Source: Natrinema saccharevitans | GTDB taxonomy: Archaea > Halobacteriota > Halobacteria > Halobacteriales > Natrialbaceae | Direction of reading: 5' to 3' | DNA length: 64,000 nucleotides | Assembly: GCF_001953745.1 (NCBI RefSeq) | Contig: NZ_LWLN01000003.1 | Coordinates: 1 to 64,000, forward strand | Shown: in pieces, positions 1-64,000 of the stretch | How positions within the stretch are numbered: the stretch's first letter is position 1 | Layout: each line of letters begins with the position of its first letter | Notes under the pieces: generated by a model | Told to the model about the DNA's origin: nothing | Databases searched by the model: none | What the model saw: only the letters and a program-made list of their open reading frames with translations | Translations under genes and position numbers: made by a program

Positions 1-94
1 TCTCGCTGTCGCGATAGCGGATCGTCTCCGGGTCGTGACTCTCCCGGAGGATCTCTCGCTCGCCGATAATCTCTCGCTGGGGGCCACTGTGCAT
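1..94 (-). CDS. 5' end of a gene running off the left edge, possibly Orc1/Cdc6-like
   Basis: An open frame starts at an ATG ending at base 94 and runs leftward out of the window; only about 31 residues are visible. The segment around EILRESHDPETIRYRDSE loosely resembles the N-terminal signature of haloarchaeal Orc1/Cdc6 initiators, where a residue run ending in HRD/ERD-E-E/I precedes the AAA+ domain. No P-loop is visible, so the assignment is a guess. The roughly 200 bases between this start and the pilin genes are relatively AT-rich and hold no gene. Confidence 0.35.
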   Translation of the reverse strand, partial: MHSGPQREIIGEREILRESHDPETIRYRDSE

Positions 95-290
95 ATCGTG
101 TTCCTTCGGTGGAGTGTCTGATAAATTGACTGGGGGGTGATTCCACCCGTTCCACTCGGGGACTCGAGGGGTGTATAGCCGACAACTATCTGCACAGTGG
201 GACTGGTCTTACACTGCCGAGTCTATCCGACTTCTACAGTAATGTAGTCGTCCAATCTGGTCTACAGCGGTCAAAAAGATGAGAAAGGTG

Positions 291-788
291 CTACGGTGAG
301 GGTGCGTCGTATTCAACGCTCCCGATTTCGACACTTGCGTCAGCGTCGTCAATCGAATCACCGTGTTCTACACTCCCTTGGTAGGCGTAGATCGTGTAGC
401 TATCATCGGACAACACGGCATCAGCGTCGCCGGCTGCAGCTTGACTGCCACTGTCTATCTTTGTCCCGTACACACCGTTTGCACCGGTACTGTTGAGATT
501 AGGGTCGTGGACAGTTATCTCCCCACTCGAGTCAACGAACGCGATCCCGTCGATATTACTACCACCGGCAGTCAACTCGACAGTGATATTTTCAGTTTCG
601 TTCTCACCAATGTCAGCGCTGGCGCTTATGCTCTTGTTCCCTGGATCGCCCATGTCCAGCACGAAGGCGGCAATCACGGCTGCGAGTATCACGGTAATAG
701 CTACCATGAGTATGACCCCTATAACCGGGCTCACAGCCCTCTCTTCCTCATCTCCGACCAATTTTGACTGAAGTTCTTCAGGCATCAT
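291..788 (-). CDS. Archaeal type IV pilin, second of a tandem pair
   Basis: A 165-residue protein (164 if the next ATG is used) with a short charged leader and then the archaeal class III signal: R-A-V-S-P-V-I-G followed by about 20 hydrophobic residues (roughly residues 18-42). In this family a PibD-type prepilin peptidase cuts just before the hydrophobic stretch, and that helix packs into the pilus core. The rest is an acidic, glycine- and serine-rich beta-type head ending near [10 protein letters not shown]. It starts two bases after the stop of its upstream paralogue at 791-1258, so the two are surely co-transcribed. The first 60 codons are nearly identical between the two genes, while the heads have diverged. 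Confidence 0.88.
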
Positions 789-790
789 TG

Positions 791-1258
791 CTAGGGATCG
801 TACGTGACTTGCCCGAGTTCGACGTTCGCGTCAGCGTCATCGATAGAGCCGTCTTCTTCAACACTCCCTTGGTAAGCGTATACGGTATAATCAGTGGAGC
901 CACTGCCGGATAGGTCACCAGTACCATCACCACTGTCACTGTATGTCCCTGATGCGCCTGTGCTACTCACACTATCGTCATACACAGCGATCTTCCCGTT
1001 ACTGTTGACAAATGCGATACCATCAACGTTGCTGCCACCGGCGGTCAATTCGACAGTGACATCCGAACCTCCGTTCTCAATGTCAGCGCTGGCGCTTATG
1101 CTCTTATTCCCTGGATCGCCCATGTCCAGCACGAAGGCAGCAATTACGGCTGCGAGGATCACGGTAATAGCTACCATAAGTATGACACCTATAACTGGTG
1201 ACACTGCGCGCTGGTCGTCCGATCCAATCAACTTGTTGCGGATTGTCTTTCCATCCAT
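791..1258 (-). CDS. Archaeal type IV pilin, first of a tandem pair
   Basis: A 155-residue protein with the leader [16 protein letters not shown], the R-A-V-S-P-V-I-G processing site and a hydrophobic helix around residues 18-42, followed by an acidic head that shares [20 protein letters not shown]-type sequence with the downstream paralogue. The archaeal pilin N-terminal domain is clear. The function is a structural or minor pilin for adhesion or surface filaments. No pilus assembly ATPase or membrane platform gene is present in the window, so assembly would depend on genes elsewhere. The ATG at 1258 is the only sensible start. Confidence 0.88.
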
Positions 1259-1407
1259 ATTTCAATCACGCATCGGCCCGTGAACGGTAGGAAGGCTTTT
1301 TGCGTCCCTCGGCGAACCGAGAGATGCAGCCCGGGGGATTGGGAATCCATCCAGTCGTCCCCGCTTCCTGCCGCCGTCGTCCGATGCACAATATCGACAG
1401 GTAACTG

Positions 1408-1425
1408 GGTACATATATAGGTACC
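1408..1425. promoter_or_regulatory. TATA-like element inside an inverted repeat, pilin/HTH intergenic region
   Basis: In the 316-base gap between the divergent genes at 1258 (minus) and 1575 (plus), GGTAC (1408-1412) and GTACC (1421-1425) form a perfect inverted repeat around ATATATAG. A TATA box inside a dyad is a typical site for a repressor that competes with TBP. It lies about 150 bases from either start, so it is unclear which gene it serves. Nothing else was recognised in this gap. Confidence 0.4.
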
Positions 1426-1574
1426 TGATAGTCCGACCAATTGGGCTTTCAAAACTGAGAATCAGCGGCTGCTATCTCGGTTCCAGTGCCCACTTGAAGT
1501 AGTTCTATCGGGCGATTCGGACACTGATCGGATATGATGGCAATCATTAACCGATCGGTGTCAAATACTCGAGT

Positions 1575-2369
1575 ATGAACGATCGGCCGGTCCTCGTCAC
1601 GCCGCCGATGCTTGCCCGGACCTATAGCGGCCGCGCCTACGAAGACCCATGGGACCTCGTAACTGACTACCAGCGTGTCCTCGAGTACACGGGGGAGCAT
1701 CCGAATGCGAGCCCTGGCGGCGTGGCGTCGGCACTGGATCTCCCGCGCGGTCGCGTCCGGCCGTGGATCGACGACGGAGCGATTCCGCATCCGGTACGGG
1801 GCATTCAGACCGCTGAATCGCGTGGGTGGGTGCCGCTGACGGAAATCAGCGAGGTATTCGACCCGATCAACCGGCTTGTCGCATGGGTGTGTTCACGCGG
1901 GACGATCAAACCCGAGACCTATGGTCCTTATGTTCGAATCGAATCAAGCGACGATCGCGAGCGCTTCGAATCGCTCGTGACACAGCTCGGACTCGAGGCA
2001 AGAGAACACCGAACTGACGACAGTCTCCGCAGCACCGAACTGACGATTCGCGATGACGGGGCCGTGCTTGGTCGGTTGTTGACCTGCCTTGATGCACCGA
2101 CTGACGATGATACGCGAGCGGTTGCCCCACAGTATCTTATTGACGTCTCTGAGGAGGCCCAACGCGAGTTTGCGCGCGTCTATCTCGAGAATCGGGCAGT
2201 CTACTGGGAGTTCAACGACCGCTGGCTGATCGACCACCAGAACCGCTCAGACCGCTACCGCCGGAGTCTGGCCACCTTCTTTCAGACGCTTGGTGCCGAA
2301 GCCGACGTTCACGAAGACGCCGTAAGTGTCGATGATTACTTTGTCTCGGAGTTGGGTATCGAACACTAA
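1575..2369 (+). CDS. HTH protein with LAGLIDADG-like region
   Basis: A 264-residue protein. Residues about 50-65 (GGVASALDLPRGRVRPWID) fit a helix-turn-helix. The middle part (RLVAWVCSRGTIKPETYGPY, then VLGRLLTCLDAPTDD, then FARVYLENRAVYW) matches from memory the layout of haloarchaeal homing-endonuclease-like proteins, which carry a divergent LAGLIDADG fold after a DNA-binding head. I see no clean LAGLIDADG acidic motif, so activity cannot be claimed. The stop overlaps the start of the HNH-repeat gene at 2369 (TAATG), so the two are coupled and probably act together on DNA. Confidence 0.5.
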   Translation: MNDRPVLVTPPMLARTYSGRAYEDPWDLVTDYQRVLEYTGEHPNASPGGVASALDLPRGRVRPWIDDGAIPHPVRGIQTAESRGWVPLTEISEVFDPINRLVAWVCSRGTIKPETYGPYVRIESSDDRERFESLVTQLGLEAREHRTDDSLRSTELTIRDDGAVLGRLLTCLDAPTDDDTRAVAPQYLIDVSEEAQREFARVYLENRAVYWEFNDRWLIDHQNRSDRYRRSLATFFQTLGAEADVHEDAVSVDDYFVSELGIEH

Positions 2370-2911
2370 TGCCGACTGATGAGGAGTATCTCGAGGATCT
2401 CCGCGACTTTGCCGCTGAGATTGGTGAGACACCGACGCGTTCGCAGATGAACGACGACGGGCCGCACTCGAGTACGCCCTACTACAACCGCTGGGGGTCG
2501 TGGAACGACGCACTCGAGGCTGCCGGCTTAGACCCAAATCACGAGTACGTCTCCGATGAGGACCTTCTTTTAGAGTTGCAACGGCTTGCCGACGAGTACG
2601 GTCAACCGGTGCTGGTTGAGGATCTTGACGAGCATGGACAGTATGATCCAGCGACATATTTTCGGCGGTTTGAGTCGTGGTTTGCTGCCCGTGAGCAAGC
2701 TGGGTTGAATCCCGAGGACATACGTCCAGGCCGGCGGGTCGACGAGGACGATTTACTCGAGGCTGTCCGCGATCTCGCGACCGACCTTGGACGGCCACCA
2801 TCCCAATCGGAGATGAACGAGCGCGGCGACCGGTCGGTGACGCCGTACCTGCGGCGCTGGGGGACGTGGGACCAAGCGCTCGAGGCCGCGGGGCTTGGAA
2901 CGCGCGAGTGA
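2369..2911 (+). CDS. Homing-endonuclease-associated (HNH_repeat) protein, three repeats
   Basis: A 180-residue protein made of three repeats of about 55 residues. Each begins with a helix such as EDLRDFAAEIGETPTRSQMN, continues with T-P-Y-Y-N-R-W-G-S-W and ends with ALEAAGL or a close variant. This is the repeat found beside HNH and LAGLIDADG nucleases, thought to be a DNA-recognition module. No nuclease domain is present in this polypeptide. It overlaps its partner at 1575-2369 by one base and probably supplies DNA-site recognition. The middle repeat is the most degenerate. Confidence 0.72.
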   Translation: MPTDEEYLEDLRDFAAEIGETPTRSQMNDDGPHSSTPYYNRWGSWNDALEAAGLDPNHEYVSDEDLLLELQRLADEYGQPVLVEDLDEHGQYDPATYFRRFESWFAAREQAGLNPEDIRPGRRVDEDDLLEAVRDLATDLGRPPSQSEMNERGDRSVTPYLRRWGTWDQALEAAGLGTRE

Positions 2912-3110
2912 ACCGTGCGAGTGTAGTGCGCCCGAGGGGGGTAGGCCCCACTATCGATCTGTTCTGTGGCTCGCTCATGCGGTCAGTCGACGGCACTCGA
3001 GATGTCGAGGTTCGGACCATAAAATTATATATGAAATATGGTAGGTAACTCGAGTATAGTATTACCGGTGGGTGGTTTCTACACAGTCAGAGAGATGTAA
3101 CTATCTCCTA

Positions 3111-3118
3111 AATTATAA
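3111..3118 (+). promoter_or_regulatory. TATA box for leaderless GTG gene at 3142
   Basis: The sequence AATTATAA ends 24 bases before the GTG at 3142, the spacing expected for a haloarchaeal leaderless transcript. A GAGAT/ATCTC inverted repeat lies just upstream at about 3091-3106. A second AT-rich element is at about 3020-3032. Confidence 0.5.
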
Positions 3119-3141
3119 GTGGGTGGCTAGCTAGTACGCTA

Positions 3142-3714
3142 GTGTCCGAGGTGACGCCAGCGCGAAAATCTGGCCGGCTGTTAGAGCAGCCGACCTCGGC
3201 TTCGGAGGTATCAGAAGCCATGAGTCAATCTGAGACGCGACCTGATAAGCGTACCGACGACAAACCGACCGAACCTGATCGATTCTACGCGCCCGTGCCC
3301 GCCGACTGGATCCGCATGGGACGGGACCAGCACGTGCTCGAGGGCTACGACCGCTTCGTCGCCACGAAACTCTGCTACGAGCGCCGACTCGAGCGCAACC
3401 CGTCGGCGATCGGCGGCTACACCGAGCGCAACCGACTGCACGTCCTCTACCGCGACCCCAGCACCGACGAGGCCGCCGAACGGATGTACGACGCCGCCGT
3501 GGTCGAGACCGACGCCGACGCACTCGAGGTCAACACCTCCGCAATCGACGGCGACGTGGGCCCGAACGACTGGGGCCGGATCAACTACGACGCCGTCACG
3601 CCGACCGACGGCGTCGCCGTGGTTCCGAAGTGTGTCTTCGACGGCGAGCCGCTGAATTTCAAAGCGTCCGTGGCTGTCCGTTCGGACGAACCCCGCATCG
3701 GAGACGATCGGTAG
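3142..3714 (+). CDS. Conserved haloarchaeal protein of unknown function
   Basis: A 190-residue acidic protein. The GTG start at 3142 is favoured by the TATA box at 3111-3118; an alternative ATG at 3220 (MSQSETRPDK) would remove 26 residues. The core from FYAPVPADWIRMGRDQH onward contains an aromatic and basic stretch (YERRLERNPSAIGGYTERNR) and a C-terminal part ending SDEPRIGDDR. No catalytic motif, membrane segment or zinc motif is visible. It heads a short plus-strand operon with the genes at 3728 and 3877. Confidence 0.6.
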   Translation: MSEVTPARKSGRLLEQPTSASEVSEAMSQSETRPDKRTDDKPTEPDRFYAPVPADWIRMGRDQHVLEGYDRFVATKLCYERRLERNPSAIGGYTERNRLHVLYRDPSTDEAAERMYDAAVVETDADALEVNTSAIDGDVGPNDWGRINYDAVTPTDGVAVVPKCVFDGEPLNFKASVAVRSDEPRIGDDR

Positions 3715-3727
3715 GAGGGTTCGATCG

Positions 3728-3880
3728 ATGTTCGATATTTCTTCGCGACCGACCGACGAGCGACAGGACCGGCTCCCGGCGAAAGAGGCCCGATCGATCC
3801 GACAGCACTACGATGCTGAGCGCCAGAAGCGACTCCTCGCGGAAGCGCGGGCCGTTGCTGGCCCGGAGGCCGATCGATGA
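3728..3880 (+). CDS. Small basic/acidic helical protein
   Basis: A 50-residue frame beginning MFDISSRPTDERQDRLPAKE and rich in arginine, alanine and glutamate, probably one long helix. Its TGA overlaps the ATG of the next gene (ATGA at 3877-3880), and it starts 13 bases after the preceding stop. This coupling is the main reason to call it a gene. Confidence 0.55.
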   Translation: MFDISSRPTDERQDRLPAKEARSIRQHYDAERQKRLLAEARAVAGPEADR

Positions 3881-4191
3881 CCGAGACGCTCGAGTGCCGC
3901 GAGCGGGCGATGCTCCGCGGGATCCCGGTCGGCGTCGGGCAGACGGCGCTGTGTGACGGCTGCGGTCGGACATTGCGGCCGAACGACCGCGTCGAAATCC
4001 TCGTCGATGTCGAGGGCACGGTGATCGACTTCGCGACGACGCGCGGGCCCTGTTGCGCTCGCGGCGAGCTGCCGTCCGAGACGACGCGGGACTGCTGGCT
4101 CGTGAGCGGCCGACTCGCTACGTCACACGACCACAAGATGCGGTCGGAACTTGTCCTCTCGGGCGCGTCGGTGATCGGCCGGACCGACTAA
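3877..4191 (+). CDS. Zinc-knuckle protein
   Basis: A 104-residue protein with C-D-G-C at about residues 26-29 and a C-C-A-R pair near residue 59, a plausible zinc site. The region between (RVEILVDVEGTVIDFATTRG) suggests a small beta-barrel, and the tail contains two histidines (TSHDHK). Haloarchaeal plasmids and viruses carry many such unassigned small zinc proteins. It is coupled by ATGA to the 50-residue gene upstream and is the last gene of that operon; the convergent pilin-like gene ends seven bases away. Confidence 0.6.
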   Translation: MTETLECRERAMLRGIPVGVGQTALCDGCGRTLRPNDRVEILVDVEGTVIDFATTRGPCCARGELPSETTRDCWLVSGRLATSHDHKMRSELVLSGASVIGRTD

Positions 4192-4197
4192 CCGCTC

Positions 4198-5145
4198 TTA
4201 CTGATTTTCGGTAATCTCGTCCGTAACCGTTGCATCTGGACCGACCACAACGTCGTACTCGGTCGCGTTCGCGTCGCCATCGATGAGCGAATTCCCTTTG
4301 AGGTCGATCCCGTCCCCAGGATCTTCGCCGGGGGCCGGAACGACCGTCACGTCGCCGATTACTTCGCTGCCGTCTTTCAGATTCACCGTCTCGCCCGCGG
4401 AGTGGATCTTACCCTCAACCCGCGTATCGGATTTGAGTTGCAGTGTATCACCGGACCCGCCCTCCGCGACAGTCATATCGCCATTGATCTCCGACCCGCC
4501 GTCAATACTCGGGACATTTTCCGTCTCGAGTTGGCCGGTCAATTCGCCGCCGTCGATATTGAGCGAGCCACCTTCGTTGAGCTTCACCGTTCCATCAAGA
4601 TGCCCACTATCGTCGATTATCACGTCAACATCTGTTCGACCACCGTCTTCACCGACGATATCACACTTGAGATTGCCAGTGACCTCAATCTCACCGTCCG
4701 CAAGACGCCCTTCGAATTTCTCAGAACACCGTTCATATGTGGGTGAGACGCCACGCAGTTTATAGCTATCCAGTAGCACGCTGTCTCCGACGATTTGTAT
4801 CACGTCACCGGCTGCGAGCGAACAGCTACCGTCACCGACGGCTGTCACGGCACCCTTCTCAAGTGACCCGCTCCCGCCCCATGACCCACAACCACTACCA
4901 CCTTTGACCTGAATTCTAGTGTCGCCGGCAGCGAGCGATTGCACGCTCTCCACGCCGATGAGAACCTCTCCGCTCGCCTTCTCTTGGTAGACGAACTCCG
5001 CGCGTGGTTGGTGGTCGTACAACCCGCCAGAGAGAAGCGCCGCCGCGAGGACAGCCATGGACATTGTGATAATCCCGACCATGAGGACCATCCCGAGGAC
5101 GGTCGAGACGGCACGATTGGAGTGATTTAACCGACGAATACTCAT
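4198..5145 (-). CDS. Pilin-like secreted protein with beta-helix body
   Basis: A 315-residue protein starting at the ATG ending at 5145. An upstream TTG is possible but adds only five residues. After N-R-A-V-S-T-V-L-G comes a hydrophobic helix (about residues 12-36), the archaeal class III signal used by pilins. The rest is a regular series of short strands separated by glycine and aspartate, such as GSEINGDMTVAEGG and NSLIDGDANATE, resembling a polymer-forming or parallel beta-helix fold (bactofilin-like spacing). A cysteine pair near CGSWGGSG and further cysteines might form disulfides. It may be a minor pilin or a surface adhesin. Confidence 0.7.
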   Translation of the reverse strand: MSIRRLNHSNRAVSTVLGMVLMVGIITMSMAVLAAALLSGGLYDHQPRAEFVYQEKASGEVLIGVESVQSLAAGDTRIQVKGGSGCGSWGGSGSLEKGAVTAVGDGSCSLAAGDVIQIVGDSVLLDSYKLRGVSPTYERCSEKFEGRLADGEIEVTGNLKCDIVGEDGGRTDVDVIIDDSGHLDGTVKLNEGGSLNIDGGELTGQLETENVPSIDGGSEINGDMTVAEGGSGDTLQLKSDTRVEGKIHSAGETVNLKDGSEVIGDVTVVPAPGEDPGDGIDLKGNSLIDGDANATEYDVVVGPDATVTDEITENQ

Positions 5146-5177
5146 TAATCGATATTTCAATTACGATGACTAATACG

Positions 5178-5546
5178 TTATGCACAGCACTGGAGGACAA
5201 CAAGCCCATGGTAGAGATTCCATCCGGTCAGGACGACTCCAAGTAGTGCTACCACAATTGGCACTGTAATCCGGGCCCATGCGGGTGAGAGGCGATATAC
5301 GAGATAGAAGGGACCGAATAGGAGGAGTTTCCACCCGACGATCGCCCACAGCCCATAACTTCCAATTAGCGTTTCAACCAGTGGATTTGCTTCGGTCGCC
5401 GGCGTTGTACTGAGAAAGTACACTGTGGTCGCGGTGTCGCCGATCACATAGGAGATCACAGCACAGATCCAGGCTATAGTGTTGATACTCGGTCTTGTCA
5501 GGGCTGGCAACCGGGTCAATAGACCACTCCCACCCATATGACGCAT
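5178..5546 (-). CDS. Small multi-spanning membrane protein (DUF5658-like)
   Basis: A 122-residue protein with about four hydrophobic segments. The first contains GDTATTVYFLSTTPATEANP, a D-x-x-T-T plus E-x-N-P layout typical of a small haloarchaeal membrane family (DUF5658-like, from memory). The start at the ATG ending at 5546 is preferred because an AT-rich TATA-like element lies about 20-25 bases upstream; a GTG at 5624 would add 26 poorly coding residues. No enzymatic function can be assigned. It is followed closely by the pilin-like gene on the same strand. Confidence 0.55.
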   Translation of the reverse strand: MRHMGGSGLLTRLPALTRPSINTIAWICAVISYVIGDTATTVYFLSTTPATEANPLVETLIGSYGLWAIVGWKLLLFGPFYLVYRLSPAWARITVPIVVALLGVVLTGWNLYHGLVVLQCCA

Positions 5547-5664
5547 ATTCGTCAGGATTGAAATAAATCTACGCGAAATCCTATGGTTGACCGAACCCTT
5601 TTGGTAGCCCCGCAGCGTAGCCACTCATTGAACCCCGAACCCGGCCAAGGTCCTCGGGGGCTCC

Positions 5665-6057
5665 CTATTTCGATTCGTTTTCGCCGGCGTCGCGATCGTT
5701 GAACTCGAATGCTGCTGTCTCGACAGTGTCGACGAACCAGACCGCACGGCGGAATCGCTCCGAATCGCTCGGCGGGTCGGGGAACCGCCGCCGTAGCATC
5801 TCCAGCCGTGGAACGTGGATTTTCGTCGTCACGGATGTCCAGTCGTCGTCTTCGTGGGTTTCGTCAGGTGGGTGGTCGAACGCGAATCCTGCATTCGAGA
5901 CCGCCGTCACGAACCAGACGGCGCGTCGAAACCGTTCTGAATCGCTTGGTACGTCCGGAAACCGTCTTTGCAGGGTCTCGAGTTCGCTTTCCTTGATCTT
6001 TGCTGTGACCGACGTCCAGCTATCATCGTCGCGATCGCCGACGGGCTCGTCGCCCAT
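5665..6057 (-). CDS. Tandem ribbon-helix-helix protein
   Basis: A 130-residue protein (start at the ATG ending at 6057; a TTG further upstream would add 21 residues). It has two copies of a unit of about 55 residues: W-T-S-V-T-A-K-I (a strand), then ELETLQRRFPD (helix), then SDSERFRRAVWFV (helix). The second copy repeats these almost exactly. This strand-helix-helix order is the ribbon-helix-helix DNA-binding fold. RHH proteins normally dimerise, and here both halves lie in one chain, which would give a single-chain operator-binding unit. It probably represses nearby genes. Confidence 0.65.
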   Translation of the reverse strand: MGDEPVGDRDDDSWTSVTAKIKESELETLQRRFPDVPSDSERFRRAVWFVTAVSNAGFAFDHPPDETHEDDDWTSVTTKIHVPRLEMLRRRFPDPPSDSERFRRAVWFVDTVETAAFEFNDRDAGENESK

Positions 6058-6329
6058 ATCTTCGCCCTCACAGTGCTGGGTCAAAAACTCTACTCGTTCA
6101 CGAACGCACTCTCTCGCCAACCCCGTCTGCCGGAGACTTCTCGAGAATGTTCATGACTTTCTGAGACTGTTGTAAGCGGTAGTTTCTTGTATTCGGGACT
6201 AGTCGTTATTGGTAAGAACGAACTTACTCGTGTCCGCTACCCGTTTCCGATAACTGGGTTCTCCCGGTGCTCCGGATTCGGGGTGCGCCGTGAGGCGTTA
6301 CGACAGACACGGGTATCGACTTTTCAACC

Positions 6330-7001
6330 ATGAGCATCACACACACCCAAGAGCCGTCAGTACAGCGTTCAGAACGCCCGACGCTCGAGTGCGAGCCAGC
6401 GGAAGTCTACGAGGAGTATGTCGCCGACGACCATACGATCTGCTCGCGCTGTTTCCGCGTTCAGTTCGCCCTACGGACGGTCGCAATCCCGGTCCGCTAC
6501 GCGGAGGACGGCGAGTACGGGTTCGACGCGCTCGAGGAGGCCGATGTCGGCCAGGAGACGGTGCTGTGCCAGACCCAAGAACGAACGGCGGCCGTCGAGA
6601 CGGTCCATCCGCCCCGCGTCGAGGGTCCGCTATACGATCCCGACGCCGAGGATCCGACGGCTAAATTCGATGTTCCTCTCGAGCGCAAGCGCGCGAACCC
6701 ACCCGAAAAGATCGTCTGTCGCTGCGGCGCGATCGATCAGGAGGAAGGCCGCGCTCCGCTTGGGAAACAGGAGGCCGCCGAACACGCCCTCCGCATCGCG
6801 AACCGTCTTGAGGAAGCCGAGATTCCGCACAAGCGCGATCTCCTCGCGAAGAAAGTCCTCGAGTGGAAGTCTGAGCCTGAGTTGGCTTCGCGTGACGAGG
6901 ATCTATTCGAACACGCGACGCGAGTTGCTGTTGGCCGGGCACTCGGCGAACGGCCGGCCGGGATTCGGTTCGACGATGGAAGCGTCGTTGTGGATAACTG
7001 A
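6330..7001 (+). CDS. Zinc-ribbon protein heading the envelope cluster
   Basis: A 223-residue soluble protein with one C-x-x-C at about residues 38-41 (CSRC) and another C-R-C at about 133-135, which may bind zinc. The second half is helical (AAEHALRIANRLEEAEIPH, then LLAKKVLEWK). No known enzyme motif. It lies 14 bases upstream of the giant surface-protein gene on the same strand and is probably the first gene of that operon, possibly a regulator or assembly factor. Confidence 0.65.
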   Translation: MSITHTQEPSVQRSERPTLECEPAEVYEEYVADDHTICSRCFRVQFALRTVAIPVRYAEDGEYGFDALEEADVGQETVLCQTQERTAAVETVHPPRVEGPLYDPDAEDPTAKFDVPLERKRANPPEKIVCRCGAIDQEEGRAPLGKQEAAEHALRIANRLEEAEIPHKRDLLAKKVLEWKSEPELASRDEDLFEHATRVAVGRALGERPAGIRFDDGSVVVDN

Positions 7002-7015
7002 GGCCTGATTTTCCA

Positions 7016-10000
7016 ATGTTCAACACCAACCCCGACCCCGACGAGCAACGGCTGTCCCGTCCCCAACTGTACGCGATGATCGCCGCCCTCGCGATCGCGG
7101 CTGCACTCGCGTTCGCCGCGACGGCACTCATTGGCGGCCCGCTGGCCGGACTGGCGATCGCGGTGGTACTGGCTGGACTGCTCGTCCGCCGACACGGACG
7201 GGCCATGTGGCAGGCGCGCCCTCGAGTGACGGACCTATCTACGACATCTACCGGTGGTCAACAGACGGTCGCTATATTTTTCGTCTTGGTTTTGGTCGTA
7301 AGTCTGCCAGCGATGTCTCTCGCTGGCGGGTTTGAGACTGCAACTGCAACCTCAACTACAACGATCCAATCTAGCGACAATGAGACGGTTAAATCGCCAA
7401 CTCTCAGGTGGGGCTTCGAAGGGGATGCAATTGACGATGAACAGGGCGTCCCGTTTAACCCGTCAAACTCTGAGTACATCTCGTCAAATATCTCGCCTAC
7501 TGCGATTTTCCTCGGATCAGCACAGTCTAACGGTGTAACAAACTCCGGTACATTCGATGACCGTGCTGGAACTCTTTCCTTTTGGTTCCGAACAACCAGC
7601 AACGGGAAAATAGTTGATGCAACTGACTCGAATGGGTATGGATATGAGTTAACAATCGAGTCGAATACCGAATTCCACGTTAAGCGGACGGATTCAAGTG
7701 GCACTTCTGACTTTTGGACGGGAGATACTGGTGACCTAACAACAGGCGAGTGGCACCACGCTGTTGTTGCACTAAACACGGACGGGAATGATGCCGCAGC
7801 CGTCTATATTGACGGTGTACAAGAAGCGTCGACTGGGGGTGGTTCAAATGATTATTCGTACAACCGAGAGATTGAACTCACACCTTCGACGTCTGCTGAC
7901 ATTGATGAATTCCGCCTCTATGATGAGACACTTAGCGGTAGTCAGGCAGATACACTCTACACCGATCCAACGATCGGATATAAAAAGGAGCAAATTGCTG
8001 GGCAAGTAACGACCTGCCCCGTCGATAACCCGACCTGCGAGAACCCGTCGCCAACTCCAAACGGGACGATCGTCGAAGCCGTCGGTGTTCGCGAATCGAA
8101 CCTCGATCCCGACCAGGGCCAGACCCTCAAGGAACGGGCCGAGGAGATCCGATCGGAAGTCGAGTCCATCGACTACGATTCATTCAATTACGACCCGGAT
8201 CTCGATGTCGAGTCGACGATCTCGGACGGGAAGGTACCCGTCGTCAACACGGAAGACGACTGGGCTGGGAGTGCAGGGACGCTCCGCTATACGGACAATC
8301 CGCATCTGGGGACGCCGCGGTTGCAAGCGCCGGCCGACGAGAGGTTCTACATCCATTTGCGGGAACCGAGTGGCAACCGCATTCAGGACAACGCTGACGA
8401 GGACCTGGCCGGCGTCACGACCTCAGGCACGATCGTCATCGAACAACTGAGCTACGACAGCGATGTCGTCGACCGGCAAACCGTCGAGACAAGCGAACAA
8501 CTCTGCCTTGGCGTCAGCGTCGGGAAGAAATGTCACGAGGCCGCAGGCGTTAGTCTCTCGCCGGGCTTCTACCGCATCTACCCAGAAGGCCAGCCGGCGA
8601 ACGGCTACCCGATTTCAGTTGGTGACCCCCAACAACAGATCCAAACGATCACTAGCGACCTCGAGGACCGCGCCGGACAACTCACGCAGCGCGGCGAACG
8701 AATCGTCGAGCTCGCAACGCAGGAGAAAATCGTCCGTAAAACCACTTCGACCTACTCCAAGAACGGGACCGCCGGGAAGTTCAACCTCAGTGTTCCGAAA
8801 GACGTGAACACGCTGCAGGTCCAGGCCTACACCCCGGCAGCGGAGGACATGAACATCACCGATGTCGAAAACGCCTCGTTCGAGGACCTGCAGCAAATCG
8901 CGAACCTCGAGACCTACAACGAGTCGTTCTACATCACGCCCGCGCCCGAGAGCGTGGACGTACCCGCCAACGAGACGTCGATCCGCGCTGTCGAAGTCAA
9001 CTCGATCCCGTTCCAAGGCATCGACAAATCGCTGAACAAGTCCGAGTGGCTTCGCAACCTCCTCGAGAACGAGACGTACGCGGATATCGCTTCGGACTAC
9101 CTCGAGCCGCCCAGCGAGATGAACAGCACGGAGATCGAGGATCTGCACTCCGAACTCTCGGATCTTGCAGACGAAAACGAAAACCTCCGCGAGCGGTTGA
9201 CTGACCGGGAGGATATCAACGTCACCCTCGATCCCGACCAGAACACGGACAAACTCAAAGCCGAAATCGAGGCGCTGCGACAGGAGATTACACAGATTGA
9301 GGGCGGTCTCAACACGGGTGATCCCGAGACCGACATTGGCGATGGCACCGTCGACGCGACGATTCCCTTCGACGGTGACCTCGCACCCGACGGCGCGTCG
9401 GTCGTCGCGAACAACGTCCAGACCGGCGAGACGACTACTGTCTCCGAGGAATACTGGTCGGTCAACAAGCGGACGGGACGCTCGGACCAACTCGTTATCG
9501 AGGACTTCCCGATCGACGCTGACACCGCCCAGATCGCCTTCGGAATCACCGCCTCGAGCGAGGACGGCCAGAACATCGCCGACACGCAGGTTCCGATTAC
9601 AAACCCGGCCTTTAGCGGCAACGCGCTTGCGCTGCAGGCGATCGACGTGACGACGGTGATGCCCGGTCCGAGCGAGTCGGTGACGGTCGAACCGACCGTC
9701 GGGAGTGACAGCGTCGGCATCGAGTCGGTCAACGCGACCGTTCGGGGCCCGGACGGCGAGCGACCGACGACCAACCCCGCCGCCGACGAAGTCCGCTTCG
9801 AGACCAACGGCGCGGGTAGCTACCAGATCCAACTGACGATTACGGATGCGAACGGCCAGCAGTGGAGTGAAACCGTCAGCATCCAAGCCATCGAGGAGAC
9901 GGTCTCGCAGGACCCCAGCATCCGCGCTATTGACGGCTTTACCGGCCCGCTCGCGCTGGCCGGCGACGGTCTCGAGGGCGGCAGCGTCGACACCTCCGGC

Positions 10001-10582
10001 TCGGAGCTCGAAGTCGCGGCGATCTCGCCGCGAGACAACATCCCCTCGAGCCTGCACGTCTACGCGGAGGGAATCAGCAACAATCATCAGGACATCACGG
10101 TCAACCTGCTCAAAGAGACCGGCGAGGGCGAGCCCGAACAGGCCCGGCGGAACGCCAAGGTGTTCGTCCACGTGACCGAGTTGCCCAAGGATACGGTCGC
10201 GTACCGCGAGGGCAACCAACCCCTCGGGATCGGTTCGGACACCGCCTACGGCGGTGCACATCCCTCGGACCGTGGTGACGCCCACGTGATCAAAACCCAC
10301 ACCAGCGACGACGGATCGGTCACGATCGAGGTTCACAAGGATCCCGGGTTCTTCACGTCGGCGTTCTACGACGTCCAGACGACCGTTCCGATCCTCCTCC
10401 CGCGGCCGTCGGCGTTGAGTCCGCTGGCGACCGTCGGGTCGGCGGTCCTGCCGATTCTCGAGGTCGCGGTTGATCTGGTTGCGACGCTGGCGTCGCTGGT
10501 CGCCGAGCCCGCGACCACGGTCACCATCGACGCGCCGGTCGATGGACTGGCCGCCGCCCATGGAGGTACTATCTCAGCATGA
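7016..10582 (+). CDS. Giant membrane-anchored surface protein with LamG module
   Basis: A 1188-residue protein. Residues about 18-60 hold two hydrophobic segments and residues about 85-105 a third, after which the chain is probably extracellular. Residues about 125-320 look like a LamG/concanavalin-A-like sandwich (W-G-F-E-G-D, GTLSFWFRTTSNGK, GEWHHAVVALN, VYIDGVQ, IDEFRLYDETLS), a carbohydrate- or protein-binding fold. A coiled coil with many glutamates follows at about 700-770, then Ig-like repeats and a hydrophobic C-terminal region (about 1130-1165). Many N-x-S/T sites suggest glycosylation. The LamG part (about 7240-8010) is visibly richer in AT than the rest. The last codons overlap the protease gene start (ATGA). 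Probable role: adhesin, spike or scaffold. Confidence 0.75.
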   Translation: MFNTNPDPDEQRLSRPQLYAMIAALAIAAALAFAATALIGGPLAGLAIAVVLAGLLVRRHGRAMWQARPRVTDLSTTSTGGQQTVAIFFVLVLVVSLPAMSLAGGFETATATSTTTIQSSDNETVKSPTLRWGFEGDAIDDEQGVPFNPSNSEYISSNISPTAIFLGSAQSNGVTNSGTFDDRAGTLSFWFRTTSNGKIVDATDSNGYGYELTIESNTEFHVKRTDSSGTSDFWTGDTGDLTTGEWHHAVVALNTDGNDAAAVYIDGVQEASTGGGSNDYSYNREIELTPSTSADIDEFRLYDETLSGSQADTLYTDPTIGYKKEQIAGQVTTCPVDNPTCENPSPTPNGTIVEAVGVRESNLDPDQGQTLKERAEEIRSEVESIDYDSFNYDPDLDVESTISDGKVPVVNTEDDWAGSAGTLRYTDNPHLGTPRLQAPADERFYIHLREPSGNRIQDNADEDLAGVTTSGTIVIEQLSYDSDVVDRQTVETSEQLCLGVSVGKKCHEAAGVSLSPGFYRIYPEGQPANGYPISVGDPQQQIQTITSDLEDRAGQLTQRGERIVELATQEKIVRKTTSTYSKNGTAGKFNLSVPKDVNTLQVQAYTPAAEDMNITDVENASFEDLQQIANLETYNESFYITPAPESVDVPANETSIRAVEVNSIPFQGIDKSLNKSEWLRNLLENETYADIASDYLEPPSEMNSTEIEDLHSELSDLADENENLRERLTDREDINVTLDPDQNTDKLKAEIEALRQEITQIEGGLNTGDPETDIGDGTVDATIPFDGDLAPDGASVVANNVQTGETTTVSEEYWSVNKRTGRSDQLVIEDFPIDADTAQIAFGITASSEDGQNIADTQVPITNPAFSGNALALQAIDVTTVMPGPSESVTVEPTVGSDSVGIESVNATVRGPDGERPTTNPAADEVRFETNGAGSYQIQLTITDANGQQWSETVSIQAIEETVSQDPSIRAIDGFTGPLALAGDGLEGGSVDTSGSELEVAAISPRDNIPSSLHVYAEGISNNHQDITVNLLKETGEGEPEQARRNAKVFVHVTELPKDTVAYREGNQPLGIGSDTAYGGAHPSDRGDAHVIKTHTSDDGSVTIEVHKDPGFFTSAFYDVQTTVPILLPRPSALSPLATVGSAVLPILEVAVDLVATLASLVAEPATTVTIDAPVDGLAAAHGGTISA

Positions 10583-12246
10583 CACGAACACGCACACGTA
10601 CGATCCTGACGCTAACGCTGGTCGTTTTGCTCGCCAACCCGCTGCTGGCCGCCCCGGCGGCTGCCCAGTCGCTCTCGCTCGGCGGCTCGAGCGGCCCACT
10701 CTCACCGGCGGCCGCCGACGCAGTCGACTGGTTCGGCTACTTGCCCCACGAGGATGCCGTCCGGTACGGCGACGGCGGCGACAAGGTCGGCGTCTTCGTC
10801 GAGACTGGTAGCGCCGAGGATCTCGAGTCACTCCAGAACTGGGCCAACGGGACGCCGGCAACGGTCCTCGAGACCGACGGCGGCCGGAACACGGCTCTGC
10901 TGGCGGTCCAACCGAAGCAGATCAAGTACTCGCTGACCGAACCCGAGAAGCTCCCGATGTGGGGCGACAGCGGGCAACCGCTGGCCGCCTTGAACTACGT
11001 CGAGCGCGTCGATCTCGAACTTGAGGTCAGCAACGTCGAGCCGGTCCGCAACCTCGAGTCGGCCGATAGCGTCGATGTCGAGCCGCCCGGCGCGACGGCG
11101 GCGACGGTCTTCAACGACGGCACGTTCGGCGAGGGAATGGCCTACGACGGCGACAGTCCGGAGACGTTCATCCGCGACGTGCGCCCCTACGTCGGCGCGG
11201 ACGCGGTCGGCCAGAATGGCTCCGGTGTCAACGTGGCCGTGATCGACAGCGGCGTCAACATCGGTGACGGCCGGGTGTTCGGCAACGGGTCGATCGGCTC
11301 TGAGGTTCGCGTCGGCGACGGCTACGACTTCGTCGAGGACGAGCCGATCACCGCCGCCAACGGCTACGAGAACGTGTCCGATCCGAACGGGCACGGCTCG
11401 TGGGTCGGATCGGCCGCGGTCGGGGTTGACGGGATGGCTCCCGGCGCGACGCTCATGCCGTACCGTGCGCTCGACTCGGAGGGCTCCGGATCGACCTCGG
11501 ACATCGTCAGGTCCGTCCGCCGGGCTGATCGGCAGGGTGCGGACATCCTGGTGATGAGCCTCGGGTCGCCAGTCTGGAACGACCAGCTCGCCACCGAACT
11601 CGAGCACGCCCTCTCGGAGGAGGGGAACGTGACCGCGGCGTTCGTCGCTGCGGGCAACAGCTACCAGACCGGTGTCGCCCGGTGGACGGCGTCGCCGAGC
11701 GACATCCCGGAAGTGATCGGCGTCCAATCGACCGACGCCGCGCCGCCTGCAAACGCGACCAAGAGCTACTACGGCAACGTCGGGCCAGACACGGGCGGCG
11801 ACCTCAGTACCGGCGAATCGCGTGGTGTGACGCCGGATACCGCGGCTCCGGGCCAGAACCTGACCGCGCCAACCTTCACCGACTCCGGTACCTACCGGAA
11901 CACGACGCTGTCGGGCACGTCGATGGCCGCGCCGGTCGCCGGCGGCGTCGGGGCACTCGCCCTCGAGGCCAACCCCGCGCTCGAGGGCGACGCCGAGACG
12001 TTCCACGACCGAGTTATCGAGAGCGGCGCTGCGACGCCGAACCTCGGGACGACTGAGTCCGAGGGCGGCATGATCGACGCCGATCGACTAGTCGCGGGCA
12101 ACACGACCGAGCCCGCACCTGAGCGGGATCTGAACGCGGCCGCGTCCGGGCGAGACACGGCGAACAACGCACTCTCGGCCCAGCCCGGCTTCCTCAAGGC
12201 GAGTAGCCGGTTCTTCGGGGACGCTGCTGAGGCAGTCGGCGTCTAA
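10579..12246 (+). CDS. Secreted subtilisin-like serine protease (S8 family)
   Basis: A 555-residue protein with an N-terminal signal peptide (about residues 1-29, ending A-A-P-A-A-A-Q). The S8 triad is complete: D223 in V-A-V-I-D-S-G, H272 in N-G-H-G-S-W-V-G and S448 in S-G-T-S-M-A-A-P. The oxyanion asparagine is N360 in A-A-G-N-S. The stretch between signal and catalytic domain (about 30-205) is long enough to be a propeptide. The start overlaps the surface-protein stop by four bases, which suggests matched synthesis and that the protease matures or remodels cluster proteins or cleaves the target cell's S-layer. The Asp-rich surface fits salt-in conditions. Confidence 0.92.
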   Translation: MTRTRTRTILTLTLVVLLANPLLAAPAAAQSLSLGGSSGPLSPAAADAVDWFGYLPHEDAVRYGDGGDKVGVFVETGSAEDLESLQNWANGTPATVLETDGGRNTALLAVQPKQIKYSLTEPEKLPMWGDSGQPLAALNYVERVDLELEVSNVEPVRNLESADSVDVEPPGATAATVFNDGTFGEGMAYDGDSPETFIRDVRPYVGADAVGQNGSGVNVAVIDSGVNIGDGRVFGNGSIGSEVRVGDGYDFVEDEPITAANGYENVSDPNGHGSWVGSAAVGVDGMAPGATLMPYRALDSEGSGSTSDIVRSVRRADRQGADILVMSLGSPVWNDQLATELEHALSEEGNVTAAFVAAGNSYQTGVARWTASPSDIPEVIGVQSTDAAPPANATKSYYGNVGPDTGGDLSTGESRGVTPDTAAPGQNLTAPTFTDSGTYRNTTLSGTSMAAPVAGGVGALALEANPALEGDAETFHDRVIESGAATPNLGTTESEGGMIDADRLVAGNTTEPAPERDLNAAASGRDTANNALSAQPGFLKASSRFFGDAAEAVGV

Positions 12247-12261
12247 GGAGGGTTCTCACTC

Positions 12262-13059
12262 ATGTCCACAGAGACAGACGGCGACGAGCCCGTGGTCGGT
12301 CGTCGGGAGGTGCTTCGCGGCGGGGCCGCGGCCGTGACGAGCATCGTCGGAACGCTCTCGCTGACCGGCGTCGCCGCGGCGAGTCACGCCGACTCAAAAC
12401 CCAACTCGGTGACACTGACCTACGATGAGGGCGTCCTCCGACAGTACCGCCCGATGCTGGATCTGCAGGACGTGACCTATTCGAACCGCCCAACACTACG
12501 GGGCTGGGTCGCGAGTTCGTCCGACGAGGACACGACCGTCCTCGTCTACGCTTGCGAGTACGCCAAGCAGGAGTCGTCGTGGTACGGCTTCACGTTTGAC
12601 CTGACCTCGCATTCGGGCGATCACGAGTGGATCTACGTCGTCGTCGACGACGCCTCGGGCGAGATCGTCGAGACCGACTACACGGCCTACCACTGGTTGC
12701 GCGGGCGCGAAACGGCCCCGACGATCTACGAGGACAGCGACGGACCGCATCCGGTCTACCGCGTCGACGGGAACTTTCACCACTACTATCCCATCGGCGC
12801 GACCGAGGGCGAACTTCTCGAGGTCGAGTCGCTTGGCGATCCTGAGACCCAGAGCGGCGGCGTGTACTCGTGGCTCGACAACGGGATGGAGGAAGACCTC
12901 CGTCGCGGCGCGGTCCATAATCCATGGCTCATGGTCGGCTCGTCGGGCTACTCCGACTGGTGGACCCGACAGGGCCTCTCGTGGAAGAACCAGTTCCTGA
13001 CTACGATGTACGCGGCCGGTGTCGCCGGTGCGGAGACGGCCGATCGAGGGGACATCTGA
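12262..13059 (+). CDS. Tat-exported protein of unknown function
   Basis: A 265-residue protein with a Tat signal: R14-R15 in G-R-R-E-V-L-R followed by a hydrophobic stretch and A-A-A-S-H-A near residue 38. The mature part has several tryptophans and tyrosines (SSWYGFTFDL, HEWIYVVVDD, YHWLRGRE) and looks like a beta-rich extracellular domain. The C-terminus carries WWTRQGLSWKNQFLTTMYAAG. No catalytic signature recognised. A strong Shine-Dalgarno (AAGGAGGG) precedes the ATG. It sits between the protease and a second secreted protein. Confidence 0.72.
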   Translation: MSTETDGDEPVVGRREVLRGGAAAVTSIVGTLSLTGVAAASHADSKPNSVTLTYDEGVLRQYRPMLDLQDVTYSNRPTLRGWVASSSDEDTTVLVYACEYAKQESSWYGFTFDLTSHSGDHEWIYVVVDDASGEIVETDYTAYHWLRGRETAPTIYEDSDGPHPVYRVDGNFHHYYPIGATEGELLEVESLGDPETQSGGVYSWLDNGMEEDLRRGAVHNPWLMVGSSGYSDWWTRQGLSWKNQFLTTMYAAGVAGAETADRGDI

Positions 13060-13061
13060 CC

Positions 13062-13343
13062 ATGACTCGAACGACGATTCGGTGGGCCTCCGGAGGGATT
13101 CCACCGCCGCCGACTGTCCCACCCCCGACCTTGCCTCCAGTCCCGCCCGACGACCCCTACCCGGGACACCGCGAGCCTCGCTCGCTAACCGACCCATCCT
13201 CAACACGACACTACAACAATGAGACCCATCTCAACGCGGCTTTTCGCGTGCCTGATCGCCCTGCTCGTCGTTACCAGCGGTTCGATCGCGCTGGCCGGCA
13301 CTGCGGTCGCCGACCCGACAAGCACCGGCGATCTGGCAACTGA
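13062..13343 (+). CDS. Possible small proline-rich protein, doubtful
   Basis: A 93-residue frame starting two bases after the preceding stop, with a run of prolines (GIPPPPTVPPPTLPPVPP). Its last 125 bases overlap the secreted protein gene starting at 13219 in another frame, which is unusual for this cluster. The first 50 codons may be real and the overlap fortuitous, or the segment may simply be the leader of the next gene. Confidence 0.3.
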   Translation: MTRTTIRWASGGIPPPPTVPPPTLPPVPPDDPYPGHREPRSLTDPSSTRHYNNETHLNAAFRVPDRPARRYQRFDRAGRHCGRRPDKHRRSGN

Positions 13344-14358
13344 CGGCACCGACACGATTACCGACTACAACGCGTCCGCGGACCGTAACCACACGGTCAC
13401 CTACGACACGGATCTGAGTGCCGACACGAAAGACGACTTCGACGAGTTGTCGCTCGAGATTCGCAACGACGGCCACACCTACGCCAGCTACTCCTCGGCT
13501 GACGCCGAGGTCGTCTCCGGCAGCAGTGACGGCACGACGACCCTCGAGGTCCAGTTCACGGTCAACCACGCGGACCTCGAGAAGCTCCCCGGTGACGCCA
13601 ATCAGGTCACGAACACGACCTACAACTTCACCGAGCGTGAGACCGGCGTCGACGAGGGCAACGGCACCTCCTACGACACGACCGTCGGCTACGAGTTCGC
13701 CGACGATCACGCCGTCCGGACGATTCACTCCGACGACTCCTCGCTCGTGGACGACCTCGAGGTCGCAGACAGCAGCGACGATGACGGCTGGTTCGGCGGC
13801 TTCTCGGTGTCGTCGCTGAACCCGTTCTCGAGTAGTGCTGCGTCCTCGGCGACGATCGAGGACGACGTGGGGATCAACGGCTCCCAGACCGACGTCCACG
13901 TCTACAGCGAATCCGACAACGTGACCTCAGCCTTCGACGATCAGCTCGAGGACGCTGACGACAGCGAGCGCGTCGGGATGCTCATGACCTCGAACGTTGA
14001 CGACGGCATCGTCTACGTCTTCGCCAACGAGCCCGGCGAGAAGATCGGCGGCGAGAACGTCTCCGACTCCGACAGCTACATCGTCGCGAACGAGGGCGGC
14101 GAGTACATGGTCAACATGGGCGACGACTACGAGGGCCAGGACACGGCCTCCCTCGAACTGGTCGCTGGACAGGACGTGAGCGCCGACGCACTCCAGAGTG
14201 ATCTGGGGTACGGGATGCTCCAGGCCTACGGGCTTGATTTCGGCTCGCTCTCGAGCAGCCTCGGCGACCTGATCCCGCTGTCGCTCGGCGGCGGTGCGGC
14301 TGGCGCGTCGCTGGCCGGGGTCGCGTTCGTCGCCTCGCGGAAGCAGTTCGGCGCATAG
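13219..14358 (+). CDS. Secreted protein with C-terminal membrane anchor
   Basis: A 379-residue protein with a Sec signal peptide (about residues 1-31, A-G-T-A-V-A-D). The ectodomain is very acidic, rich in Ser and Asp, with several N-x-T/S sites. A glycine-rich hydrophobic segment near the end (about residues 350-371, LGGGAAGASLAGVAFVA) followed by R-K anchors it in the membrane. A linker around 190-210 (GWFGGFSVSSLNPF) is aromatic. This topology, signal plus stalk plus terminal anchor, is that of a haloarchaeal surface or spike protein. No homologue named. Confidence 0.68.
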   Translation: MRPISTRLFACLIALLVVTSGSIALAGTAVADPTSTGDLATDGTDTITDYNASADRNHTVTYDTDLSADTKDDFDELSLEIRNDGHTYASYSSADAEVVSGSSDGTTTLEVQFTVNHADLEKLPGDANQVTNTTYNFTERETGVDEGNGTSYDTTVGYEFADDHAVRTIHSDDSSLVDDLEVADSSDDDGWFGGFSVSSLNPFSSSAASSATIEDDVGINGSQTDVHVYSESDNVTSAFDDQLEDADDSERVGMLMTSNVDDGIVYVFANEPGEKIGGENVSDSDSYIVANEGGEYMVNMGDDYEGQDTASLELVAGQDVSADALQSDLGYGMLQAYGLDFGSLSSSLGDLIPLSLGGGAAGASLAGVAFVASRKQFGA

Positions 14359-14397
14359 AGACGACACCTATCCAGGATATCGACTTTTTGCAGACGC

Positions 14398-14440
14398 GCT
14401 CGCGCTGGTGTGTTACGACGGTTCGAATCCGTCGGCGAGC
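14398..14440 (+). other. tRNA-like stem: T-arm plus acceptor remnant
   Basis: In the short gap after the secreted protein, GACGG-TTCGAAT-CCGTC (14417-14433) is a perfect tRNA T-arm with a canonical TTCGAAT loop. It is followed at once by GGCGAGC (14434-14440), six bases of which pair with GCTCGC at 14398-14403. There is no room for D and anticodon arms, so this is not a functional tRNA. It may be a remnant att site from integration at a tRNA 3' end, or a mini-tRNA-like RNA element. Confidence 0.45.
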
Positions 14441-14444
14441 CCTT

Positions 14445-14699
14445 ATGGCACGCGCACAGCCAAAACCCGATAGCTCCGACGCCGCTGATCCCGAGCGCCC
14501 GAACGCGGCCACGCGGGCGCTCGCTAGTTCTCCATCGGACTGCTGTGACGAACCGACGAGACTCGAGACTCTCGATAAGGCCAAACAGCAGTTCGATATC
14601 GAACTCCGAAAGCGCCTCGAGGCAACCGGCTACGACGGCGACGAGATCGTAGCGGTCTGCCCCGACTGCAAGAACGCGGTGGCGCTCATCTGCAGGTGA
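14445..14699 (+). CDS. Small zinc-knuckle protein
   Basis: An 84-residue protein with a disordered N-terminus, a C-C pair near residue 34 and C-P-D-C at about residues 71-74 close to the C-terminus, plus a final cysteine. The cysteines may bind one zinc. The ATG at 14445 is preferred over an in-frame ATG upstream because the latter overlaps the tRNA-like element. The next gene's Shine-Dalgarno (GGTGAT) lies in its last codons. Confidence 0.55.
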   Translation: MARAQPKPDSSDAADPERPNAATRALASSPSDCCDEPTRLETLDKAKQQFDIELRKRLEATGYDGDEIVAVCPDCKNAVALICR

Positions 14700-14704
14700 T
14701 CTCG

Positions 14705-15118
14705 ATGGCCACGAGTGAGAACGCGCTGGCCTTCGAGTCCCAGCTGGCCGAGATGGGCGTCGAGATCACCAACCCCGGCCCAGAGGCGACCCTCGAGCGT
14801 CGGTACGAGCCGTTCATCGGTCGCAATTCCGAACCGTTCGAAACCGTCCGCGACGCGCTCGACCGCGAGACGCGCCTGCGACTCCGGCCGCCCGGCCCGT
14901 GGGAGGTCCGCGAGGACACGCCGCGTACTCGGTCATGGGCCCTCCCGCGACTCGGACACGAGGTTCGGCTGACCACCGACGGGACGCTCGACGACTGGAC
15001 GCTGACCGTCGACGGCGACGTAGAACTCGAGGACGCGTCGCGACTCGAGGCATTCAAAGCTGCCAAGGACCGGATCGAGGAGATCGCCGACACCATTTCG
15101 GAGGGAAAACGACAATGA
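14705..15118 (+). CDS. Unknown soluble protein of the envelope cluster
   Basis: A 137-residue acidic protein starting at MATSENALAFESQ. A charged middle (ETVRDALDRETRLRLRPPGPW) is followed by strands (HEVRLTTDGTLDDWTLTVDG) and a final helix (LEAFKAAKDRIEEIADTIS). Its TGA overlaps the ATG of the next, Tat-exported protein (ATGA). No signal peptide, so it is cytoplasmic. It could be a dedicated folding factor for the next protein, since Tat substrates fold before export, but that is inference. Confidence 0.6.
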   Translation: MATSENALAFESQLAEMGVEITNPGPEATLERRYEPFIGRNSEPFETVRDALDRETRLRLRPPGPWEVREDTPRTRSWALPRLGHEVRLTTDGTLDDWTLTVDGDVELEDASRLEAFKAAKDRIEEIADTISEGKRQ

Positions 15119-15843
15119 CACGATCAGACTCACACCGACGACAGTTCTTACAGCGTGCCGGCGGGGTTGCACTGACGGCGACCGGCGCGAGTGCCTTCGC
15201 AACGACGGCCAGCGCCCAGTCTGACACTGATACCGAGACCGAGAGCCCGCCGCAGGGGATCCTGGCCAACGGCGTCGCCGGCGGCGGGATCGACCAAAGC
15301 GTCTTCATGACCTCGTTTCTGGGCTCGATGCTACCGGCCACGAGCCCGACGCCAGCGGCGAAGACGCTCGCCGATCGGATGCGAAACGAGTTCACGGCCA
15401 ACAGCGACCACTGGGTCGACTACGGCAACTGGCTCATCTCGACCCGCGACGATGTCGAACCCTTGGGGACGGTCACACTCGGGCTCGACGTCGTCGTGAG
15501 CCGGTTCATGTGGGTCGAGGACGAACGGGTCGAGACGACGATTCGAGCCGAGTACGACGACAAAGCCGGCCAGTACACTGACCTCGGCTGGTGGATCGAA
15601 ACGCCTGAGAATCCGGACTATCAGGCCGAGATCCGGGACAAAGCCGCGCGGAACGCGGCGGACGAACTGCAGGAGTTCCGGCGGAAGTTCATCGATACCG
15701 AGGACGGCGACGACCACCGGATTCCCGACAAGCAGTACCGGTCCGATATCGCCGGGCGGTACGCCTCGTACCTCCGGTTCGGGCCGGACTCGAAACACAT
15801 CCTCGAGTTGCTCGTCGGCGAGATCGACAACACCAGTCAGTGA
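15115..15843 (+). CDS. Second Tat-exported protein of the cluster
   Basis: A 242-residue protein with R8-R9 in H-R-R-Q-F-L-Q and a hydrophobic signal ending T-T-A-S-A-Q at about residue 37. The mature N-terminus contains a hydrophobic glycine-rich stretch (ILANGVAGGGIDQSVFMTS), then TADRM-type helices, a beta region with W-W and a long charged helix (RDKAARNAADELQEFRRKF). No active-site motif. It is coupled by ATGA to the gene before. The export of two folded proteins suggests extracellular parts of the same assembly. Confidence 0.68.
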   Translation: MTRSDSHRRQFLQRAGGVALTATGASAFATTASAQSDTDTETESPPQGILANGVAGGGIDQSVFMTSFLGSMLPATSPTPAAKTLADRMRNEFTANSDHWVDYGNWLISTRDDVEPLGTVTLGLDVVVSRFMWVEDERVETTIRAEYDDKAGQYTDLGWWIETPENPDYQAEIRDKAARNAADELQEFRRKFIDTEDGDDHRIPDKQYRSDIAGRYASYLRFGPDSKHILELLVGEIDNTSQ

Positions 15844-15845
15844 CC

Positions 15846-16037
15846 ATGCTCGGAAACGACGACGGACGGAAACGAGATCGCAACGGGCGGTTCTCGAAGT
15901 ACGACAGCCGAAAGCAGGCTGAACGTGGCAAGCGCGCCCACGAAAACTGGCTGCAGACCAAGTTCCGACGGTTCAGATCGTTCCTCGGCGGACTGATCCC
16001 TGGGCGAGGCCGCAACCGTTCGGGTCCGCGAAAATAA
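15846..16037 (+). CDS. Small very basic protein
   Basis: A 63-residue protein packed with Arg and Lys (NGRFSKYDSRKQAERGKRAH and RFRSFLGGLIPGRGRNRSG), striking in an otherwise acidic proteome. Basic peptides in haloarchaeal mobile elements can bind nucleic acid. It starts three bases after the preceding stop with no clear Shine-Dalgarno, so translation is presumably coupled. Confidence 0.55.
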   Translation: MLGNDDGRKRDRNGRFSKYDSRKQAERGKRAHENWLQTKFRRFRSFLGGLIPGRGRNRSGPRK

Positions 16038-16048
16038 CGGAGATTCTC

Positions 16049-16123
16049 ATGATCCATCACCTACACGAAACGACCGATAGCACCGCGACCGACCGTACAG
16101 TCAAACGCGAGGTGGCTGCCTGA
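16049..16123 (+). CDS. Micro-ORF (24 aa)
   Basis: ATG at 16049, sequence MIHHLHETTDSTATDRTV then KREVAA, with its TGA overlapping the next ATG as TGATG. Its last codons (CGAGGTGGCTGCC) contain the GAGGTGG that would serve as Shine-Dalgarno for the next gene. It may act purely as a coupling leader. Confidence 0.4.
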   Translation: MIHHLHETTDSTATDRTVKREVAA

Positions 16124-16380
16124 TGGGCCTTTCCGGGATCATCGACAGCATTCTCGACTCCACCGAGTCGGTAGCCGATACGACTGCGGAGGCTGCCGAC
16201 TCGAAGTTCCGAGCGATCACGCGGGTCGCGATTGCGTTGATCGCCGTGATCGCGTTCCTGATCGTGTACGCACTCGATGCGACGATGGCGGTAGGGATTC
16301 TCGTTCTCCTCATCGTAGCGGCGTACCTGCTCGATTACCGTCCCGGCAGCAGCGGCGACTCGTCGGGGCCACGGCAATAG
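16123..16380 (+). CDS. Small two-pass membrane protein
   Basis: An 85-residue protein with an amphipathic N-terminus (IIDSILDSTESVADTTAEAA) and two adjacent hydrophobic helices (about residues 31-52 and 54-72), then a short Ser/Gly tail. No conserved catalytic residues. It lies between secreted proteins and is probably an integral part of the envelope structure or a holin-like or scaffold component. Confidence 0.62.
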   Translation: MGLSGIIDSILDSTESVADTTAEAADSKFRAITRVAIALIAVIAFLIVYALDATMAVGILVLLIVAAYLLDYRPGSSGDSSGPRQ

Positions 16381-16390
16381 AGGTGAGACG

Positions 16391-17356
16391 ATGCCAGATA
16401 GGACACAGCCAACCGATAGCGCCCGGTCAACGGCGTCGCGAGTACTGGCCGTCATGGTGACGGTCACGATCGTCTCGAGTCTCCTGTTGTCGGGCTTCGT
16501 GGCCGCCCAAGACAGCACGCAGGACAGCGAGTGTACGGAGGTCGTCCACGACGGCTACCTGACTGACGAATCCTATGCAACGGCCTACAACAACGGCTCG
16601 ACGATCGAATCGACGACGGATAACGTCTACACGTCGATCGAACAGACGGACGCGTTCGTCCGCCTCGACGCCGAGAACCCCAACGCCTACTGCGTGAACA
16701 TGACCGTCAAAGTCCATCCCGATATCATCCCGCCCGCCGATGTCGGCGAGCTGTCGGCGACCGACGATAACACGACGTCGACATGGCGGAACACTCACGA
16801 TTTCGACACCGACCAGTCCTACACCGAGATCACGTTCGAACTCGAGCCCGAGTCGTCGGTGACGTTCGCGCCGAACAAGATCCGGATCAAGACCCTCTCG
16901 TGGGCTGACCAAAGCGGTTCCGGCGGCTTCCTCGATCGGATTCCGGTCCCGTTCAGCGGTGACGGCGACCTCGAGCAGCGATCCTACACGATCGACTCGG
17001 CGAACGGGTCGATCCAGACGGTCCCGCTCGAGAACGCAGACGGCCAGTCCGTTGACGACTGGCAGGCCGTCTACCGGATCGGCGACGGCCAGTGGCGGCC
17101 GATCTCGACCGATAGCGAGGGTCCGGCTTTCTACCGGGTAATCGACAACGAGACGGCCGTCCAGTTCCATTTCGACACGGACGAGTACGCCGAGGGCCGC
17201 GTCGAGGTCAAGTTCACTGCGAACCCCACCCAGATCGACAAACTCCGGTACGACCTGCGGTCGTACTCCGCGAGTTGGTCCGACCTGTTCAACTTCAACC
17301 TCGGGTTGCCGTCGCTCGTTGCCCCGACGGCCCCGGCCGCGGAGGTGATCCGATGA
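16391..17356 (+). CDS. Secreted protein of the envelope cluster
   Basis: A 321-residue protein with a signal peptide (hydrophobic residues about 19-37, cleavage near G-F-V-A-A-Q). The mature part has two cysteines (near residues 48 and 97) that could form a disulfide, several N-x-T sites and beta-rich segments (YTEITFELEPESSVTF, AVQFHFDTDEYAEGRVEVKF). The C-terminal LGLPSLVAPTAPAAEV is hydrophobic but short. The next gene's Shine-Dalgarno (GGAGGTGATC) lies inside its last codons. Role unknown. Confidence 0.65.
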   Translation: MPDRTQPTDSARSTASRVLAVMVTVTIVSSLLLSGFVAAQDSTQDSECTEVVHDGYLTDESYATAYNNGSTIESTTDNVYTSIEQTDAFVRLDAENPNAYCVNMTVKVHPDIIPPADVGELSATDDNTTSTWRNTHDFDTDQSYTEITFELEPESSVTFAPNKIRIKTLSWADQSGSGGFLDRIPVPFSGDGDLEQRSYTIDSANGSIQTVPLENADGQSVDDWQAVYRIGDGQWRPISTDSEGPAFYRVIDNETAVQFHFDTDEYAEGRVEVKFTANPTQIDKLRYDLRSYSASWSDLFNFNLGLPSLVAPTAPAAEVIR

Positions 17357-17655
17357 AACTCTCGCAGTGGATCACGGTGATCGCGGTGGCGCTCGTACTG
17401 GGCGCAAGTCTTCTCAACCCCGGTGGCGGGATCATCGCCCTCATTATCGCGGGTGTGATCCTCGTAGTCTACGCACTGGGCGAGTTCCTCCCCGAGTACA
17501 TCCTCGTGACGAACCAAGGGAAAAACGCCCGCAAGGACAAACAACGCCGGCGACGGGCCCGCGGTCTCAACCCGTTCAGTCGGTCCTCGAAGCGGAAGCG
17601 AGACGCTCGAGAGACGAACACCCAGTCGTCGACCGACGGTGGTCGCGATGAGTGA
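17353..17655 (+). CDS. Membrane protein with basic cytoplasmic tail
   Basis: A 100-residue protein with two hydrophobic helices (about residues 5-23 and 27-49), then a strongly basic tail (KDKQRRRRARGLNPFSRSSK) likely to face the cytoplasm and touch nucleic acid or acidic partners. The ATG overlaps the previous stop (ATGA at 17353-17356). Confidence 0.6.
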   Translation: MKLSQWITVIAVALVLGASLLNPGGGIIALIIAGVILVVYALGEFLPEYILVTNQGKNARKDKQRRRRARGLNPFSRSSKRKRDARETNTQSSTDGGRDE

Positions 17656-17962
17656 GCTGGCCGTCGTCGGCGTCGTCTCGGTCGGCAGTCTCCTCATCGC
17701 CTGGATGCTGAGCGTTCGCTACCAGAACGAATCCCGAGCCCTCGAGAGCGCCGTTCGCATCCCGTTCAACCTGGCGTGGATGCTCGCGGCGTTTTTCATG
17801 ATCCTCGGAGGCTACTGGAAGTCGGGGGCCTTCCTCCTGAGCCTCTGGGGCTATTTCTTCTTCTCGAACGCCAAACGGGTTCGAGAGGACGACCTCACGT
17901 CCAGCCCGAGCGGATGGCGACAAAAAGCCGCCAACTGGTCGCCCTACGACCGTTCTGGCTGA
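17648..17962 (+). CDS. Membrane protein with two helices
   Basis: A 104-residue protein. The ATG at 17648 is preferred over a GTG nine bases upstream. Helices lie at about residues 4-22 and 43-75 (LAWMLAAFFMILGG and FLLSLWGYFFFS), then a short polar tail. The start overlaps the preceding gene by eight bases. Similar in size to the other small membrane proteins here, and probably part of the same membrane complex. Confidence 0.6.
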   Translation: MSELAVVGVVSVGSLLIAWMLSVRYQNESRALESAVRIPFNLAWMLAAFFMILGGYWKSGAFLLSLWGYFFFSNAKRVREDDLTSSPSGWRQKAANWSPYDRSG

Positions 17963-17983
17963 CGATTTTCGTTTGGTCGCCGA

Positions 17984-17990
17984 TTATAAA
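17984..17990 (+). promoter_or_regulatory. TATA box for leaderless gene at 18009
   Basis: TTATAAA at 17984-17990 stands about 22 bases before the ATG at 18009, matching a leaderless archaeal promoter. It is the only clear internal promoter seen in the 6.3-26.8 kb cluster, and splits it into a surface-protein half and a membrane/ATPase half. Confidence 0.6.
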
Positions 17991-18008
17991 TCCAGACACA
18001 CCTATGAC

Positions 18009-18260
18009 ATGACGAGACATCAATCACTAACGACCGGCAGAGTCACCACGAACAACGAGGCGATCCAACTCTATCTCGGCGTCCGATTCTCCCGTGCGCC
18101 ACGCAACCCGCTCCGGGGCGCGACCGAGTACGGCGCGCTGTGTGATTCGGATGTCGTCGTCGTGTTTCCGGCTGACCAACCCCCGACGTTTCCGTTCGAG
18201 GTGACGCTTCCCGACCCGATCGACGAACACGACCTGCAACACGCACTTACGAATCCATGA
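18009..18260 (+). CDS. Small soluble protein heading the ATPase half
   Basis: An 83-residue protein starting MTRHQSLTTGRVTTNNEAIQ. The middle (GALCDSDVVVVFPADQPPTF) looks like a small alpha/beta fold. A downstream start was chosen over an upstream in-frame one because of the TATA box spacing. The ATG of the next gene overlaps its stop. Function unknown. Confidence 0.5.
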   Translation: MTRHQSLTTGRVTTNNEAIQLYLGVRFSRAPRNPLRGATEYGALCDSDVVVVFPADQPPTFPFEVTLPDPIDEHDLQHALTNP

Positions 18261-18919
18261 GTACCCACCCAGACCGACCCACGAGCGACAGCTCACCACA
18301 ATCCGACCAGCAGCGATCCGAACTCTCGGAACTCCGGCGATCCCTCTCGATCAAACAGGACTACGTCCGCGACGAGGACCCCGAGCTATTCGAGGAGATC
18401 GGCACGTTCCTGCAGGTCTCCGCGACGCTCCACGATGGGAGCGTCGCCTCGAGAGTCCAATCGAAACTCCGAGAGCTGAAACGCGGCAACAAGATGCGGG
18501 CCCATCGGAACGTCGACGACCCGGAGGACGCCTTCGCGGACGACTGCGACGGTTGTGAGCATTACGGCGTCAACTGCCCGATGCTCAATCGATACTCGGT
18601 AACGAAGACGATCTCCCGAGTTATCGAGGAAGCTGAGAGCGACGACGAGGTGATAGAGAAGCTGACCGACATCGCCATCGAGAACAACTGCCACGTCGTC
18701 CTCGATGAACTCGACGACTGTCAGGACTCCTACGCCGAACTGCTCGAGCGTGGCTACGAACTCAAAACGCGAGCGGTCGAAGCGATCTCGGGGTCCGCCG
18801 ACGGGAGCGGAAGCGAGACGGGCGTGACGGCGACGTTCGATGAACCGTCGCCCGAAGACGAACGCCGCGTCGAGGAGACGATCGAACACGTCATGAGCGA
18901 CGAGGAGGACGACCAATGA
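18257..18919 (+). CDS. Soluble protein with cysteine cluster
   Basis: A 220-residue very acidic protein. After a disordered N-terminus comes a helical part (SELSELRRSLSIKQDYV, LQVSATLHDGSVASRVQSK). A cysteine group at about residues 95-107 (CDGCEHYGVNCPM) could bind zinc or an iron-sulfur cluster. The C-terminal half is charged and helical. It is coupled by ATGA to the membrane protein that follows. Confidence 0.58.
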   Translation: MSTHPDRPTSDSSPQSDQQRSELSELRRSLSIKQDYVRDEDPELFEEIGTFLQVSATLHDGSVASRVQSKLRELKRGNKMRAHRNVDDPEDAFADDCDGCEHYGVNCPMLNRYSVTKTISRVIEEAESDDEVIEKLTDIAIENNCHVVLDELDDCQDSYAELLERGYELKTRAVEAISGSADGSGSETGVTATFDEPSPEDERRVEETIEHVMSDEEDDQ

Positions 18920-19923
18920 ACTTCGACCTCGTTTCGGCCGCGATCGGCGCGGTGGTGTTCCTGCTCACACTGTTCGTCGTCTACAAACTCGCCATGGCAG
19001 TGACCTCGCTGGGTGACGACGAACACGACACCGAGAGTACACAGGATCGGCTTACGATGGAGGACAGGGCACGCCATCGGCGGGTCGGCTTCCGGCGTCG
19101 CGTGGGCCGCCAGACGATGACGATGAAGGTATTCCTCGGGGCCGTTGGCATCCTGCTCGTCTACTTCGCGATCGCCATCTATCAGGTTGCCCAAACTGGC
19201 AGTCCCGCTGAGGCGGCCTACGCTGGCTACGTCCAGTACGGCGTGGCCTTCTTGATCCTCGTCGGCGCTGGCGTCGTTTTCAAGGCGAAACAGGATTCGA
19301 AAGCGGGCGAAGTCCAGATTATGAAAGAGCAGACGGGGGGTAACAGCCGGCGAACGGTCAAGTTCGACCTCCGACTCGCCCACGACACTGATAACGACAC
19401 GACGCTGGTCCCGCAACTCAAGTCGAATCCGTTCCTCGGGCTGTTCTGGCGGCCGTTGCTGGTGGCCGACGACCCGGAACTCCGGGACTCCGATCATCGC
19501 CTCCCCGACGACCTCGTGTTTTGGGAGGTGCCGGACGACGAGTCGGCCGTCTGGGGTGATCGCGGCGAAGACGCAACTGTCCGGGCAAAGCGAGTCCGAA
19601 CGGTCCATAACCCCGACCGCGCGGCTGACTACGAAATCGTCCCGTCGGAGCGCAAATCTCAATCGGAGATCAACGACCTCGAGAATGATATCAACGAACT
19701 CGAGGCGGAACTTCGTGCTGAGCGGATCCAGAACGGTATCCTCTCGGAGAAGATCACCGATATCGAGAACATCCTGACGAACGAGGAGTACGACAGTCTC
19801 CACCGGGTCAAGCAGGCTCAAGACGCATTAGAGGACGAGAAAGACGACCACCAGCAACAGTACGACGAGCAACAGCCCGCCAGCGGGAACGGCCGCGGGC
19901 AGCCCGCTCCGCAGCACAACTGA
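18916..19923 (+). CDS. Three-pass membrane protein with C-terminal coiled coil
   Basis: A 335-residue protein with helices at about residues 6-28, 68-90 and 100-122. A cytoplasmic region of some 100 residues and then a coiled coil (about 240-310: DLENDINELEAELRAERIQN) and a glutamine-rich tail follow. The topology resembles a scaffold that ties a membrane complex to cytoplasmic partners. Next come two larger membrane proteins and the ATPase, so I infer it is part of an ATP-driven membrane machine. Confidence 0.65.
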   Translation: MNFDLVSAAIGAVVFLLTLFVVYKLAMAVTSLGDDEHDTESTQDRLTMEDRARHRRVGFRRRVGRQTMTMKVFLGAVGILLVYFAIAIYQVAQTGSPAEAAYAGYVQYGVAFLILVGAGVVFKAKQDSKAGEVQIMKEQTGGNSRRTVKFDLRLAHDTDNDTTLVPQLKSNPFLGLFWRPLLVADDPELRDSDHRLPDDLVFWEVPDDESAVWGDRGEDATVRAKRVRTVHNPDRAADYEIVPSERKSQSEINDLENDINELEAELRAERIQNGILSEKITDIENILTNEEYDSLHRVKQAQDALEDEKDDHQQQYDEQQPASGNGRGQPAPQHN

Positions 19924-19938
19924 GTTCTCACCTGATCC

Positions 19939-21270
19939 ATGTTCGATAATCCATCCAATCGAGGAGCCACTCGGCTCGCGACCTTGTGTATCGCCCTGGT
20001 CCTCGCCGGCGCTGTCTTCGGCGCGATCACGCCGGCAGCAGCCGCGACCGGGACTCAAGCAGACAACGCGACCAACACGTCTTCCCCGTCGACGACGCCG
20101 TCACAGGCCGATCTCGTCCGTATCACGCCGGACAATCCGGACGAGGACTACCTCTCGGTACAGACCGAAACGACCGACGAGGTCTACAACACGACGGGGC
20201 CGTACGCGACGTTCACGCTCTCGGAACCCGTCGAATCGGCCCGCGTCCAACAGTCGAAGGCTGACGCGCGGGTCCTTGGAGGCGGGCGCGTCGTCCGCAT
20301 CGCGTACGAGGACGATGCGGCCGGCAAGAACGCCTCGCTGTACACTGCCGAGTTGTTCTTCCCCGACGGCTCGCAACGCTCGATCGACCTCTACGCGACT
20401 CAGACCGGCGTATCCGTCGCGGCTGGCGATCTTGAGCAGTACGAGGGGTTCATCGACTACACACTCGAGCAGGCCGGGTCCGAGGGATACGATCAGACGC
20501 CCGAGGGCGCACGCAGCTACCTCGAGACGAAAGAGGAACGAGCCAACCTGTTCGACTCGCTGTTCACGGAACACGTCATGATGTTCATCTCGCTGCTGTT
20601 TGCAGCAGCGCGGAACTTCGTGACGTGGGTGGTCGCTGTGGCGATCATCGCCGGGGTCGCGTTCTACTTCGAACGCAAGCACGGCTGGATCCTCCGACTC
20701 CAGCAGAAAGCCGAGAGTCGAGGTGAACTGATCCGCGAGGCCGTCCGCCAGACGTACGAAGAACGGCGGAACACGGCCGCCAAGCACCCGCTCGAGGACG
20801 TAACAGAGATCGGTCCGAATGCGGCCCGCTACTGGCGAGAGACCGGCGTCGAGACGGTCAACGACATGGTCGAAATGACCTGCAAAGGCGTCGTCGCGCT
20901 CACTGAGGATGGGAACGTCAAGTACGACGAGAACGGCGACGTGGTCTACGCCCATCACGGGGTTGACGACCTCATGGACGTTGACCCGCTGACCCTCGAG
21001 CAACTCCGATCGGAGACGTGGCTCGCGCCGGTGATCTACGAGGGCCGACTCACCCCGACGACTGCCCTCTCGAATATCGAATCGGCCCTGATGGTCGCCG
21101 AGAAGGACTACAACCGCGGGAACGAGGTTCGTGACGCCCGGCGGAAAGTCTCCGAGTTAAACAAACGACTTGCCGGCCGGCGTGACTTCGAGAACCGGGA
21201 GACGTCGTCGAACGCACCGCGTCACGACCAACAGACCGACTTCACCGGTACCGCTGCAGGAGGTGACTGA
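19939..21270 (+). CDS. Signal-peptide protein with ectodomain, membrane span and cytoplasmic domain
   Basis: A 443-residue protein with a signal peptide at residues 1-36, an ectodomain (about 37-205) with N-x-T/S sites, a long hydrophobic segment at about 212-244 that could cross once or form a hairpin, and a basic-then-mixed cytoplasmic domain (245-443). The cytoplasmic part has helical segments (LREAVRQTYEERRNTAAKH, RKVSELNKRLAGRRDFENRE) and an HhH-like stretch (TEIGPNAARYWRETGVETVN). The last codons (GGAGGTGACTGA) supply the next gene's Shine-Dalgarno, giving the tail G-G-D. Confidence 0.65.
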   Translation: MFDNPSNRGATRLATLCIALVLAGAVFGAITPAAAATGTQADNATNTSSPSTTPSQADLVRITPDNPDEDYLSVQTETTDEVYNTTGPYATFTLSEPVESARVQQSKADARVLGGGRVVRIAYEDDAAGKNASLYTAELFFPDGSQRSIDLYATQTGVSVAAGDLEQYEGFIDYTLEQAGSEGYDQTPEGARSYLETKEERANLFDSLFTEHVMMFISLLFAAARNFVTWVVAVAIIAGVAFYFERKHGWILRLQQKAESRGELIREAVRQTYEERRNTAAKHPLEDVTEIGPNAARYWRETGVETVNDMVEMTCKGVVALTEDGNVKYDENGDVVYAHHGVDDLMDVDPLTLEQLRSETWLAPVIYEGRLTPTTALSNIESALMVAEKDYNRGNEVRDARRKVSELNKRLAGRRDFENRETSSNAPRHDQQTDFTGTAAGGD

Positions 21271-21275
21271 CTACG

Positions 21276-23393
21276 ATGTCGCTCTCACTACTTGATGAGG
21301 CCGATCCGGAAACAGAGGACTCGCCCTCGATACTGACTCGGATCTCGAACCTCATTCTTGGGGACCCGCGAAAGGCTCCACGGCGGATCCTTACGCTGCT
21401 GGTGTTCCTTTTGTTCGGGATCATCTCGCTCGGCGTCTGGTTGCTACTTAACTCGCAGATCGACACCTCCGGGTCGTCCGCCCCGATCGTCGGTCCGGCG
21501 CTGTCGATCCTGACCAGCGTTTGGACCATCCCGGTGGTGACGCTGTGGTTCACCCGTCAGTGGGTGTTGTTCAACCGCAGCCGGAAAGCGAAGAAGGCCG
21601 CAGATGTCACCGGCTGGACCGTCGAGACAATCGTCCGCCTCCGCGAAGAGATCAAAACGACCGACGGCTGTACGCGGATCATCGCTTCGACCGGCGAGTC
21701 CCAAGCCGAGATCGAGGATCGAATCGACGCCGGCCTCGACGGCGAGTACGACGACGACACCGTCGATTTCTGGGCTGAACGCGCTACTGACGACTCGAAG
21801 AAAGCTGCGGAGTCTGAGGCGGCCAGCGAAGACGCGGCGGCGAGTATCTGGGACGAACTCGAAGACGATGCCGACGACGAGCCCGACCGTATCGAGGAGT
21901 TACGAGCCCGCGAACGTGACCTGACCAAGGAGTACAACCGCAAGGCCGAGCGGATCGAGGAGGTACTCGAATCGGCCCTCGAGGGCGAGATTGACCCGGT
22001 GAAGGTGCTGGAAGCGGACGACCGGGCGTCGTTCTACGAGCTGGTAGACGACGAATCTCAGGACCTCATCGACGAGGCCGACGCCCTCCTCGAGGAGTGC
22101 GACCGAATCGACCAAGAACTCGAGGAGATCCGGACGGAACTCGAGACGCTACTCGAACAGGAACTCGAGACCGCTGCGGTCGTTGACGACCTCGCGGAAG
22201 GGTTCGAAGCCGCGGCCGCCCTCGATGACGCACTCTACGAGGAAGGCTACAACCGAGCGGACTGGTTCGGCGAAAACCAGCCGACCGAAGACCGATCGCT
22301 CCGCTCCCGAATCCGCGGGATTCCGGGCTGGCTCATGTCGGCCCCCAGTCGGCTGTACGGCGCGGTTTCGTCGGACAGTGGCTCGAGTGCCAACGCCGAT
22401 ACCGCCCGTGATCACCAAGTCCCGTGGCGGGTTCGGTTCCTTGAGGAGGCTAAGCACCTTTGGCTCGACCTCCAGAGTGGGTTCCGAACCGGTGCTGCCG
22501 CCATCAAGTTCGGCGTCCCGGCGCTGGTTGCGTTCGTCCTGCAGTTGTTCCTCGTCGGGCTGTGGACGACGCTGCCGGTCTACGGGCTCATCCTGGCGAC
22601 GAGTACGCTCGTCGGCCTCGCGTCGTTCTGGATCGTCAAGCGCCGCCGCCAGCGCCGCCTCCGACGCTACCGGCGCAACTCGACCGAGGAGTACTGGTAC
22701 GACTGTGCTGGCCAGTTCAAAACCGTCCAGACGGCCGACGTGACGGCCTACATGGCGTTCATCGGTGGCCGCCGCTACGCCGCCTACGATCGCGAGGAGT
22801 TCACCCGGAAGACGAGCCGAGTGATGTACCAGCATATCTCGGATGAACCCATTGCGCCCTCGAACCTGCAACACTACGCGCGGTGTCTCGAGCAGATGCA
22901 GCCGAACCTCAAGGGCCACCGGGAGAACGTCCTGAAACCGGGGATCATGACTGACCTTGAGCAGACGGTCCGGGATTCGGAGGACGAACTGATCCCGAAA
23001 GCGGAACTCGCGTGGTCGGTGATCGAACAGCCGACGACCTCGCGGATCGAACGCCGACTCGGACACGACCCCGAACTCGTCGCCAGCGAGTACAAGTCCC
23101 TCGTCGACGATCTCCACGTCCTCGACGAACACGAGGTCGAGTTCTTGGACGCGAACGGAGAGACGCAGTCGATCACACTCGTCTTCCCGTCGGACAAGAA
23201 CCGGCTCCCGGATATCTCGGAACGACACTCGCAGTTTTCCGACCGCTTTACCGACAAGAAAGGCGACCCGGTCTACGAGATGCCCGCAGTCGATCCGCGG
23301 GACGGTCTTCAGGGCTTCATCCCGACACCCCGCGAGGCGGCGCTGCTCGGTGGGATGGATCCGGGAGAGGTCGCGACTGCAGGAGGTGACTGA
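21276..23393 (+). CDS. Large four-pass membrane protein with coiled-coil cytoplasmic loop
   Basis: A 705-residue protein. Two helices at about residues 40-60 and 72-93 and two at about 405-450 flank a 310-residue charged loop that is mostly coiled coil (about 195-325, many E-L-x-x-R-E repeats). A C-terminal cytoplasmic domain of 250 residues follows and includes HVLDEHEVEFLDANGETQ. No P-loop. Position and coupling (GGAGGTGACTGA tail ending G-G-D, as in the previous gene) link it to the ATPase immediately downstream. I infer a channel or anchor for that motor. Confidence 0.65.
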   Translation: MSLSLLDEADPETEDSPSILTRISNLILGDPRKAPRRILTLLVFLLFGIISLGVWLLLNSQIDTSGSSAPIVGPALSILTSVWTIPVVTLWFTRQWVLFNRSRKAKKAADVTGWTVETIVRLREEIKTTDGCTRIIASTGESQAEIEDRIDAGLDGEYDDDTVDFWAERATDDSKKAAESEAASEDAAASIWDELEDDADDEPDRIEELRARERDLTKEYNRKAERIEEVLESALEGEIDPVKVLEADDRASFYELVDDESQDLIDEADALLEECDRIDQELEEIRTELETLLEQELETAAVVDDLAEGFEAAAALDDALYEEGYNRADWFGENQPTEDRSLRSRIRGIPGWLMSAPSRLYGAVSSDSGSSANADTARDHQVPWRVRFLEEAKHLWLDLQSGFRTGAAAIKFGVPALVAFVLQLFLVGLWTTLPVYGLILATSTLVGLASFWIVKRRRQRRLRRYRRNSTEEYWYDCAGQFKTVQTADVTAYMAFIGGRRYAAYDREEFTRKTSRVMYQHISDEPIAPSNLQHYARCLEQMQPNLKGHRENVLKPGIMTDLEQTVRDSEDELIPKAELAWSVIEQPTTSRIERRLGHDPELVASEYKSLVDDLHVLDEHEVEFLDANGETQSITLVFPSDKNRLPDISERHSQFSDRFTDKKGDPVYEMPAVDPRDGLQGFIPTPREAALLGGMDPGEVATAGGD

Positions 23394-23398
23394 TTCTC

Positions 23399-25891
23399 AT
23401 GAGCCAACCACAACCAGCCGAGACTCCGGACCAGGAGACCGACGACACGAACAGCGGTACGGGCACTCAAACCGAACTCGTTCAGTATCAGGAGATCCAA
23501 GCCGAGGACGAGACCGACGTTGGGACGGCCCTCGAGAATCTCCAGCAGCAGAGCTACGAGCAAAGTGAACGCAAGTCCCAAGCCGAACACGAGGCGTTCA
23601 TCCGGAAGATCATCACTGAGGCTCGATGGTCCCTTTCGGGGAAAGGCGACTACCCCGCGGATGATCTGCTCCACGCGCTCCACTGGACGATCAAACGCGA
23701 CCCGAACCTCACGGAGATCCTGTCGCCGGCCTACGACGGTGACTACATCACCAGCACGACGAAGGCCCGCTTTTTTGATCACGACGCCGTACGGGCCGAG
23801 GGCCGGTCACCGCCAAGCCTCGAACGCGAACTCGAGGTCCTGACCGAGATCGCGAAGGAACTCAACTACCTGAACGCGCTGACCGACCCCTCGAACTACG
23901 CGCCGGTCTACCTCGAGAAACTCGACCCCGAGGAGGTCCCCCACGCGCCGGACGTCGACGAGATCGTACCGATCGGCCGCCGGCGCGTTTCGAAAGACGA
24001 CCCGGCCGAGATCAAGGACAAAGCGGTCGAGATTCCCCACGACGACTGCGACCATATCCTCGCGATCGCGAAGCCGCGCGAGGGCAAGGACTCGACGCTC
24101 ACCTCTATCGGAATGAACCTTTGGCGACAGCACGGCTACAAGTACATCTCGTTGCACGACGACGGCCGGATGGAAACGCCCATGCTGTCGATCCCCAACG
24201 ACGAGCAGGCGATCAGGGACAACCTCGAGCGATTCAACCAGCAGCCCCGAGCGATGGATACGACGGTCTACGTTCCCCGGATGGAGGGCACGCCAGAGGT
24301 GCTGCCGGCGAACTTCGAGACGTTCACCCTCGGGATCGACATGCTGACGCCGAAGGACATCCTCCGACTCGCCGGCGTCACCGACTCGGATCCGTCCCTC
24401 GAGTTACGGATCAAAGAGGCCCTCGAGATCACGCTCGATCGCTCCCGGCAGGTCGACGAACTCGTTAACCTGCTGTTCGACTTCGCGGAAGGCCTCGAGG
24501 CAACGATCGAGTGGACCGAGGTGCAGGACAAACACAAGAGCGACGGGTCGGTCGAAACGCGGGAGACGTCGTTCTCGCTGGCCGCCGACAAGGCCGTCGA
24601 GAAGGCCGCCCAGCGGCTTGCCCGTCTCGCCGGCGAGGGCTTCATCGCCTCACCCGACGCCGCGACGAACCTCGACTTTCAGGAGATGCTGGCTGACAAG
24701 GAGACGGCGGCGGTGCTGTGCTGTAACTTCATCGATGCCAGCGAGGGGTTCAAGTACACGATTATGGACCTCTGGCTCCAGAAGATCATGGCCGCTCGAG
24801 ACGAGTGGCCGCGTCTTCCGCGGGTCTGTCTCGAGGTCCGCGAATTGAAGAACGTCGCCCCCTCGCAGATCCAACACGCCCGCTACAAGGACCAGATTCG
24901 GGCGCTGCAACAGACGTTCCGGATCATCGCCACGCAGGGTGGCTCCCGGCGGGTCCTCCTGCTGGGGTCGACCCAGAAGTTCAACGACGTCCTCCGACCG
25001 GTGCGGAACAATATGGACACGAAGATCCTCCTACGGCAGGGGCAGGAACAGGTCCGCGAACTCGACAAGAAGTTCGATTTCACTCCGGACCAGTTCAGCC
25101 AACTACGGACGTTCGAGACCGGCGACGGGATGATCTACGCCGACGGGGAGCCGTTCTGGCCGATCGAGTGGCGCGGCGCGCCGTGTGGCCTCGGTCTCGG
25201 CGATCAGGTCTGGCGAGACCGCTACGGGAAGGCATGGGGCGCTCGAGTGCGAGAGACGGCTGACCCGCCGTGGTCGACGAAGAACACGCCGCCGTGGTGG
25301 GTCGACGTTCTCACCGGCGATGCACTCGCCGAGGGGAAACCCGCCGTCGGTGGGTGGTACCTGCGGCCCGAGGACTTCCCCGCGCCGGTCGCGTCGATCG
25401 ACGACCCGGAGACCGCGGCCGACGCAGTCACTGACCGGCTGGTCGAGTGGGCGCTGCAACAGCGCCGCGAGTACCCCGTCCCGTCGACGCTGACGCTCGA
25501 GCCGCTGGCCGGCGACGAACGCCAGCAGGACATCACGCTCGAGCAGATCGGTCGCGAGACCACCTACGAGGATATCGCAAAGCGCCACGACGTGCCCCGG
25601 TCGATCACGCCGTGGCTCCGGAAGGCGGCAAGCACTCGGCAGCGATATATCACCGTCTGCGAACTCGTCGACGAACACGAGTTCACGAGCTACCCCGAAC
25701 TCCACGAGGCGCTGAATATCGACGAGTGGACGCTGGGGACGTTCCGAAACCACGCGTCGGACGACGACCGGCTCGGGCCGTGTCTCGACAAGAACGACGA
25801 CCACGAGTACGTCCTGACGCCAGTCGGGAAACGCGTCCTCGAGATCGACTGGGGCGCTGTCGAGCAGGGCCTCGAGGAGGTCGATGCGTGA
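23399..25891 (+). CDS. HerA/FtsK-superfamily-like ATPase with wHTH tail
   Basis: An 830-residue soluble protein. Residues about 221-235 (AIAKPREGKDSTLTSIG) form a degenerate P-loop with G-K-D-S in place of G-K-S/T. Residues about 475-482 (RVCLEVRE) sit where the Walker B strand and acidic residues should be, and GSTQKFNDVL at about 523-532 matches the glutamine sensor of FtsK/HerA/VirD4 enzymes. The C-terminus (about 700-825) looks like two winged helices (TYEDIAKRHDVPRSITPWLR and TSYPELHEALNIDEWTLGTF). It likely pumps DNA or protein through the membrane complex encoded just upstream. The stop overlaps the MCM-like gene by one base (TGATG). Confidence 0.72.
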   Translation: MSQPQPAETPDQETDDTNSGTGTQTELVQYQEIQAEDETDVGTALENLQQQSYEQSERKSQAEHEAFIRKIITEARWSLSGKGDYPADDLLHALHWTIKRDPNLTEILSPAYDGDYITSTTKARFFDHDAVRAEGRSPPSLERELEVLTEIAKELNYLNALTDPSNYAPVYLEKLDPEEVPHAPDVDEIVPIGRRRVSKDDPAEIKDKAVEIPHDDCDHILAIAKPREGKDSTLTSIGMNLWRQHGYKYISLHDDGRMETPMLSIPNDEQAIRDNLERFNQQPRAMDTTVYVPRMEGTPEVLPANFETFTLGIDMLTPKDILRLAGVTDSDPSLELRIKEALEITLDRSRQVDELVNLLFDFAEGLEATIEWTEVQDKHKSDGSVETRETSFSLAADKAVEKAAQRLARLAGEGFIASPDAATNLDFQEMLADKETAAVLCCNFIDASEGFKYTIMDLWLQKIMAARDEWPRLPRVCLEVRELKNVAPSQIQHARYKDQIRALQQTFRIIATQGGSRRVLLLGSTQKFNDVLRPVRNNMDTKILLRQGQEQVRELDKKFDFTPDQFSQLRTFETGDGMIYADGEPFWPIEWRGAPCGLGLGDQVWRDRYGKAWGARVRETADPPWSTKNTPPWWVDVLTGDALAEGKPAVGGWYLRPEDFPAPVASIDDPETAADAVTDRLVEWALQQRREYPVPSTLTLEPLAGDERQQDITLEQIGRETTYEDIAKRHDVPRSITPWLRKAASTRQRYITVCELVDEHEFTSYPELHEALNIDEWTLGTFRNHASDDDRLGPCLDKNDDHEYVLTPVGKRVLEIDWGAVEQGLEEVDA

Positions 25892-26835
25892 TGGACGACG
25901 AATGGATCGAACTCTTTGAGGGGCCGCTTTCGGAGTACGCTGACAGCGCCTCGAGCAACGGCCGCGTCCGGATCCCGTGGACCGAACTCTCGGAGGCGCA
26001 CCCGGATTTAGCCGAATCGGTCCTCAGCGATCCGGAGACGACGTTGAAGGTCGCGAGTAATGCCCTCGGTCGGGTCGGACCCGTTCGAACCACTGTCCGG
26101 GTGTACGACCTTCCCGACCACCGGACATACCGTGTCGGCAAGTACGGCTCGTCGATGCTCGGAAACCTCATCGGTGTTCGAGGGACAGTCGTCGATGTCA
26201 ACCGGGTGAAGCCGTGCGCTCGAGAGGCCGCCTTCGAGTGTCACTTATGCGGGACGCTGACCCGGGTGCCACAGTCTGGCGGCGATCTCATTGAACCCGG
26301 CCAGTGCCAGGGCTGCGAGCAAGATGGCGGTATGCGACTCAATTTAGCCCAGTCGGAGGTCATCGACTACCAGCGAATCATTCTCGAGCGGGCGAACTCC
26401 TCGATGGACGATCCGCCGGTCGAGATCGTTCATCTGTGGAAGGACCTCTGCGAGACGCTCAGTCCTGGTGACACCGTGACGGTCGTCGGGATCTACGATA
26501 TTCTTCCCAACCAAGACAAAGCGGTTCTCGAGACCTACCTCGATGCCGTCTCGATTAACAACAGCAAGCAGCCGGCGACCGTCGACGAAATGGCCGACTG
26601 GCAGGTCAAGAAGTGGACCTTCGAGACCGCCGACGAGCTGTGTACGGCGGGCTCGGACTACGACTGCTCGAAACGCGAGATCGTCGAAACCGTCGCGGAT
26701 GAACACGGCGTTGCCGAAGGCGAGATCACCGCGGCGCTCGAGGACCTCGACGATCAAAGTGTCGTCTCCGAACGTCGTGGTGGCCGCATTCACATCACTA
26801 CATCCTCCCCTCCTACGTTCGAGCCTGCAGAGTAG
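25891..26835 (+). CDS. Stand-alone MCM N-terminal domain protein (OB fold plus zinc finger), no AAA+
   Basis: A 314-residue protein. Residues about 20-240 match the layout of the MCM helicase N-terminal region: helical bundle, then GNLIGVRGTVVDVNRVKP, a C4 zinc finger (C117, C120, C139, C142), D-Y-Q-R-I-I-L-E and DTVTVVGIY. In MCM these make the ssDNA-binding ring. The ATPase domain is absent; instead a winged-helix-like tail (KREIVETVADEHGVAEGEIT) follows. Coupled to the motor gene before it, it may load or guide ssDNA to that ATPase. True truncation of an mcm gene is unlikely because the frame ends cleanly with a wHTH. Confidence 0.75.
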   Translation: MDDEWIELFEGPLSEYADSASSNGRVRIPWTELSEAHPDLAESVLSDPETTLKVASNALGRVGPVRTTVRVYDLPDHRTYRVGKYGSSMLGNLIGVRGTVVDVNRVKPCAREAAFECHLCGTLTRVPQSGGDLIEPGQCQGCEQDGGMRLNLAQSEVIDYQRIILERANSSMDDPPVEIVHLWKDLCETLSPGDTVTVVGIYDILPNQDKAVLETYLDAVSINNSKQPATVDEMADWQVKKWTFETADELCTAGSDYDCSKREIVETVADEHGVAEGEITAALEDLDDQSVVSERRGGRIHITTSSPPTFEPAE

Positions 26836-27176
26836 ATCGTAACAGGATCGGACCGACCCACCTATTACACTCGAATGCCCTCGCCGGAGCGTCTCCCGTA
26901 CGTTTTCGGACGGCTGTAACACCCACACCAGCGTACCACCCGCGGGCCGGTGTAGGCGCGTATCCATCTAGGGTCCTCTCCATACAATTACGATAGGAGG
27001 GTACTACCGACACCTCGGCGTCCGGTGGGGTGTGGGTAGGGAGTAGAGGAATGGAGATGATAGTCGATAGTAGCGCGAGTTCCAGATTCAGAATCCTGCC
27101 TGAGAATGGATCGTGATCACTACACGTACGAACTCAACACTGCCCGGATTTGTGAACGGGATGCCATCAGCCAGTA
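26836..27176. other. Intergenic region between envelope cluster and AT-rich cassette
   Basis: A gap of 341 bases after the MCM-like gene. GC falls steadily toward the right. I see no gene, hairpin terminator or tRNA in it. The two flanking genes are convergent. The composition step near 27170 probably marks the left edge of the AT-rich cassette. Confidence 0.4.
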
Positions 27177-27905
27177 TTAGAACTCTTCCGGTGGCAATTC
27201 GCCTAACTTTTTCCGATGTGTATCTCTAAGAGCTTTTCGCCCCAAGTATACACAATTGATATTATACTGCTTTCGTTGTTCAAGGTTTTCTCTCCATTGA
27301 CTATGGTTGGTTTTTTCAGTTTCACTTCGTGTGAATATCTCCGCGCCTAAGCACCATGATTTCTGAAAAAGATGAGGGTCATTAGAGGGATCTTCTTCAA
27401 ATCCAGCGAATTGATATTCAATATCTATATCTGGCACCTGCCTTGATGTGATCTCATCAGAATGTGACCTTGGCATATTTCCTTCAAAAACGGATGATGA
27501 TGTGTCCAATTTTCCATCAACCGAATCAGGAATGTTCGAGGTCTCGTAATTTTCCAAGGCTACAACATCATCAGCCCACATTTCGGCAACACTCATCCAC
27601 TCCTCAGAAAAATCAATAATATCTCGTTTGTTGTTTTGGTAAAAGAAATCAATCTCTTGCTTCTTATTATCTGGGATTTCCTCTCCCAATTTTTTGATTT
27701 GATATTCAAAATCGGGGCTGCTGATGTTATACATCTCAATTCTATTCTCTAATTGCTCCAATTTCACCCTTATTTGTTTGAATATACTATAGATTCCGGA
27801 TTTTCCAGTAATACGGCGATAAGAGTAATCGAGCATGTAAACTACAAATGCCCCTAGAATACTAGCTAGTATACCTTCTAAAAGTTGAACTTCTATTAAT
27901 TTCAT
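27177..27905 (-). CDS. Membrane-anchored protein of an AT-rich cargo cassette
   Basis: A 242-residue protein with an N-terminal hydrophobic helix (about residues 8-27, GILASILGAFVVYMLDYSYR), then a soluble, coiled-coil-leaning cytoplasmic part (KQIRVKLEQLENRIEMY). The lysine- and asparagine-rich composition and AT-rich codons differ sharply from neighbours. It has its own TATA-like element (GCGTAAAAC near 27934-27944). No homologue recognised. Such single-anchor cargo genes often encode exclusion or defence functions, which here is inference only. Confidence 0.6.
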   Translation of the reverse strand: MKLIEVQLLEGILASILGAFVVYMLDYSYRRITGKSGIYSIFKQIRVKLEQLENRIEMYNISSPDFEYQIKKLGEEIPDNKKQEIDFFYQNNKRDIIDFSEEWMSVAEMWADDVVALENYETSNIPDSVDGKLDTSSSVFEGNMPRSHSDEITSRQVPDIDIEYQFAGFEEDPSNDPHLFQKSWCLGAEIFTRSETEKTNHSQWRENLEQRKQYNINCVYLGRKALRDTHRKKLGELPPEEF

Positions 27906-28213
27906 ATGGCCCGGTGTGAGGACAGACTTTGGAAGCCCGTTTTACGCTTAGAAGAAGGTCCTGGAAGTAATTAGTAATGGGGGTCGGTCTTTCGATATGT
28001 AGACTGGACACCCATGTTCTGACTCTGAATGTATGTTCTGTATTCAGTTTCTATTTCTTGATAAAAGGTATGAAGATTGCGCTCCGCAACGTTACATCGT
28101 TCGCCTGTACTTACCTGAGTTTCGCACCGAAATATGGTTAAAAATAGTAGTGCCAACTACTGACAGCTAGCAGTATCGAATAGCAACCGACGAGCGCCTT
28201 TCTCGAGTCCACC
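27906..28213. other. AT-rich right flank of the cassette
   Basis: A gap of 308 bases with lower GC than the flanking operons. A minus-strand frame at 27971-28156 has only a TTG start and no family resemblance, so I do not call it. GC returns to normal just before the TOPRIM gene. Confidence 0.35.
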
Positions 28214-29710
28214 ATGCCACCAAACGACCATGATCGCGAGCGCCAGCACAGCTCACCGCGCGAGCAAATCGATGCTCTCGCCGAACAGTACGGCGTCGAC
28301 GTCGACGACCTCTTGATCCAGAGCCGTCGCCGCGACCCGATGTACAAGGGCACCGACGCCGATCACGCGAAAGCCGAGTGGTTCGCCCGGCTCTGGCAGA
28401 AAGCTGTCGAGCAGCGAGAGAGCGACCGCATCCACGTCCGCGGCGTCCACTACACGGTCTACATGTCCGATCTCGAGGTCGAGCCACCGACGGACTGTTC
28501 GTGGGACACCTACGATAACACGCAGAAGTGCTACGACTATCTCGAGGAGTGTGCCGTCCTCGCGCGGATCCTCGGCTACATCCCGCTCGATGGGATCATC
28601 GACAAGCGCGCGGACACGCGAACGGTCACCGAGTACGGCGACCACACTGTCCGGCCTGACCCCGAGGGGCTGCCCGCGCCGACAGGGGTTTCGACGCCCC
28701 AGATTCCCCATCCCGAGGCGCGTGCGGAGTTCGTCTTCGATCCCGCCGAGACCGACTACTCCGAGTGGGTCGCCGACCGCGTCGCCGATCGGGCCCGCGA
28801 GGAACTGTCGTTCGACGAGGCCCGCCAGTCGCCGTATCACATCGAACTGTGGTCGGAGAAGACGCTGCCCGATTACATCCGCGGCGAGGGTGGGCTCGCA
28901 GCCGAGTACGGCTGTAACGTCGTCGTGGAAGGCGAGGGCGACCTCTCGCTGACCGTCGCGAACGAGCTGGCCCAGCGGATCGAGGCCGCCGGCAAGCCCG
29001 CAGTGATCCTGTATCTCTCTGACTACGACCCCGTCGGTTATTCGATGCCGGCCAATATGGCGGGCAAACTCGCGTGGCTCAACCAGCGCGGCGATCTCGA
29101 GCAACGCGTCGTGATCGAACGGCTCGCGGTCACGAAAGACCAAATCGAGGCCCTCGAGTTGCCCCGCAAGCCGATCGAGGAGAGTTCGGCGACCGGCACC
29201 GGCGGCGTCGCGTACAACCGTCGAATCACCGAGTGGGAGCAACAACACGGCGCGGGCGCGACCGAGTTGAACGCCCTCGAGCAGCATCCCGACGAGTTCC
29301 GCCGGATCGTTCGCGAGGCCCTCGAACGCTACACCGACCCGGATCTCGAGGCGAAGAACGAACGGCAGGGCGATCAGTGGGAGGACGACGTCCAGGCGCG
29401 CATCGAGCAGCGGCTTCGCGAGGCCGGCGTCGACGATGATCTCGAGGACCTCGAGGCGTGGGTCGCGGACTTCAACGAGGCCTACGCGGAGGTCGCGGAC
29501 GTGTTCGAGCGCCTGCGGGGCATGATGGATGACGAGTCGGCGATCGGGGCGTGGGAGGCGATGGTTCAAGAGTTGCTCGGCGAGGTCGAGTACCCCGTCG
29601 CGACGGTCCCCGACGGCGAGGCCGCCCTGCCCGAGGATCCGATCTACGACTCGAGTCGCTCCTACGCTGAAAACAAGGCCCGGATCGACCGGTATCGGGC
29701 GTCTGAATAG
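28214..29710 (+). CDS. TOPRIM-domain protein, Spo11/Topo VI-A-like
   Basis: A 498-residue protein. A helical N-terminal part is followed by a TOPRIM-like centre: the metal-binding glutamate is probably E215 in ELWSEKT, and the D-x-D pair is D270-D272 in ILYLSDYDPVGYSM. In between lies VVVEGEGDLSLT. This arrangement is known from Topo VI A/Spo11 and DnaG-type proteins and from phage and plasmid relatives. No catalytic tyrosine of a Spo11 winged helix could be identified with confidence. A charged coiled-coil tail follows (QARIEQRLREAGVDDDLEDL). It may cut or process DNA during replication, recombination or transfer. Confidence 0.68.
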   Translation: MPPNDHDRERQHSSPREQIDALAEQYGVDVDDLLIQSRRRDPMYKGTDADHAKAEWFARLWQKAVEQRESDRIHVRGVHYTVYMSDLEVEPPTDCSWDTYDNTQKCYDYLEECAVLARILGYIPLDGIIDKRADTRTVTEYGDHTVRPDPEGLPAPTGVSTPQIPHPEARAEFVFDPAETDYSEWVADRVADRAREELSFDEARQSPYHIELWSEKTLPDYIRGEGGLAAEYGCNVVVEGEGDLSLTVANELAQRIEAAGKPAVILYLSDYDPVGYSMPANMAGKLAWLNQRGDLEQRVVIERLAVTKDQIEALELPRKPIEESSATGTGGVAYNRRITEWEQQHGAGATELNALEQHPDEFRRIVREALERYTDPDLEAKNERQGDQWEDDVQARIEQRLREAGVDDDLEDLEAWVADFNEAYAEVADVFERLRGMMDDESAIGAWEAMVQELLGEVEYPVATVPDGEAALPEDPIYDSSRSYAENKARIDRYRASE

Positions 29711-29758
29711 CCGTCTGTCGGCGAAACGGGGTAGATGATACACGGACCAGAACGTACC

Positions 29759-30568
29759 ATGGAGAGCCATACCTGTACCGAGTGCAACGACCAGTTCGAG
29801 ACGCGAGACAACTATCTCGCGCGGAATAGCGTCTGTCCCGACTGTTTCGAATTCCCGGACGTTAACTACGACGAGACGCCGGATACCGAGTACACCGTCT
29901 ACCTCGCGGCGTCGGTTTCGGCCGGGATGCACGGAGCCTTTCACGCGGCCTATTTCCGTGTCGCTGCCCGCTCGACGGCCGATGCTCGTTTTTTCGTGCG
30001 CGCGTACCAGCGCCTCGACGATACGGTCAACGACCCGAAGCTCGGCGAGATCGCGTTCGACGGCGAGGAGGTCGTGCTGACCCGTCCCGGGGCGGCCCCG
30101 ACGACGGTCCGGGTGATGGAACTCCCGTTGGTCGAACGCCACGACGGCTACGCGGTGACGAAACTTGGGACACGCAACGGAGACGACTACGAGGACCAAC
30201 TCGATTTCGGACCGAACACGCGCGACAAGCTTCCTGACCCCGGCATGAGCTACAAAGATGTACTCGTTCACGCGACCGACGAACAGATCGACCACAAACT
30301 CGAGGAAAACGTCCCCGAGGACCACCTGTGCTATTGGACGGTCAACGGGACGCCCCAGCAGACCCGCTTCGGCCAGCGGATCTGGTTCGAGCAAGACGGC
30401 CGCCTCGTCGCCTGCGGCCAGGTTCACAGCACCGAGACCGGCCGGATCTGGTTCTCGCCGCTGTGGGAAGTCGACCTCGAGTGTCCGACGGAAGTCCCCA
30501 ATCAGGGCTTCAAGTACGTCGACTCGATCGAGAGCGACGAGCGGACGCCGGAGCGAGCGAGGGCCTAA
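29759..30568 (+). CDS. Zinc-ribbon protein with possible ASCH/PUA-like tail
   Basis: A 269-residue protein starting MESHTCTECNDQFETRDNYL; an ATG 24 bases upstream is an alternative. C6, C9, C25 and C28 form an N-terminal zinc ribbon. The C-terminal 80 residues (TRFGQRIWFEQDGRLVACGQ, TGRIWFSPLWEVD) have the strand pattern and G-x-R-I-W-F motif of PUA-related ASCH-type domains that bind RNA. It follows the TOPRIM gene on the same strand. Function unknown. Confidence 0.58.
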   Translation: MESHTCTECNDQFETRDNYLARNSVCPDCFEFPDVNYDETPDTEYTVYLAASVSAGMHGAFHAAYFRVAARSTADARFFVRAYQRLDDTVNDPKLGEIAFDGEEVVLTRPGAAPTTVRVMELPLVERHDGYAVTKLGTRNGDDYEDQLDFGPNTRDKLPDPGMSYKDVLVHATDEQIDHKLEENVPEDHLCYWTVNGTPQQTRFGQRIWFEQDGRLVACGQVHSTETGRIWFSPLWEVDLECPTEVPNQGFKYVDSIESDERTPERARA

Positions 30569-30571
30569 CCC

Positions 30572-31060
30572 ATGTCAGACCCAGCATTCGCATTCCGAGT
30601 CGACGAGGACGCCCGTTCGTGGGCGCTGTATCGCCAGACCAACACGCAGGAACGACCTGTGACCGCTCGTACCCGCGCCCGAACGCTGTGGTTCGGCTTG
30701 GACCGCGAGGAGGGCAACGGCAAGCGGGAGCCCGTCCGGGACGACTTTCTCGACGCCGTCGGGGCGGCGTTCCTCCGCGGACCGCAGGGCCGCGACTGGA
30801 CGCTCGAGCCGATCTTCGAGGCGCTGACGTGGTACGAACAGGAGTGCATCGACGAACTTCGCGAGCTGCGCAACGAGGCCATGACGAATCGCCGGCCCGA
30901 CGCGGACGGTCGGTCGATGCCGGACGAGGCGTGGGATCTCGTCTCGGTGGCTCGGTCTCACTTCACGCTGTCCGATTCGCGGGCGTTCAAGCCCGGCGAG
31001 GGCGGGAGTCACGATCGCCGTGGCGAGCATCCCGACGACACGGGGCTCGATCAGTTCTGA
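30572..31060 (+). CDS. Unknown soluble protein
   Basis: A 162-residue protein with a basic, aromatic core (RARTLWFGLDREEGNGKREP) and a helical middle (LTWYEQECIDELRELRNEAM). It starts three bases after the preceding stop and ends one base before the next ATG. No recognisable family. Confidence 0.55.
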   Translation: MSDPAFAFRVDEDARSWALYRQTNTQERPVTARTRARTLWFGLDREEGNGKREPVRDDFLDAVGAAFLRGPQGRDWTLEPIFEALTWYEQECIDELRELRNEAMTNRRPDADGRSMPDEAWDLVSVARSHFTLSDSRAFKPGEGGSHDRRGEHPDDTGLDQF

Positions 31061-31061
31061 G

Positions 31062-31484
31062 ATGTTCGACCTCTTGGACCCGATCGTCGTCGAACCCGAC
31101 AAGACGGCCGCCCGTATCCGCGAGTACGCCCGCGCGAATCCGGACCTTCGCGACGATCAGTACGACGGTCGCGAGGGGACCGTCGACGGCCTCTGCTATC
31201 CGCTCGCCGAATCCTATTACCATGCCCGCGGTGGGCAGGCGTCGGGCCTCGAGATCTACTGTCTCTCGTGGGCGGATGTCCGGCCCGTCGACGGCGGCAC
31301 CCACTGGTATCTGCGCGACCCCGACCGCGGTGTCTGGATCGATCTCGGCCTCAAGGCGGCGGCCGACGGGACGCATATCCCGTACGCGGAGGGGCGGTCG
31401 CGGGCGTTCATGACCGGATACGAGCCGTCGCAGCGGGCCCGGCGAATCCTGACCGACCTTAGAATCGGGGTGAGCGAGTCGTGA
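31062..31484 (+). CDS. YunG-like or small papain-fold-like protein
   Basis: A 140-residue protein starting at ATG 31062, right after the upstream stop. The pattern D-G-L-C-Y-P-L-A-E-S-Y-Y-H-A-R-G-G followed by G-G-T-H-W-Y-L-R-D and W-I-D-L recalls the YunG family and circularly permuted NlpC/transglutaminase-like folds, where a Cys, a His and an acidic residue form the active site (C near residue 46, H near 77, D near 91). I have not verified it beyond the motif, so enzymatic activity is a guess. Confidence 0.5.
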   Translation: MFDLLDPIVVEPDKTAARIREYARANPDLRDDQYDGREGTVDGLCYPLAESYYHARGGQASGLEIYCLSWADVRPVDGGTHWYLRDPDRGVWIDLGLKAAADGTHIPYAEGRSRAFMTGYEPSQRARRILTDLRIGVSES

Positions 31485-32176
31485 GCCGTCGTCTCTCGTC
31501 GTTTACCGGCTTCCTCGTCGCCTACCTCACGGCGGGCGTCGTCCAATCAACACTGATCGGAGGCGCGTCGGTAGACGCGCTTTCGCGGACACTCACGGAC
31601 CCATTGTATCCAGTGGTGTGGCCGTTGTTCGTGATAGAGCCGACGTTTTGGGCGTACACTGCGGTCGCCATTCTCTCCGGCCTCGGTGTACTCGCTACCC
31701 TCGAGCGATCACGGCTCCCGATTACGGTCCCACGTCGGCTGCCGACGCCGTCGGTTCGACACAGCGCCGAGGGTATCGTGGCGCTGCTCGTCACGGAGGT
31801 CGTTGCCCGATTTACGACGGCTGCCGCGTTCGTCGCACACCTCCATATCTGGCCGCCTCATCGTGGCGAACCCGACCTGTCCGTCTCGTTCTATCAGGAC
31901 GCGATAGCGTTTTTCGACGGCTACACCGAAGGGCTTCCATATCTCGTGTGGGCCGGGGATCTTCTTCCCGAAGTCAGCGCGCTCCCCTCTGGCGGACCAA
32001 ACCACAACCACGTCCTCCGCGGGATCGGTGAGATTCAGTTCTTCGACGGCGTCGGTTTCGCGATTGTCGTCGGCTACGGACTTGCTCTGGTGCTGTCCTA
32101 CGCCGGTGTGCGACTCGTCTCGAGGTGGATCCAAGCCCGCCGTAGCGGGGTCCAGCGAGGTGCTGCCGATGTGTGA
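31481..32176 (+). CDS. Multi-pass membrane protein
   Basis: A 231-residue protein starting at GTG 31481, overlapping the previous TGA. Hydrophobic segments at about residues 8-25, 48-70, 95-120 and 183-210 suggest four spans. A tract between them (RHSAEGIVALLVTEVVARFT) is amphipathic. No catalytic residues found. Confidence 0.58.
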   Translation: MSRRLSSFTGFLVAYLTAGVVQSTLIGGASVDALSRTLTDPLYPVVWPLFVIEPTFWAYTAVAILSGLGVLATLERSRLPITVPRRLPTPSVRHSAEGIVALLVTEVVARFTTAAAFVAHLHIWPPHRGEPDLSVSFYQDAIAFFDGYTEGLPYLVWAGDLLPEVSALPSGGPNHNHVLRGIGEIQFFDGVGFAIVVGYGLALVLSYAGVRLVSRWIQARRSGVQRGAADV

Positions 32177-32504
32177 CCGTATACTCGAGGGCACGGTTAC
32201 GTCGCTCTACGGGCCCGACCACGCGCAACGGGACCACCTCCGACCGATCGTTCGGACGCTGGCCGACGGCAAGCACGTCGCGATCGTCGCCGACGACGAC
32301 CACGGCCCCGAGGGCCTGCTCGAGATCGCCCGCTCGATGCTCGCGCTGCGGGGGATCGGCCGGACGCACCCGCCCCCGACGCTCGTGATTTCTGACCCGC
32401 CGTTTGCCTGCGGCGACACGGTTCGCGTGCCCGTCGATGAGACGACGCTCGCGAACCTGTACGTCCAGGCCGGCGACGTGACCGTCCTCGAATCGACCGA
32501 CTGA
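32169..32504 (+). CDS. Small soluble alpha/beta protein
   Basis: A 111-residue protein (ATG 32169, overlapping the membrane gene's end by eight bases). Sequence such as GKHVAIVADDDHGPEGLLEI and PTLVISDPPFACGDTVRV suggests a Rossmann-like or HAD-like core. One D-D-D-H stretch could bind metal, but no full family motif is present. Confidence 0.52.
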   Translation: MCDRILEGTVTSLYGPDHAQRDHLRPIVRTLADGKHVAIVADDDHGPEGLLEIARSMLALRGIGRTHPPPTLVISDPPFACGDTVRVPVDETTLANLYVQAGDVTVLESTD

Positions 32505-32525
32505 CCGAACACCGATCACAGACCC

Positions 32526-33578
32526 ATGAAACGACCCAACCCTACCACCGTCGCGAATCGAATCGGCCGTATCGCCCTCGCAACCATCCTCGCTGGCCTT
32601 CTCAGCGTCGTCGCAACCGTCCCGGGAGAGGTGCGAAGCGGGACGTTCGCGGACCTGTCCGACCCGATCGACGTGTATACCACAGTTCTCATGGAGTTCA
32701 TGATGTACACGATCTTTGCCGCACTTCTCGTCCCGATCATCCTATGCATCCTCTGGGGCCTGTCGCGGTGGTTCTCCCGGACTCGCGTCTGGCAGGCGAT
32801 CCTCGCCGGAGCCGTTCTCCTCGCGATCGGCGTCTCGATCGAACACTGGGGCACGCACCTCGAGTTCGGTATGTCGCTGGTTGGCTCGCTCACCTACATC
32901 GGCGCTGTGCTGGCACCAATCGCACTCGTCGAGGCGCTGTTCGCGTGGGATATCGCCGCCGAAACCTCCCTCGAGGAGTTCGTGACGGCCTCGGGCGGAA
33001 CGATCGCAGTCGTAATGGCGCTCGTCCTGGTCGCCGCGACGGTCTCGACCGGCGCGCTCGCGGTCGCGGATACGGCCGGTGTATCGCTTGCCAACGACGA
33101 GTCCCCGTTCGGCTCCGAGTCGCTCTCCGAATCGGAACTCGAGTCGGAGTACAGCCACTACATGGCCGTCGGGTCCGCCGATGAGATCACGTGCGAACCG
33201 GCGACCGTCGAACGGAAGAACGTCTCGGCAGCGGCAGTGACCCACGAGAACAACCTCAGCGCGTTCGAGATCAACGCGACGGCCGTCGACTGGGGGATCG
33301 ATTCGGCCATTGTCTACGAGTTCCATTACACTGGCGACGGGACGGTTCAAACCCAGCGCGACGGGATTGTCGAGAACGGAACGGTCACCGTCCACGGGAT
33401 GTGGGACACTTCGGTCACCGACAACAGCTACGAGGTAACCGCGATCGATGGGACAGCCCCTACCGGCGACGCAGCGATGATCGACGGGACCTACCTCGAG
33501 TTCGATGTCGTGAACGAGGATGGCAAGGTCGTCCGCTACACCGGAACGCTGTGTGACGACGGTCTCGAATCGGCGTAG
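32526..33578 (+). CDS. Polytopic membrane protein with glycosylatable ectodomain
   Basis: A 350-residue protein. Five hydrophobic helices lie at about residues 14-31, 57-83, 91-107, 115-140 and 158-183. The remaining 165 residues contain several N-x-T/S sites and two cysteines and are probably outside the cell. It resembles a receptor or surface-exclusion type architecture, but no family is recognised. Confidence 0.58.
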   Translation: MKRPNPTTVANRIGRIALATILAGLLSVVATVPGEVRSGTFADLSDPIDVYTTVLMEFMMYTIFAALLVPIILCILWGLSRWFSRTRVWQAILAGAVLLAIGVSIEHWGTHLEFGMSLVGSLTYIGAVLAPIALVEALFAWDIAAETSLEEFVTASGGTIAVVMALVLVAATVSTGALAVADTAGVSLANDESPFGSESLSESELESEYSHYMAVGSADEITCEPATVERKNVSAAAVTHENNLSAFEINATAVDWGIDSAIVYEFHYTGDGTVQTQRDGIVENGTVTVHGMWDTSVTDNSYEVTAIDGTAPTGDAAMIDGTYLEFDVVNEDGKVVRYTGTLCDDGLESA

Positions 33579-33582
33579 GCGG

Positions 33583-33945
33583 ATGTACGGCGAGCCCTCG
33601 CTGTTCGAGCTGGTAGTCGCTTCGATCATCCTCGCGGGGACCGCCCGCACCTACCTCGAGCGTGACGAGGAGGATCCCGCCGACGAGGCCCGCCGGCTGT
33701 ACCAGGAGGGGCTGATCGACGAACTCGAGTTCGAGCGCCGGATCGGTGAGGCCGTCGACGACGAGTTCGAAAAGATTCGGCTCGTCGTGGAAGATATCAA
33801 CGGCGTCGGGCCGAAGACGAGCAAGGCGATCGCCCGCGAGTACACGACGATCGAGGACCTCCGCGGGACCGACCGGGAGCGACTCGAGGACGTCTACGGC
33901 GTTGGCGAGGAAACGGCCGATGCTGTCCTTGAGCGGGTTCGCTGA
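33583..33945 (+). CDS. HhH-domain protein with N-terminal membrane segment
   Basis: A 120-residue protein starting at ATG 33583. Residues about 6-20 are hydrophobic; then comes a SHOCT-like short helix pair (EARRLYQEGLIDELEFERRI). The C-terminal half has two helix-hairpin-helix units: INGVGPKTSKAIAREY and VYGVGEETADAVLERV. HhH motifs bind DNA backbones. A membrane-tethered HhH protein may dock DNA at the membrane. It ends the 28.2-33.9 kb operon. Confidence 0.62.
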   Translation: MYGEPSLFELVVASIILAGTARTYLERDEEDPADEARRLYQEGLIDELEFERRIGEAVDDEFEKIRLVVEDINGVGPKTSKAIAREYTTIEDLRGTDRERLEDVYGVGEETADAVLERVR

Positions 33946-33974
33946 GAAGTCCGTAACCAAGACCGTGCGCTAAA

Positions 33975-34370
33975 TCACAACACCAGTACCATCGCAATCT
34001 CGTACGTGATATAGAGGAGGATAAGGACAATGAGAGCGCGGACGATATAGCCCACGAGGTTGTCTGGTTGCTCACTGTAAATGTCTGCTAATCCAGGTCC
34101 GGCTTGTGCACTGGCCCCTACTCCGCCACCAGCCGGTGGCATGCCCTGAAAGATATCATCGCCAAACATTCGCTCCATCTCTCGATCTTGCTGATCGATC
34201 ATAGCCTCCATGTGGCTATAGTCGTCGAACCGGTTCGTGATCTGGCTTACGTACGACGCTGAACAGTTGCATGCGTCTGCGATCTCCTGGTTTGTTGCGT
34301 CCGGATTTTGGTACCACGTTACTAGGATATCCCGCTGGAGGTCCGTTTTCTCCGACTTCCCCTTGGGCAT
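33975..34370 (-). CDS. HTH protein with C-terminal membrane anchor
   Basis: A 131-residue protein. Residues about 13-45 (QRDILVTWYQNPDATNQEIA, then CNCSASYVSQITNRF) form an HTH. A glycine-rich linker follows and a single hydrophobic helix at about 107-129 ends the chain. The TATA-like GATAAGAA lies about 25 bases upstream of the ATG. This is a membrane-tethered DNA-binding protein, AT-richer than its neighbours. Confidence 0.62.
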   Translation of the reverse strand: MPKGKSEKTDLQRDILVTWYQNPDATNQEIADACNCSASYVSQITNRFDDYSHMEAMIDQQDREMERMFGDDIFQGMPPAGGGVGASAQAGPGLADIYSEQPDNLVGYIVRALIVLILLYITYEIAMVLVL

Positions 34371-34451
34371 ATTTCACTGATTTTAGTTGCAATTGATAAG
34401 AAGATTATGGCGAGATCGTCTCGAGATCGTGGTGGACTCGTAGGCCAGATA

Positions 34452-34721
34452 TTACATGTTCTCGTGGATCCAATCAGATATATCGTCGCTAAGTCCATAC
34501 CAAGCGGCTGGACCAGACAATTTTGTCACTAAAAGTTCATCGTTATAATCCGTATCCTCAATCAGGTCGTCTCTGACATCTGACGCACTCTTATTGGTTT
34601 GCACAATCCATGTCGCATTGAGACACTTTGCGTACGCTGGATATGACTTAATCGCCTCGTGGAGTTCTTCATAATCTTGACCAGGAGCGTTCAGCCGATA
34701 TGTGACCATATATGAGTTCAT
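34452..34721 (-). CDS. SinR/Cas2-fold-like small protein
   Basis: An 89-residue protein beginning MNSYMVTYRLNAPGQDYEEL, with a later ATWIVQTNKSASDVRDDLIE and KLSGPAAWYGL. This is the pattern of the small ferredoxin-fold family often annotated SinR, related in fold to Cas2/VapD (first strand Y-x-x-T/S-Y-D/R-L, helix, then T-W-I-V). The first-strand acidic residue of Cas2 nucleases is replaced by Arg. There is no CRISPR array or Cas1 nearby. A TATA box (CATATAA) at 34744-34750 gives a leaderless start. Confidence 0.6.
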   Translation of the reverse strand: MNSYMVTYRLNAPGQDYEELHEAIKSYPAYAKCLNATWIVQTNKSASDVRDDLIEDTDYNDELLVTKLSGPAAWYGLSDDISDWIHENM

Positions 34722-34743
34722 AAATCGATCTTAGCACGCTAGG

Positions 34744-34750
34744 CATATAA
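34744..34750 (-). promoter_or_regulatory. TATA box for the Cas2/SinR-like gene
   Basis: CATATAA on the plus strand, read TTATATG on the minus strand, sits 23-29 bases upstream of the ATG ending at 34721, the spacing for a leaderless transcript. Confidence 0.5.
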
Positions 34751-34778
34751 CACGTTCCCAACCAGTGTGAAAGTGAAA

Positions 34779-35897
34779 CTAGTCCCGGATCTCGTCGATC
34801 GATTTGGCCGTCTTTTCGGCCTGGATATCGCTGTAGGCCTTGTGCGTGGTTTCGATCGATTCGTGCCGCAGTGCCTTCTGTGCGACCTCGGAATAGCCCT
34901 TTTCGTACAACTCACCACCGAGCGCCCGTCGCGCGCCGTGGGGCTCGAGATACGGCTCGTCCTTCTCGCTGTCGACCTCGATACCGGCCTCGTTGGTGAG
35001 GTCTTTCATCGTCTCGCGGCTACCTTCTTTGGTGATCGACGGCGGGACGATCTCGCGTTCGCGAAGAATCGAATCGATGTCGCTGCCCGTTTCGGGGCGT
35101 TCGCCAGTCGCCGTTTCGACGGCATCGTACTTGCTCGGCGCGTGGTCTGTCGGGAACAGCGGCCACTCGTCGGTCGGTGGCTCCTGTACTCGCTTAAGCC
35201 GCTCGAGGGCGGCGTGTGCGGCTTCAGTGAGCCCGACGGTCTCGTACTCTCGTGACTTCCCGAAGACAACGACGTGGCCGCGGTCGAGGTCGACGTCGTC
35301 CCACCGAAGGCCGTCGCGTTCCTTGTCGTCGCTGTCGCGAAAGAGTTCGGCCCCACGGAGGCCGAGTTCCGCGAGCAGCACGACGATGGTCCGGTCGCGA
35401 TAGGCTCGCTCGAGGGGAACGTCGATCACCTCGTCACGGGCCATGCGGACCCGTTCGTCGGCGTACTCAAGGAGTCGTTCCCGCTGCTCGGGTTCCCAGA
35501 ACTGGGTCTCGCCGGTCGGTTTGTCTTCGGGCAGGAACTCCTCGGCACGTTCGGTGGCCGCCGGGTTCGTATCCAGTAGTTCGTCGCGAACGCAAAACGA
35601 GAGGAACGCCCGGACATAGGCGAAGTACGTATTCGCCGTCGAGCCGGCGATCTGCCCGTCGATGAAGTCCTCGCGCAACTCGAGCCCGTACTCCCGACAG
35701 TCGCCCGAGTCGAGATCGGCGACCGTGTCGATGCCCTCGTCCTCACAGAACGCGGCGAAGTCTTCGAGGACGGGTTTCATCGTGGCGCGGCTGCCGCCGG
35801 CCTCGAGTTTCTTCTCGAGGTAGCGGTCGACTGTCTCTTGGACGGTTGGAGAGGTGAGGTCAGCGTCTCGAGGACGGGCGTCAGTGTCACCACTCAT
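34779..35897 (-). CDS. Tyrosine recombinase / integrase
   Basis: A 372-residue XerD-type integrase. A SAM-like N-terminal core-binding domain (about residues 17-115) precedes the catalytic domain. All catalytic residues are visible: R181 (LGLRGAELF), K214 (FGKSRE), H320 and R323 (EPHGAR), H345 (LRHESIE) and Y355 (HKAYSDI). Y355 would attack DNA at the attachment site. It probably integrates or excises the element or resolves dimers. The start lies 11 bases inside the end of the upstream zinc-protein gene, so the two are co-expressed. The att site is not identified. Confidence 0.93.
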   Translation of the reverse strand: MSGDTDARPRDADLTSPTVQETVDRYLEKKLEAGGSRATMKPVLEDFAAFCEDEGIDTVADLDSGDCREYGLELREDFIDGQIAGSTANTYFAYVRAFLSFCVRDELLDTNPAATERAEEFLPEDKPTGETQFWEPEQRERLLEYADERVRMARDEVIDVPLERAYRDRTIVVLLAELGLRGAELFRDSDDKERDGLRWDDVDLDRGHVVVFGKSREYETVGLTEAAHAALERLKRVQEPPTDEWPLFPTDHAPSKYDAVETATGERPETGSDIDSILREREIVPPSITKEGSRETMKDLTNEAGIEVDSEKDEPYLEPHGARRALGGELYEKGYSEVAQKALRHESIETTHKAYSDIQAEKTAKSIDEIRD

Positions 35898-36189
35898 GTT
35901 CCTCTAAATCATCGAGCGTGATTCTATCGAGTATTTCTTGAACGTCCTCGTTATCCGAAGACTCCGGCGCATAGCCTGCGCTCTTGAGGTGGTCGTATTT
36001 CGGATAGCAAGATCTGCACAGGGGAACAGAAACGGACGTGATCGGCGTCCAGTTCCTCGTTTCGCGTAAGTACTGCTCCCAGTCCACTGGAAGCGTCGGC
36101 GTCAAATAGACTCTCTCATCACCACATACCGCACAGTTACGTGAATTATCGTCTCGATCGGACGAATCCCCCGAATTTCTCTCAGACAT
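35887..36189 (-). CDS. Small zinc-ribbon protein upstream of integrase
   Basis: A 100-residue protein with C-A-V-C (about residues 18-21) and C-R-S-C (about 56-59), a four-cysteine zinc ribbon. The start at the ATG ending at 36189 is supported by the zinc ribbon lying close to the N-terminus; the frame extends upstream but that part is poorly coding. It overlaps the integrase by 11 bases and may be a recombination directionality or accessory factor. Confidence 0.55.
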   Translation of the reverse strand: MSERNSGDSSDRDDNSRNCAVCGDERVYLTPTLPVDWEQYLRETRNWTPITSVSVPLCRSCYPKYDHLKSAGYAPESSDNEDVQEILDRITLDDLEEHEW

Positions 36190-36432
36190 GATCCTCACTG
36201 TGGGGTACAGCCTCGACCCTAGTAAAACCACTTGGTCAAACTGGTATTTAGACAAGTAACTCAAATGGGCCCTAATACTGTCGTTCGCGGGACTCTCAGT
36301 TACTCGAGACGGTAAAATCCCTATGTGTATATCGTATGGCGCTATATCAACTGCGGCCGCAGACTCGCCACTCGACTCGAGCAGTGAGTCGGCCGAAAAC
36401 AAGCGTCTCGAGACCGAACGGGACAAGTCGGG

Positions 36433-36660
36433 CTATTCGACAGCGCCCGGCTCTTGTTTTCGCCGAGCCTGTCGCACGTTCTTATTCACCGCCTGTCGTG
36501 ATTTGTCGCGCACGTCCGCCCAGTCGGCTTGGCTATACCCGCGGACCTCGGTCGCGTAGTAGTCGATCGCCTCAGACGCCGAGAGACCACGCTCAAGGAG
36601 GTCGCGCACGTCGTCAAAGGCATCCGTCTCGTCAGTATCGCTCATTGGCGTCGCCTTCAT
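36433..36660 (-). CDS. Small HTH-like protein
   Basis: A 75-residue protein with two helices (VRDLLERGLSASEAIDYYA and VRQARRKQE) typical of small RHH or HTH regulators. An ATG ending at 36645 would remove five residues. Its position between the operator-bearing gene and the integrase fits a regulator. Confidence 0.45.
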   Translation of the reverse strand: MKATPMSDTDETDAFDDVRDLLERGLSASEAIDYYATEVRGYSQADWADVRDKSRQAVNKNVRQARRKQEPGAVE

Positions 36661-36677
36661 GCTGTCACCCTATTAGC

Positions 36678-37739
36678 CTACTCCTCTCCGAGTCGTGTCC
36701 GCACCGCGTCGCGTCGGGGCGCGGCGGCGTACTCGTCGAACGTCTCGCGGAGGTGTGTGCGTGCGGCCTCGAGCGAGTCGAACACTTCGCTGCCGCCGTA
36801 GGTTCTGACCGTCGGGAACGGTTCCCCTTCGCCCGTCGGTTCGACCAGTTCTTTCTGTGCGCGCTGACGTTTGACGACGTACTTCGCGGCGGGCTCGCCG
36901 TACTCGGCCGGCTGGTAGGGCATGATCTTGACCGACGTAACGACCGACTCGCCTACCTCAAGGTCGTCGGGATCGGCCTCGACATCGAAGGTGAGGTACT
37001 CGCGACCGTCCCGTGGATCATACCAGATTACACCGGGCGCGTCGCGGGCCGCATACCGGACGTGGGCGTAGTGCGTGCGTTCGTCGAGTTGCTGGCCGAT
37101 CTCGATCCCGTCGGCCGGCTGGCCGGCCGCCACACCGCCGTCGGCGGCGATCGCCGCGTCGGCCTCCTCGCTGTCCGTATCCTCGTCGTCCTCGATAGGG
37201 TCGAAGAAGACGCCATACGATCCGCTCGCGAACTCCGTGCCAGCGTTCTCGAATCCGTATTCGGCCGCGAGGCGCTCGAGTCGGCTGATAACTTCTTCCT
37301 TTCCTTCGGGAACGACCGGTTCAATCCACGCGAGCAGCTCGCCCTCGTTGCCACCGTCGCCGGCACACTCGACGCCGTCGGCCTCGGTGAGCGCCGCCAG
37401 AAACTCAGTTTCGTCGTCCTCGTCGTCCGCGTCGGGCTCGTCTTCGTCGGCGTTGTCGTCCTCATCGGTCTCGACTGCCGCAACGACCTCGATTTCATCG
37501 ACTTCGCCCTTCCGGGTCGAGCCGGCAGCGAGGTAGACGCGGCCACTGTTGACGTTGACGATGAGGTTCTTCATGGCGCTCGTCTTCTTCGCGTCGTCGC
37601 TGAACTCAACGCCGATGTAATCGTTGTCCTCGTTAACGTAGGCGACCTCGAGCGCGTTCTTGTACTGCGGAACGCGGATGATGTCGCCTTCGTTCAGTTC
37701 CGAAACGACCGTCGCGGCTTGGGTTGGGTAGTCCGTCAT
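36678..37739 (-). CDS. Large acidic protein with repressed promoter
   Basis: A 353-residue protein from MTDYPTQAATVV; the start is fixed by the TATA box about 30 bases upstream. The N-terminal part (GDIIRVPQYKNALEVAYVN) looks like a small beta-barrel. A very acidic linker (about residues 95-125) follows, then two mixed alpha/beta stretches. No known motif. It is monocistronic as far as can be seen. Confidence 0.58.
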   Translation of the reverse strand: MTDYPTQAATVVSELNEGDIIRVPQYKNALEVAYVNEDNDYIGVEFSDDAKKTSAMKNLIVNVNSGRVYLAAGSTRKGEVDEIEVVAAVETDEDDNADEDEPDADDEDDETEFLAALTEADGVECAGDGGNEGELLAWIEPVVPEGKEEVISRLERLAAEYGFENAGTEFASGSYGVFFDPIEDDEDTDSEEADAAIAADGGVAAGQPADGIEIGQQLDERTHYAHVRYAARDAPGVIWYDPRDGREYLTFDVEADPDDLEVGESVVTSVKIMPYQPAEYGEPAAKYVVKRQRAQKELVEPTGEGEPFPTVRTYGGSEVFDSLEAARTHLRETFDEYAAAPRRDAVRTRLGEE

Positions 37740-37751
37740 TGTCCTTCTACA

Positions 37752-37811
37752 TGTAAACCATAGGTTGCATATATAATAAAGGTATTGGTTTTGGTCAACC
37801 ATTAGTTTACA
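37752..37811 (-). promoter_or_regulatory. Promoter with flanking inverted repeats
   Basis: A TATA-like stretch (GCATATATAATAAA, 37768-37780) stands 29-41 bases upstream of the gene at 37739. TGTAAAC at 37752-37758 and GTTTACA at 37805-37811 are exact inverted copies on either side of it, a layout suited to repressor looping or a dimer-of-dimers. Confidence 0.5.
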
Positions 37812-37964
37812 GTATGGGCTGTAGTTATTCAGTGCGTGAAGGGTATTACCAACAGTGGTAAAATAGGCCGTTCAAACCCATCTCAGACTGTTCGGTATAG
37901 AACGTCGGGGCGGACCGAGGTCTTTAGGGTGCCGTACACACATCAGTATTCTTGCCTGCGGGCG

Positions 37965-37986
37965 GCCCCCGTCGGGCTTAGGCACT
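37965..37986. repeat. 22-bp direct repeat, left copy
   Basis: GCCCCCGTCGGGCTTAGGCA plus CT recurs exactly at 38126-38147, 161 bases away. The left copy is also part of a 7-bp stem, CCCCGTC pairing with GACGGGG immediately after it. Both copies flank the tiny membrane-protein gene at 38016. Confidence 0.7.
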
Positions 37987-38015
37987 TGACGGGGTGTTCG
38001 TAGGCGACTACACCC

Positions 38016-38108
38016 ATGTCTACCGAACTACTGCTGCAGGCGATCGCAGTTGTGTTGCTCGCGGCAAGGCTGTTGCTCGAGCTAACCGCTCGACGGCGTC
38101 GTGAGTAG
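38016..38108 (+). CDS. Tiny single-span membrane peptide
   Basis: A 30-residue frame, MSTELLLQAIAVVLLAARLL then LELTARRRRE, with one hydrophobic helix and a basic tail. It is followed at once by a perfect hairpin and enclosed by 22-bp direct repeats, so it looks like a discrete unit. It resembles holin-like or type I toxin peptides in size and topology, but no antisense RNA or antitoxin is visible. Confidence 0.45.
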   Translation: MSTELLLQAIAVVLLAARLLLELTARRRRE

Positions 38109-38129
38109 GGCGTTAGAACACTAACGCCC
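38108..38129 (+). terminator. Perfect 9-bp hairpin after the tiny membrane gene
   Basis: GGGCGTTAG, loop AACA, CTAACGCCC. It begins at the last base of the TAG stop and overlaps the right copy of the 22-bp repeat. A T-tract is lacking, so it may also be a protein-binding site. Confidence 0.5.
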
Positions 38130-38147
38130 CCGTCGGGCTTAGGCACT
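38126..38147. repeat. 22-bp direct repeat, right copy
   Basis: Identical to the copy at 37965-37986. The sequences flanking the two copies differ, so the repeat itself is conserved rather than a larger duplication. Confidence 0.7.
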
Positions 38148-38245
38148 CAACAATCAGAACAGACTCCGTGATTAGTCTTCCGACAGTACTCCACTTTCAC
38201 TTCGGTACGGGAACCCTTACCCGCGACCGTCACGCACACTGTCAT

Positions 38246-38668
38246 ATGGCTGCCGACTCCGAAGACCGCCGTGTCACGCAACGCGCGAACTACCTCGCTC
38301 GCGCAACCGACCTCCGCAAGAGCGAAGCAAGAGCCGTCGCGTGGAGCGAGCGCGGCTATGCCAACTCCACGATCGGGCGGAAACTCGACACCAGTAAGTC
38401 CACCGCGAAGGGGTGGCTCGAGCGCGCCATGGCACAGTACGGCCTCGAGATCGCCGAAGTCCTCCCGCCGGCCCAACTCGAGCCGCCGCTGTCCGAACCC
38501 TCCTACGAGCCCGTCGACGAGACGTATCTGGACGAACTGCAAAGCCGGGCCGACAAACAGCGGTGGGCTGAGTGCGTCGAACGCAACGCCGACTCGCTGC
38601 CCGCCGAGTGGGTCGCGGACGTGATGGAGCGCCTCGAGCAAGAAGGCTACGTGTCGGTCGGTGACTGA
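38246..38668 (+). CDS. HTH DNA-binding protein
   Basis: A 140-residue protein from ATG 38246. Residues about 21-50 (KSEARAVAWSERGYANSTIG, then RKLDTSKSTAKGWLE) form a sigma-70-region-4-like or LuxR-type HTH used in haloarchaeal regulators. The remaining part is acidic and helical. A possible regulator of nearby genes. It ends 13 bases before the convergent exonuclease gene. Confidence 0.65.
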   Translation: MAADSEDRRVTQRANYLARATDLRKSEARAVAWSERGYANSTIGRKLDTSKSTAKGWLERAMAQYGLEIAEVLPPAQLEPPLSEPSYEPVDETYLDELQSRADKQRWAECVERNADSLPAEWVADVMERLEQEGYVSVGD

Positions 38669-38680
38669 TTCTACCGTCGG

Positions 38681-39340
38681 TCAGAACGCTTCTCGCGTGC
38701 CGAGCCACTCCGACTCGAAGCCGAGCCCGCAGTCGGCGTGATAGATCGCCAGATTCGCTTCGAGGTCAGTCACGAGGTAGTGGTCGATCACGTCCCGCAA
38801 CGCCCCAGCGCGCTCGTCGTCGCCGTCGGACAGGGCCGCGAGATACGCCGGGCCGAGTTCCTCCCCAAAGCGCGTGTTGGTCACCGGCTGGCCGTCCCAC
38901 TCGGTGACGGGTTCGGGGAAGTCGTAACTCGCGAGGCACTCCTCGAGCTTGGGCCACTTGTCGCCCGTGCGGTCACAGACGGCTTTCCGGTCGGCGAAGA
39001 TGTCGATATGAGGCTCGAGGGCGGCGTCGGCGACGACGGGGTCGGCGTCCAGTAGCGACAGGCGATCGGCCAGAAACTCGAGGTCGAAGTCCTGGCCGTG
39101 ATAGGAGACCAACGCGTCGGCCCCGCAGTTCTCGACGAACGCCAGCGCGTCGGTGATCGTCGCGGCCTCGTCGTCCGGGCCGGCCCGATGGAACGGTTCG
39201 TACTGGAGTGTCGCATCGGCGCGGTCGTAGACACCGATCCCGACCGAGACCGTTTCGCCCTTGCTGGCCTTGTAGTGGGTCGTTTCGATGTCGAGCGTCG
39301 CAAGCGTCTCGTAGCCGGGATCGTCGCGGTCGTATCGCAT
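38681..39340 (-). CDS. DEDD-type 3'-5' exonuclease (RNase H-like)
   Basis: A 219-residue protein with motif I TLDIETT (about residue 16, acidic pair D-E), motif II SYHGQDFDLEF (about residue 82) and motif III HYLVTDLEANL (about residue 190). This is the order of DnaQ-like exonucleases, with two-metal catalysis by the acidic residues. It likely degrades or proofreads DNA or RNA ends during element replication or recombination. The ATG ending at 39340 begins just before motif I, which supports the start. Confidence 0.78.
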   Translation of the reverse strand: MRYDRDDPGYETLATLDIETTHYKASKGETVSVGIGVYDRADATLQYEPFHRAGPDDEAATITDALAFVENCGADALVSYHGQDFDLEFLADRLSLLDADPVVADAALEPHIDIFADRKAVCDRTGDKWPKLEECLASYDFPEPVTEWDGQPVTNTRFGEELGPAYLAALSDGDDERAGALRDVIDHYLVTDLEANLAIYHADCGLGFESEWLGTREAF

Positions 39341-39422
39341 AGCTGGATTGTCACGCCGCGCTAGGAAAAGCGTGTCGGGGACAGGCGGCCCCCGAATCAG
39401 TCCACGGACCTCGAGCCGCCGG

Positions 39423-39893
39423 TTAGTAGTTCGATACGTCGGTTTCGATCTCGTAGTCAGTGACGGTCTGGGGTTCGCCGTCGAGATACGTCGCGTCGAA
39501 TTTCCACACACGGCCAGCCGAAAGATCGGACGTGTTATCGATCCCTTCGCCGACTTGGGCTCCATCCTCGTCGAGGAAATACACGCTCACTTCGACATAC
39601 GACAGTTCCTCCCCGGAGACGTTTTCGAGGCTGCCGGACACGCCGGCATCGTACTGACTGTTTTGATACCACTCGTGGTCGAGTAGTTCAACGGGATCGC
39701 CGCCACTCGAGTCGGTATCGCCGCCGTCGGAGGTGCCGGTGTCGCCGCCGTCCCCGCCGTCGTCGGTGTCGTTGGTCGATCCTTCTTCGCGGTCGTCGCC
39801 GTTGCCGTCGTCGGTTTCGGAGGCACAGCCCGCCAGCCCGAGTGCCAGCGCCGTCCCACCAGTCGCCAATAGTTTCCGCCGATACATATCCAC
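39423..39893 (-). CDS. Tat lipoprotein with FxLYD-like domain
   Basis: A 156-residue protein with R-R-K in a short signal and the lipobox L-A-G-C at about residues 20-23; the cysteine should be lipid-modified. An acidic Asp/Gly/Ser linker follows, then EELSYVEVSVYFLDEDGAQV and VWKFDATYLD, which match the FxLYD fold found in haloarchaeal lipoproteins. It is likely anchored outside the cell. An ATG six bases into the gene is an alternative start. Confidence 0.8.
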   Translation of the reverse strand: MDMYRRKLLATGGTALALGLAGCASETDDGNGDDREEGSTNDTDDGGDGGDTGTSDGGDTDSSGGDPVELLDHEWYQNSQYDAGVSGSLENVSGEELSYVEVSVYFLDEDGAQVGEGIDNTSDLSAGRVWKFDATYLDGEPQTVTDYEIETDVSNY

Positions 39894-40078
39894 GCAGTGG
39901 AGTGTCTGTTACATAAGCATGTCGTGTACTGTCTGTGGGTCCGATTCGCCCGGTTTCGAAGCCCTCACCTAGCCGAGCCGCCCGTCTGTCGGGATAGCAC
40001 TTATCCGTATAATTCACATATCCAATAGTATAGGATTCGGGCGACTCGTCCCCACGAGCCCGCCGGAATCGACAGCCT

Positions 40079-40363
40079 ATGAGTCACGCACAACAGCCGC
40101 CGACCGAGGACGTATCGACGCGCCAGCGCGACCCGCTGGCCGCCTGCGGGGCCGGCGAGGTCCTGCGGTGTGAACATCCCGAGACGGGGTGGGTGTGGTA
40201 CTACGCCCGCGAACACGGCGTCGTTCGCAAATACCACGCCTACCACGGGTTCGATCCCCAGATCGTCTCGCGGACCGAGATGGCCGAGACCGTCGGCCGC
40301 GAGGGTGTGGTTTCGCGGGCCGTCGGGGAGGGGCAGCTAGATGTACTGCGGGGGCGAGCATGA
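40079..40363 (+). CDS. Small unknown protein, first of a coupled run
   Basis: A 94-residue protein with two cysteines (C23, C31) and an aromatic stretch (WVWYYAREHGVVRKYHAYHG). Its end overlaps the next ATG. Similar tails (ending E-G-Q-L in one neighbour and G-Q-L-D here) suggest shared junction sequences. Confidence 0.52.
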   Translation: MSHAQQPPTEDVSTRQRDPLAACGAGEVLRCEHPETGWVWYYAREHGVVRKYHAYHGFDPQIVSRTEMAETVGREGVVSRAVGEGQLDVLRGRA

Positions 40364-40893
40364 GTGAATCCGAGACCGAACGCGAGTGGCCCGACTACAG
40401 CCCGCTTCGAGAGGTTGTGATCGACGCGGACGGGATGCTGGCACTCGACTTCCCCGCTCGAGTCGGTGCGCGGCCGTTCGTGACCTACGAGGACGGCACA
40501 TGGCGCGGTGTGAGTGTCGGGCCGTTCGATTCGACCGACGATGGCGAGACGGTCATGACGACGACCGATCTTGACGTAGATGGGCAGACGGTCCGCGAGT
40601 GGCTCGAAGATGCGCGTATCGTCCAACTCCGATCGGTCCAAGACACGCCACTCGAGGGCTACGACGACTGGGTGTACCGTGGGGTCGGGGAACCGGGCGA
40701 ACCGGTCGAATCGGCCAGCGAGTACGACCCCATCGAGATTTCCGACCGCCAGCGGGAGCGGTTCGAATCGGTCCGCGAGGAGTGGACCGACGACCACCTG
40801 CCGGCCCCGAGCGACGACCAAGTACTGAAGGGGTTGCTCGACACGAAAGAAGCGGCCGCCGAGGGCTACTACGACGACGGTGATTCGCCATGA
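40360..40893 (+). CDS. Unknown acidic protein
   Basis: A 177-residue protein starting MSESETEREWPDYSPL. A beta-rich half is followed by helices (QRERFESVREEWTDDHLPAP). The tail ends D-G-D-S-P, as in the gene at 41063. It is coupled by ATGA to the gene before and the gene after. Confidence 0.55.
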   Translation: MSESETEREWPDYSPLREVVIDADGMLALDFPARVGARPFVTYEDGTWRGVSVGPFDSTDDGETVMTTTDLDVDGQTVREWLEDARIVQLRSVQDTPLEGYDDWVYRGVGEPGEPVESASEYDPIEISDRQRERFESVREEWTDDHLPAPSDDQVLKGLLDTKEAAAEGYYDDGDSP

Positions 40894-41066
40894 CCGACTA
40901 CCCCGACCCGGCCGGCGTCGACGTTCGCCGCGGCGAGATTGACGCGGGCGGCACGACCCACGACGGGTGGGTTGCGGCCTTCGACGGGACCGAAGCGGTC
41001 GGTATCAGTCGCGAGGACGCATTAAAACGACTCGTCACGGCCGTCGCACAGGAGGGGCAGCTATGA
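40890..41066 (+). CDS. Small HicB-like or toprim-like fragment, 58 aa
   Basis: A 58-residue protein with the C-terminal helix ISREDALKRLVTAVAQEG. The strand GGTTHDGWVAAFDGTEAVGI before it is compatible with a HicB-like fold, though too short to be certain. ATG 40890 and TGA 41066 overlap both neighbours in ATGA fashion. Confidence 0.5.
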   Translation: MTDYPDPAGVDVRRGEIDAGGTTHDGWVAAFDGTEAVGISREDALKRLVTAVAQEGQL

Positions 41067-41452
41067 CCAACGACGAGACACTCCAAGAGCTACAGGACAC
41101 GCTCGACGAAATCAAGGACCGCTGGCAACGCGGCGAGACCATGGAGCTACCCGGCCCGATCGAACGGGCGCGGTCGCTGGCCGCCGATCTCGAGGGTGGC
41201 GACGACGACCACGACCGCGAGGACTGCATTCGCGGGACCGTCATGGTCGAAGACTGCTACCCGCGCGAGGAACTCCACGAGCGGGCGCTGGACGACGCCG
41301 CCAGCGGTCTCGCGGAGTTTGGCGTCACACCCGCCGAGGCGTCGATCCGGTGGGCGATGGTCGAGGACGGCGTGTTGCACTACAAGGTCGAACACGAGGC
41401 CATTCCGCCGATCGACTACGGGCGGCCGATCCCCGACGGTGACTCGCCATGA
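41063..41452 (+). CDS. Unknown protein with helical N-terminus
   Basis: A 129-residue protein: a coiled-coil start (TLQELQDTLDEIKDRWQRGE), one cysteine pair (C54, C65) and a beta tail ending D-G-D-S-P. The junction bases GGTGACTCGCCATGACC closely match those at the 40893 junction. Confidence 0.55.
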   Translation: MTNDETLQELQDTLDEIKDRWQRGETMELPGPIERARSLAADLEGGDDDHDREDCIRGTVMVEDCYPREELHERALDDAASGLAEFGVTPAEASIRWAMVEDGVLHYKVEHEAIPPIDYGRPIPDGDSP

Positions 41453-41691
41453 CCACCCCACTCGGCGCGACCGACGCCGTCGTGCGGGCCGACTGCGAGG
41501 CGTGTCCGTGGACTCACGAACGGGCGCTCACGGCCGGCGACGACCTCTCGGCCGAGGACAACCAGGAGATCGCCGCTCGACTCGCCCGGGCCCACGAACA
41601 CCGCTGTCCCGAGAGTGGCGAGGAGTGGGCCGCAACCGTCGCCGTCGACGTGGCGATCGACGCGACCGGAGGTGAGCCCGATGCCCGGTGA
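41449..41691 (+). CDS. Small zinc-binding protein
   Basis: An 80-residue protein with C-E-A-C-P-W-T-H at about residues 16-23 and H-E-H-R-C near 49-53; Cys and His could bind one zinc. Coupled by ATGA to the previous gene. Confidence 0.55.
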   Translation: MTTPLGATDAVVRADCEACPWTHERALTAGDDLSAEDNQEIAARLARAHEHRCPESGEEWAATVAVDVAIDATGGEPDAR

Positions 41692-41797
41692 GACGTGCTC
41701 GACCTGTGGCCTCGAGAAGATCGGTGGGCGCTGTCTGACCCGCTGGTGTGCGGATCGGCACTCATCGGTCGATCGGATCCTCGGGGGTGACGACTAA
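41681..41797 (+). CDS. Zinc-knuckle peptide (38 aa)
   Basis: MPGETCSTCGLEKIGGRCLT, then RWCADRH: four cysteines in C-x-x-C plus C-x4-C spacing plus His, almost certainly a tiny zinc finger. Its start lies 11 bases inside the previous gene, after a GGAGGTGAG Shine-Dalgarno. Confidence 0.6.
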   Translation: MPGETCSTCGLEKIGGRCLTRWCADRHSSVDRILGGDD

Positions 41798-41798
41798 G

Positions 41799-42860
41799 AT
41801 GTCCCCGAACAACAACCGAAGAAGCCGCGCTGTGGCGACGAGCCTCTTCGCAAGTCGCGATGCACCGACCGACGCCCTCGAGCAGTGGGTCGACGGCCTA
41901 CCGCGAGACCACAACGTCGAGATTCGGAACGAAACCCACCGGATCGTCGATTCGGGGCAGCAGCTTGGCTGGGCCGAACCGATCCTCGAGCCGATCGGCC
42001 CCGCGTCGCCGGCCGGCCACCGGAGTGGAACCTGTTTCGAGGTCGAGAGTACCGAAATGCGCGAGGCGTGTGTTGAGTCAATCGGTGCGTATCTCGAGAC
42101 CGACGCCGTCGTTCACGAGGTTCGCCACCAGCGAAACGCCTACCACACGGATCTGGTGTATGCCGATATCGACCCCGATGCACTCGAGCGACGAACGCGT
42201 GCCTTCGGCAGCGAGGAGCCGTTACACGATCCGCTCCAGCGGTTCAAGACGTGGTGGTACATCTACGAACACGGCCCGAAGCCAAAGCCCGAGGCGGTCG
42301 AGAACGGTCTCTATAGCGACGCGCGGAAGAACCGGAAACACATCACGTGGCTGTTGAACAACGGCTATCTCGCGCTCTCGGCGACCGACTGTCTGACCGC
42401 AGTAATGCCGCCGTCGATCGCCAACCTCCATGCCGTCGAGTTGAAGCGCCGCGATTGGGAAACCGCCCTCGAGCAAGCCGCTCGAGCGCGGCGCTGCGAG
42501 GCGAAGGCAAAGCCGTTCGCCTTGCCGACCTACCAGTACGATCGGTGGGGCTACGCCGACTACGCGTGGGTCGCCCTGGATGCGGGGGCGATCGGCCCGG
42601 CTCTCGAGCACGCCGACCGGTTCCGCGAGGAGGGTGTCGGATTGCTCGCGATCGCCGAAGGCGGGACGGTCGTCTCACATATCGACGCCGAGCATCGGCC
42701 CCGGGGCCGGTACACCCGTGACCGCGCCTACGTCGAAAGTGAGGTGTGGGATCGGATCGACGCGGCCGAGTGCGTTCAAGCGTCCGAGGATGGGTCCGAC
42801 GGCGAAGGGGCACAAGCGACGCTTGGGCTCGTCACGGACGGCAGCGGAGGTGAGTCGTAG
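41799..42860 (+). CDS. PD-(D/E)XK-like nuclease-fold protein with N-terminal wHTH
   Basis: A 353-residue protein. The middle (about residues 135-200) has a winged-helix-like segment (ENGLYSDARKNRKHITWLLN). Then AVELKRRDWETALEQAARAR provides an E-x-K pair in strand-helix context, followed by YADYAWVALDA and FREEGVGLLAIAEGGTVV. This is how PD-(D/E)XK proteins of the restriction-endonuclease-like fold look, with the E-L-K of motif III. The upstream aspartate of motif II is not certain. It could be a restriction, repair or Holliday-junction-type nuclease, or a dead-fold binding protein. Confidence 0.58.
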   Translation: MSPNNNRRSRAVATSLFASRDAPTDALEQWVDGLPRDHNVEIRNETHRIVDSGQQLGWAEPILEPIGPASPAGHRSGTCFEVESTEMREACVESIGAYLETDAVVHEVRHQRNAYHTDLVYADIDPDALERRTRAFGSEEPLHDPLQRFKTWWYIYEHGPKPKPEAVENGLYSDARKNRKHITWLLNNGYLALSATDCLTAVMPPSIANLHAVELKRRDWETALEQAARARRCEAKAKPFALPTYQYDRWGYADYAWVALDAGAIGPALEHADRFREEGVGLLAIAEGGTVVSHIDAEHRPRGRYTRDRAYVESEVWDRIDAAECVQASEDGSDGEGAQATLGLVTDGSGGES

Positions 42861-43057
42861 TGTCGACGCAACCCAGCGCCCGCAACGACTCCGCAGCGGA
42901 CGGCCCCGAGCGCGTGACCGTCCGGCTGTACGGCGACGACCAGACGACGCTCGAGGCGCTCGTCGACGGGCCGTTCGAAAACCAGTCCGAAGCGATCCGC
43001 GAAGGGCTGCGACAGCTCGCCGCCGCGGAACTCGAGGACGGTGATCCCGATGGGTGA
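42860..43057 (+). CDS. CopG/RHH-type DNA-binding protein
   Basis: A 65-residue protein starting at GTG 42860, sharing its first base with the preceding stop (TAGTG). RVTVRLYGDDQTTLEALVDG then FENQSEAIREGLRQLAAAEL gives the ribbon-helix-helix pattern. It could autoregulate the nuclease-like gene upstream or act as an antitoxin-like partner. Confidence 0.7.
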   Translation: MSTQPSARNDSAADGPERVTVRLYGDDQTTLEALVDGPFENQSEAIREGLRQLAAAELEDGDPDG

Positions 43058-43292
43058 CGACGAGTCGGTCCCGACGCCGGCCGAAAGCGAACTGACGGGC
43101 ACCCTCGAGACGGTCGCCGAGACCGAGACGGCCTACTGCCGGCTGTGTGACGAGCCCGTTATCAGCAGTGCAGACGACTGGGGCGAGGTCCTCGAGGCGC
43201 TGGCCGAACACGGCATCGAGGACCACGACCTGCCCGAGGACGAGCCCTGGACGAACGAGATGCTGGCCGCGGAGCGTGATCCCGATGGGTGA
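43050..43292 (+). CDS. Small zinc-binding protein
   Basis: An 80-residue acidic protein with C-R-L-C near residues 30-33 and an H-G-I-E-D-H pair that could complete a zinc site (C2H2-like). Its last bases (GTGATCCCGATGGGTGAC) repeat exactly those of the gene before. Confidence 0.55.
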   Translation: MGDDESVPTPAESELTGTLETVAETETAYCRLCDEPVISSADDWGEVLEALAEHGIEDHDLPEDEPWTNEMLAAERDPDG

Positions 43293-43668
43293 CCTGCAAC
43301 TTCGCGACGAGACGACTACCCACGATCGGGGCGGGATGACGCGGAAACTCGTCTACAACGTACCCGCGCCGTGGCTGCTCCACGGGCTGTTCCGAACCGG
43401 GGCCTACGTCTCTCACCACAGAGGCCGAGCGACCATCGACGTGGCCCTCGAGCATAATGGCGGCTACGCAAGCGGGTTGCTCGTCCCGACCGACGGCGTC
43501 CCGGCCGGCGAGTGGTCGTTCGAGGAGTACTTCTCCGGCGGCCCGACGCGCCCCTTCGACAAGGCGGCGATCACCTTCCGCCCCGATATCCACGACGTCG
43601 ACGCGGTCGTCCCCGCAGTCGATCGGGCCGCCGAGTGGGCCGCCGAGATTCGAGGTGAGAGACAGTGA
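43285..43668 (+). CDS. Unknown protein
   Basis: A 127-residue protein with a basic N-terminal half (RKLVYNVPAPWLLHGLFRTG) and an acidic C-terminal half. It overlaps both neighbours. No family recognised. Confidence 0.55.
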   Translation: MGDLQLRDETTTHDRGGMTRKLVYNVPAPWLLHGLFRTGAYVSHHRGRATIDVALEHNGGYASGLLVPTDGVPAGEWSFEEYFSGGPTRPFDKAAITFRPDIHDVDAVVPAVDRAAEWAAEIRGERQ

Positions 43669-44573
43669 CCGATCCTGACCAAACGCAGATCGATCCGTTC
43701 CGCGAGTTGAACCGCTACGACGATCGCACCGAAGACTGGCGCTCGAGTACCGTCTACGAGTCGCCACGCCGGACGGTCGCCAACGGCTGGGCGAAGTTCC
43801 ACGCCGACCGCGGCTGTGGGTCAGACCGCGTGTACTACGTCGAGGGCAGCGGCTCGGTCGCCTCGAGCGACACGTACGACTACGATCTTCGGTGTTGGTC
43901 GTGTGGCTACCGCGTCGACGAGGACGCGGTGCTGTTCGTCGGTGGTGAGTGGTTCCGGGAATACGGCTGGCGACACTTCGGCCGGCCGGTAGACGACCTT
44001 TCGATCCCGGCCGACCGCGTCCTCGATCTCGGTCCCGATCCCGACCAGAACGAGCTGATCCGTGCGTTGAATCTGACTCGGATCGAGCGGAAGGCGAGTG
44101 TCTTCGGGCTGAGCTTCGGCAACGAATCGTACGACGACTGCGAGGACTGTGGTCAGGAGACGTTTCTGCTCTTCGACGGACGGTGTCGGATGTGCTACGA
44201 CGGTGAGTGGACCGACCGGATGCAACAGACGCTCGACGCCGCCGAGCGATCCATCCGAGAACGAAACGGGTCGTTCGTCCACCGGCTCGAGGACCAGATC
44301 GACCCGCTGTCGATCAAGGGTCGGGCCTTCGAGGACAAAATCCTCTGGCGACGACACGACGCTGAGCCCGTCCCGAAGCTGGTCGAAGTCACGCAGTGTC
44401 TTACCGACGACTCGGACGGCCACTGGGAGTACGTCCTGACGGACATGGCGCATACCCGCGAGTGGCGGTATCACGAGGACGACCTCGCCGACTGTTTCTG
44501 GGACACCGGCCTCTACAACGGCGACCACGACGACCGGATTCGGGACGTGTGGGAGCGAGTTCGTGACGACTGA
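43665..44573 (+). CDS. Zinc-ribbon protein with two C4 sites
   Basis: A 302-residue protein starting at GTG 43665. C-W-S-C (about residues 77-80) and CEDCGQETFLLFDGRCRMC (about 159-177) make one partial and one complete zinc ribbon. The rest is acidic and rich in aromatic residues (WRYHEDDLADCFWDTGLYNG). It ends the 40.1-44.6 kb coupled operon. Confidence 0.6.
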   Translation: MTDPDQTQIDPFRELNRYDDRTEDWRSSTVYESPRRTVANGWAKFHADRGCGSDRVYYVEGSGSVASSDTYDYDLRCWSCGYRVDEDAVLFVGGEWFREYGWRHFGRPVDDLSIPADRVLDLGPDPDQNELIRALNLTRIERKASVFGLSFGNESYDDCEDCGQETFLLFDGRCRMCYDGEWTDRMQQTLDAAERSIRERNGSFVHRLEDQIDPLSIKGRAFEDKILWRRHDAEPVPKLVEVTQCLTDDSDGHWEYVLTDMAHTREWRYHEDDLADCFWDTGLYNGDHDDRIRDVWERVRDD

Positions 44574-44900
44574 ACCACTACGTTTCGGATCCCAACGCAG
44601 TTCGATTGGTCAGCGGGACCACCCAACGGACTAAGGACGACTAAGCGAATCGGCCGGTTCTCTGGGGGCTATAGACCGTCTCGCGAGGTCTTCAATCGTC
44701 TATATACGGATCCACGCCACGCTTAAGGTCGGACTCGCCCCGGGTCGGACTGCATGAACGGACTGATATACGGATTCAGTATCGGCTTTGGTAGCGTCGT
44801 TGCACAAGCCGTGATTCGGATACTATGGTGGTGGTATACCGACAGGGAGCAGTAGGATGAACGGCCGCAGAATCTGGCCGGCGAGTATGGCCAGTAGCCG
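44574..44900 (+). other. Gap containing a possible tiny membrane peptide
   Basis: A 327-base gap between convergent neighbours. Apart from the small frame at 44754-44855, nothing is visible. Confidence 0.35.
44754..44855 (+). CDS. Possible 33-residue membrane peptide
   Basis: MNGLIYGFSIGFGSVVAQAV then IRILWWWYTDREQ: a glycine-rich hydrophobic helix followed by W-W-W-Y at the membrane interface. Such tiny membrane peptides are common near lysis or exclusion genes. Lacking a clear Shine-Dalgarno, it remains tentative. Confidence 0.35.
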   Translation: MNGLIYGFSIGFGSVVAQAVIRILWWWYTDREQ

Positions 44901-45377
44901 CTATGCGTACCGGAGTCCTTCCTGTATCCGGGTGTTGGCGTGAGTGAAAATCGCCACCGCAAGGAGCATCGAAAACGCGACGATGTAGGTCGATGCTCGA
45001 GTCGGGCTATATGTAACACCGATTAGGCTCGCAGACGCGACCGAGACTCCCGTAGCGAGCGAGATGGTGACGAGTTGGAACGACGTTGTGACGATAACCG
45101 TGATCGCACCAATGACAACTGCATTGGTGATCTTATTCCGCTCCGAGAGGACCTCAACAGGACCCGCATTCGTACGGAGCGGAACCGTTATTCGATCCAT
45201 TATCATATCGCCGCTGGCTCTGATTTTGCTAAGATCAAAGGGGCCGAACCCACAGAGGTCACACAGCGTGTTGACCGCGATCAGGAGGAGGCTGAACAGC
45301 ATCGTAGCATGGAGCCCTCCCAACAACAACGTCCGGAACGTAGCTACCACCTGCCGGTACATTTCAAACTGATCCAT
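44901..45377 (-). CDS. Membrane protein of an AT-richer cassette
   Basis: A 158-residue protein with hydrophobic helices at about residues 15-38, 85-115 and 125-147. A small cysteine pair (C39, C42) could form a disulfide. A TATA-like CTTTTAGTC lies about 25 bases upstream (45398-45407) for a leaderless start. It is AT-richer than neighbours, with no close relative recognised. Confidence 0.58.
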   Translation of the reverse strand: MDQFEMYRQVVATFRTLLLGGLHATMLFSLLLIAVNTLCDLCGFGPFDLSKIRASGDMIMDRITVPLRTNAGPVEVLSERNKITNAVVIGAITVIVTTSFQLVTISLATGVSVASASLIGVTYSPTRASTYIVAFSMLLAVAIFTHANTRIQEGLRYA

Positions 45378-45450
45378 AGGTGAATGTCAACATCTACGAC
45401 TAAAAGATCAACGGCGAGGTAAGGGGCCGAGTTTGATCACGTACCGCGGA

Positions 45451-45900
45451 TCATCCCATCTCTCGTCGCTTCTCTTTCAGCCGCTCGGGGAACTCATCGA
45501 GGCGCTCAATCGCGACCTCGAGGACGATATCGTGAATTTCTCGGAGTTCGTCGTCCCGAATCCCTTCCTCTCGGAGGTTCGGCGTGAGTTCCATGTCGAG
45601 TTTGTCCTCGAACTCGGTCCACGTCTCCTCGCGAGCGTACAGCGGACTCTGTTTCACCTCGTCGTAGGGGAACGCTGGCCCCGTCTCGGTCGGATCCGGC
45701 GCGCTGTCATCCCCGTCACTCGAGACCGTACTGGTTGATTGGTCACGTGTCGACGGGGAGCTGTCGGAGTCGTCCGTCGACGAGTCAGACATCGCCTCCT
45801 CAATCGCGGTGTCGGTCGGTTGCTCGTCGCTCGAGTCCTGTTCATCGTCCGGCTCCTCGTCAGCGTCGGGTGCCGGCTCACCAAGGTCGAAGTCCGTCAT
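45451..45900 (-). CDS. Small acidic partner of ParA
   Basis: A 149-residue protein whose first 80 residues are disordered and extremely acidic (EEPDDEQDSSDEQPTDTAIE). The C-terminal 60 residues are helical with a charged pattern (WTEFEDKLDMELTPNLREEG, IVLEVAIERLDEFPERLKEK). It starts in an ATGA overlap with the parA stop. Its position is that of a ParB or other centromere-binding partner, but no HTH, RHH or ParB-box motif is obvious. Confidence 0.6.
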   Translation of the reverse strand: MTDFDLGEPAPDADEEPDDEQDSSDEQPTDTAIEEAMSDSSTDDSDSSPSTRDQSTSTVSSDGDDSAPDPTETGPAFPYDEVKQSPLYAREETWTEFEDKLDMELTPNLREEGIRDDELREIHDIVLEVAIERLDEFPERLKEKRREMG

Positions 45901-46862
45901 TGGACGATTCCTCCGTGTTCGATGATATCCGCGATCTGGCCGAAGTACTCGAGCTGTGGGTTCTCCGGATCGTAGGCCGTCAACGGCTGGCGATTCTCGT
46001 AGGCGTCCCCGATCGCGCCAGTGTGTCGAATCGGCGGCTTCGGCGGGTCGATCTCACCCGCATCGATCGCGTTCCATTCGTCCGGCCGGATCCGAGCAAA
46101 CGGCGGGATGTGGTTATCCAGCACCGTCTCGAGGTCATAGTCGTCCGAGAGTGTTCCCTGCTGGGCGTCGACGCCGTCGCGACCGGCCAGCAGGTAACTC
46201 GCGAAACTCTCCTGCGTGTTCATCGCCTCAAGCAGCTTCCGGTCCTTGGTCTGGTGGTCGATTCGCGCCGAGAGGTCGTTCGGGACCGTCGCGAGGATCT
46301 CGAACTCGCCCGGAAGTTGGGCCCGGATCGGTGCAACCAGCCGCGTCGCCGTCTCTCGAAGGCCGTTCAGGGCTTCGGGAGCCGGCATGAGCGGGAGGAT
46401 CGCGTTGGGCGCTGCGACCACTGCGTTATTCGTGAGCTTGTTCCGAGTCCCCGGCACGTCGAACAGCATGTAGTCGTACTGCTCGCCGAGATGCTTGTCG
46501 ACGAGTTCCTGTTTGACCTTTAAGTCCGAGGCCAGCACCGAGTCTTTCGACAGTTCGTCGGTGACATCGTCGAGGTTCAGCGACGGGACGAAATTGAACC
46601 CGTGGCCGGGATTCTTCACGATCGCGTCGAGCGTTGCATCCCCGAGCAAGACGTCCGAAAGATCGGTCGCCGATTCGTTCTCACGGGTGTAGTAGCCAAG
46701 TCCCGTCGAGAGGTGGCCGGCCGGATCGAGGTCGACGACTAACACGTCGTGGTCGCGGAAGTCGCCGAGGATCCCGCCGAGGGTGCTTGCAAACGTACTC
46801 TTTCCGAATCCCCCTTTCAGCATGGGGAGACAAACGGCTCGTGGTGTGTGATCGGCTGCCAT
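45897..46862 (-). CDS. parA: ParA-family partition ATPase
   Basis: A 321-residue protein with a deviant Walker A, K16-G-G-F-G-K21-S-T, in place of the usual K-G-G-x-G-K-T/S; the signature lysine K16 is present. The A' motif LVVDLDPAGHLSTGLG and Walker B-like YDMLFDVPGTRNKLTNN follow. ParA ATPases form ATP-dependent patterns on nucleoid DNA to segregate a replicon. The start at the ATG ending at 46862 places the P-loop near residue 16, typical of the family. It is upstream of an acidic partner and downstream of a repeat cluster that probably is both centromere and operator. Confidence 0.92.
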   Translation of the reverse strand: MAADHTPRAVCLPMLKGGFGKSTFASTLGGILGDFRDHDVLVVDLDPAGHLSTGLGYYTRENESATDLSDVLLGDATLDAIVKNPGHGFNFVPSLNLDDVTDELSKDSVLASDLKVKQELVDKHLGEQYDYMLFDVPGTRNKLTNNAVVAAPNAILPLMPAPEALNGLRETATRLVAPIRAQLPGEFEILATVPNDLSARIDHQTKDRKLLEAMNTQESFASYLLAGRDGVDAQQGTLSDDYDLETVLDNHIPPFARIRPDEWNAIDAGEIDPPKPPIRHTGAIGDAYENRQPLTAYDPENPQLEYFGQIADIIEHGGIVQ

Positions 46863-46943
46863 TGTGTGACTCCGCCCGCCGCAGCGACGGTCGCGAAACC
46901 GATCGGCTGTGTCGGCAGGCAATCCGAACATTCCGCCCACCCT

Positions 46944-46950
46944 ACTTATT
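46944..46950 (-). promoter_or_regulatory. TATA-like element upstream of parA
   Basis: CTTATTT (read AAATAAG on the minus strand) lies about 85 bases upstream of the parA start and just downstream of the repeat cluster that starts at 46973, so a protein bound to the repeats could block this promoter. Confidence 0.35.
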
Positions 46951-46972
46951 TCCACCGGGGCCAGTTGGCTCG

Positions 46973-47082
46973 GGTGACTCAGTTGCCTTAGGTGACTTAG
47001 GTGGTTCAGCTAAGTTGCCTGAGTTACCTTAGGTAGTTGAGTCAGCCGGCAGAGGTAGTTCAGCGGAGTCTGTTGAACCACC
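46973..47082. repeat. Cluster of nine 10-bp repeats, candidate parS/iteron
   Basis: The degenerate 10-mer GGTRRYTBAG occurs at 46973, 46991, 47000, 47032 and 47054 in direct orientation. Inverted copies are at 46978-46987 (CTCAGTTGCC), 47010-47019 (CTAAGTTGCC), 47019-47028 (CTGAGTTACC) and 47073-47082 (TTGAACCACC). Some overlap each other in tail-to-tail fashion. Dense, mixed-orientation repeats beside parA are typical of centromere sites or partition operators. Confidence 0.7.
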
Positions 47083-47807
47083 CAGCGTCGCTACTCGAGG
47101 GAGCGTAGGAGTCACAGGCGGCAGAGCCGCCCCAGTTGAGACTGGTATTTAGCAGCCGACCGAAGCCGGCGATCGGCAGTACGGAAGCGGTCGGGAAAGG
47201 CGTTGTGTCCCGACGACAGGTAGCAGCGACTTACTCACAACTAAGATAGTACTGTTCGGAGTAAGACGGCATTTGCTACCGGCAGTCGAAGCGCCGTCGC
47301 CCGCTACGGCCGCCCCGACCAGGTGAGCGGCAACGGACCGACCGGCGGCACGACGGCGACCGGACCGTCCCACGGGATCGGCTAAGCCGTTTCGATCCGA
47401 CGGGCGCGAGACCCCGTCTGTCGGCACAGCCGTTGATTAGGGTCCCAGCCCTTGCTACGACTGTCGCGCGCCCTCTCCGCGCGACAAGTTCCCCACCCAC
47501 CCGCCCCCTGCGATCCGAATCCCATCACTTCGGCTGCGACCGCGCTGACACACCCCCTGCGCGGTCCTGTTTTCCAGCCCGTCGGCGCTCGCGAGAGTCG
47601 ATGTATGATATCGCATTGGGCGTATGTATGATACCGGCGTGGGCAGGTAGGACCCCAGTCTGTTGGGAGTACACTGATACCGGTCGCGGCCCTTGGACTA
47701 TCCGTCGCGTTCGCACTGGCGCGACGCACCCCCACTGGATCGCGGGCGGGCGTTTCACACTCTCCGCGCCGCTCGCGGCGTTTCCACACCGGAGTTCAGG
47801 GACAGAC
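47083..47807. other. Long hairpin-rich non-coding region
   Basis: A 725-base region without a convincing gene. It contains a 9-bp perfect hairpin (47462-47486), an 8-bp inverted repeat (47538-47545 with 47559-47566), a 6-bp inverted repeat GTCGCG/CGCGAC near 47702-47723 and two GTATGATA direct repeats near 47600-47635. Together with the repeat cluster it makes the best origin or structural-RNA candidate in the window. Confidence 0.5.
47462..47486 (+). other. Perfect 9-bp hairpin
   Basis: TGTCGCGCG, loop CCCTCTC, CGCGCGACA. No T-tract follows, so this is not a classical terminator. Confidence 0.55.
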
Positions 47808-48317
47808 TCAGCCAGTCACACGCTCGTTAATAAACCGGAAACTATCAGATGCCTCTAAATCATAAGTTCGAGTGTTATCACGGACGTGTAACTCGTAAGA
47901 GATATCGATTCGGAATTCAGAGGGGTACTCACTCAGATTTGAAATGGAGATCATTGGTTGTGCCCGGTCATTTCGTCCAGGCGCTAATCTCCCCCTACTC
48001 CCCAAATTCCGTTCCTTAAACGAAATCTCAAAATTCGCATTTTCAGGAGGGACAAATATCTTACCAGATTCATAATCCCATAGTGTGAACGAGATATCCG
48101 AATCTTCTACTATAGCCTCCATATCTCCACGGTTATATACATAAATCGGTGATGCTTTGAAAGATATTGAGGCGGAATTTGTTGAATAGGGTTCGTCACG
48201 ATTTGTGACCTCTATACCAACGTCAGATCGAGGATTGCGAAGGAACTGATACCAAAACGTCAATCCAGAAAAGACAAGAATAAGGAATGTTGCAATAGTC
48301 GAAACGAAATCTATCAT
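47808..48317 (-). CDS. Membrane-anchored protein of AT-rich cassette
   Basis: A 169-residue protein with one hydrophobic helix (about residues 4-24, VSTIATFLILVFSGLTFWYQ), then a soluble beta-rich body (ASISFKASPIYVYNRGDMEA, FRIDISYELHVRDN). The composition is AT-rich and unlike neighbours. A TATA-like TTTTAAAAAC at 48335-48345 fits a near-leaderless start. The C-terminus ends where GC rises again. Confidence 0.6.
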   Translation of the reverse strand: MIDFVSTIATFLILVFSGLTFWYQFLRNPRSDVGIEVTNRDEPYSTNSASISFKASPIYVYNRGDMEAIVEDSDISFTLWDYESGKIFVPPENANFEISFKERNLGSRGRLAPGRNDRAQPMISISNLSEYPSEFRIDISYELHVRDNTRTYDLEASDSFRFINERVTG

Positions 48318-48325
48318 ATTCGCCT

Positions 48326-48517
48326 CTAGTAAACTGTTTTTAAAAGTACCTTTCGGGGACTATATTCTACATCTTCGGTCAAGTCCAAGGAGTGGCATCT
48401 CGAGAGCGAACGGAGATGAATCTGCGACCGTCGCAGGTGTGGGCCGTCGTAGTCCCGGAGCGTCGTCACGAACCGCTCGAGGCGCTTCTGGGCCTCGTCC
48501 ATGGCGTCACTCGGCAC
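48326..48517 (-). pseudogene. Gene cut by the AT-rich cassette
   Basis: A 63-residue frame starting at GTG (MPSDAMDEAQKRLERF). The first 40 residues are typical of the local GC-rich genes, but the last 15 (VEYSPRKVLLKTVY) run into AT-rich sequence and stop. I infer that insertion of the cassette truncated a longer gene. The ATG ending at 48502 could be the true start. Confidence 0.4.
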
Positions 48518-48563
48518 CGTTTCCCACCTCGCGTTCGCTGTAGTACTTCTCGAGGTCAGTCAT
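48507..48563 (-). CDS. Micro-ORF (18 aa)
   Basis: MTDLEKYYSEREVGNGAE. The start overlaps the preceding stop as ATGACTGA, and the stop overlaps the next start. It may be a coupling leader rather than a functional peptide. Confidence 0.35.
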   Translation of the reverse strand: MTDLEKYYSEREVGNGAE

Positions 48564-48882
48564 CGTGATCGGCCTCCGGGTGGTCAGAATCCACGTCTAC
48601 CGAACACTCCAAGCAAACACGGGTGTACTCGGCGTTCCACATCGCCCGCAGTTTTGCGCGGGTCGAACTGGCGTCTGGACTGAGGTCATCGAGCGGGAAG
48701 TCTAATTTCTCACCCGCATACTTCCCGAACGGCTCGCCGCACCGGTCGCAGGTACCGTCATGGCGTCTGCGGCCCAGAATCAGCTTCGGTTTGCAGATCG
48801 CCAGCCCGATCGCCTTTCCAAGGGCGACTCTCGTCCGGTAGAACCGGTACGTATCGCCCGGAGGCTGTTCAGCCTCACTCAT
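48556..48882 (-). CDS. Zinc-ribbon protein
   Basis: A 108-residue protein with C-D-R-C-G (about residues 45-49) and C-L-E-C (about 90-93), a four-cysteine zinc ribbon separated by a helical stretch. No catalytic motif. It overlaps both neighbours. Confidence 0.6.
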   Translation of the reverse strand: MSEAEQPPGDTYRFYRTRVALGKAIGLAICKPKLILGRRRHDGTCDRCGEPFGKYAGEKLDFPLDDLSPDASSTRAKLRAMWNAEYTRVCLECSVDVDSDHPEADHDD

Positions 48883-49087
48883 CGGCGATCACCTGCTTCC
48901 CCTCGGTCGCATCGACGGCCATCGCGAAGTTGGCGATCGCCTCCGCTGGGGAGAACCCGCGTGCCTCGAGGGTCGTACAGTCCTGCGTGGCGACGTACTC
49001 ATCGCCGTCCGCGACGACGGCGATCGGGTACTGCGTCGCGTCGGTCAGGTCGCGATCCTCCTGTCGGTCGGTGTGGTCGAAGTCCAC
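48875..49087 (-). CDS. HicB-like small protein
   Basis: A 70-residue protein. QYPIAVVADGDEYVATQDCT then EARGFSPAEAIANFAMAVDA matches the HicB fold (strand-strand-helix with E-A-x-x-x-A-x-x-x-F), usually an antitoxin. No HicA toxin gene (short with a dsRBD-like H-x-x-x-x-H motif) lies beside it, so it may be a solitary regulator. Confidence 0.5.
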   Translation of the reverse strand: MDFDHTDRQEDRDLTDATQYPIAVVADGDEYVATQDCTTLEARGFSPAEAIANFAMAVDATEGKQVIADE

Positions 49088-49112
49088 CGGACGGAATCAT
49101 TCGGGAACGGTT

Positions 49113-49313
49113 TCAGTCATCGTGATCGACCTCTGGCTGCAGCGTGCATTCGACGCCATCGATTCGGTCGGCCATCTGGGCGAGTTCCTCGGCCTGCACG
49201 CTCTCGGTCAGTTCCTCGGGGAAGACTCGGTAGCCCTGTGCCACGAGGAACTTCCCGACCAGCAGCCGAGCTTTCGTCCGCAGTGGGTAGTCCTTCGCTT
49301 GGTCACTCAGCAT
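49113..49313 (-). CDS. Small helical protein
   Basis: A 66-residue protein starting MLSDQAKDYPLRTKARLLVG. No motif. The ATG ending at 49313 is preferred because the frame upstream has no typical coding bias. It overlaps the next gene's end by 11 bases. Confidence 0.5.
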   Translation of the reverse strand: MLSDQAKDYPLRTKARLLVGKFLVAQGYRVFPEELTESVQAEELAQMADRIDGVECTLQPEVDHDD

Positions 49314-49572
49314 CGTCCAATACCTCGAACTCGGCCTCGTAGTAGCGGAATTTGACGCCGCTGATGCTGTCCCACGGTGGGTCGAATACAGCGCGATCGG
49401 AGGAAACGGCCGAGACGCCCGTTTCGAAGCCTTCGACGGTCGCCTCGAACTTCCCCTCGATGTTCCCGCTGTCACCGTGTTCGCGAACACGAACGAGGAC
49501 GCGGTCGCCAGCCTCGAAGTCGAAATCCTCACTCGTAGCAGCGTAGCGACTGTTGCGGTCAGTCTCTGACAT
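49303..49572 (-). CDS. Small beta-barrel-like protein
   Basis: An 89-residue protein with a Tudor/SH3-like strand pattern (AGDRVLVRVREHGDSGNIEG, KFEATVEGFETGV, VKFRYYEAEFEVLDD). Unknown role; possibly binds a nucleic acid. Confidence 0.5.
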   Translation of the reverse strand: MSETDRNSRYAATSEDFDFEAGDRVLVRVREHGDSGNIEGKFEATVEGFETGVSAVSSDRAVFDPPWDSISGVKFRYYEAEFEVLDDAE

Positions 49573-50115
49573 CTACTCGTCACCTCGCACCGGCCGTTCG
49601 ATTAGTCCGTTCGCGACCGCCGCGCCAACGACCTGGGCCGCACGGTGGGGCCCGATCCCGCCAGCCTGCTGGAGCGCCTCGCGATCGTGCAGCGGGACCG
49701 CGGTCGGATCCGGCCACTCCTCGAGGAGCCGTTCAATCGTGTACTCGGTCGGGTTCTTCCGCGGGTGCCGACTGGAGGTCCCACAGCGGTAGCCCCTGGA
49801 CATGGCCGCCCGGAGCATCCAGAGGTCGTGTTCGTTGACCTCGCGATCGGAATCGACTGGGTCCGGGTAGTCCCACGGCTCGGCGTCGAAGCCATCGACC
49901 TGCTCGAAGTCTTCGGGCGCGAAGCCCCGATAGTCGTCGGCGATGAGTTTCCGGGCTTGGTCGGCGTTCAGCGCCGGGATCGATGAAATCCCGCCGGTCG
50001 GGTTCCGGAAGTAGTACCGCTGCGACCCCTCTTTGGCCGCGAGTTCGATGCCCACCGTTTTCGGGTACTTGCCGACGCTGGTGTCGCCTTCGTCCGAAAT
50101 CTTGTCGGTCGACAT
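49573..50115 (-). CDS. Protein with C-terminal HhH
   Basis: A 180-residue protein. The C-terminal half (YTIERLLEEWPDPTAVPLHD, then EALQQAGGIGPHRAAQVVGA) contains a helix-hairpin-helix that should touch DNA. The N-terminal part is beta-like (GKYPKTVGIELAAKEGSQRY). It is translated from a Shine-Dalgarno inside the previous gene's tail (TEVPA). Confidence 0.6.
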   Translation of the reverse strand: MSTDKISDEGDTSVGKYPKTVGIELAAKEGSQRYYFRNPTGGISSIPALNADQARKLIADDYRGFAPEDFEQVDGFDAEPWDYPDPVDSDREVNEHDLWMLRAAMSRGYRCGTSSRHPRKNPTEYTIERLLEEWPDPTAVPLHDREALQQAGGIGPHRAAQVVGAAVANGLIERPVRGDE

Positions 50116-50117
50116 GA

Positions 50118-50576
50118 CTACGCTGGCACCTCCGTTTCGTCGGCGGTCTGGATATCAACTGTCTCGACGTGATAGACGTCGTCGTAGAACGCGTCGGGTT
50201 TCTCCGTTTTCTTCCACTCAAGGGTTGGCCGGCGATCCCGGCCCTCAGCGTCGCTGTCGCCGCGGTCCCACCGGAGGGTCCGCGAAGGACTCTCAATCGA
50301 CTCGGTGACGAACTGGCCGTCGCCGACCGATTCGATCGGGCCCATGAGCGCCGCCGGGCCCTTCCCGACGATCACGATACCGTCGCCGGCCTCGAGTTCC
50401 TCGAGGAGATCGATGTAGTCGATCACCTGCTGAGGGTCTGGTCGCCAGCCGTGGCCGTGGCCCTTGGGACAGCGGGTTTCCGGCGGGTAACCCGCTGAAC
50501 AGTAGACAATACCGCACTCTTTGCACAGCCAGTCGATGTTCGGTAGGTCGTAGTCGCCGCTGGTTGCGAGTATCAT
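50118..50576 (-). CDS. Zinc-finger protein with C-x-x-C pair
   Basis: A 152-residue protein: C-K-E-C near residues 18-21, C26 and C36 make an N-terminal zinc ribbon; a beta-rich, acidic remainder ends E-T-E-V-P-A. The E-V-P-A codons contain GGAGGTGCC, the Shine-Dalgarno for the next gene. Confidence 0.6.
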   Translation of the reverse strand: MILATSGDYDLPNIDWLCKECGIVYCSAGYPPETRCPKGHGHGWRPDPQQVIDYIDLLEELEAGDGIVIVGKGPAALMGPIESVGDGQFVTESIESPSRTLRWDRGDSDAEGRDRRPTLEWKKTEKPDAFYDDVYHVETVDIQTADETEVPA

Positions 50577-50860
50577 AACACATTCACCTCGTCAGATTCC
50601 ACGTCAACGACCTCGATGCCGTGGTCCTCGGGATCGACTTGGAACTCGTCGCGGAGTTCGTCGGCTACCCACGCCGTCACCGCGTCGGGTGAGAACGATG
50701 CGTCGCCAGCCCCAATTTCGACGGCGTCGGTCTGAACGAGCGGATTGTGGCCGCGGACGGTCGAGTGCTGGGTGATGTTGACCCAGTTGAACACCTCGAG
50801 TTCTTCGCCGTCGCGTTCGACGGTGAGCCGCTCTTGGAGTTGTGGCTTGAGCGACGGCAT
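50573..50860 (-). CDS. Small acidic protein
   Basis: A 95-residue protein with strands (RLTVERDGEELEVFNWVNIT) and an acidic C-terminus. No family recognised. Overlaps the next gene by four bases. Confidence 0.55.
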   Translation of the reverse strand: MPSLKPQLQERLTVERDGEELEVFNWVNITQHSTVRGHNPLVQTDAVEIGAGDASFSPDAVTAWVADELRDEFQVDPEDHGIEVVDVESDEVNVL

Positions 50861-51211
50861 CTACGCTGGCACCTCCGTTTCGGGGAGGATTCGTATTTCT
50901 GGGCGGTCGCCGTCCTCCGGAACCCACCGCGTCCCGCTTTCGGGTTGATCGTCGGCGGGTTCGTAGGTCGTCTCTTCGTCGGGCTCGTCAGCCGGGTAGG
51001 CGGAAACCGATCTGAGACCGCTTTCGGAGTAGGAGACGAGAATCCGTGTGTTCTCGTCGTTGCGGATCTCGTACTCGGAGAAGGCAGCGTCCTCGCCACC
51101 GTCGCCGTCACCGGCTCGAGCGAGTTCGTCGCCGTACAGAACCGCGTAGTCCGGCTGGTCACCGGTCGTTTTCAGGCAGCCGTGAACGGTCTGCGTTTCG
51201 GGGTCGGACAT
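50861..51211 (-). CDS. Small acidic protein with E-V-P-A tail
   Basis: A 116-residue protein, acidic, with one Cys (C12) and no motif. The last codons (GAGGTGCCAGCGTAG) carry the Shine-Dalgarno for the gene beginning at the next base (50860). Confidence 0.55.
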   Translation of the reverse strand: MSDPETQTVHGCLKTTGDQPDYAVLYGDELARAGDGDGGEDAAFSEYEIRNDENTRILVSYSESGLRSVSAYPADEPDEETTYEPADDQPESGTRWVPEDGDRPEIRILPETEVPA

Positions 51212-52120
51212 CTATGCGGTCACCTCCGCCTGCGTCGTCTCGGCGCGTTCGACCACTTCGATCTCGCCGATGTACTCCCGGTCCGACCGCCACTCGAGTT
51301 CGGGGTACTGCGAGTCGCCGTTCTCGATCTTGATCCGGTAGTCGGTGCCGTTGCCCGACAGGAATACGCAGTCGTATCCCCCAACACCGATTTGGGTCGT
51401 CTCCGCTCGCGGGACGACCGTCAGCGGCCGGTCCCGATCATTGACCCGGACTCGGTCGCCGTCCGAGAGACTACGAAGCGTCTGGTTGATCGCCTTGGCT
51501 TCCATCCGGTTGTCCTCGCGTTCCTCGACCGGCAGCTCGTGACACTCGCCGCGAGCGTAGGCGACCGTCTCCTCGTCGAGCGCGTCGGCCTCGAGGACGA
51601 CCGTGCCGGGGAACCCGAGGTGGAGTTCGTTCAGTGGGGCACAGCCCTGCGTCGTCTCGAAAACGCTCTCGGGGTAGGCCATACTGCCGCATTTCCGTGG
51701 CTTCGAGTTCTCCGGGTTCCCGGTGATCTGGTAGCTGTGGCCGGGATGCCACGCCCCGACGAGGAAGATCGGATCTCGGAACTCGCCAGCGACGTCGTCG
51801 GCGTAGTCCTGGTACTCGTCGTAGGAGAGAACAGCAGGTTCGGTCTCGTCGACATACTCCGACGGGAAGACGCCCGTCGCTGCAAGGCGGTGGTCGGCGG
51901 CCTCGAGGCCGGTCGTGCCGGTCTCGTCGGCGAACAGTTCCGCTGGATAGACGAACTCCCCGAGTTGCTTGAGGTGTTCGTCGTCCTCGTAGCGAGTGCC
52001 CGCGTGCCGCCCGACGAGGTCGCCGAGAACGATCGCCCGATCGGGCTTGGCCTCGGCCATCTTGTCGATCTGCTCAGCGAAGTTTTCGGGCGTATAGACC
52101 CGAATTACGGTGTCGGACAT
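51212..52120 (-). CDS. Large acidic protein of the early-type array
   Basis: A 302-residue protein starting MSDTVIRVYTPENFAEQIDK. Its C-terminal half (GDRVRVNDRDRPLTVVPRAE, SDREYIGEIEVVERAETT) is beta-rich. Two cysteine groups (near C143 and C159) may bind metal. The tail E-V-T-A ends in the next gene's Shine-Dalgarno. Confidence 0.55.
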   Translation of the reverse strand: MSDTVIRVYTPENFAEQIDKMAEAKPDRAIVLGDLVGRHAGTRYEDDEHLKQLGEFVYPAELFADETGTTGLEAADHRLAATGVFPSEYVDETEPAVLSYDEYQDYADDVAGEFRDPIFLVGAWHPGHSYQITGNPENSKPRKCGSMAYPESVFETTQGCAPLNELHLGFPGTVVLEADALDEETVAYARGECHELPVEEREDNRMEAKAINQTLRSLSDGDRVRVNDRDRPLTVVPRAETTQIGVGGYDCVFLSGNGTDYRIKIENGDSQYPELEWRSDREYIGEIEVVERAETTQAEVTA

Positions 52121-52882
52121 CTACGCCGGCACCTCCGATGCACCCTCGAGGCGGTCGTGATCGACGCCGTAGATCCGCACGTCGATGTCTTTGAGTTCGA
52201 CTGTCCGCGAGTCGAGATAGTCCTCGTACTCTTGGTCAGGGTCGACCGACCGGAGGAACGGGTCGCCGTTCTCCGGCTTTGGAACCACGATCTCGTAGTC
52301 CCAGTTCGCGAACGACGTGCCCGCTTTCAGAACGTACACGCCGCGTCCGTCTTCGGTCAGTTCCTGGGGTTGGTTCACGATTTCGGCCGTGCGACCGTCG
52401 CCGACCCACAGTTCGATCCCGCCGTCGATCTCGGCCATGATCGGCAGCCGCTCGCGAAGGTCGGCATCGGGGTCGTACTCGTCAGGGAGCCACTCGGGAG
52501 ACCGCTCGAGAACGCAGTTCGCGAGGTCGTCGATCGCGTAGTGGGTCCGCTCACCATCGATGTCGAGTACTTCCAGATCATGAACCACCGCATACGCCGA
52601 GTTCGGGTCATGCGATAGCTCGAGTTCAAGGCGATCAGGGACTCCGCAGCCCACCACGTCAACGTCGCGAACGTCGACCGCCACGGTTCGGGCCTGTTTT
52701 GGGTCCTCGGCAATGCCGCCGTCGTCGTCTTCGACCGACTTGACGCGACCAGTGGCGTCGATGAACGGGCCCTCGTAGACCTGTATCTCGAGGTCGATAC
52801 GGTCGCCCTGTTGGGCTTCCGCGAGCACGTCGCCCGGGCTGAATCCCGATTCGGCGTGCGGGCCGATGGTTTCGAGCGACAT
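52121..52882 (-). CDS. Unknown acidic protein
   Basis: A 253-residue protein with regular beta segments (DRIDLEIQVYEGPFIDATGR, SFANWDYEIVVPKP). No known motif. It carries the E-V-P-A tail. It belongs to the five-gene block 50.1-53.3 kb sharing these tails. Confidence 0.55.
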   Translation of the reverse strand: MSLETIGPHAESGFSPGDVLAEAQQGDRIDLEIQVYEGPFIDATGRVKSVEDDDGGIAEDPKQARTVAVDVRDVDVVGCGVPDRLELELSHDPNSAYAVVHDLEVLDIDGERTHYAIDDLANCVLERSPEWLPDEYDPDADLRERLPIMAEIDGGIELWVGDGRTAEIVNQPQELTEDGRGVYVLKAGTSFANWDYEIVVPKPENGDPFLRSVDPDQEYEDYLDSRTVELKDIDVRIYGVDHDRLEGASEVPA

Positions 52883-53278
52883 CTACGCACGCACCTCCAC
52901 ATCCTCGTTTTCGTCCGCCTCATAGTCCGGGTGGACGGTTCGGGGGAGATCGGACAGCCCCTCGAGTTCGTCCACCGAGAGCGGGACCTTGTACTCGAGC
53001 CCGCCGGTCTGGATTTCGATGCTCCACGGGTCGTCGGCTTCCGGCGGCGCGGCCTCGAGTGCGATCCGTCCGCCCTCGAGTTTGCGTGCCTCCGGTTTGC
53101 CGACCCTCGCAGTCTCTGTGACGAGCTGCAGAACACGGCGGAACTCCTCGCGAGACAGTCGGAGTTCGGCGAACGAGTACTCCGTCGCGACCTGGATGCG
53201 GGCGGGAAAGTCGTCGTCGGAGTTGGTCAGCACCGGGCCCTCAGCGTTGTAGTCGGCGTCTACCGGGTAGACGCTCAT
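52883..53278 (-). CDS. Unknown protein with E-V-R-A tail
   Basis: A 131-residue protein: SYPVDAD-like N-terminus, strand region (ELRLSREEFRRVLQLVTETA is helical), then beta segments (PWSIEIQTGGLEYKVPLSVD). Its start overlaps the PadR stop by four bases (ATGA), so it is the first gene translated from the PadR transcript. Confidence 0.55.
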   Translation of the reverse strand: MSVYPVDADYNAEGPVLTNSDDDFPARIQVATEYSFAELRLSREEFRRVLQLVTETARVGKPEARKLEGGRIALEAAPPEADDPWSIEIQTGGLEYKVPLSVDELEGLSDLPRTVHPDYEADENEDVEVRA

Positions 53279-53595
53279 GCCGATCCCCCCGTGTCGAACC
53301 GCTCGCTCTCCCAGCCCTGTTTGCGGGCCAGCAGCGCCTCGCCGCGCGAGGTCAGCAGGTACTCGTTCGTCCGCTTGTCGCGTTCACGTTTCTCGACGAG
53401 ACCCCAGTCGACCAGCTTATCGAGGTTCGGGTACAGCCGGCCGTGGTTGATCTCGGTCTCGTAGTAGTCCTCGAGTTCGGTCTTGATGTTCAGCCCCATG
53501 ACCGGTTCTCGCGCAGCGATCACGTAGAGTGCGTTCCAGCGGAAGTCGGTCATGTCCTGTGCGGTCTGTCCTGGCGTCGGATTGGCTTGCGCCAT
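53275..53595 (-). CDS. PadR-family transcriptional regulator
   Basis: A 106-residue protein with the PadR winged helix: RWNALYVIAAREPVMGLNIK, then EDYYETEINHGRLYPNLDKL and VDWGLVEKRERDKRTNEYLL. PadR proteins bind palindromic operators and sense small ligands or stress. It heads the minus-strand operon running to about 48.3 kb and has a TATA-like stretch (about 53610-53623) upstream, so it probably autoregulates that operon. Confidence 0.82.
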   Translation of the reverse strand: MAQANPTPGQTAQDMTDFRWNALYVIAAREPVMGLNIKTELEDYYETEINHGRLYPNLDKLVDWGLVEKRERDKRTNEYLLTSRGEALLARKQGWESERFDTGGSA

Positions 53596-53685
53596 ACGAC
53601 AGAAAACACAGATAAGATACTTGAACCGCGAAGGCGACAGACGGGGTTTCAGAATGCGACTTCTGATAAATGTAGATCGAGGGAG

Positions 53686-54048
53686 TTACCGACCAATCCC
53701 CGCTTCGCGTTGGACGTCTCTTATACAAGAACCATACTGAAGAGTTGCAGCCTGATGGGTTAGCTGTCCAGGGATTTTACCGGAATTATGCCATTCAACC
53801 ATTCGCTCTCCGGAGCCACGGCATTTGGAGTAGTCCGCTTCTATAGTTGGCCCATCGTTGGAGTCATCACCAATATCGATCCCCGAATTATCAACGCAGG
53901 TTTCGCTTGGATGCGGAGTGTGTTGTGCATAACTATTCTCACACTCCATATTGTCGAGTGGTTGTGCAACTGCCGACCCGGAAGCAACGGCCACAAAGCC
54001 GACCAAAGCCAGCGCTGTTAACGCGGTGAGTTGCCAGCGTTTGTTCAT
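53686..54048 (-). CDS. Secreted cysteine-containing protein
   Basis: A 120-residue protein with a signal peptide (about residues 1-28, ending S-G-S-A-V-A-Q). The mature part has four cysteines (near residues 36, 51, 77 and 108), enough for two disulfides. Composition is more AT-rich than its neighbours. A GATAAGG TATA-like element is about 27 bases upstream of the ATG. The fold may be that of a small secreted toxin or inhibitor, which is inference. Confidence 0.55.
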   Translation of the reverse strand: MNKRWQLTALTALALVGFVAVASGSAVAQPLDNMECENSYAQHTPHPSETCVDNSGIDIGDDSNDGPTIEADYSKCRGSGERMVEWHNSGKIPGQLTHQAATLQYGSCIRDVQREAGIGR

Positions 54049-54477
54049 GGTTTTCAGTTCGAGCCTGTGGACGCCTTATCATCGGTAGCTAGCCGACACC
54101 TTGGTTTCCCAAGGGAGAGGCCGTACTGTGTCCAGCACCCACATAATAGATTTAGGAACCGGACAACTTGACGCGAGGGCACGCTATCGAGTCCACATCT
54201 CGAACTGAATAGACAGTAGTTAGTTTTGTAGATAAACGTTCTCTATAACTATAATTAATGGACTAGAATATACTAGGTGTCATAATATATTGTCTGGGAA
54301 AACAAACTACCGTCAGATGGGAAGAGAAACAAACAGCGCTTGCAGTACTCACTGCCACTGTCGAATTGCCCAGTCACGACCGCGAGGTCGGTCGCGTTTC
54401 GACTGTTAGAAACATATAGCCGCCCTCCCCAACGGTGATCTGCTCGCAGTCGTGGTCTGGGAATCGGTACTCATCGG
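54049..54477. other. AT-rich gap with inverted repeat near its right end
   Basis: A 429-base gap with a very AT-rich core (about 54200-54300). CGACC-GCGA-GGTCG near 54375-54400 is a perfect small inverted repeat after the gene to its right, likely a terminator. No convincing gene. A minus-strand reading near 54380-54470 encodes DEYRFPDHDCEQITVGEGGY and more, but has no start. Confidence 0.4.
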
Positions 54478-54675
54478 TTATCGCGCCTCGTCTAAGTCCA
54501 CGAATCCGTCGCCGCTCGCGGCGAGCCACGTTTGGGTCATCGCCGCTACGCTGCTAGCGTCGAAGATTGCGAACTCGTCGGGGTAGTCGTCGTTCTCGAC
54601 GTGGGCCGATTTGAAGCGAGGCGCGGCTCGGGACACCAACTCGGAAGAGTCGGGGACAGAACTACTCAAGATCAA
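54478..54675 (-). CDS. Small conserved-type haloarchaeal protein
   Basis: A 65-residue protein with DEFAIFDASSVAAMTQTWLA, a pattern I associate with small haloarchaeal proteins of unknown role. The only in-frame start near the left end is a TTG overlapping the previous gene; a GTG further in is possible. Coding is continued in a different frame downstream, so a frameshift cannot be excluded. Confidence 0.4.
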   Translation of the reverse strand: MILSSSVPDSSELVSRAAPRFKSAHVENDDYPDEFAIFDASSVAAMTQTWLAASGDGFVDLDEAR

Positions 54676-55222
54676 CCACCTCGGCTAACTGCTCGCGCGA
54701 CCACCTGCGGTCGCCCCGATAGGCCGCCTCCAGGCGTGTGCGAACTTCGCGCCGGGCCGCCTCGAGGCCCAGCGCCATGCCGCGGTGGAGATCGTCGTCG
54801 CGATCGGCGTGGTCCTCTGCCCACTCCCCGAGTTCGTTCAGGACCGCAGGGATCACCGCCGCCCGGTGTTCGTCCTCGTAGTCCTCTCGAGCGCGGATAG
54901 CCGCGGAGAGGTCGTCGCGATCGGGCAGGTCGACCTCGTAGTACGTCTCGCCCTCGATCGTCACCCGACGGGCGTACATGGCCCCGACCGGCGCGTAGTT
55001 TCGGAAAGTGATCTCAGCACGGCCAGCCGCTGCGGAGGTATCCGTCGGAATCGAAACGCCGAGGTAAGCCGCGTAGATGTCGGTATCAACCTGCTCGATC
55101 GCGTGGACGTAGACTGCGTTTCCAAGCCGGAAGTTCGCGATCCCGCGAAGGTTCTCGAGGTCGGCGATCACCGGCGGGTCGCCCCGGATGTCGACGTGTT
55201 CCGGTGGTTCGGTGTCGGTCAT
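54662..55222 (-). CDS. Unknown soluble protein
   Basis: A 186-residue protein starting at the ATG ending at 55222 (MTDTEPPEHVDIRGDPPVIA). It has a helical middle and a C-terminal HTH-like stretch (GDRRWSREQLAEVVDLE). No family recognised. The start overlaps the stop of the zinc protein upstream. Confidence 0.55.
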   Translation of the reverse strand: MTDTEPPEHVDIRGDPPVIADLENLRGIANFRLGNAVYVHAIEQVDTDIYAAYLGVSIPTDTSAAAGRAEITFRNYAPVGAMYARRVTIEGETYYEVDLPDRDDLSAAIRAREDYEDEHRAAVIPAVLNELGEWAEDHADRDDDLHRGMALGLEAARREVRTRLEAAYRGDRRWSREQLAEVVDLE

Positions 55223-55434
55223 TCTAACACCTCGGCCGGTTCGTCCTTCCGCAGGAACCCGATCGACTCGCCACAGTCCGAACACTCGCCGAAGGCCTCT
55301 TTCGCCGTCTCGACGAGCGTATCGACGGCATCCTCGCGGCCTTCGCTCTCGATGTTGAACCGCTGGCAGCCGTTCGGACAGCCGGCCACGACGACCGCTT
55401 CCTTCCGGTCGGTACCGAGTCGGTGACCCGTCAT
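55219..55434 (-). CDS. Zinc-ribbon protein (71 aa)
   Basis: A 71-residue protein with C-P-N-G-C near residues 19-23 and C-S-D-C near 51-54, a four-cysteine zinc ribbon. Overlaps both neighbours, ATGA-style. Confidence 0.6.
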   Translation of the reverse strand: MTGHRLGTDRKEAVVVAGCPNGCQRFNIESEGREDAVDTLVETAKEAFGECSDCGESIGFLRKDEPAEVLE

Positions 55435-56060
55435 TCCGAATCGGCCTCCTCGAGGTCGGCGGCAGCGTCGATCGCCGCCTCGAGAGTCGCCTTTACGTTG
55501 CCCCAGTTCTCGTTTCGGGCCTCGGTGACGACCGTTTGCAGGTCTCGCGAGAGTCGGTCGTCGTCGATTGTTCGCGGGTCGTAGACCTCGTCGTAGGCTT
55601 GCCACGCCTCCGAGAGATCGGTCAACCACGACCGCTGGTTTTCCGTCAGCCCGTGGCGTTCGACCTGCTCAGCACCATAGGTATCCGGCGTCGCGTACAG
55701 GTACTCAGTGCGATTCTTCTCGAGGAGTTGCATCGCCAGAGAGTACACCGGCCCGTCGTAGAGTTCATCGAAGCGGTCGGCGTGGTCTCTGGTGATCTCG
55801 CGAGGCATCGTCCGCCCGTGGCCGTCGCGACGAGCGATGATCGCCTGTTCCACATTCGCGATCGCCCGGTTCGTGTTCGCGAGCGTCTTACACAGGTCGG
55901 AATGGGCCATCCGAAGCGACCCAATCGGGGTCGCATTCGACTCGACCCCAGCAAGTTGGGAGACGGCTTTCGCGGCACGTTCGTTCATCTCCGCGACACG
56001 GCGCTGGGCGTACTCGAGGTCCTGTTGGTCGTCGTCGGTATCTGTCTCGGTTTCGCTCAT
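55431..56060 (-). CDS. Helical, coiled-coil-type acidic protein
   Basis: A 209-residue protein with long helices (EYAQRRVAEMNERAAKAVSQ, LEKNRTEYLY, AWQAYDEVYDPRTIDDDRLS). Its end overlaps the next gene by four bases. No domain recognised. Confidence 0.55.
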   Translation of the reverse strand: MSETETDTDDDQQDLEYAQRRVAEMNERAAKAVSQLAGVESNATPIGSLRMAHSDLCKTLANTNRAIANVEQAIIARRDGHGRTMPREITRDHADRFDELYDGPVYSLAMQLLEKNRTEYLYATPDTYGAEQVERHGLTENQRSWLTDLSEAWQAYDEVYDPRTIDDDRLSRDLQTVVTEARNENWGNVKATLEAAIDAAADLEEADSE

Positions 56061-56152
56061 TGATCCAAAGGGTCGTCGTCGGTCTCTCGGTCTTCGAGCT
56101 GTGCGATCGCGACGGCAACGTCTTCCGGCGTCGCTTCGGGAAGGTCGCTCAT
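56057..56152 (-). CDS. Micro-ORF (31 aa)
   Basis: MSDLPEATPEDVAVAIAQLE then DRETDDDPLDQ, an acidic helix. Its start overlaps the preceding stop and its stop overlaps the next start (ATGA at both ends). It is good evidence that tiny coupled genes in this element are real. Confidence 0.55.
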   Translation of the reverse strand: MSDLPEATPEDVAVAIAQLEDRETDDDPLDQ

Positions 56153-56856
56153 GCTCTCACCTGCCGTTTCTCGCGACCGGCCGTCTCGTCGATCAGTGCC
56201 TTGTCATCGGTCTCGAGGTCCAGTTCGTCGGGGTCCATCGCTGCGAGGCGCTCCTGCGACCGTTCCTCGTGGAATCCGAACTGGTGGAGCCGGTAGGCGA
56301 TCGTCTCCGAGGTGACCGCGCCGTCGCAGGCCCGTTCGGCGATCTCACTCGTCGACCAGTCGCGCTCGCAGTAGAGTTCGTGCAGCGCGCGGTAGTCGTC
56401 CGCGGGCTCGAGTACGCCGGCGCGTCGGAGGCGGTCGGCCACCTCCGACCGGGAGAGATCACCCGCGAGGTCGGTCGCGATCTCGATCGGGAACTTGCCC
56501 TGGTCTTCGTAGAACGCCGCGAGTTCGGCAGTCGACCAGTCGGTGCTGCCAGTCAGCGTCGTCTGGCCGGCTTCCGCGTCGTCTGCGGAGAGTTCGTCCG
56601 GGCGGGAGTCGCTCTCGGCTGCTGGCCGCGGGAACGACCGGACCGTGAAGTCCTCGAGCGTCGCGGTCGCGGCCGTCGACGAGTCGGTGGTCGTCTCGGT
56701 GTCGGTATCGCTGGCGTCGACGTCGTCGGGGATCGCCCCGGGAGCAAACGCCGCCAGCGTCGCGTCGCCGGCGTCGGTCGCCGGTTCGAGCAGGTGGGCG
56801 GTCGGGAGTGGGCGGTCGTCGGTACTGTGCGTGCGTGATCGGGTGTGGGTCGACAT
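56149..56856 (-). CDS. Regulator with several HTH-like segments
   Basis: A 235-residue protein, start at the ATG ending at 56856 after AGGTGAG (an ATGA-coupled ATG ending at 56919 would add 21 residues). The N-terminal 90 residues are disordered and Asp/Thr-rich. The C-terminal half repeats D-W-S-T-A/S-E-I/L (STDWSTAELAAFYEDQGKFP, CERDWSTSEIAERACDGAVT), which are two or three helix-turn-helix-like units that could contact DNA. Tail R-Q-V-R-A. Confidence 0.58.
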   Translation of the reverse strand: MSTHTRSRTHSTDDRPLPTAHLLEPATDAGDATLAAFAPGAIPDDVDASDTDTETTTDSSTAATATLEDFTVRSFPRPAAESDSRPDELSADDAEAGQTTLTGSTDWSTAELAAFYEDQGKFPIEIATDLAGDLSRSEVADRLRRAGVLEPADDYRALHELYCERDWSTSEIAERACDGAVTSETIAYRLHQFGFHEERSQERLAAMDPDELDLETDDKALIDETAGREKRQVRA

Positions 56857-56915
56857 ATTGGTCTCACCTGGATTTCGGGGTCCCTTTCGGGAGCGGCGGC
56901 CACTGTCGCGGGTAC

Positions 56916-57242
56916 TCATCGGTCGGTACCTCCATCGGTGCGGGCTCGGTCCCAAACCGGGCTTGCCGTCGCCTCGGCGGCCGGGAGCGTCGTTTCGTAG
57001 GCCGTCGTCGGGCCGTGTTCGGGATCGAGCCGAACGGTTTCGGTCACGACGCCGATCTCCTGCAGGTCGTTCAGGGCCCGGTAGACCGTCGGCCGCGAGT
57101 ACTCGAGGGCGTCCTCGAGGTCGTCAGCAGTTGCCGGGCCGTCAGCGCGGTCAATCGCGACATAGTACTCGGCCCGGTTCGGCGCGACGAACGCCAGCGC
57201 GTCGGGCAACTCGCCAGCGCCGGTGAACTCGTCGACGTTCAT
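56916..57242 (-). CDS. Winged-helix regulator
   Basis: A 108-residue protein with a wHTH (GPATADDLEDALEYSRPTVY, then RALNDLQEIGVVTETVRLD), similar to TrmB/ArsR-type archaeal regulators. It is coupled to the micro-ORF upstream and to the HTH-rich gene downstream. Confidence 0.68.
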   Translation of the reverse strand: MNVDEFTGAGELPDALAFVAPNRAEYYVAIDRADGPATADDLEDALEYSRPTVYRALNDLQEIGVVTETVRLDPEHGPTTAYETTLPAAEATASPVWDRARTDGGTDR

Positions 57243-57337
57243 CGCAGATCACCGCCGTAGATGATCGCGACGACCGCGACCCCGAGGCGGCGGGCCGCGA
57301 CATGGGAACAGGCCGGGAGGCGGACGCGCCGGATCAT
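57239..57337 (-). CDS. Small hydrophobic micro-ORF (32 aa)
   Basis: MIRRVRLPACSHVAARRLGV then AVVAIIYGGDLR, an amphipathic, basic peptide with a short hydrophobic part. It is coupled at both ends by ATGA, which argues it is translated. Confidence 0.45.
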   Translation of the reverse strand: MIRRVRLPACSHVAARRLGVAVVAIIYGGDLR

Positions 57338-58623
57338 CGGTCGGGTCCCTCCTCGTCGGACGCGCAGTCGTCACAGACGTACAGCGGGCCGGCCGGGACA
57401 CCGCCGATGGTCACCTGCACGACCTCGGTCGCGGGGGCGTCCTCACAGTCCTGACACTGTTGGTCCTCGAGTAGGCCGCCGTCGGTCGCGACCGGCTGGC
57501 CGTCCTCGAGCGGTCGCGTGTTCGTCCCGCCGCAGTGCCCACAGACGATCGGCGTCGTCTCGTCGTCACGGTCGTCGTACAGCAGCGCGAGTTTCATCTC
57601 GCAGTCCTCGCAGTAGTGCGTGTGTTCCTGTCCGCCATCGGTCGCGACCTCCTGCTCGTCGTCTACTTCGTCTGGTTCGCCGACGTAGCAGGCGATACTC
57701 GCGTTCTCCGGGTCGCCGGCCCACACGTTGAGACAGTCGTCGCAGCCGTAGTAGCCGGCACGTTCCTCGCGAAACGTCAGACAGCCACAGACCGGGCAGC
57801 CGTCGTTTCGGAGGTCGACGCCGTCGTACTCCGGTGGCACCGGCGTCCCGGCGTGGTCGACGGGTTGATCGTCGGTCTCGAGCGTGGGGAGTTCCGTCCC
57901 GCCGTCGGTCGCAAGCCGATCGTCGATCGTCTCGCAGTCGGTGTCGTGGTGGCGCGGACAGAACTCGGACTCGCCGTCGGTCCGACGGACTGGGTTCGAA
58001 CACCGCTCGCCGGCGTTGGTGATCGCGCGGCACTGCGAGCGCGTGAACGTGTAGTCCTCGCTGGTCTCCGAGTCGTCGTCAGACTCGAGCGTGTCGCCGC
58101 CGAGGGTCTGCTGGGCCGTCTCGTTGCCGCCGTCGCAGCGGTACTGCTCGGGATCCTCGGCGATCTGCTCGAGATACTCGTCGTCGGCGTCGGCCAGCGT
58201 CTGGTTCACGACGCTGGTGTGGCCGCTGTCCTCGCGGGTCTCGCCTTCGCGGAGCGAGACACCGTCGTCGGCGTCGTCGCCGATTACGTCGGCCCACGGG
58301 TCCGGGATCGACTCGGGATCGATCGCCGCCCGGCAGTCCGCACAGACCGACTCGTGGTCGAGTGCGTGATGCGAGTGGGTCACGTCTTCCGCGGGGAAGT
58401 CGTCGAACCCGTCTCCGCAGGCGAAGTCGTAGTGGAAACCGTCGAACTCAATCGAAGCGTGCCACGTGCCGTTGACGCAGATCCACGCGCCAACCCCGTC
58501 GCCCGCGGTCGTCTCGAGCGGCGTCGACGGCTCGTAGGTGTCACGAGCCTCGCGCTCGCAGTCCGTACAGAGGCGGCGATTCGGGCCTGTTCCCTGGCCG
58601 CATTGGCGGCACTTCCGAGGCAT
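57334..58623 (-). CDS. Multi-zinc-finger protein
   Basis: A 429-residue acidic protein with at least six cysteine pairs: C-R-Q-C and C-T-D-C near the N-terminus, C-A-D-C near 110, C-R-A-I region, C-P-V-C near 281 with C-D-D-C, C-E-D-C near 345, C-G-H-C near 372, C-Q-D-C near 398 and C-D-D-C near the end. The repeated A-T-D-G-G (four copies) between units suggests duplicated modules. It may scaffold protein-protein or DNA contacts. It starts right after the HTH/DnaJ-zinc gene. Confidence 0.7.
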   Translation of the reverse strand: MPRKCRQCGQGTGPNRRLCTDCEREARDTYEPSTPLETTAGDGVGAWICVNGTWHASIEFDGFHYDFACGDGFDDFPAEDVTHSHHALDHESVCADCRAAIDPESIPDPWADVIGDDADDGVSLREGETREDSGHTSVVNQTLADADDEYLEQIAEDPEQYRCDGGNETAQQTLGGDTLESDDDSETSEDYTFTRSQCRAITNAGERCSNPVRRTDGESEFCPRHHDTDCETIDDRLATDGGTELPTLETDDQPVDHAGTPVPPEYDGVDLRNDGCPVCGCLTFREERAGYYGCDDCLNVWAGDPENASIACYVGEPDEVDDEQEVATDGGQEHTHYCEDCEMKLALLYDDRDDETTPIVCGHCGGTNTRPLEDGQPVATDGGLLEDQQCQDCEDAPATEVVQVTIGGVPAGPLYVCDDCASDEEGPDR

Positions 58624-59345
58624 TAGGCATCTCCCTCCGGGAGGTCACTGTCCGTCTGCAGTGACCGAAATAGTCCAAGAAAAGGACTTATTACTCTCGC
58701 ATAAATATCAATTATTGTGGGTAATTCAGATATCGGTCGAATGATTTCAACAGCTACATTTGCACTGCTTGGAGTAACAATGATCCTCCAGAGACACCTG
58801 ATAGCTGCAGTAATCTTTTTTCTCTTGGTGGGGGTGACCTTGGGGATACTGTTATCGGAGACAGCAAGCGGCTGGGTAGATAAGAATAGGGTAATTTTCG
58901 CTAGTGGATTCGTGATTCTCGGACTGATCGCCTTTTTCGATATGATCCATTGAATTCGGTCAGTACCACTCAAAGACGTACCGTCACCGCCGTCGGCTCG
59001 AAGTTCGCGCTCCTCGTCGGTCCGCCCGACACCGTGGCAGTGCGGGCACGGCACTGTCCGGTCCGCCCGCTCGATCTCACCGTCGCCGTCACAGCGATCA
59101 CACCGATCCTCGGGGACCGGTCGGTAGCCCGTCTTCCGCGCGCCGTTACGGACACCGAAGTCGCGCTCGAGGCGACCCGCGTCGGCCAGCCGCCGAAGGT
59201 GCTTGTCCGCGGTCGAGGCCGAGATCGACAAGCCCGCGGCGACCGTCGTCGGTGACGCGCCACCTGCAGGAATCGTCTCGCCGGCAGCGATACACTCGGC
59301 GACGCGCTCGACGAGTTCCTCGTCGGAGACGAGACGGTCAGTCAT
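58623..59345 (-). CDS. HTH plus DnaJ-type zinc protein, interrupted by an AT-rich cassette
   Basis: A 240-residue open frame. Residues 1-75 form an HTH (TTVAAGLSISASTADKHLRR), then comes a zinc knuckle (CDRCDGDGEIERADRTVPCP, then CHGVG) and an acidic stretch to GTSLSGTD. After that (about residues 128-225) the reading frame runs antisense to the AT-rich membrane gene at 58741-58953 and is not protein-like. The last residues SLQTDSDLPEGDA return to GC-rich sequence. I infer an in-frame insertion of about 280 bases into a gene that originally was about 140-145 codons. The HTH and zinc part may still work. Confidence 0.6.
   Translation of the reverse strand: MTDRLVSDEELVERVAECIAAGETIPAGGASPTTVAAGLSISASTADKHLRRLADAGRLERDFGVRNGARKTGYRPVPEDRCDRCDGDGEIERADRTVPCPHCHGVGRTDEERELRADGGDGTSLSGTDRIQWIISKKAISPRITNPLAKITLFLSTQPLAVSDNSIPKVTPTKRKKITAAIRCLWRIIVTPSSANVAVEIIRPISELPTIIDIYARVISPFLGLFRSLQTDSDLPEGDA
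58701..58710 (+). promoter_or_regulatory. TATA-like element of the inserted membrane gene
   Basis: ATAAATATCA at 58701-58710 lies about 35 bases before the ATG at 58741, an autonomous promoter on the strand opposite to the host operon. Confidence 0.4.
58741..58953 (+). CDS. Small membrane protein inserted antisense into another gene
   Basis: A 70-residue protein from ATG 58741 (a GTG at 58717 would add eight residues but precedes the expected transcription start). Hydrophobic helices at about residues 3-18, 20-40 and 46-66 make a small integral membrane protein with no polar catalytic residue. AT-rich composition sets it apart from its host operon. Confidence 0.55.
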   Translation: MISTATFALLGVTMILQRHLIAAVIFFLLVGVTLGILLSETASGWVDKNRVIFASGFVILGLIAFFDMIH

Positions 59346-61191
59346 CGGAGATCACCTCGGAGTACTCCGGGACCTCGGCATCGGGATCAGCCGTCACCCC
59401 GCCGCCGAAGGTCGCGAGACTCGGCGTCTCAGAGGTCAGCAGGTGTCGGGCAAGCGCCCGAGCGAGGTTGACGGGAACGGCATTCCCGATCTGCTCGGTG
59501 ATATCCTCTTTCGTGCTGCCGGCCAGCTCGTAGCTCTCGGGGAAGCCCTGTGCCTGTTTCAGTTCGTGGGGCTCGAGCATCCGGTAGCGGACATCCAGGC
59601 CGAACGGGAACACCTCGGGGACACACAGCGCGAAGCGATCCTTCGTCGGCACCGTCGGGAGCGGATCGTCGAGTGCGTTCGCGCGAGCGTTGCCGTAGTA
59701 CTCGTCGATGAACGGCTGGACGATTGGATTCGAGAGGGCGAACGCGCCGCCTTTCTCGGTCGCGACGGTCGGCAACACGTCGCTGGTCGGGTCCCGCAGC
59801 GCCCCGCCGTGGGAGTAGTGGATCAGCGTCGGCGTCACGAGGTGGCCGTCGTGGTTCCGTGCGGTCACCGTATGCAGCGGCCGCGAATCGGCCTCGTACA
59901 GCGGGTTGGAATGGAGCCCGCGGTGGGCCCCGTTCCGGGGCTTGACCAGCGGCGTCGCCGTTGCCCTGGCCATCCCGATCGCGCCCTTCGTCGCGACGGT
60001 CGGCAGCGGCCGGTCCGTCGACGGCGGCACGCCGCCGGACTGCTGTCGGAGACAGAACGTCTCCGGACTCGAGAGCGCGTGATGGTTCCCGTCGGACGTG
60101 ACGGTATCGAGTGGCGCGTCGATCGGCGTCACCGTACTCGTGCCGTAGTACTTGACGATCGACGGCGTCGTCAGTGCCGTCCGTCCGCTCGGAATCCGCA
60201 CGAGGAACGGGCGGTCAACCACGGCCGCGACCGTCGCGGCGTCCGCGGCGGGCACGATGTGATCGCGAAGGTCCCGCAGTTCGTCCTTGCCGATCTCCTC
60301 AAGGGCGTCGGCCAGCGGTTCGAGACGGTCGTCGCAGTGCCGGCGGATGCCCTCGGCGATTCGGGCCATCGTCGACTTCGCGAGCGGTTGGACCCGCGGG
60401 TTCTCGAGGTCGCGCGTCCAGAGCGAGTCCCCGAGATCCGACCAGTCGATGATAGCCGCCGCGGTTCTGCGGTCGGGCTTGTCTGGATCCTCGTCGACGT
60501 GAGTTGGTTCGGGTTCGGTCGGGCGCGTGTCCTGCGAGGCCATGATGAACAGCCGCTTGCGGCTTTGGGCCTCGCCGTAGTCGGCGGCGTTCAGGACGGT
60601 TCCGTAGGCGTCGTCTTCTTGATCGTACAGCACCGAGTAGCCCAGCGCCTCGAGCATCCCGACCCACCGCTGGAAGATCGAGCCGTCCTGCGTGGATTTG
60701 CCGTCGACGATCGGAGCCCACTTGCGGAACTCAGGGACGTTCTCGAGCAGGAGATGATCGGGCTGGAGGTGTTCGATCCAGTGGAGGACGTGCCAGCCGC
60801 TCGCGCGTTTCTGCTCCTGCACCGGCTTGCCGCCGCGCGCTCGGCTGTGATGAGTACACGATGGTCCGCCCACCAGGAGATCGACCTCGCCGGGCTCGAC
60901 GACGTCCGGCGGGTGCAGTTCCTCGATCTTGGCGTGGTAGTGTTCGGCCCACGGGTGATTCTGCTCATGGGTCGCGATCGCCGGCTCCCAGTGATTGACG
61001 GCATGAAGTTCGACATTCTGGGTGAGCCACCAGTGAACCCGGGTGTGGTCCATCGTGATCGCGTCGGCCTCGAGGCCGGCCTCGCGGGCGATCGTCTGTG
61101 CGTTCGTGTCGATGATCGCCTTGACGAGGCCGGTGGAAAGGCCGCCCGCGCCGGCGAACAGGTCCACGACGGTGATTGTGTCGTCGCTCAT
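59338..61191 (-). CDS. Phage-type C5-cytosine DNA methyltransferase (Dcm-like)
   Basis: A 617-residue protein. Motif I is VDLFAGAGGLSTGL, motif IV GGPSCTHHS with catalytic C112 (P-S-C instead of the usual P-P-C), motif VI ENVPEF, motif VIII QSRKRLFIMA and motif X QIGNAVPVNLA. The target-recognition region (about residues 350-560) has at least five copies of a P-L-P-T-V-x-T-K/A-type unit followed by A-L or variants. It is longer than typical Dcm proteins. There is no neighbouring restriction endonuclease, so it probably protects the element's DNA from host enzymes or regulates it. The start at 61191 precedes motif I by eight residues. Confidence 0.92.
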   Translation of the reverse strand: MSDDTITVVDLFAGAGGLSTGLVKAIIDTNAQTIAREAGLEADAITMDHTRVHWWLTQNVELHAVNHWEPAIATHEQNHPWAEHYHAKIEELHPPDVVEPGEVDLLVGGPSCTHHSRARGGKPVQEQKRASGWHVLHWIEHLQPDHLLLENVPEFRKWAPIVDGKSTQDGSIFQRWVGMLEALGYSVLYDQEDDAYGTVLNAADYGEAQSRKRLFIMASQDTRPTEPEPTHVDEDPDKPDRRTAAAIIDWSDLGDSLWTRDLENPRVQPLAKSTMARIAEGIRRHCDDRLEPLADALEEIGKDELRDLRDHIVPAADAATVAAVVDRPFLVRIPSGRTALTTPSIVKYYGTSTVTPIDAPLDTVTSDGNHHALSSPETFCLRQQSGGVPPSTDRPLPTVATKGAIGMARATATPLVKPRNGAHRGLHSNPLYEADSRPLHTVTARNHDGHLVTPTLIHYSHGGALRDPTSDVLPTVATEKGGAFALSNPIVQPFIDEYYGNARANALDDPLPTVPTKDRFALCVPEVFPFGLDVRYRMLEPHELKQAQGFPESYELAGSTKEDITEQIGNAVPVNLARALARHLLTSETPSLATFGGGVTADPDAEVPEYSEVISDD

Positions 61192-61535
61192 GGCTCCACC
61201 CCGCGGAGCTTGTTGGCCTTTCCAACCAGCAGCGACCGCGTCACGTCTGCCTCGACTTCGTTCTCGATAATCGCGGCCAGATGCTCGTCCGTGGCGGGTG
61301 CGAGAAGGCCGTGCCACGAAACGACGCGGTCGGCTTCAAGAAGTCGGTCGACGGCCTCGCTGATTTCGTCGCGACTGCACGGGACGTTGCCCTTGCTCGC
61401 TTCCTGTTTGAGTCGGGACTGGCCCGTCCAGACGTTGCCGTTCACGTTCTGGATGCCGTCCGGTGTCGGCTCGGTCCGGCGCTGGATTGCCTCGAACAGG
61501 GCGTCGTCGACGGCCTCCGTCCCGGCTGCGGACAT
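61188..61535 (-). CDS. Small wHTH-like partner of the methyltransferase
   Basis: A 115-residue protein overlapping the methyltransferase start (ATGA). The middle (CSRDEISEAVDRLLEADRVV, SWHGLLAPATDEHLAAI) looks like a winged helix. A role as control protein for the methyltransferase is possible but not shown. Confidence 0.55.
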   Translation of the reverse strand: MSAAGTEAVDDALFEAIQRRTEPTPDGIQNVNGNVWTGQSRLKQEASKGNVPCSRDEISEAVDRLLEADRVVSWHGLLAPATDEHLAAIIENEVEADVTRSLLVGKANKLRGVEP

Positions 61536-62033
61536 CTACGCGTCACCCCCGTTGGGCAGGAACGCTGTGCTAGCGTCCGGCCGTCCGTTGGACTCCGCGA
61601 GGAGGTCGACGATCAGTTCGTCTAACGCGTCGTCCCCGAGTGTCTCGGCCAGTGCCTCGGCGAGCAACTCGTGATTGCTACCCCCAGACTCGGTCGCGAG
61701 CGCGTGGGCTTGCACCGGCGTATCCGCCAGCAGGTAGATCCCTCGGTCGTCGATCGGCTCGCCCTTGGTTTTTCGCGAGAGTTCGAAGCCGAGTGCCGAT
61801 GCCTCGCTCGCGATGAACTGTGTCCGGGACTCGTACAGCGTCCAGCAGTCACAGGCGCTGCAGTAGTCGGTCGGGCCCTGTTCCGGATGCGTGCCGTTTG
61901 CGGGCTCGGTGTAGTGGAGCCCGTCAGGACAGAACATCCGCTCGTCGTCCTGCTCAACCTCGAGGTCGCGCCGGCGTTTGGGTTCGACCGTGTTGATCGG
62001 ATCGAACAGCCGGTCAGCGAAGCGATCGGACAT
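61536..62033 (-). CDS. Protein with cysteine-rich zinc site
   Basis: A 165-residue protein with C-P-D-G-L-H and CSACDCW (residues about 34-40 and 58-64), a likely zinc-binding group. A helical C-terminus follows (HELLAEALAETLGDDALDEL). Tail G-G-D-A. Confidence 0.58.
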   Translation of the reverse strand: MSDRFADRLFDPINTVEPKRRRDLEVEQDDERMFCPDGLHYTEPANGTHPEQGPTDYCSACDCWTLYESRTQFIASEASALGFELSRKTKGEPIDDRGIYLLADTPVQAHALATESGGSNHELLAEALAETLGDDALDELIVDLLAESNGRPDASTAFLPNGGDA

Positions 62034-62726
62034 CTACGCGGCACCTCCATTGGTCGCGGCCTTCGTCGGCGGTTGTACGTCGACGTCGCCGATCGGCTGT
62101 GGGTCCGTCGTATCGATCGGCCGTCGTGCAACCTCGTCGCGGGTCAGCCCCAGCGGTTCGGCGGTCCGTTCGGTGTCCTCCTCGTCGAAGACACGCATGA
62201 GGAACGGGCGATCGGCCTCGGCGGTCGCGGGGAAGACGTACTCGGTCGTCTCGTCGCGGTCGAACTCGAGGACTTCGCCGATCTCGAGTCCGGTCGCGTC
62301 CGGGTGCAGGTCGTCGGTTTCGTCGGCGACTGTCTGGCCGCCGTCGGTGGCCGCGACCGGGGCCGAGGTAGCGTCAGCGGGGGTCATCGGGGACGGCTCG
62401 GATTCCGTGGGCGGTTCGAAGTCTGCCAGCGGAACGATTGCCCGCGGGATCGGGAGCGCCTCGGTGGTCGGTCCGTCGGACAGCTCGCGCTCGCGAGCGT
62501 CGATGTACTTGTGGACCGCCGTCTTGTCGTAGCGGTCGTGGATGTGGCGCTTCTCTGCCTGTCGGTAGGCTTCGAGGCGCTCGAGGTCGGTGATTCCGTC
62601 GATCATCCCCTTCCAGACGAGTTCCGAACTCGTGAGGAAGCGGACCGGGTTCTCCGGCGCGGCCTCGAGAATGTCGTCGTCGCACTCGTAGCGACCCGAA
62701 TCGGTCGCGGCGTGGCGACCGTTCAT
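62034..62726 (-). CDS. Acidic unknown protein
   Basis: A 230-residue protein with a helical N-terminal half (KGMIDGITDLERLEAYRQAE, KRHIHDRYDKTAVHKYIDAR) and a disordered, acidic C-terminal half. Tail G-G-A-A, whose codons hold GGAGGTGCC, the Shine-Dalgarno of the next gene. Confidence 0.55.
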   Translation of the reverse strand: MNGRHAATDSGRYECDDDILEAAPENPVRFLTSSELVWKGMIDGITDLERLEAYRQAEKRHIHDRYDKTAVHKYIDARERELSDGPTTEALPIPRAIVPLADFEPPTESEPSPMTPADATSAPVAATDGGQTVADETDDLHPDATGLEIGEVLEFDRDETTEYVFPATAEADRPFLMRVFDEEDTERTAEPLGLTRDEVARRPIDTTDPQPIGDVDVQPPTKAATNGGAA

Positions 62727-62908
62727 CGGCGCACCGCCTCCTCGACGAGCGGGTCGTAGTCGCGATCGTAGCCCGCAACTGCCTCGAGATCGACGTTGAT
62801 CTCGTCGGTCGTCCCGACGACACGGGGCTGTCGCTGGTTAGAAATACGCTTCTCCGTCTCCGAATCGTTCCGACTAGATTTAAGTCGGTTACGCTGTAAC
62901 TCGGGCAT
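62723..62908 (-). CDS. Small basic/acidic protein heading the array
   Basis: A 61-residue protein with a basic N-terminus (MPELQRNRLKSSRNDSETEK) and an acidic C-terminus. It is the first gene of the minus-strand array that ends near 54.5 kb. The promoter is presumably just upstream of 62908, but no clear TATA box is seen. Confidence 0.5.
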   Translation of the reverse strand: MPELQRNRLKSSRNDSETEKRISNQRQPRVVGTTDEINVDLEAVAGYDRDYDPLVEEAVRR

Positions 62909-63121
62909 GCTTCGTGGGATCTGCTCTGTGATTGGACGTCGCACGAAGCAACCGCGGTTGCAGTGTGTTCCAGCACACTGCGTTTCGCGACGATTCTACT
63001 GAGGTTCGCCGCGTAGCGAGTTGCTTCTGTATCTATTACATTCAGGTCAGGTGACTTAGTTCTTGCCATACTCCGACCGTGTGGAGTGGCTTTTTGATGG
63101 ATGCGTGCGTGGGTACGCGTA

Positions 63122-63358
63122 ATGAGTGATCGAACTCGCGACGACGAGACCAAGCAGTTCAACCAGGAGTATACTGACGAGGACTTTCTCGAGGCGATCC
63201 GAGAGTGCCCGGTTCCATCGACCGGCGAGGTCGCCGAGGCGGTCGGGTGCTATCGAAAGACGGTACTCAATCGATTAGGTGAGCTCGAGGAGCAAGGCGA
63301 GGTCGGCCACAAGAAGGTCAGCGGGAAAGCGAAGGTGTGGTACATCGACAACGAGTAA
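63122..63358 (+). CDS. Small winged-helix DNA-binding protein
   Basis: A 78-residue protein with a complete wHTH (STGEVAEAVGCYRKTVLNRL, then GELEEQGEVGHKKVSGKAKV). Similar small wHTH proteins are common in haloarchaea (MarR/ArsR-like). It is divergent from the array heading at 62908 and may repress it. Confidence 0.72.
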   Translation: MSDRTRDDETKQFNQEYTDEDFLEAIRECPVPSTGEVAEAVGCYRKTVLNRLGELEEQGEVGHKKVSGKAKVWYIDNE

Positions 63359-64000
63359 GGAACATCTCTGATTCTCGATATACGTCACTGAGAATCCAGT
63401 GAAATCTTTTTCTTGGGCCGATCGGTCGCGAAGGTCTGTGCGGGGTGCGTGGCCGATCGGAGCGTGTGAGCGGCCAGAGAACAGCGGGAATCAGACAGAG
63501 ACAGCGGTGGGAACGGCAATACGGGAAAGAGAAGGAACGGGACAGTCTCGAGACAGCCAACCGAGAGTGGCCGATCCATCAGATGGCTGTTATTAGGTTC
63601 CCTGCCGAAACTCTTTTAAGCTATACTATCCTAATAGACCGCAGCAGACCTTTTGAGGCAAGGTAAAGTGGAACGTGGCCGCAGCCGGGGCTTTCAGCCG
63701 CTCTATATCACGTTTTGCTGTCCTGCCGTATTCGCGCGCCAGATCGTTCTGTTCGGCCGGTCTTGTGTCTCTGGTCCCGTCCCAGACCCTCGGCCGATCT
63801 CGGTCTGAAAAGAAAAGATTCCGTCACTGCTAAGCAGGCCATTTTCTCACCGCTCGAAAATCGCTATACGGCGACGGTCTCTTTTCAAATCTCCCGATCT
63901 TCGAACCGGCAAGTCTTGCGGGCCGCAGTCACTAACTTTCGCTGGCCGTTGCTATCTCTCACTATCTCGAGACAAACGCACGTCATTCTCGGCCCGATCG
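63359..64000. other. Apparently non-coding right end
   Basis: A 642-base stretch at the edge of the window with no gene that has a convincing start and codon bias. A TATA-like TTTTAAGC (about 63615-63622) and CTATACTATCC follow each other, so a promoter for a gene or RNA starting nearby or to the right of the window is possible. No att repeat or tRNA was seen here. Confidence 0.35.

Follow-up and report, generated by a model that had tools for sequence, protein, structure and literature searches.

Results and discussion

The locus and the plasmid that carries it

A run of genes at 7016-26835 of a haloarchaeal plasmid raises the question of what kind of machine they encode, since their products include exported proteins, membrane proteins, a translocase and an MCM-like protein, a combination that had been read in an initial annotation, made from the sequence alone, either as a conjugation-like pore or as a module for vesicle or virion formation. 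The window, i.e. the whole stretch of DNA analysed, comprises bases 1-64000 of contig C3 in a genome of 3.98 Mb. This contig is 84,960 bases long and its final 13.5 kb duplicate its start at 99.96% identity, with an offset of ca. 71,460 bases; because its ends repeat each other, the plasmid is a circle of ca. 71,460 bp (about 71.5 kb). An apparent second copy of ORF6 to ORF9 (contig positions 78.5-85 kb) results from the assembly overlap of the circular plasmid and does not represent a duplication. The module itself, initially described as about 20 collinear, coupled genes, was counted as 19 genes (Table 1), all of them intact, in the same orientation and mostly coupled, many neighbours overlapping by 4 bases or lying 5-15 bases apart.

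Table 1. Genes of the module at 7016-26835 and of the nearby pilin pair, in window coordinates
Product	Position	Strand	Match or occurrence
Two type IV pilin genes (291-788, 791-1258), possible accessory part	291-1258	-	Pilin_N 1e-16 for 291-788
ORF6 homologue, giant exported surface protein, 1188 aa	7016-10582	+	27% identity over 895 aa to pR1SE ORF6, 2e-70
ORF7 homologue, subtilisin-like S8 protease, signal peptide	10579-12246	+	38% identity to pR1SE ORF7, 3e-31; Peptidase_S8 8.5e-30
ORF8 homologue, Tat-exported	12262-13059	+	27% identity to pR1SE, 7e-7; twin-Arg at residue 14
ORF9 homologue, exported acidic protein	13219-14358	+	26% identity to pR1SE ORF9, 7e-4
Small Cys-rich protein, variable region	14388-14699	+	Without relatives in the loci compared
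p14696, variable-region protein, 140 aa	14696-15118	+	10 type A elements, several type B loci
Tat2, second Tat-signal protein, 242 aa	15115-15843	+	pR1SE 16713-17450, 7e-5
Small basic protein, 65 aa	15840-16037	+	11 elements
Small membrane protein, 85 aa	16123-16380	+	3 elements
ORF17 homologue, Sec-exported	16391-17356	+	34% identity to pR1SE, 1e-46
Small 2-TM protein, basic tail	17353-17655	+	pR1SE ORF 19683-19925
p17639, small 2-TM protein	17639-17962	+	pR1SE 19922-20203; 27 elements
p17973, small soluble protein	17973-18260	+	pR1SE 20352-20588; nearly all elements
ORF21 homologue, soluble, Cys-containing	18257-18919	+	27% identity to pR1SE, 2e-20
ORF22 homologue, 3 TM and cytoplasmic coiled coil	18916-19923	+	25% identity to pR1SE, 1e-13
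ORF23 homologue: signal, exported domain, one TM (226-244), cytoplasmic part	19939-21270	+	33% identity to pR1SE, 2e-48
ORF24 homologue, large membrane protein, 4 TM	21276-23393	+	34% identity to pR1SE, 3e-33
ORF25 homologue, HerA/FtsK-superfamily translocase	23399-25891	+	38% identity over 821 aa to pR1SE, 3e-180
Motorless MCM	25888-26835	+	MCM_OB (Pfam) 4e-18

An apHPV, and a larger apHPV core

Used as a tblastn query, the ATPase of the window recovered 14 plasmids of haloarchaea with high coverage, among them pR1SE (NZ_KX687704). Eleven genes of the module match this Halorubrum lacusprofundi plasmid (KX687704) directly and collinearly, namely those for ORF6, ORF7, ORF8, ORF9, the Tat protein, ORF17 and ORF21 to ORF25, with E-values ranging from 7e-4 (ORF9) to 3e-180 (ORF25), although the one-to-one matches of ORF8, ORF9 and Tat2 are weak. 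The likeness to pR1SE is thus closer than the distant resemblance noted initially, when no direct match was claimed, nor is the system undescribed: Lucking et al. named 41 pR1SE-like plasmids in 2023 as apHPVs, haloarchaeal plasmid-vesicle elements, on the criterion of at least five of six marker proteins (PMC10818511). Direct comparison with pR1SE and profile searches found all six markers (ORF6, ORF8, ORF17, ORF21, ORF23 and ORF24) in the window, and it shares with the 41 apHPVs a location on plasmids of Halobacteria and an arrangement in two clusters (PMC10818511). Further apHPV traits are the order of cluster 1, variable region and cluster 2, the S8 protease ORF7, the translocase-like ORF25 and a location on a haloarchaeal replicon, mostly a plasmid and in this case a circular one. 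With the six markers and the collinear match taken together, its sequence identifies the window plasmid as an apHPV, an element type already published in 2023. Some differences from pR1SE were found, whose ORF6 carries WD40 (PMC10818511) where that of the window has a LamG-like domain, which lacks the motorless MCM gene after ORF25, and whose accessory genes differ.

The closest second clusters are those of pHLAJ5I from Halobiforma lacisalsi AJ5 (NZ_CP019286; ORF25 77% identical) and of a plasmid of Natrinema sp. DC36, probably of the same genus as the host of the window plasmid (NZ_CP084476; ORF25 65%), both with the same MCM-like gene. Cluster 1 of pHLAJ5I is only 25-36% identical to that of the window, and represents a different surface cassette.

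A search of 391 Halobacteria genomes detected an ORF25 of this kind, hereafter type A, in 27 of them, and the neighbourhoods were traced family by family with iterative profiles. Both clusters were found in the same order in 27 elements, pR1SE included, so that the synteny proposed initially as a check is conserved, the order not being unique nor the genes housekeeping families. To the published core (ORF6 to ORF9, ORF17, ORF21 and ORF23 to ORF25) five families can be added that occur in nearly all elements: Tat2, the 2-TM protein encoded at 17353-17655, p17639, p17973 and ORF22. The apHPV core therefore consists of 14 genes and is larger than published. The 2-TM gene, which is easily overlooked, occupies the same position in 28 type A records, including all complete type A elements, and Tat2, absent from the published core list, is encoded in every complete type A locus.

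Parts of the machine

The exported proteins of cluster 1 bear out the giant surface protein, the S8 protease and the two Tat-type signal proteins of the initial annotation. The ORF6 homologue has N-terminal TM segments, a LamG-like domain (Laminin_G_3, 3e-13) and a conserved C-terminal half ending in a hydrophobic segment, and the Asp/His/Ser catalytic motifs of the ORF7 homologue are intact near residues 221/272/446. The top NCBIfam match of this protease is a type VII secretion mycosin, far under the cut-off.

The small membrane proteins of the initial annotation were confirmed too, and cluster 2 encodes the membrane proteins ORF22, ORF23 and ORF24. The cytoplasmic part of ORF23 contains a hint of a helix-hairpin-helix-like motif (PF10391, E 0.045 for the window protein and 9e-4 for the best member). 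For ORF24, no convincing PDB match was found with an AlphaFold model of mean pLDDT 68; a role as membrane remodeller was considered on account of Vipp1/PspA-like Foldseek matches and discarded, as these were weak (E about 0.2) and came from long coiled coils in this model.

The AlphaFold model of ORF25 (mean pLDDT 77) matched HerA best among known folds (4d2i, Z 27.4, rmsd 3.6 over 323 residues), followed by VirB4 (Z 23.0), TrwB (19.1) and the STIV2 packaging ATPase B204 (16.7). As modelled, ORF25 has a HerA-like RecA-type translocase fold, in line with the HerA/FtsK-like ATPase proposed initially. It shares its fold with these four proteins but differs from them in the P-loop and at Walker B. 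Nearly all type A members have AxPRxGKDS as their Walker A motif, in which GKD is invariant, and the Walker B motif reads LExREL, with Arg-Glu replacing the usual Asp-Glu, so that the canonical pair of Walker A and Walker B motifs was not found in type A. The Ser/Thr of the P-loop normally binds magnesium, and ATPase activity is only predicted for ORF25 because an Asp stands at that position.

The last gene of the module had been interpreted as a stand-alone MCM N-terminal domain. The protein does have the N-terminal domain, OB fold and zinc ribbon, but these are followed directly by a C-terminal winged helix, which is also kept, and it is the AAA+ motor alone that is missing, as seen by alignment with full-length plasmid MCMs (the match to NF040949 covers only 36-257 of 682). 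The gene adjoins ORF25 in 15 of the 27 type A elements; in 14 of these it comes directly after the ORF25 stop, overlapping or within about 80 bases, and in the other (G120C3) it is placed after a second, partial copy of ORF25. Motorless MCMs constitute one clade (support 0.99) beside plasmid-borne full MCMs and separate from chromosomal MCMs. The 'MCM helicase' of apHPVs has been read as host-acquired (PMC10818511); being monophyletic and lacking the motor, the motorless MCM is not a host-acquired helicase, and the published reading does not fit the gene at 25888-26835. A search of six type B genomes without a type A element found no motorless MCM, only full-length ones. Since pR1SE and the type B loci lack it, this protein is not essential for the machine in general. 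It may be a DNA-recruiting packaging adaptor, or it may serve replication.

A second lineage of cluster 2

Two weak ORF25 matches led to loci in which ORF6 to ORF9 and Tat2 are followed by an unfamiliar gene set. Searched with the ATPase of this set (type B), the 391 Halobacteria genomes rendered 15, and a phylum-wide sample added none beyond Halobacteria. Cluster 1 genes are present in all 15 type B loci; ORF8 is found in 27/27 complete type A and 15/15 type B loci, profile matches to ORF9 in every complete locus of both types, and Tat2 in 14/15 type B loci. The second cluster of type B runs 17, p17639, 21, 25, (p17973), 22, 23, 24, with the 22-24 block inverted in two loci. When its eight families were compared by HHalign with eight type A families, the best match was the positional counterpart in all eight, and in seven the probability was 93-99% (ORF17 99%, p17639 93%, p17973 99%, ORF22 98%, ORF23 97%, ORF24 98%, ORF25 99%), that of ORF21 being only 14%. 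These profile matches indicate that types A and B are two deeply diverged versions of one second cluster, permuted in type B. That every part of cluster 2 is kept in a second lineage would be expected if one machine needs all of them. In type B, the P-loop of the translocase is canonical, yet Walker B has the same Arg-Glu as in type A.

Type B hosts include Salinigranum rubrum GX10 and Natrinema pallidum BOL6-1. The loci are located on circular plasmids, e.g. one of 39 kb in Salinigranum rubrum and one of 71 kb in Natrinema pallidum, but also on chromosomes. Two named type B plasmids carry a pair of genes for a CbbQ/NorQ-like AAA+ ATPase and a VWA protein between the translocase and ORF22 (L183:21890-24051 and L231:17280-19478), and in two further type B loci, G146C1 and G054C1, about 2.8 kb, a similar length, separates these genes. 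A total of 34 elements with cluster 1 only have been suggested to be inactive remnants (PMC10818511). Type B probably accounts for many of them, and its loci look complete.

Exchange of the surface cassette

Trees of the cluster 1 proteins leave the two types mixed, the number of A/B label changes being close to the shuffled expectation for ORF6, ORF7, ORF8 and Tat2, while ORF9 gave fewer changes than shuffled labels (9 vs 12.5). As these are FastTree trees of divergent proteins, pairs with shared DNA are stronger evidence. For a type A and a type B locus (G181C6 and G295C3), DNA identity is 86% along a 3.9 kb stretch of cluster 1, with no shared DNA in cluster 2, and two plasmid contigs of a single genome (G090) are 85% identical over 2.3 kb of cluster 1. 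In the type B contig of these two (G090:C24, L157/L158), the ORF24 gene is immediately followed by a C-terminal piece, 251 aa long, of a type A ORF25, which is likely the scar left when one second cluster replaced the other. In a Natrialba pair of type A, protein identity is 95-99% in cluster 2 and 40-51% in cluster 1. That surface-gene trees mostly ignore the type of the second cluster implies an exchange of the surface cassette between two alternative engines.

On balance, though with clearly less assurance than for the identity of the locus, we favour a scheme in which haloarchaeal plasmid vesicles are produced by a machine of two parts. A single surface cassette (ORF6 to ORF9 and Tat2) would pass freely between two alternative, ancient engines for envelope and packaging, of which pR1SE and the window have type A, type B being permuted and having a canonical P-loop; the supposed remnants would be a complete second lineage, and the motorless MCM present in part of type A would recruit DNA as an adaptor for packaging instead of acting as a helicase in replication.

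Proposed mechanism and alternative explanations

The reading that we prefer, to which we assign a probability of roughly 0.8, is that we are dealing with the transfer module of an apHPV, by which a plasmid of the pR1SE type exits the cell enclosed in membrane vesicles that it encodes itself. Infection by pR1SE has been reported to be borne by vesicles (PMC10384203); the pR1SE homologues of the module's proteins have been studied by vesicle proteomics, ORF25 has been predicted to act as recruiter, and transfer does not depend on contact (PMC10818511). In these papers, pR1SE is the only member of the family for which vesicles carrying the plasmid and its proteins have been demonstrated, and for the window plasmid we infer particle formation, the direction of pumping and the role of the MCM-like protein. 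The proteins of cluster 1 (ORF6 to ORF9, Tat2) would be exported and would build and mature the particle surface, for which ORF7 would supply the proteolytic processing. ORF17, the small protein encoded at 17353, p17639, ORF22, ORF23 and ORF24 could form an envelope-spanning assembly, on whose cytoplasmic face a HerA-like ring of ORF25 would pump the plasmid, as double-stranded DNA, into the vesicle as it buds, and the motorless MCM might bind plasmid DNA and pass it to the adjoining ORF25.

It could also be the case that the module forms a contact-dependent conjugation pore, in which ORF25 would act as coupling protein or VirB4, the channel would consist of the membrane proteins and ORF6 would be the adhesin, since HerA, VirB4 and TrwB have related folds that all match ORF25, and an exported surface protein plus small membrane proteins are equally compatible with a pore. 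We consider this improbable: neither PF03432 (Relaxase, the sole relaxase family tested) nor PF12696 (TraG-D_C, coupling protein) had a match in the genome, though both models cover archaea poorly; the related plasmids are all typed as non-mobilizable; and the pR1SE homologues are vesicle proteins. Of the alternatives offered initially, it is thus the vesicle or particle side that holds, with pR1SE as the right comparison. An equally small chance is given to the reading that the element has a membrane-enveloped virion that has gone unrecognised, so that 'virus' would be a better name for it than 'plasmid'. The packaging-type ATPase fold, the maturation-like protease and the particle life cycle of pR1SE (PMC10384203) speak for it, but no homologues of ORF25, of the type B ATPase or of ORF23 were detected among 50,697 phage records, nor of ORF25 in IMG/VR, and a capsid protein is not known in the family (PMC10818511); the distinction is partly terminological. 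A PHROGs search gave a significant match for the MCM alone.

Even less probable is a decayed, inactive copy kept on the plasmid, to which the strong divergence of ORF6 to ORF9 and the existence of partial elements (e.g. G090C22) would lend themselves. Against it stand the intact, coupled genes, the intact protease motifs and purifying selection in close relatives, with dN/dS values of 0.006-0.19 for cluster 2, obtained from the Natrialba pair only because synonymous sites are near saturation against the closest named plasmid.

Implications of the vesicle-transfer reading

pR1SE is the standard example of an element that stands between a plasmid and a virus. What the comparison adds is that there are two engines and a single exchangeable surface, that the core is larger than published and that the MCM has no motor. 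The parts common to two deeply diverged lineages are likely the essential ones, and the lineages also offer natural swaps. The movement of a surface cassette between engines resembles host-range exchange in viruses. If the type B loci are active, such a machine would be present in about a tenth of the sampled haloarchaeal genomes (40/391).

Other genes of the plasmid

Besides the pilin pair in Table 1, another type IV pilin gene lies at 4198-5160, also on the - strand, the pilin genes thus being divergent from the module. Of the 27 type A elements, 13 have pilin genes upstream of ORF6, at a distance of 1-6.5 kb, and in 12 of these they are on the opposite strand; outside the plasmid, the same genome has 6 in about 3.9 Mb. 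The plasmid also carries maintenance genes, among them those for a putative Cdc6/Orc1-like fragment (C3:70501-71250), a ParA-type ATPase (window 45897-46955), a tyrosine integrase (34779-35897) and a C5 cytosine methylase (59338-61317), and a gene at 2369-2911 encodes a protein of HNH homing-endonuclease-associated repeats (PF18780, 3e-63).
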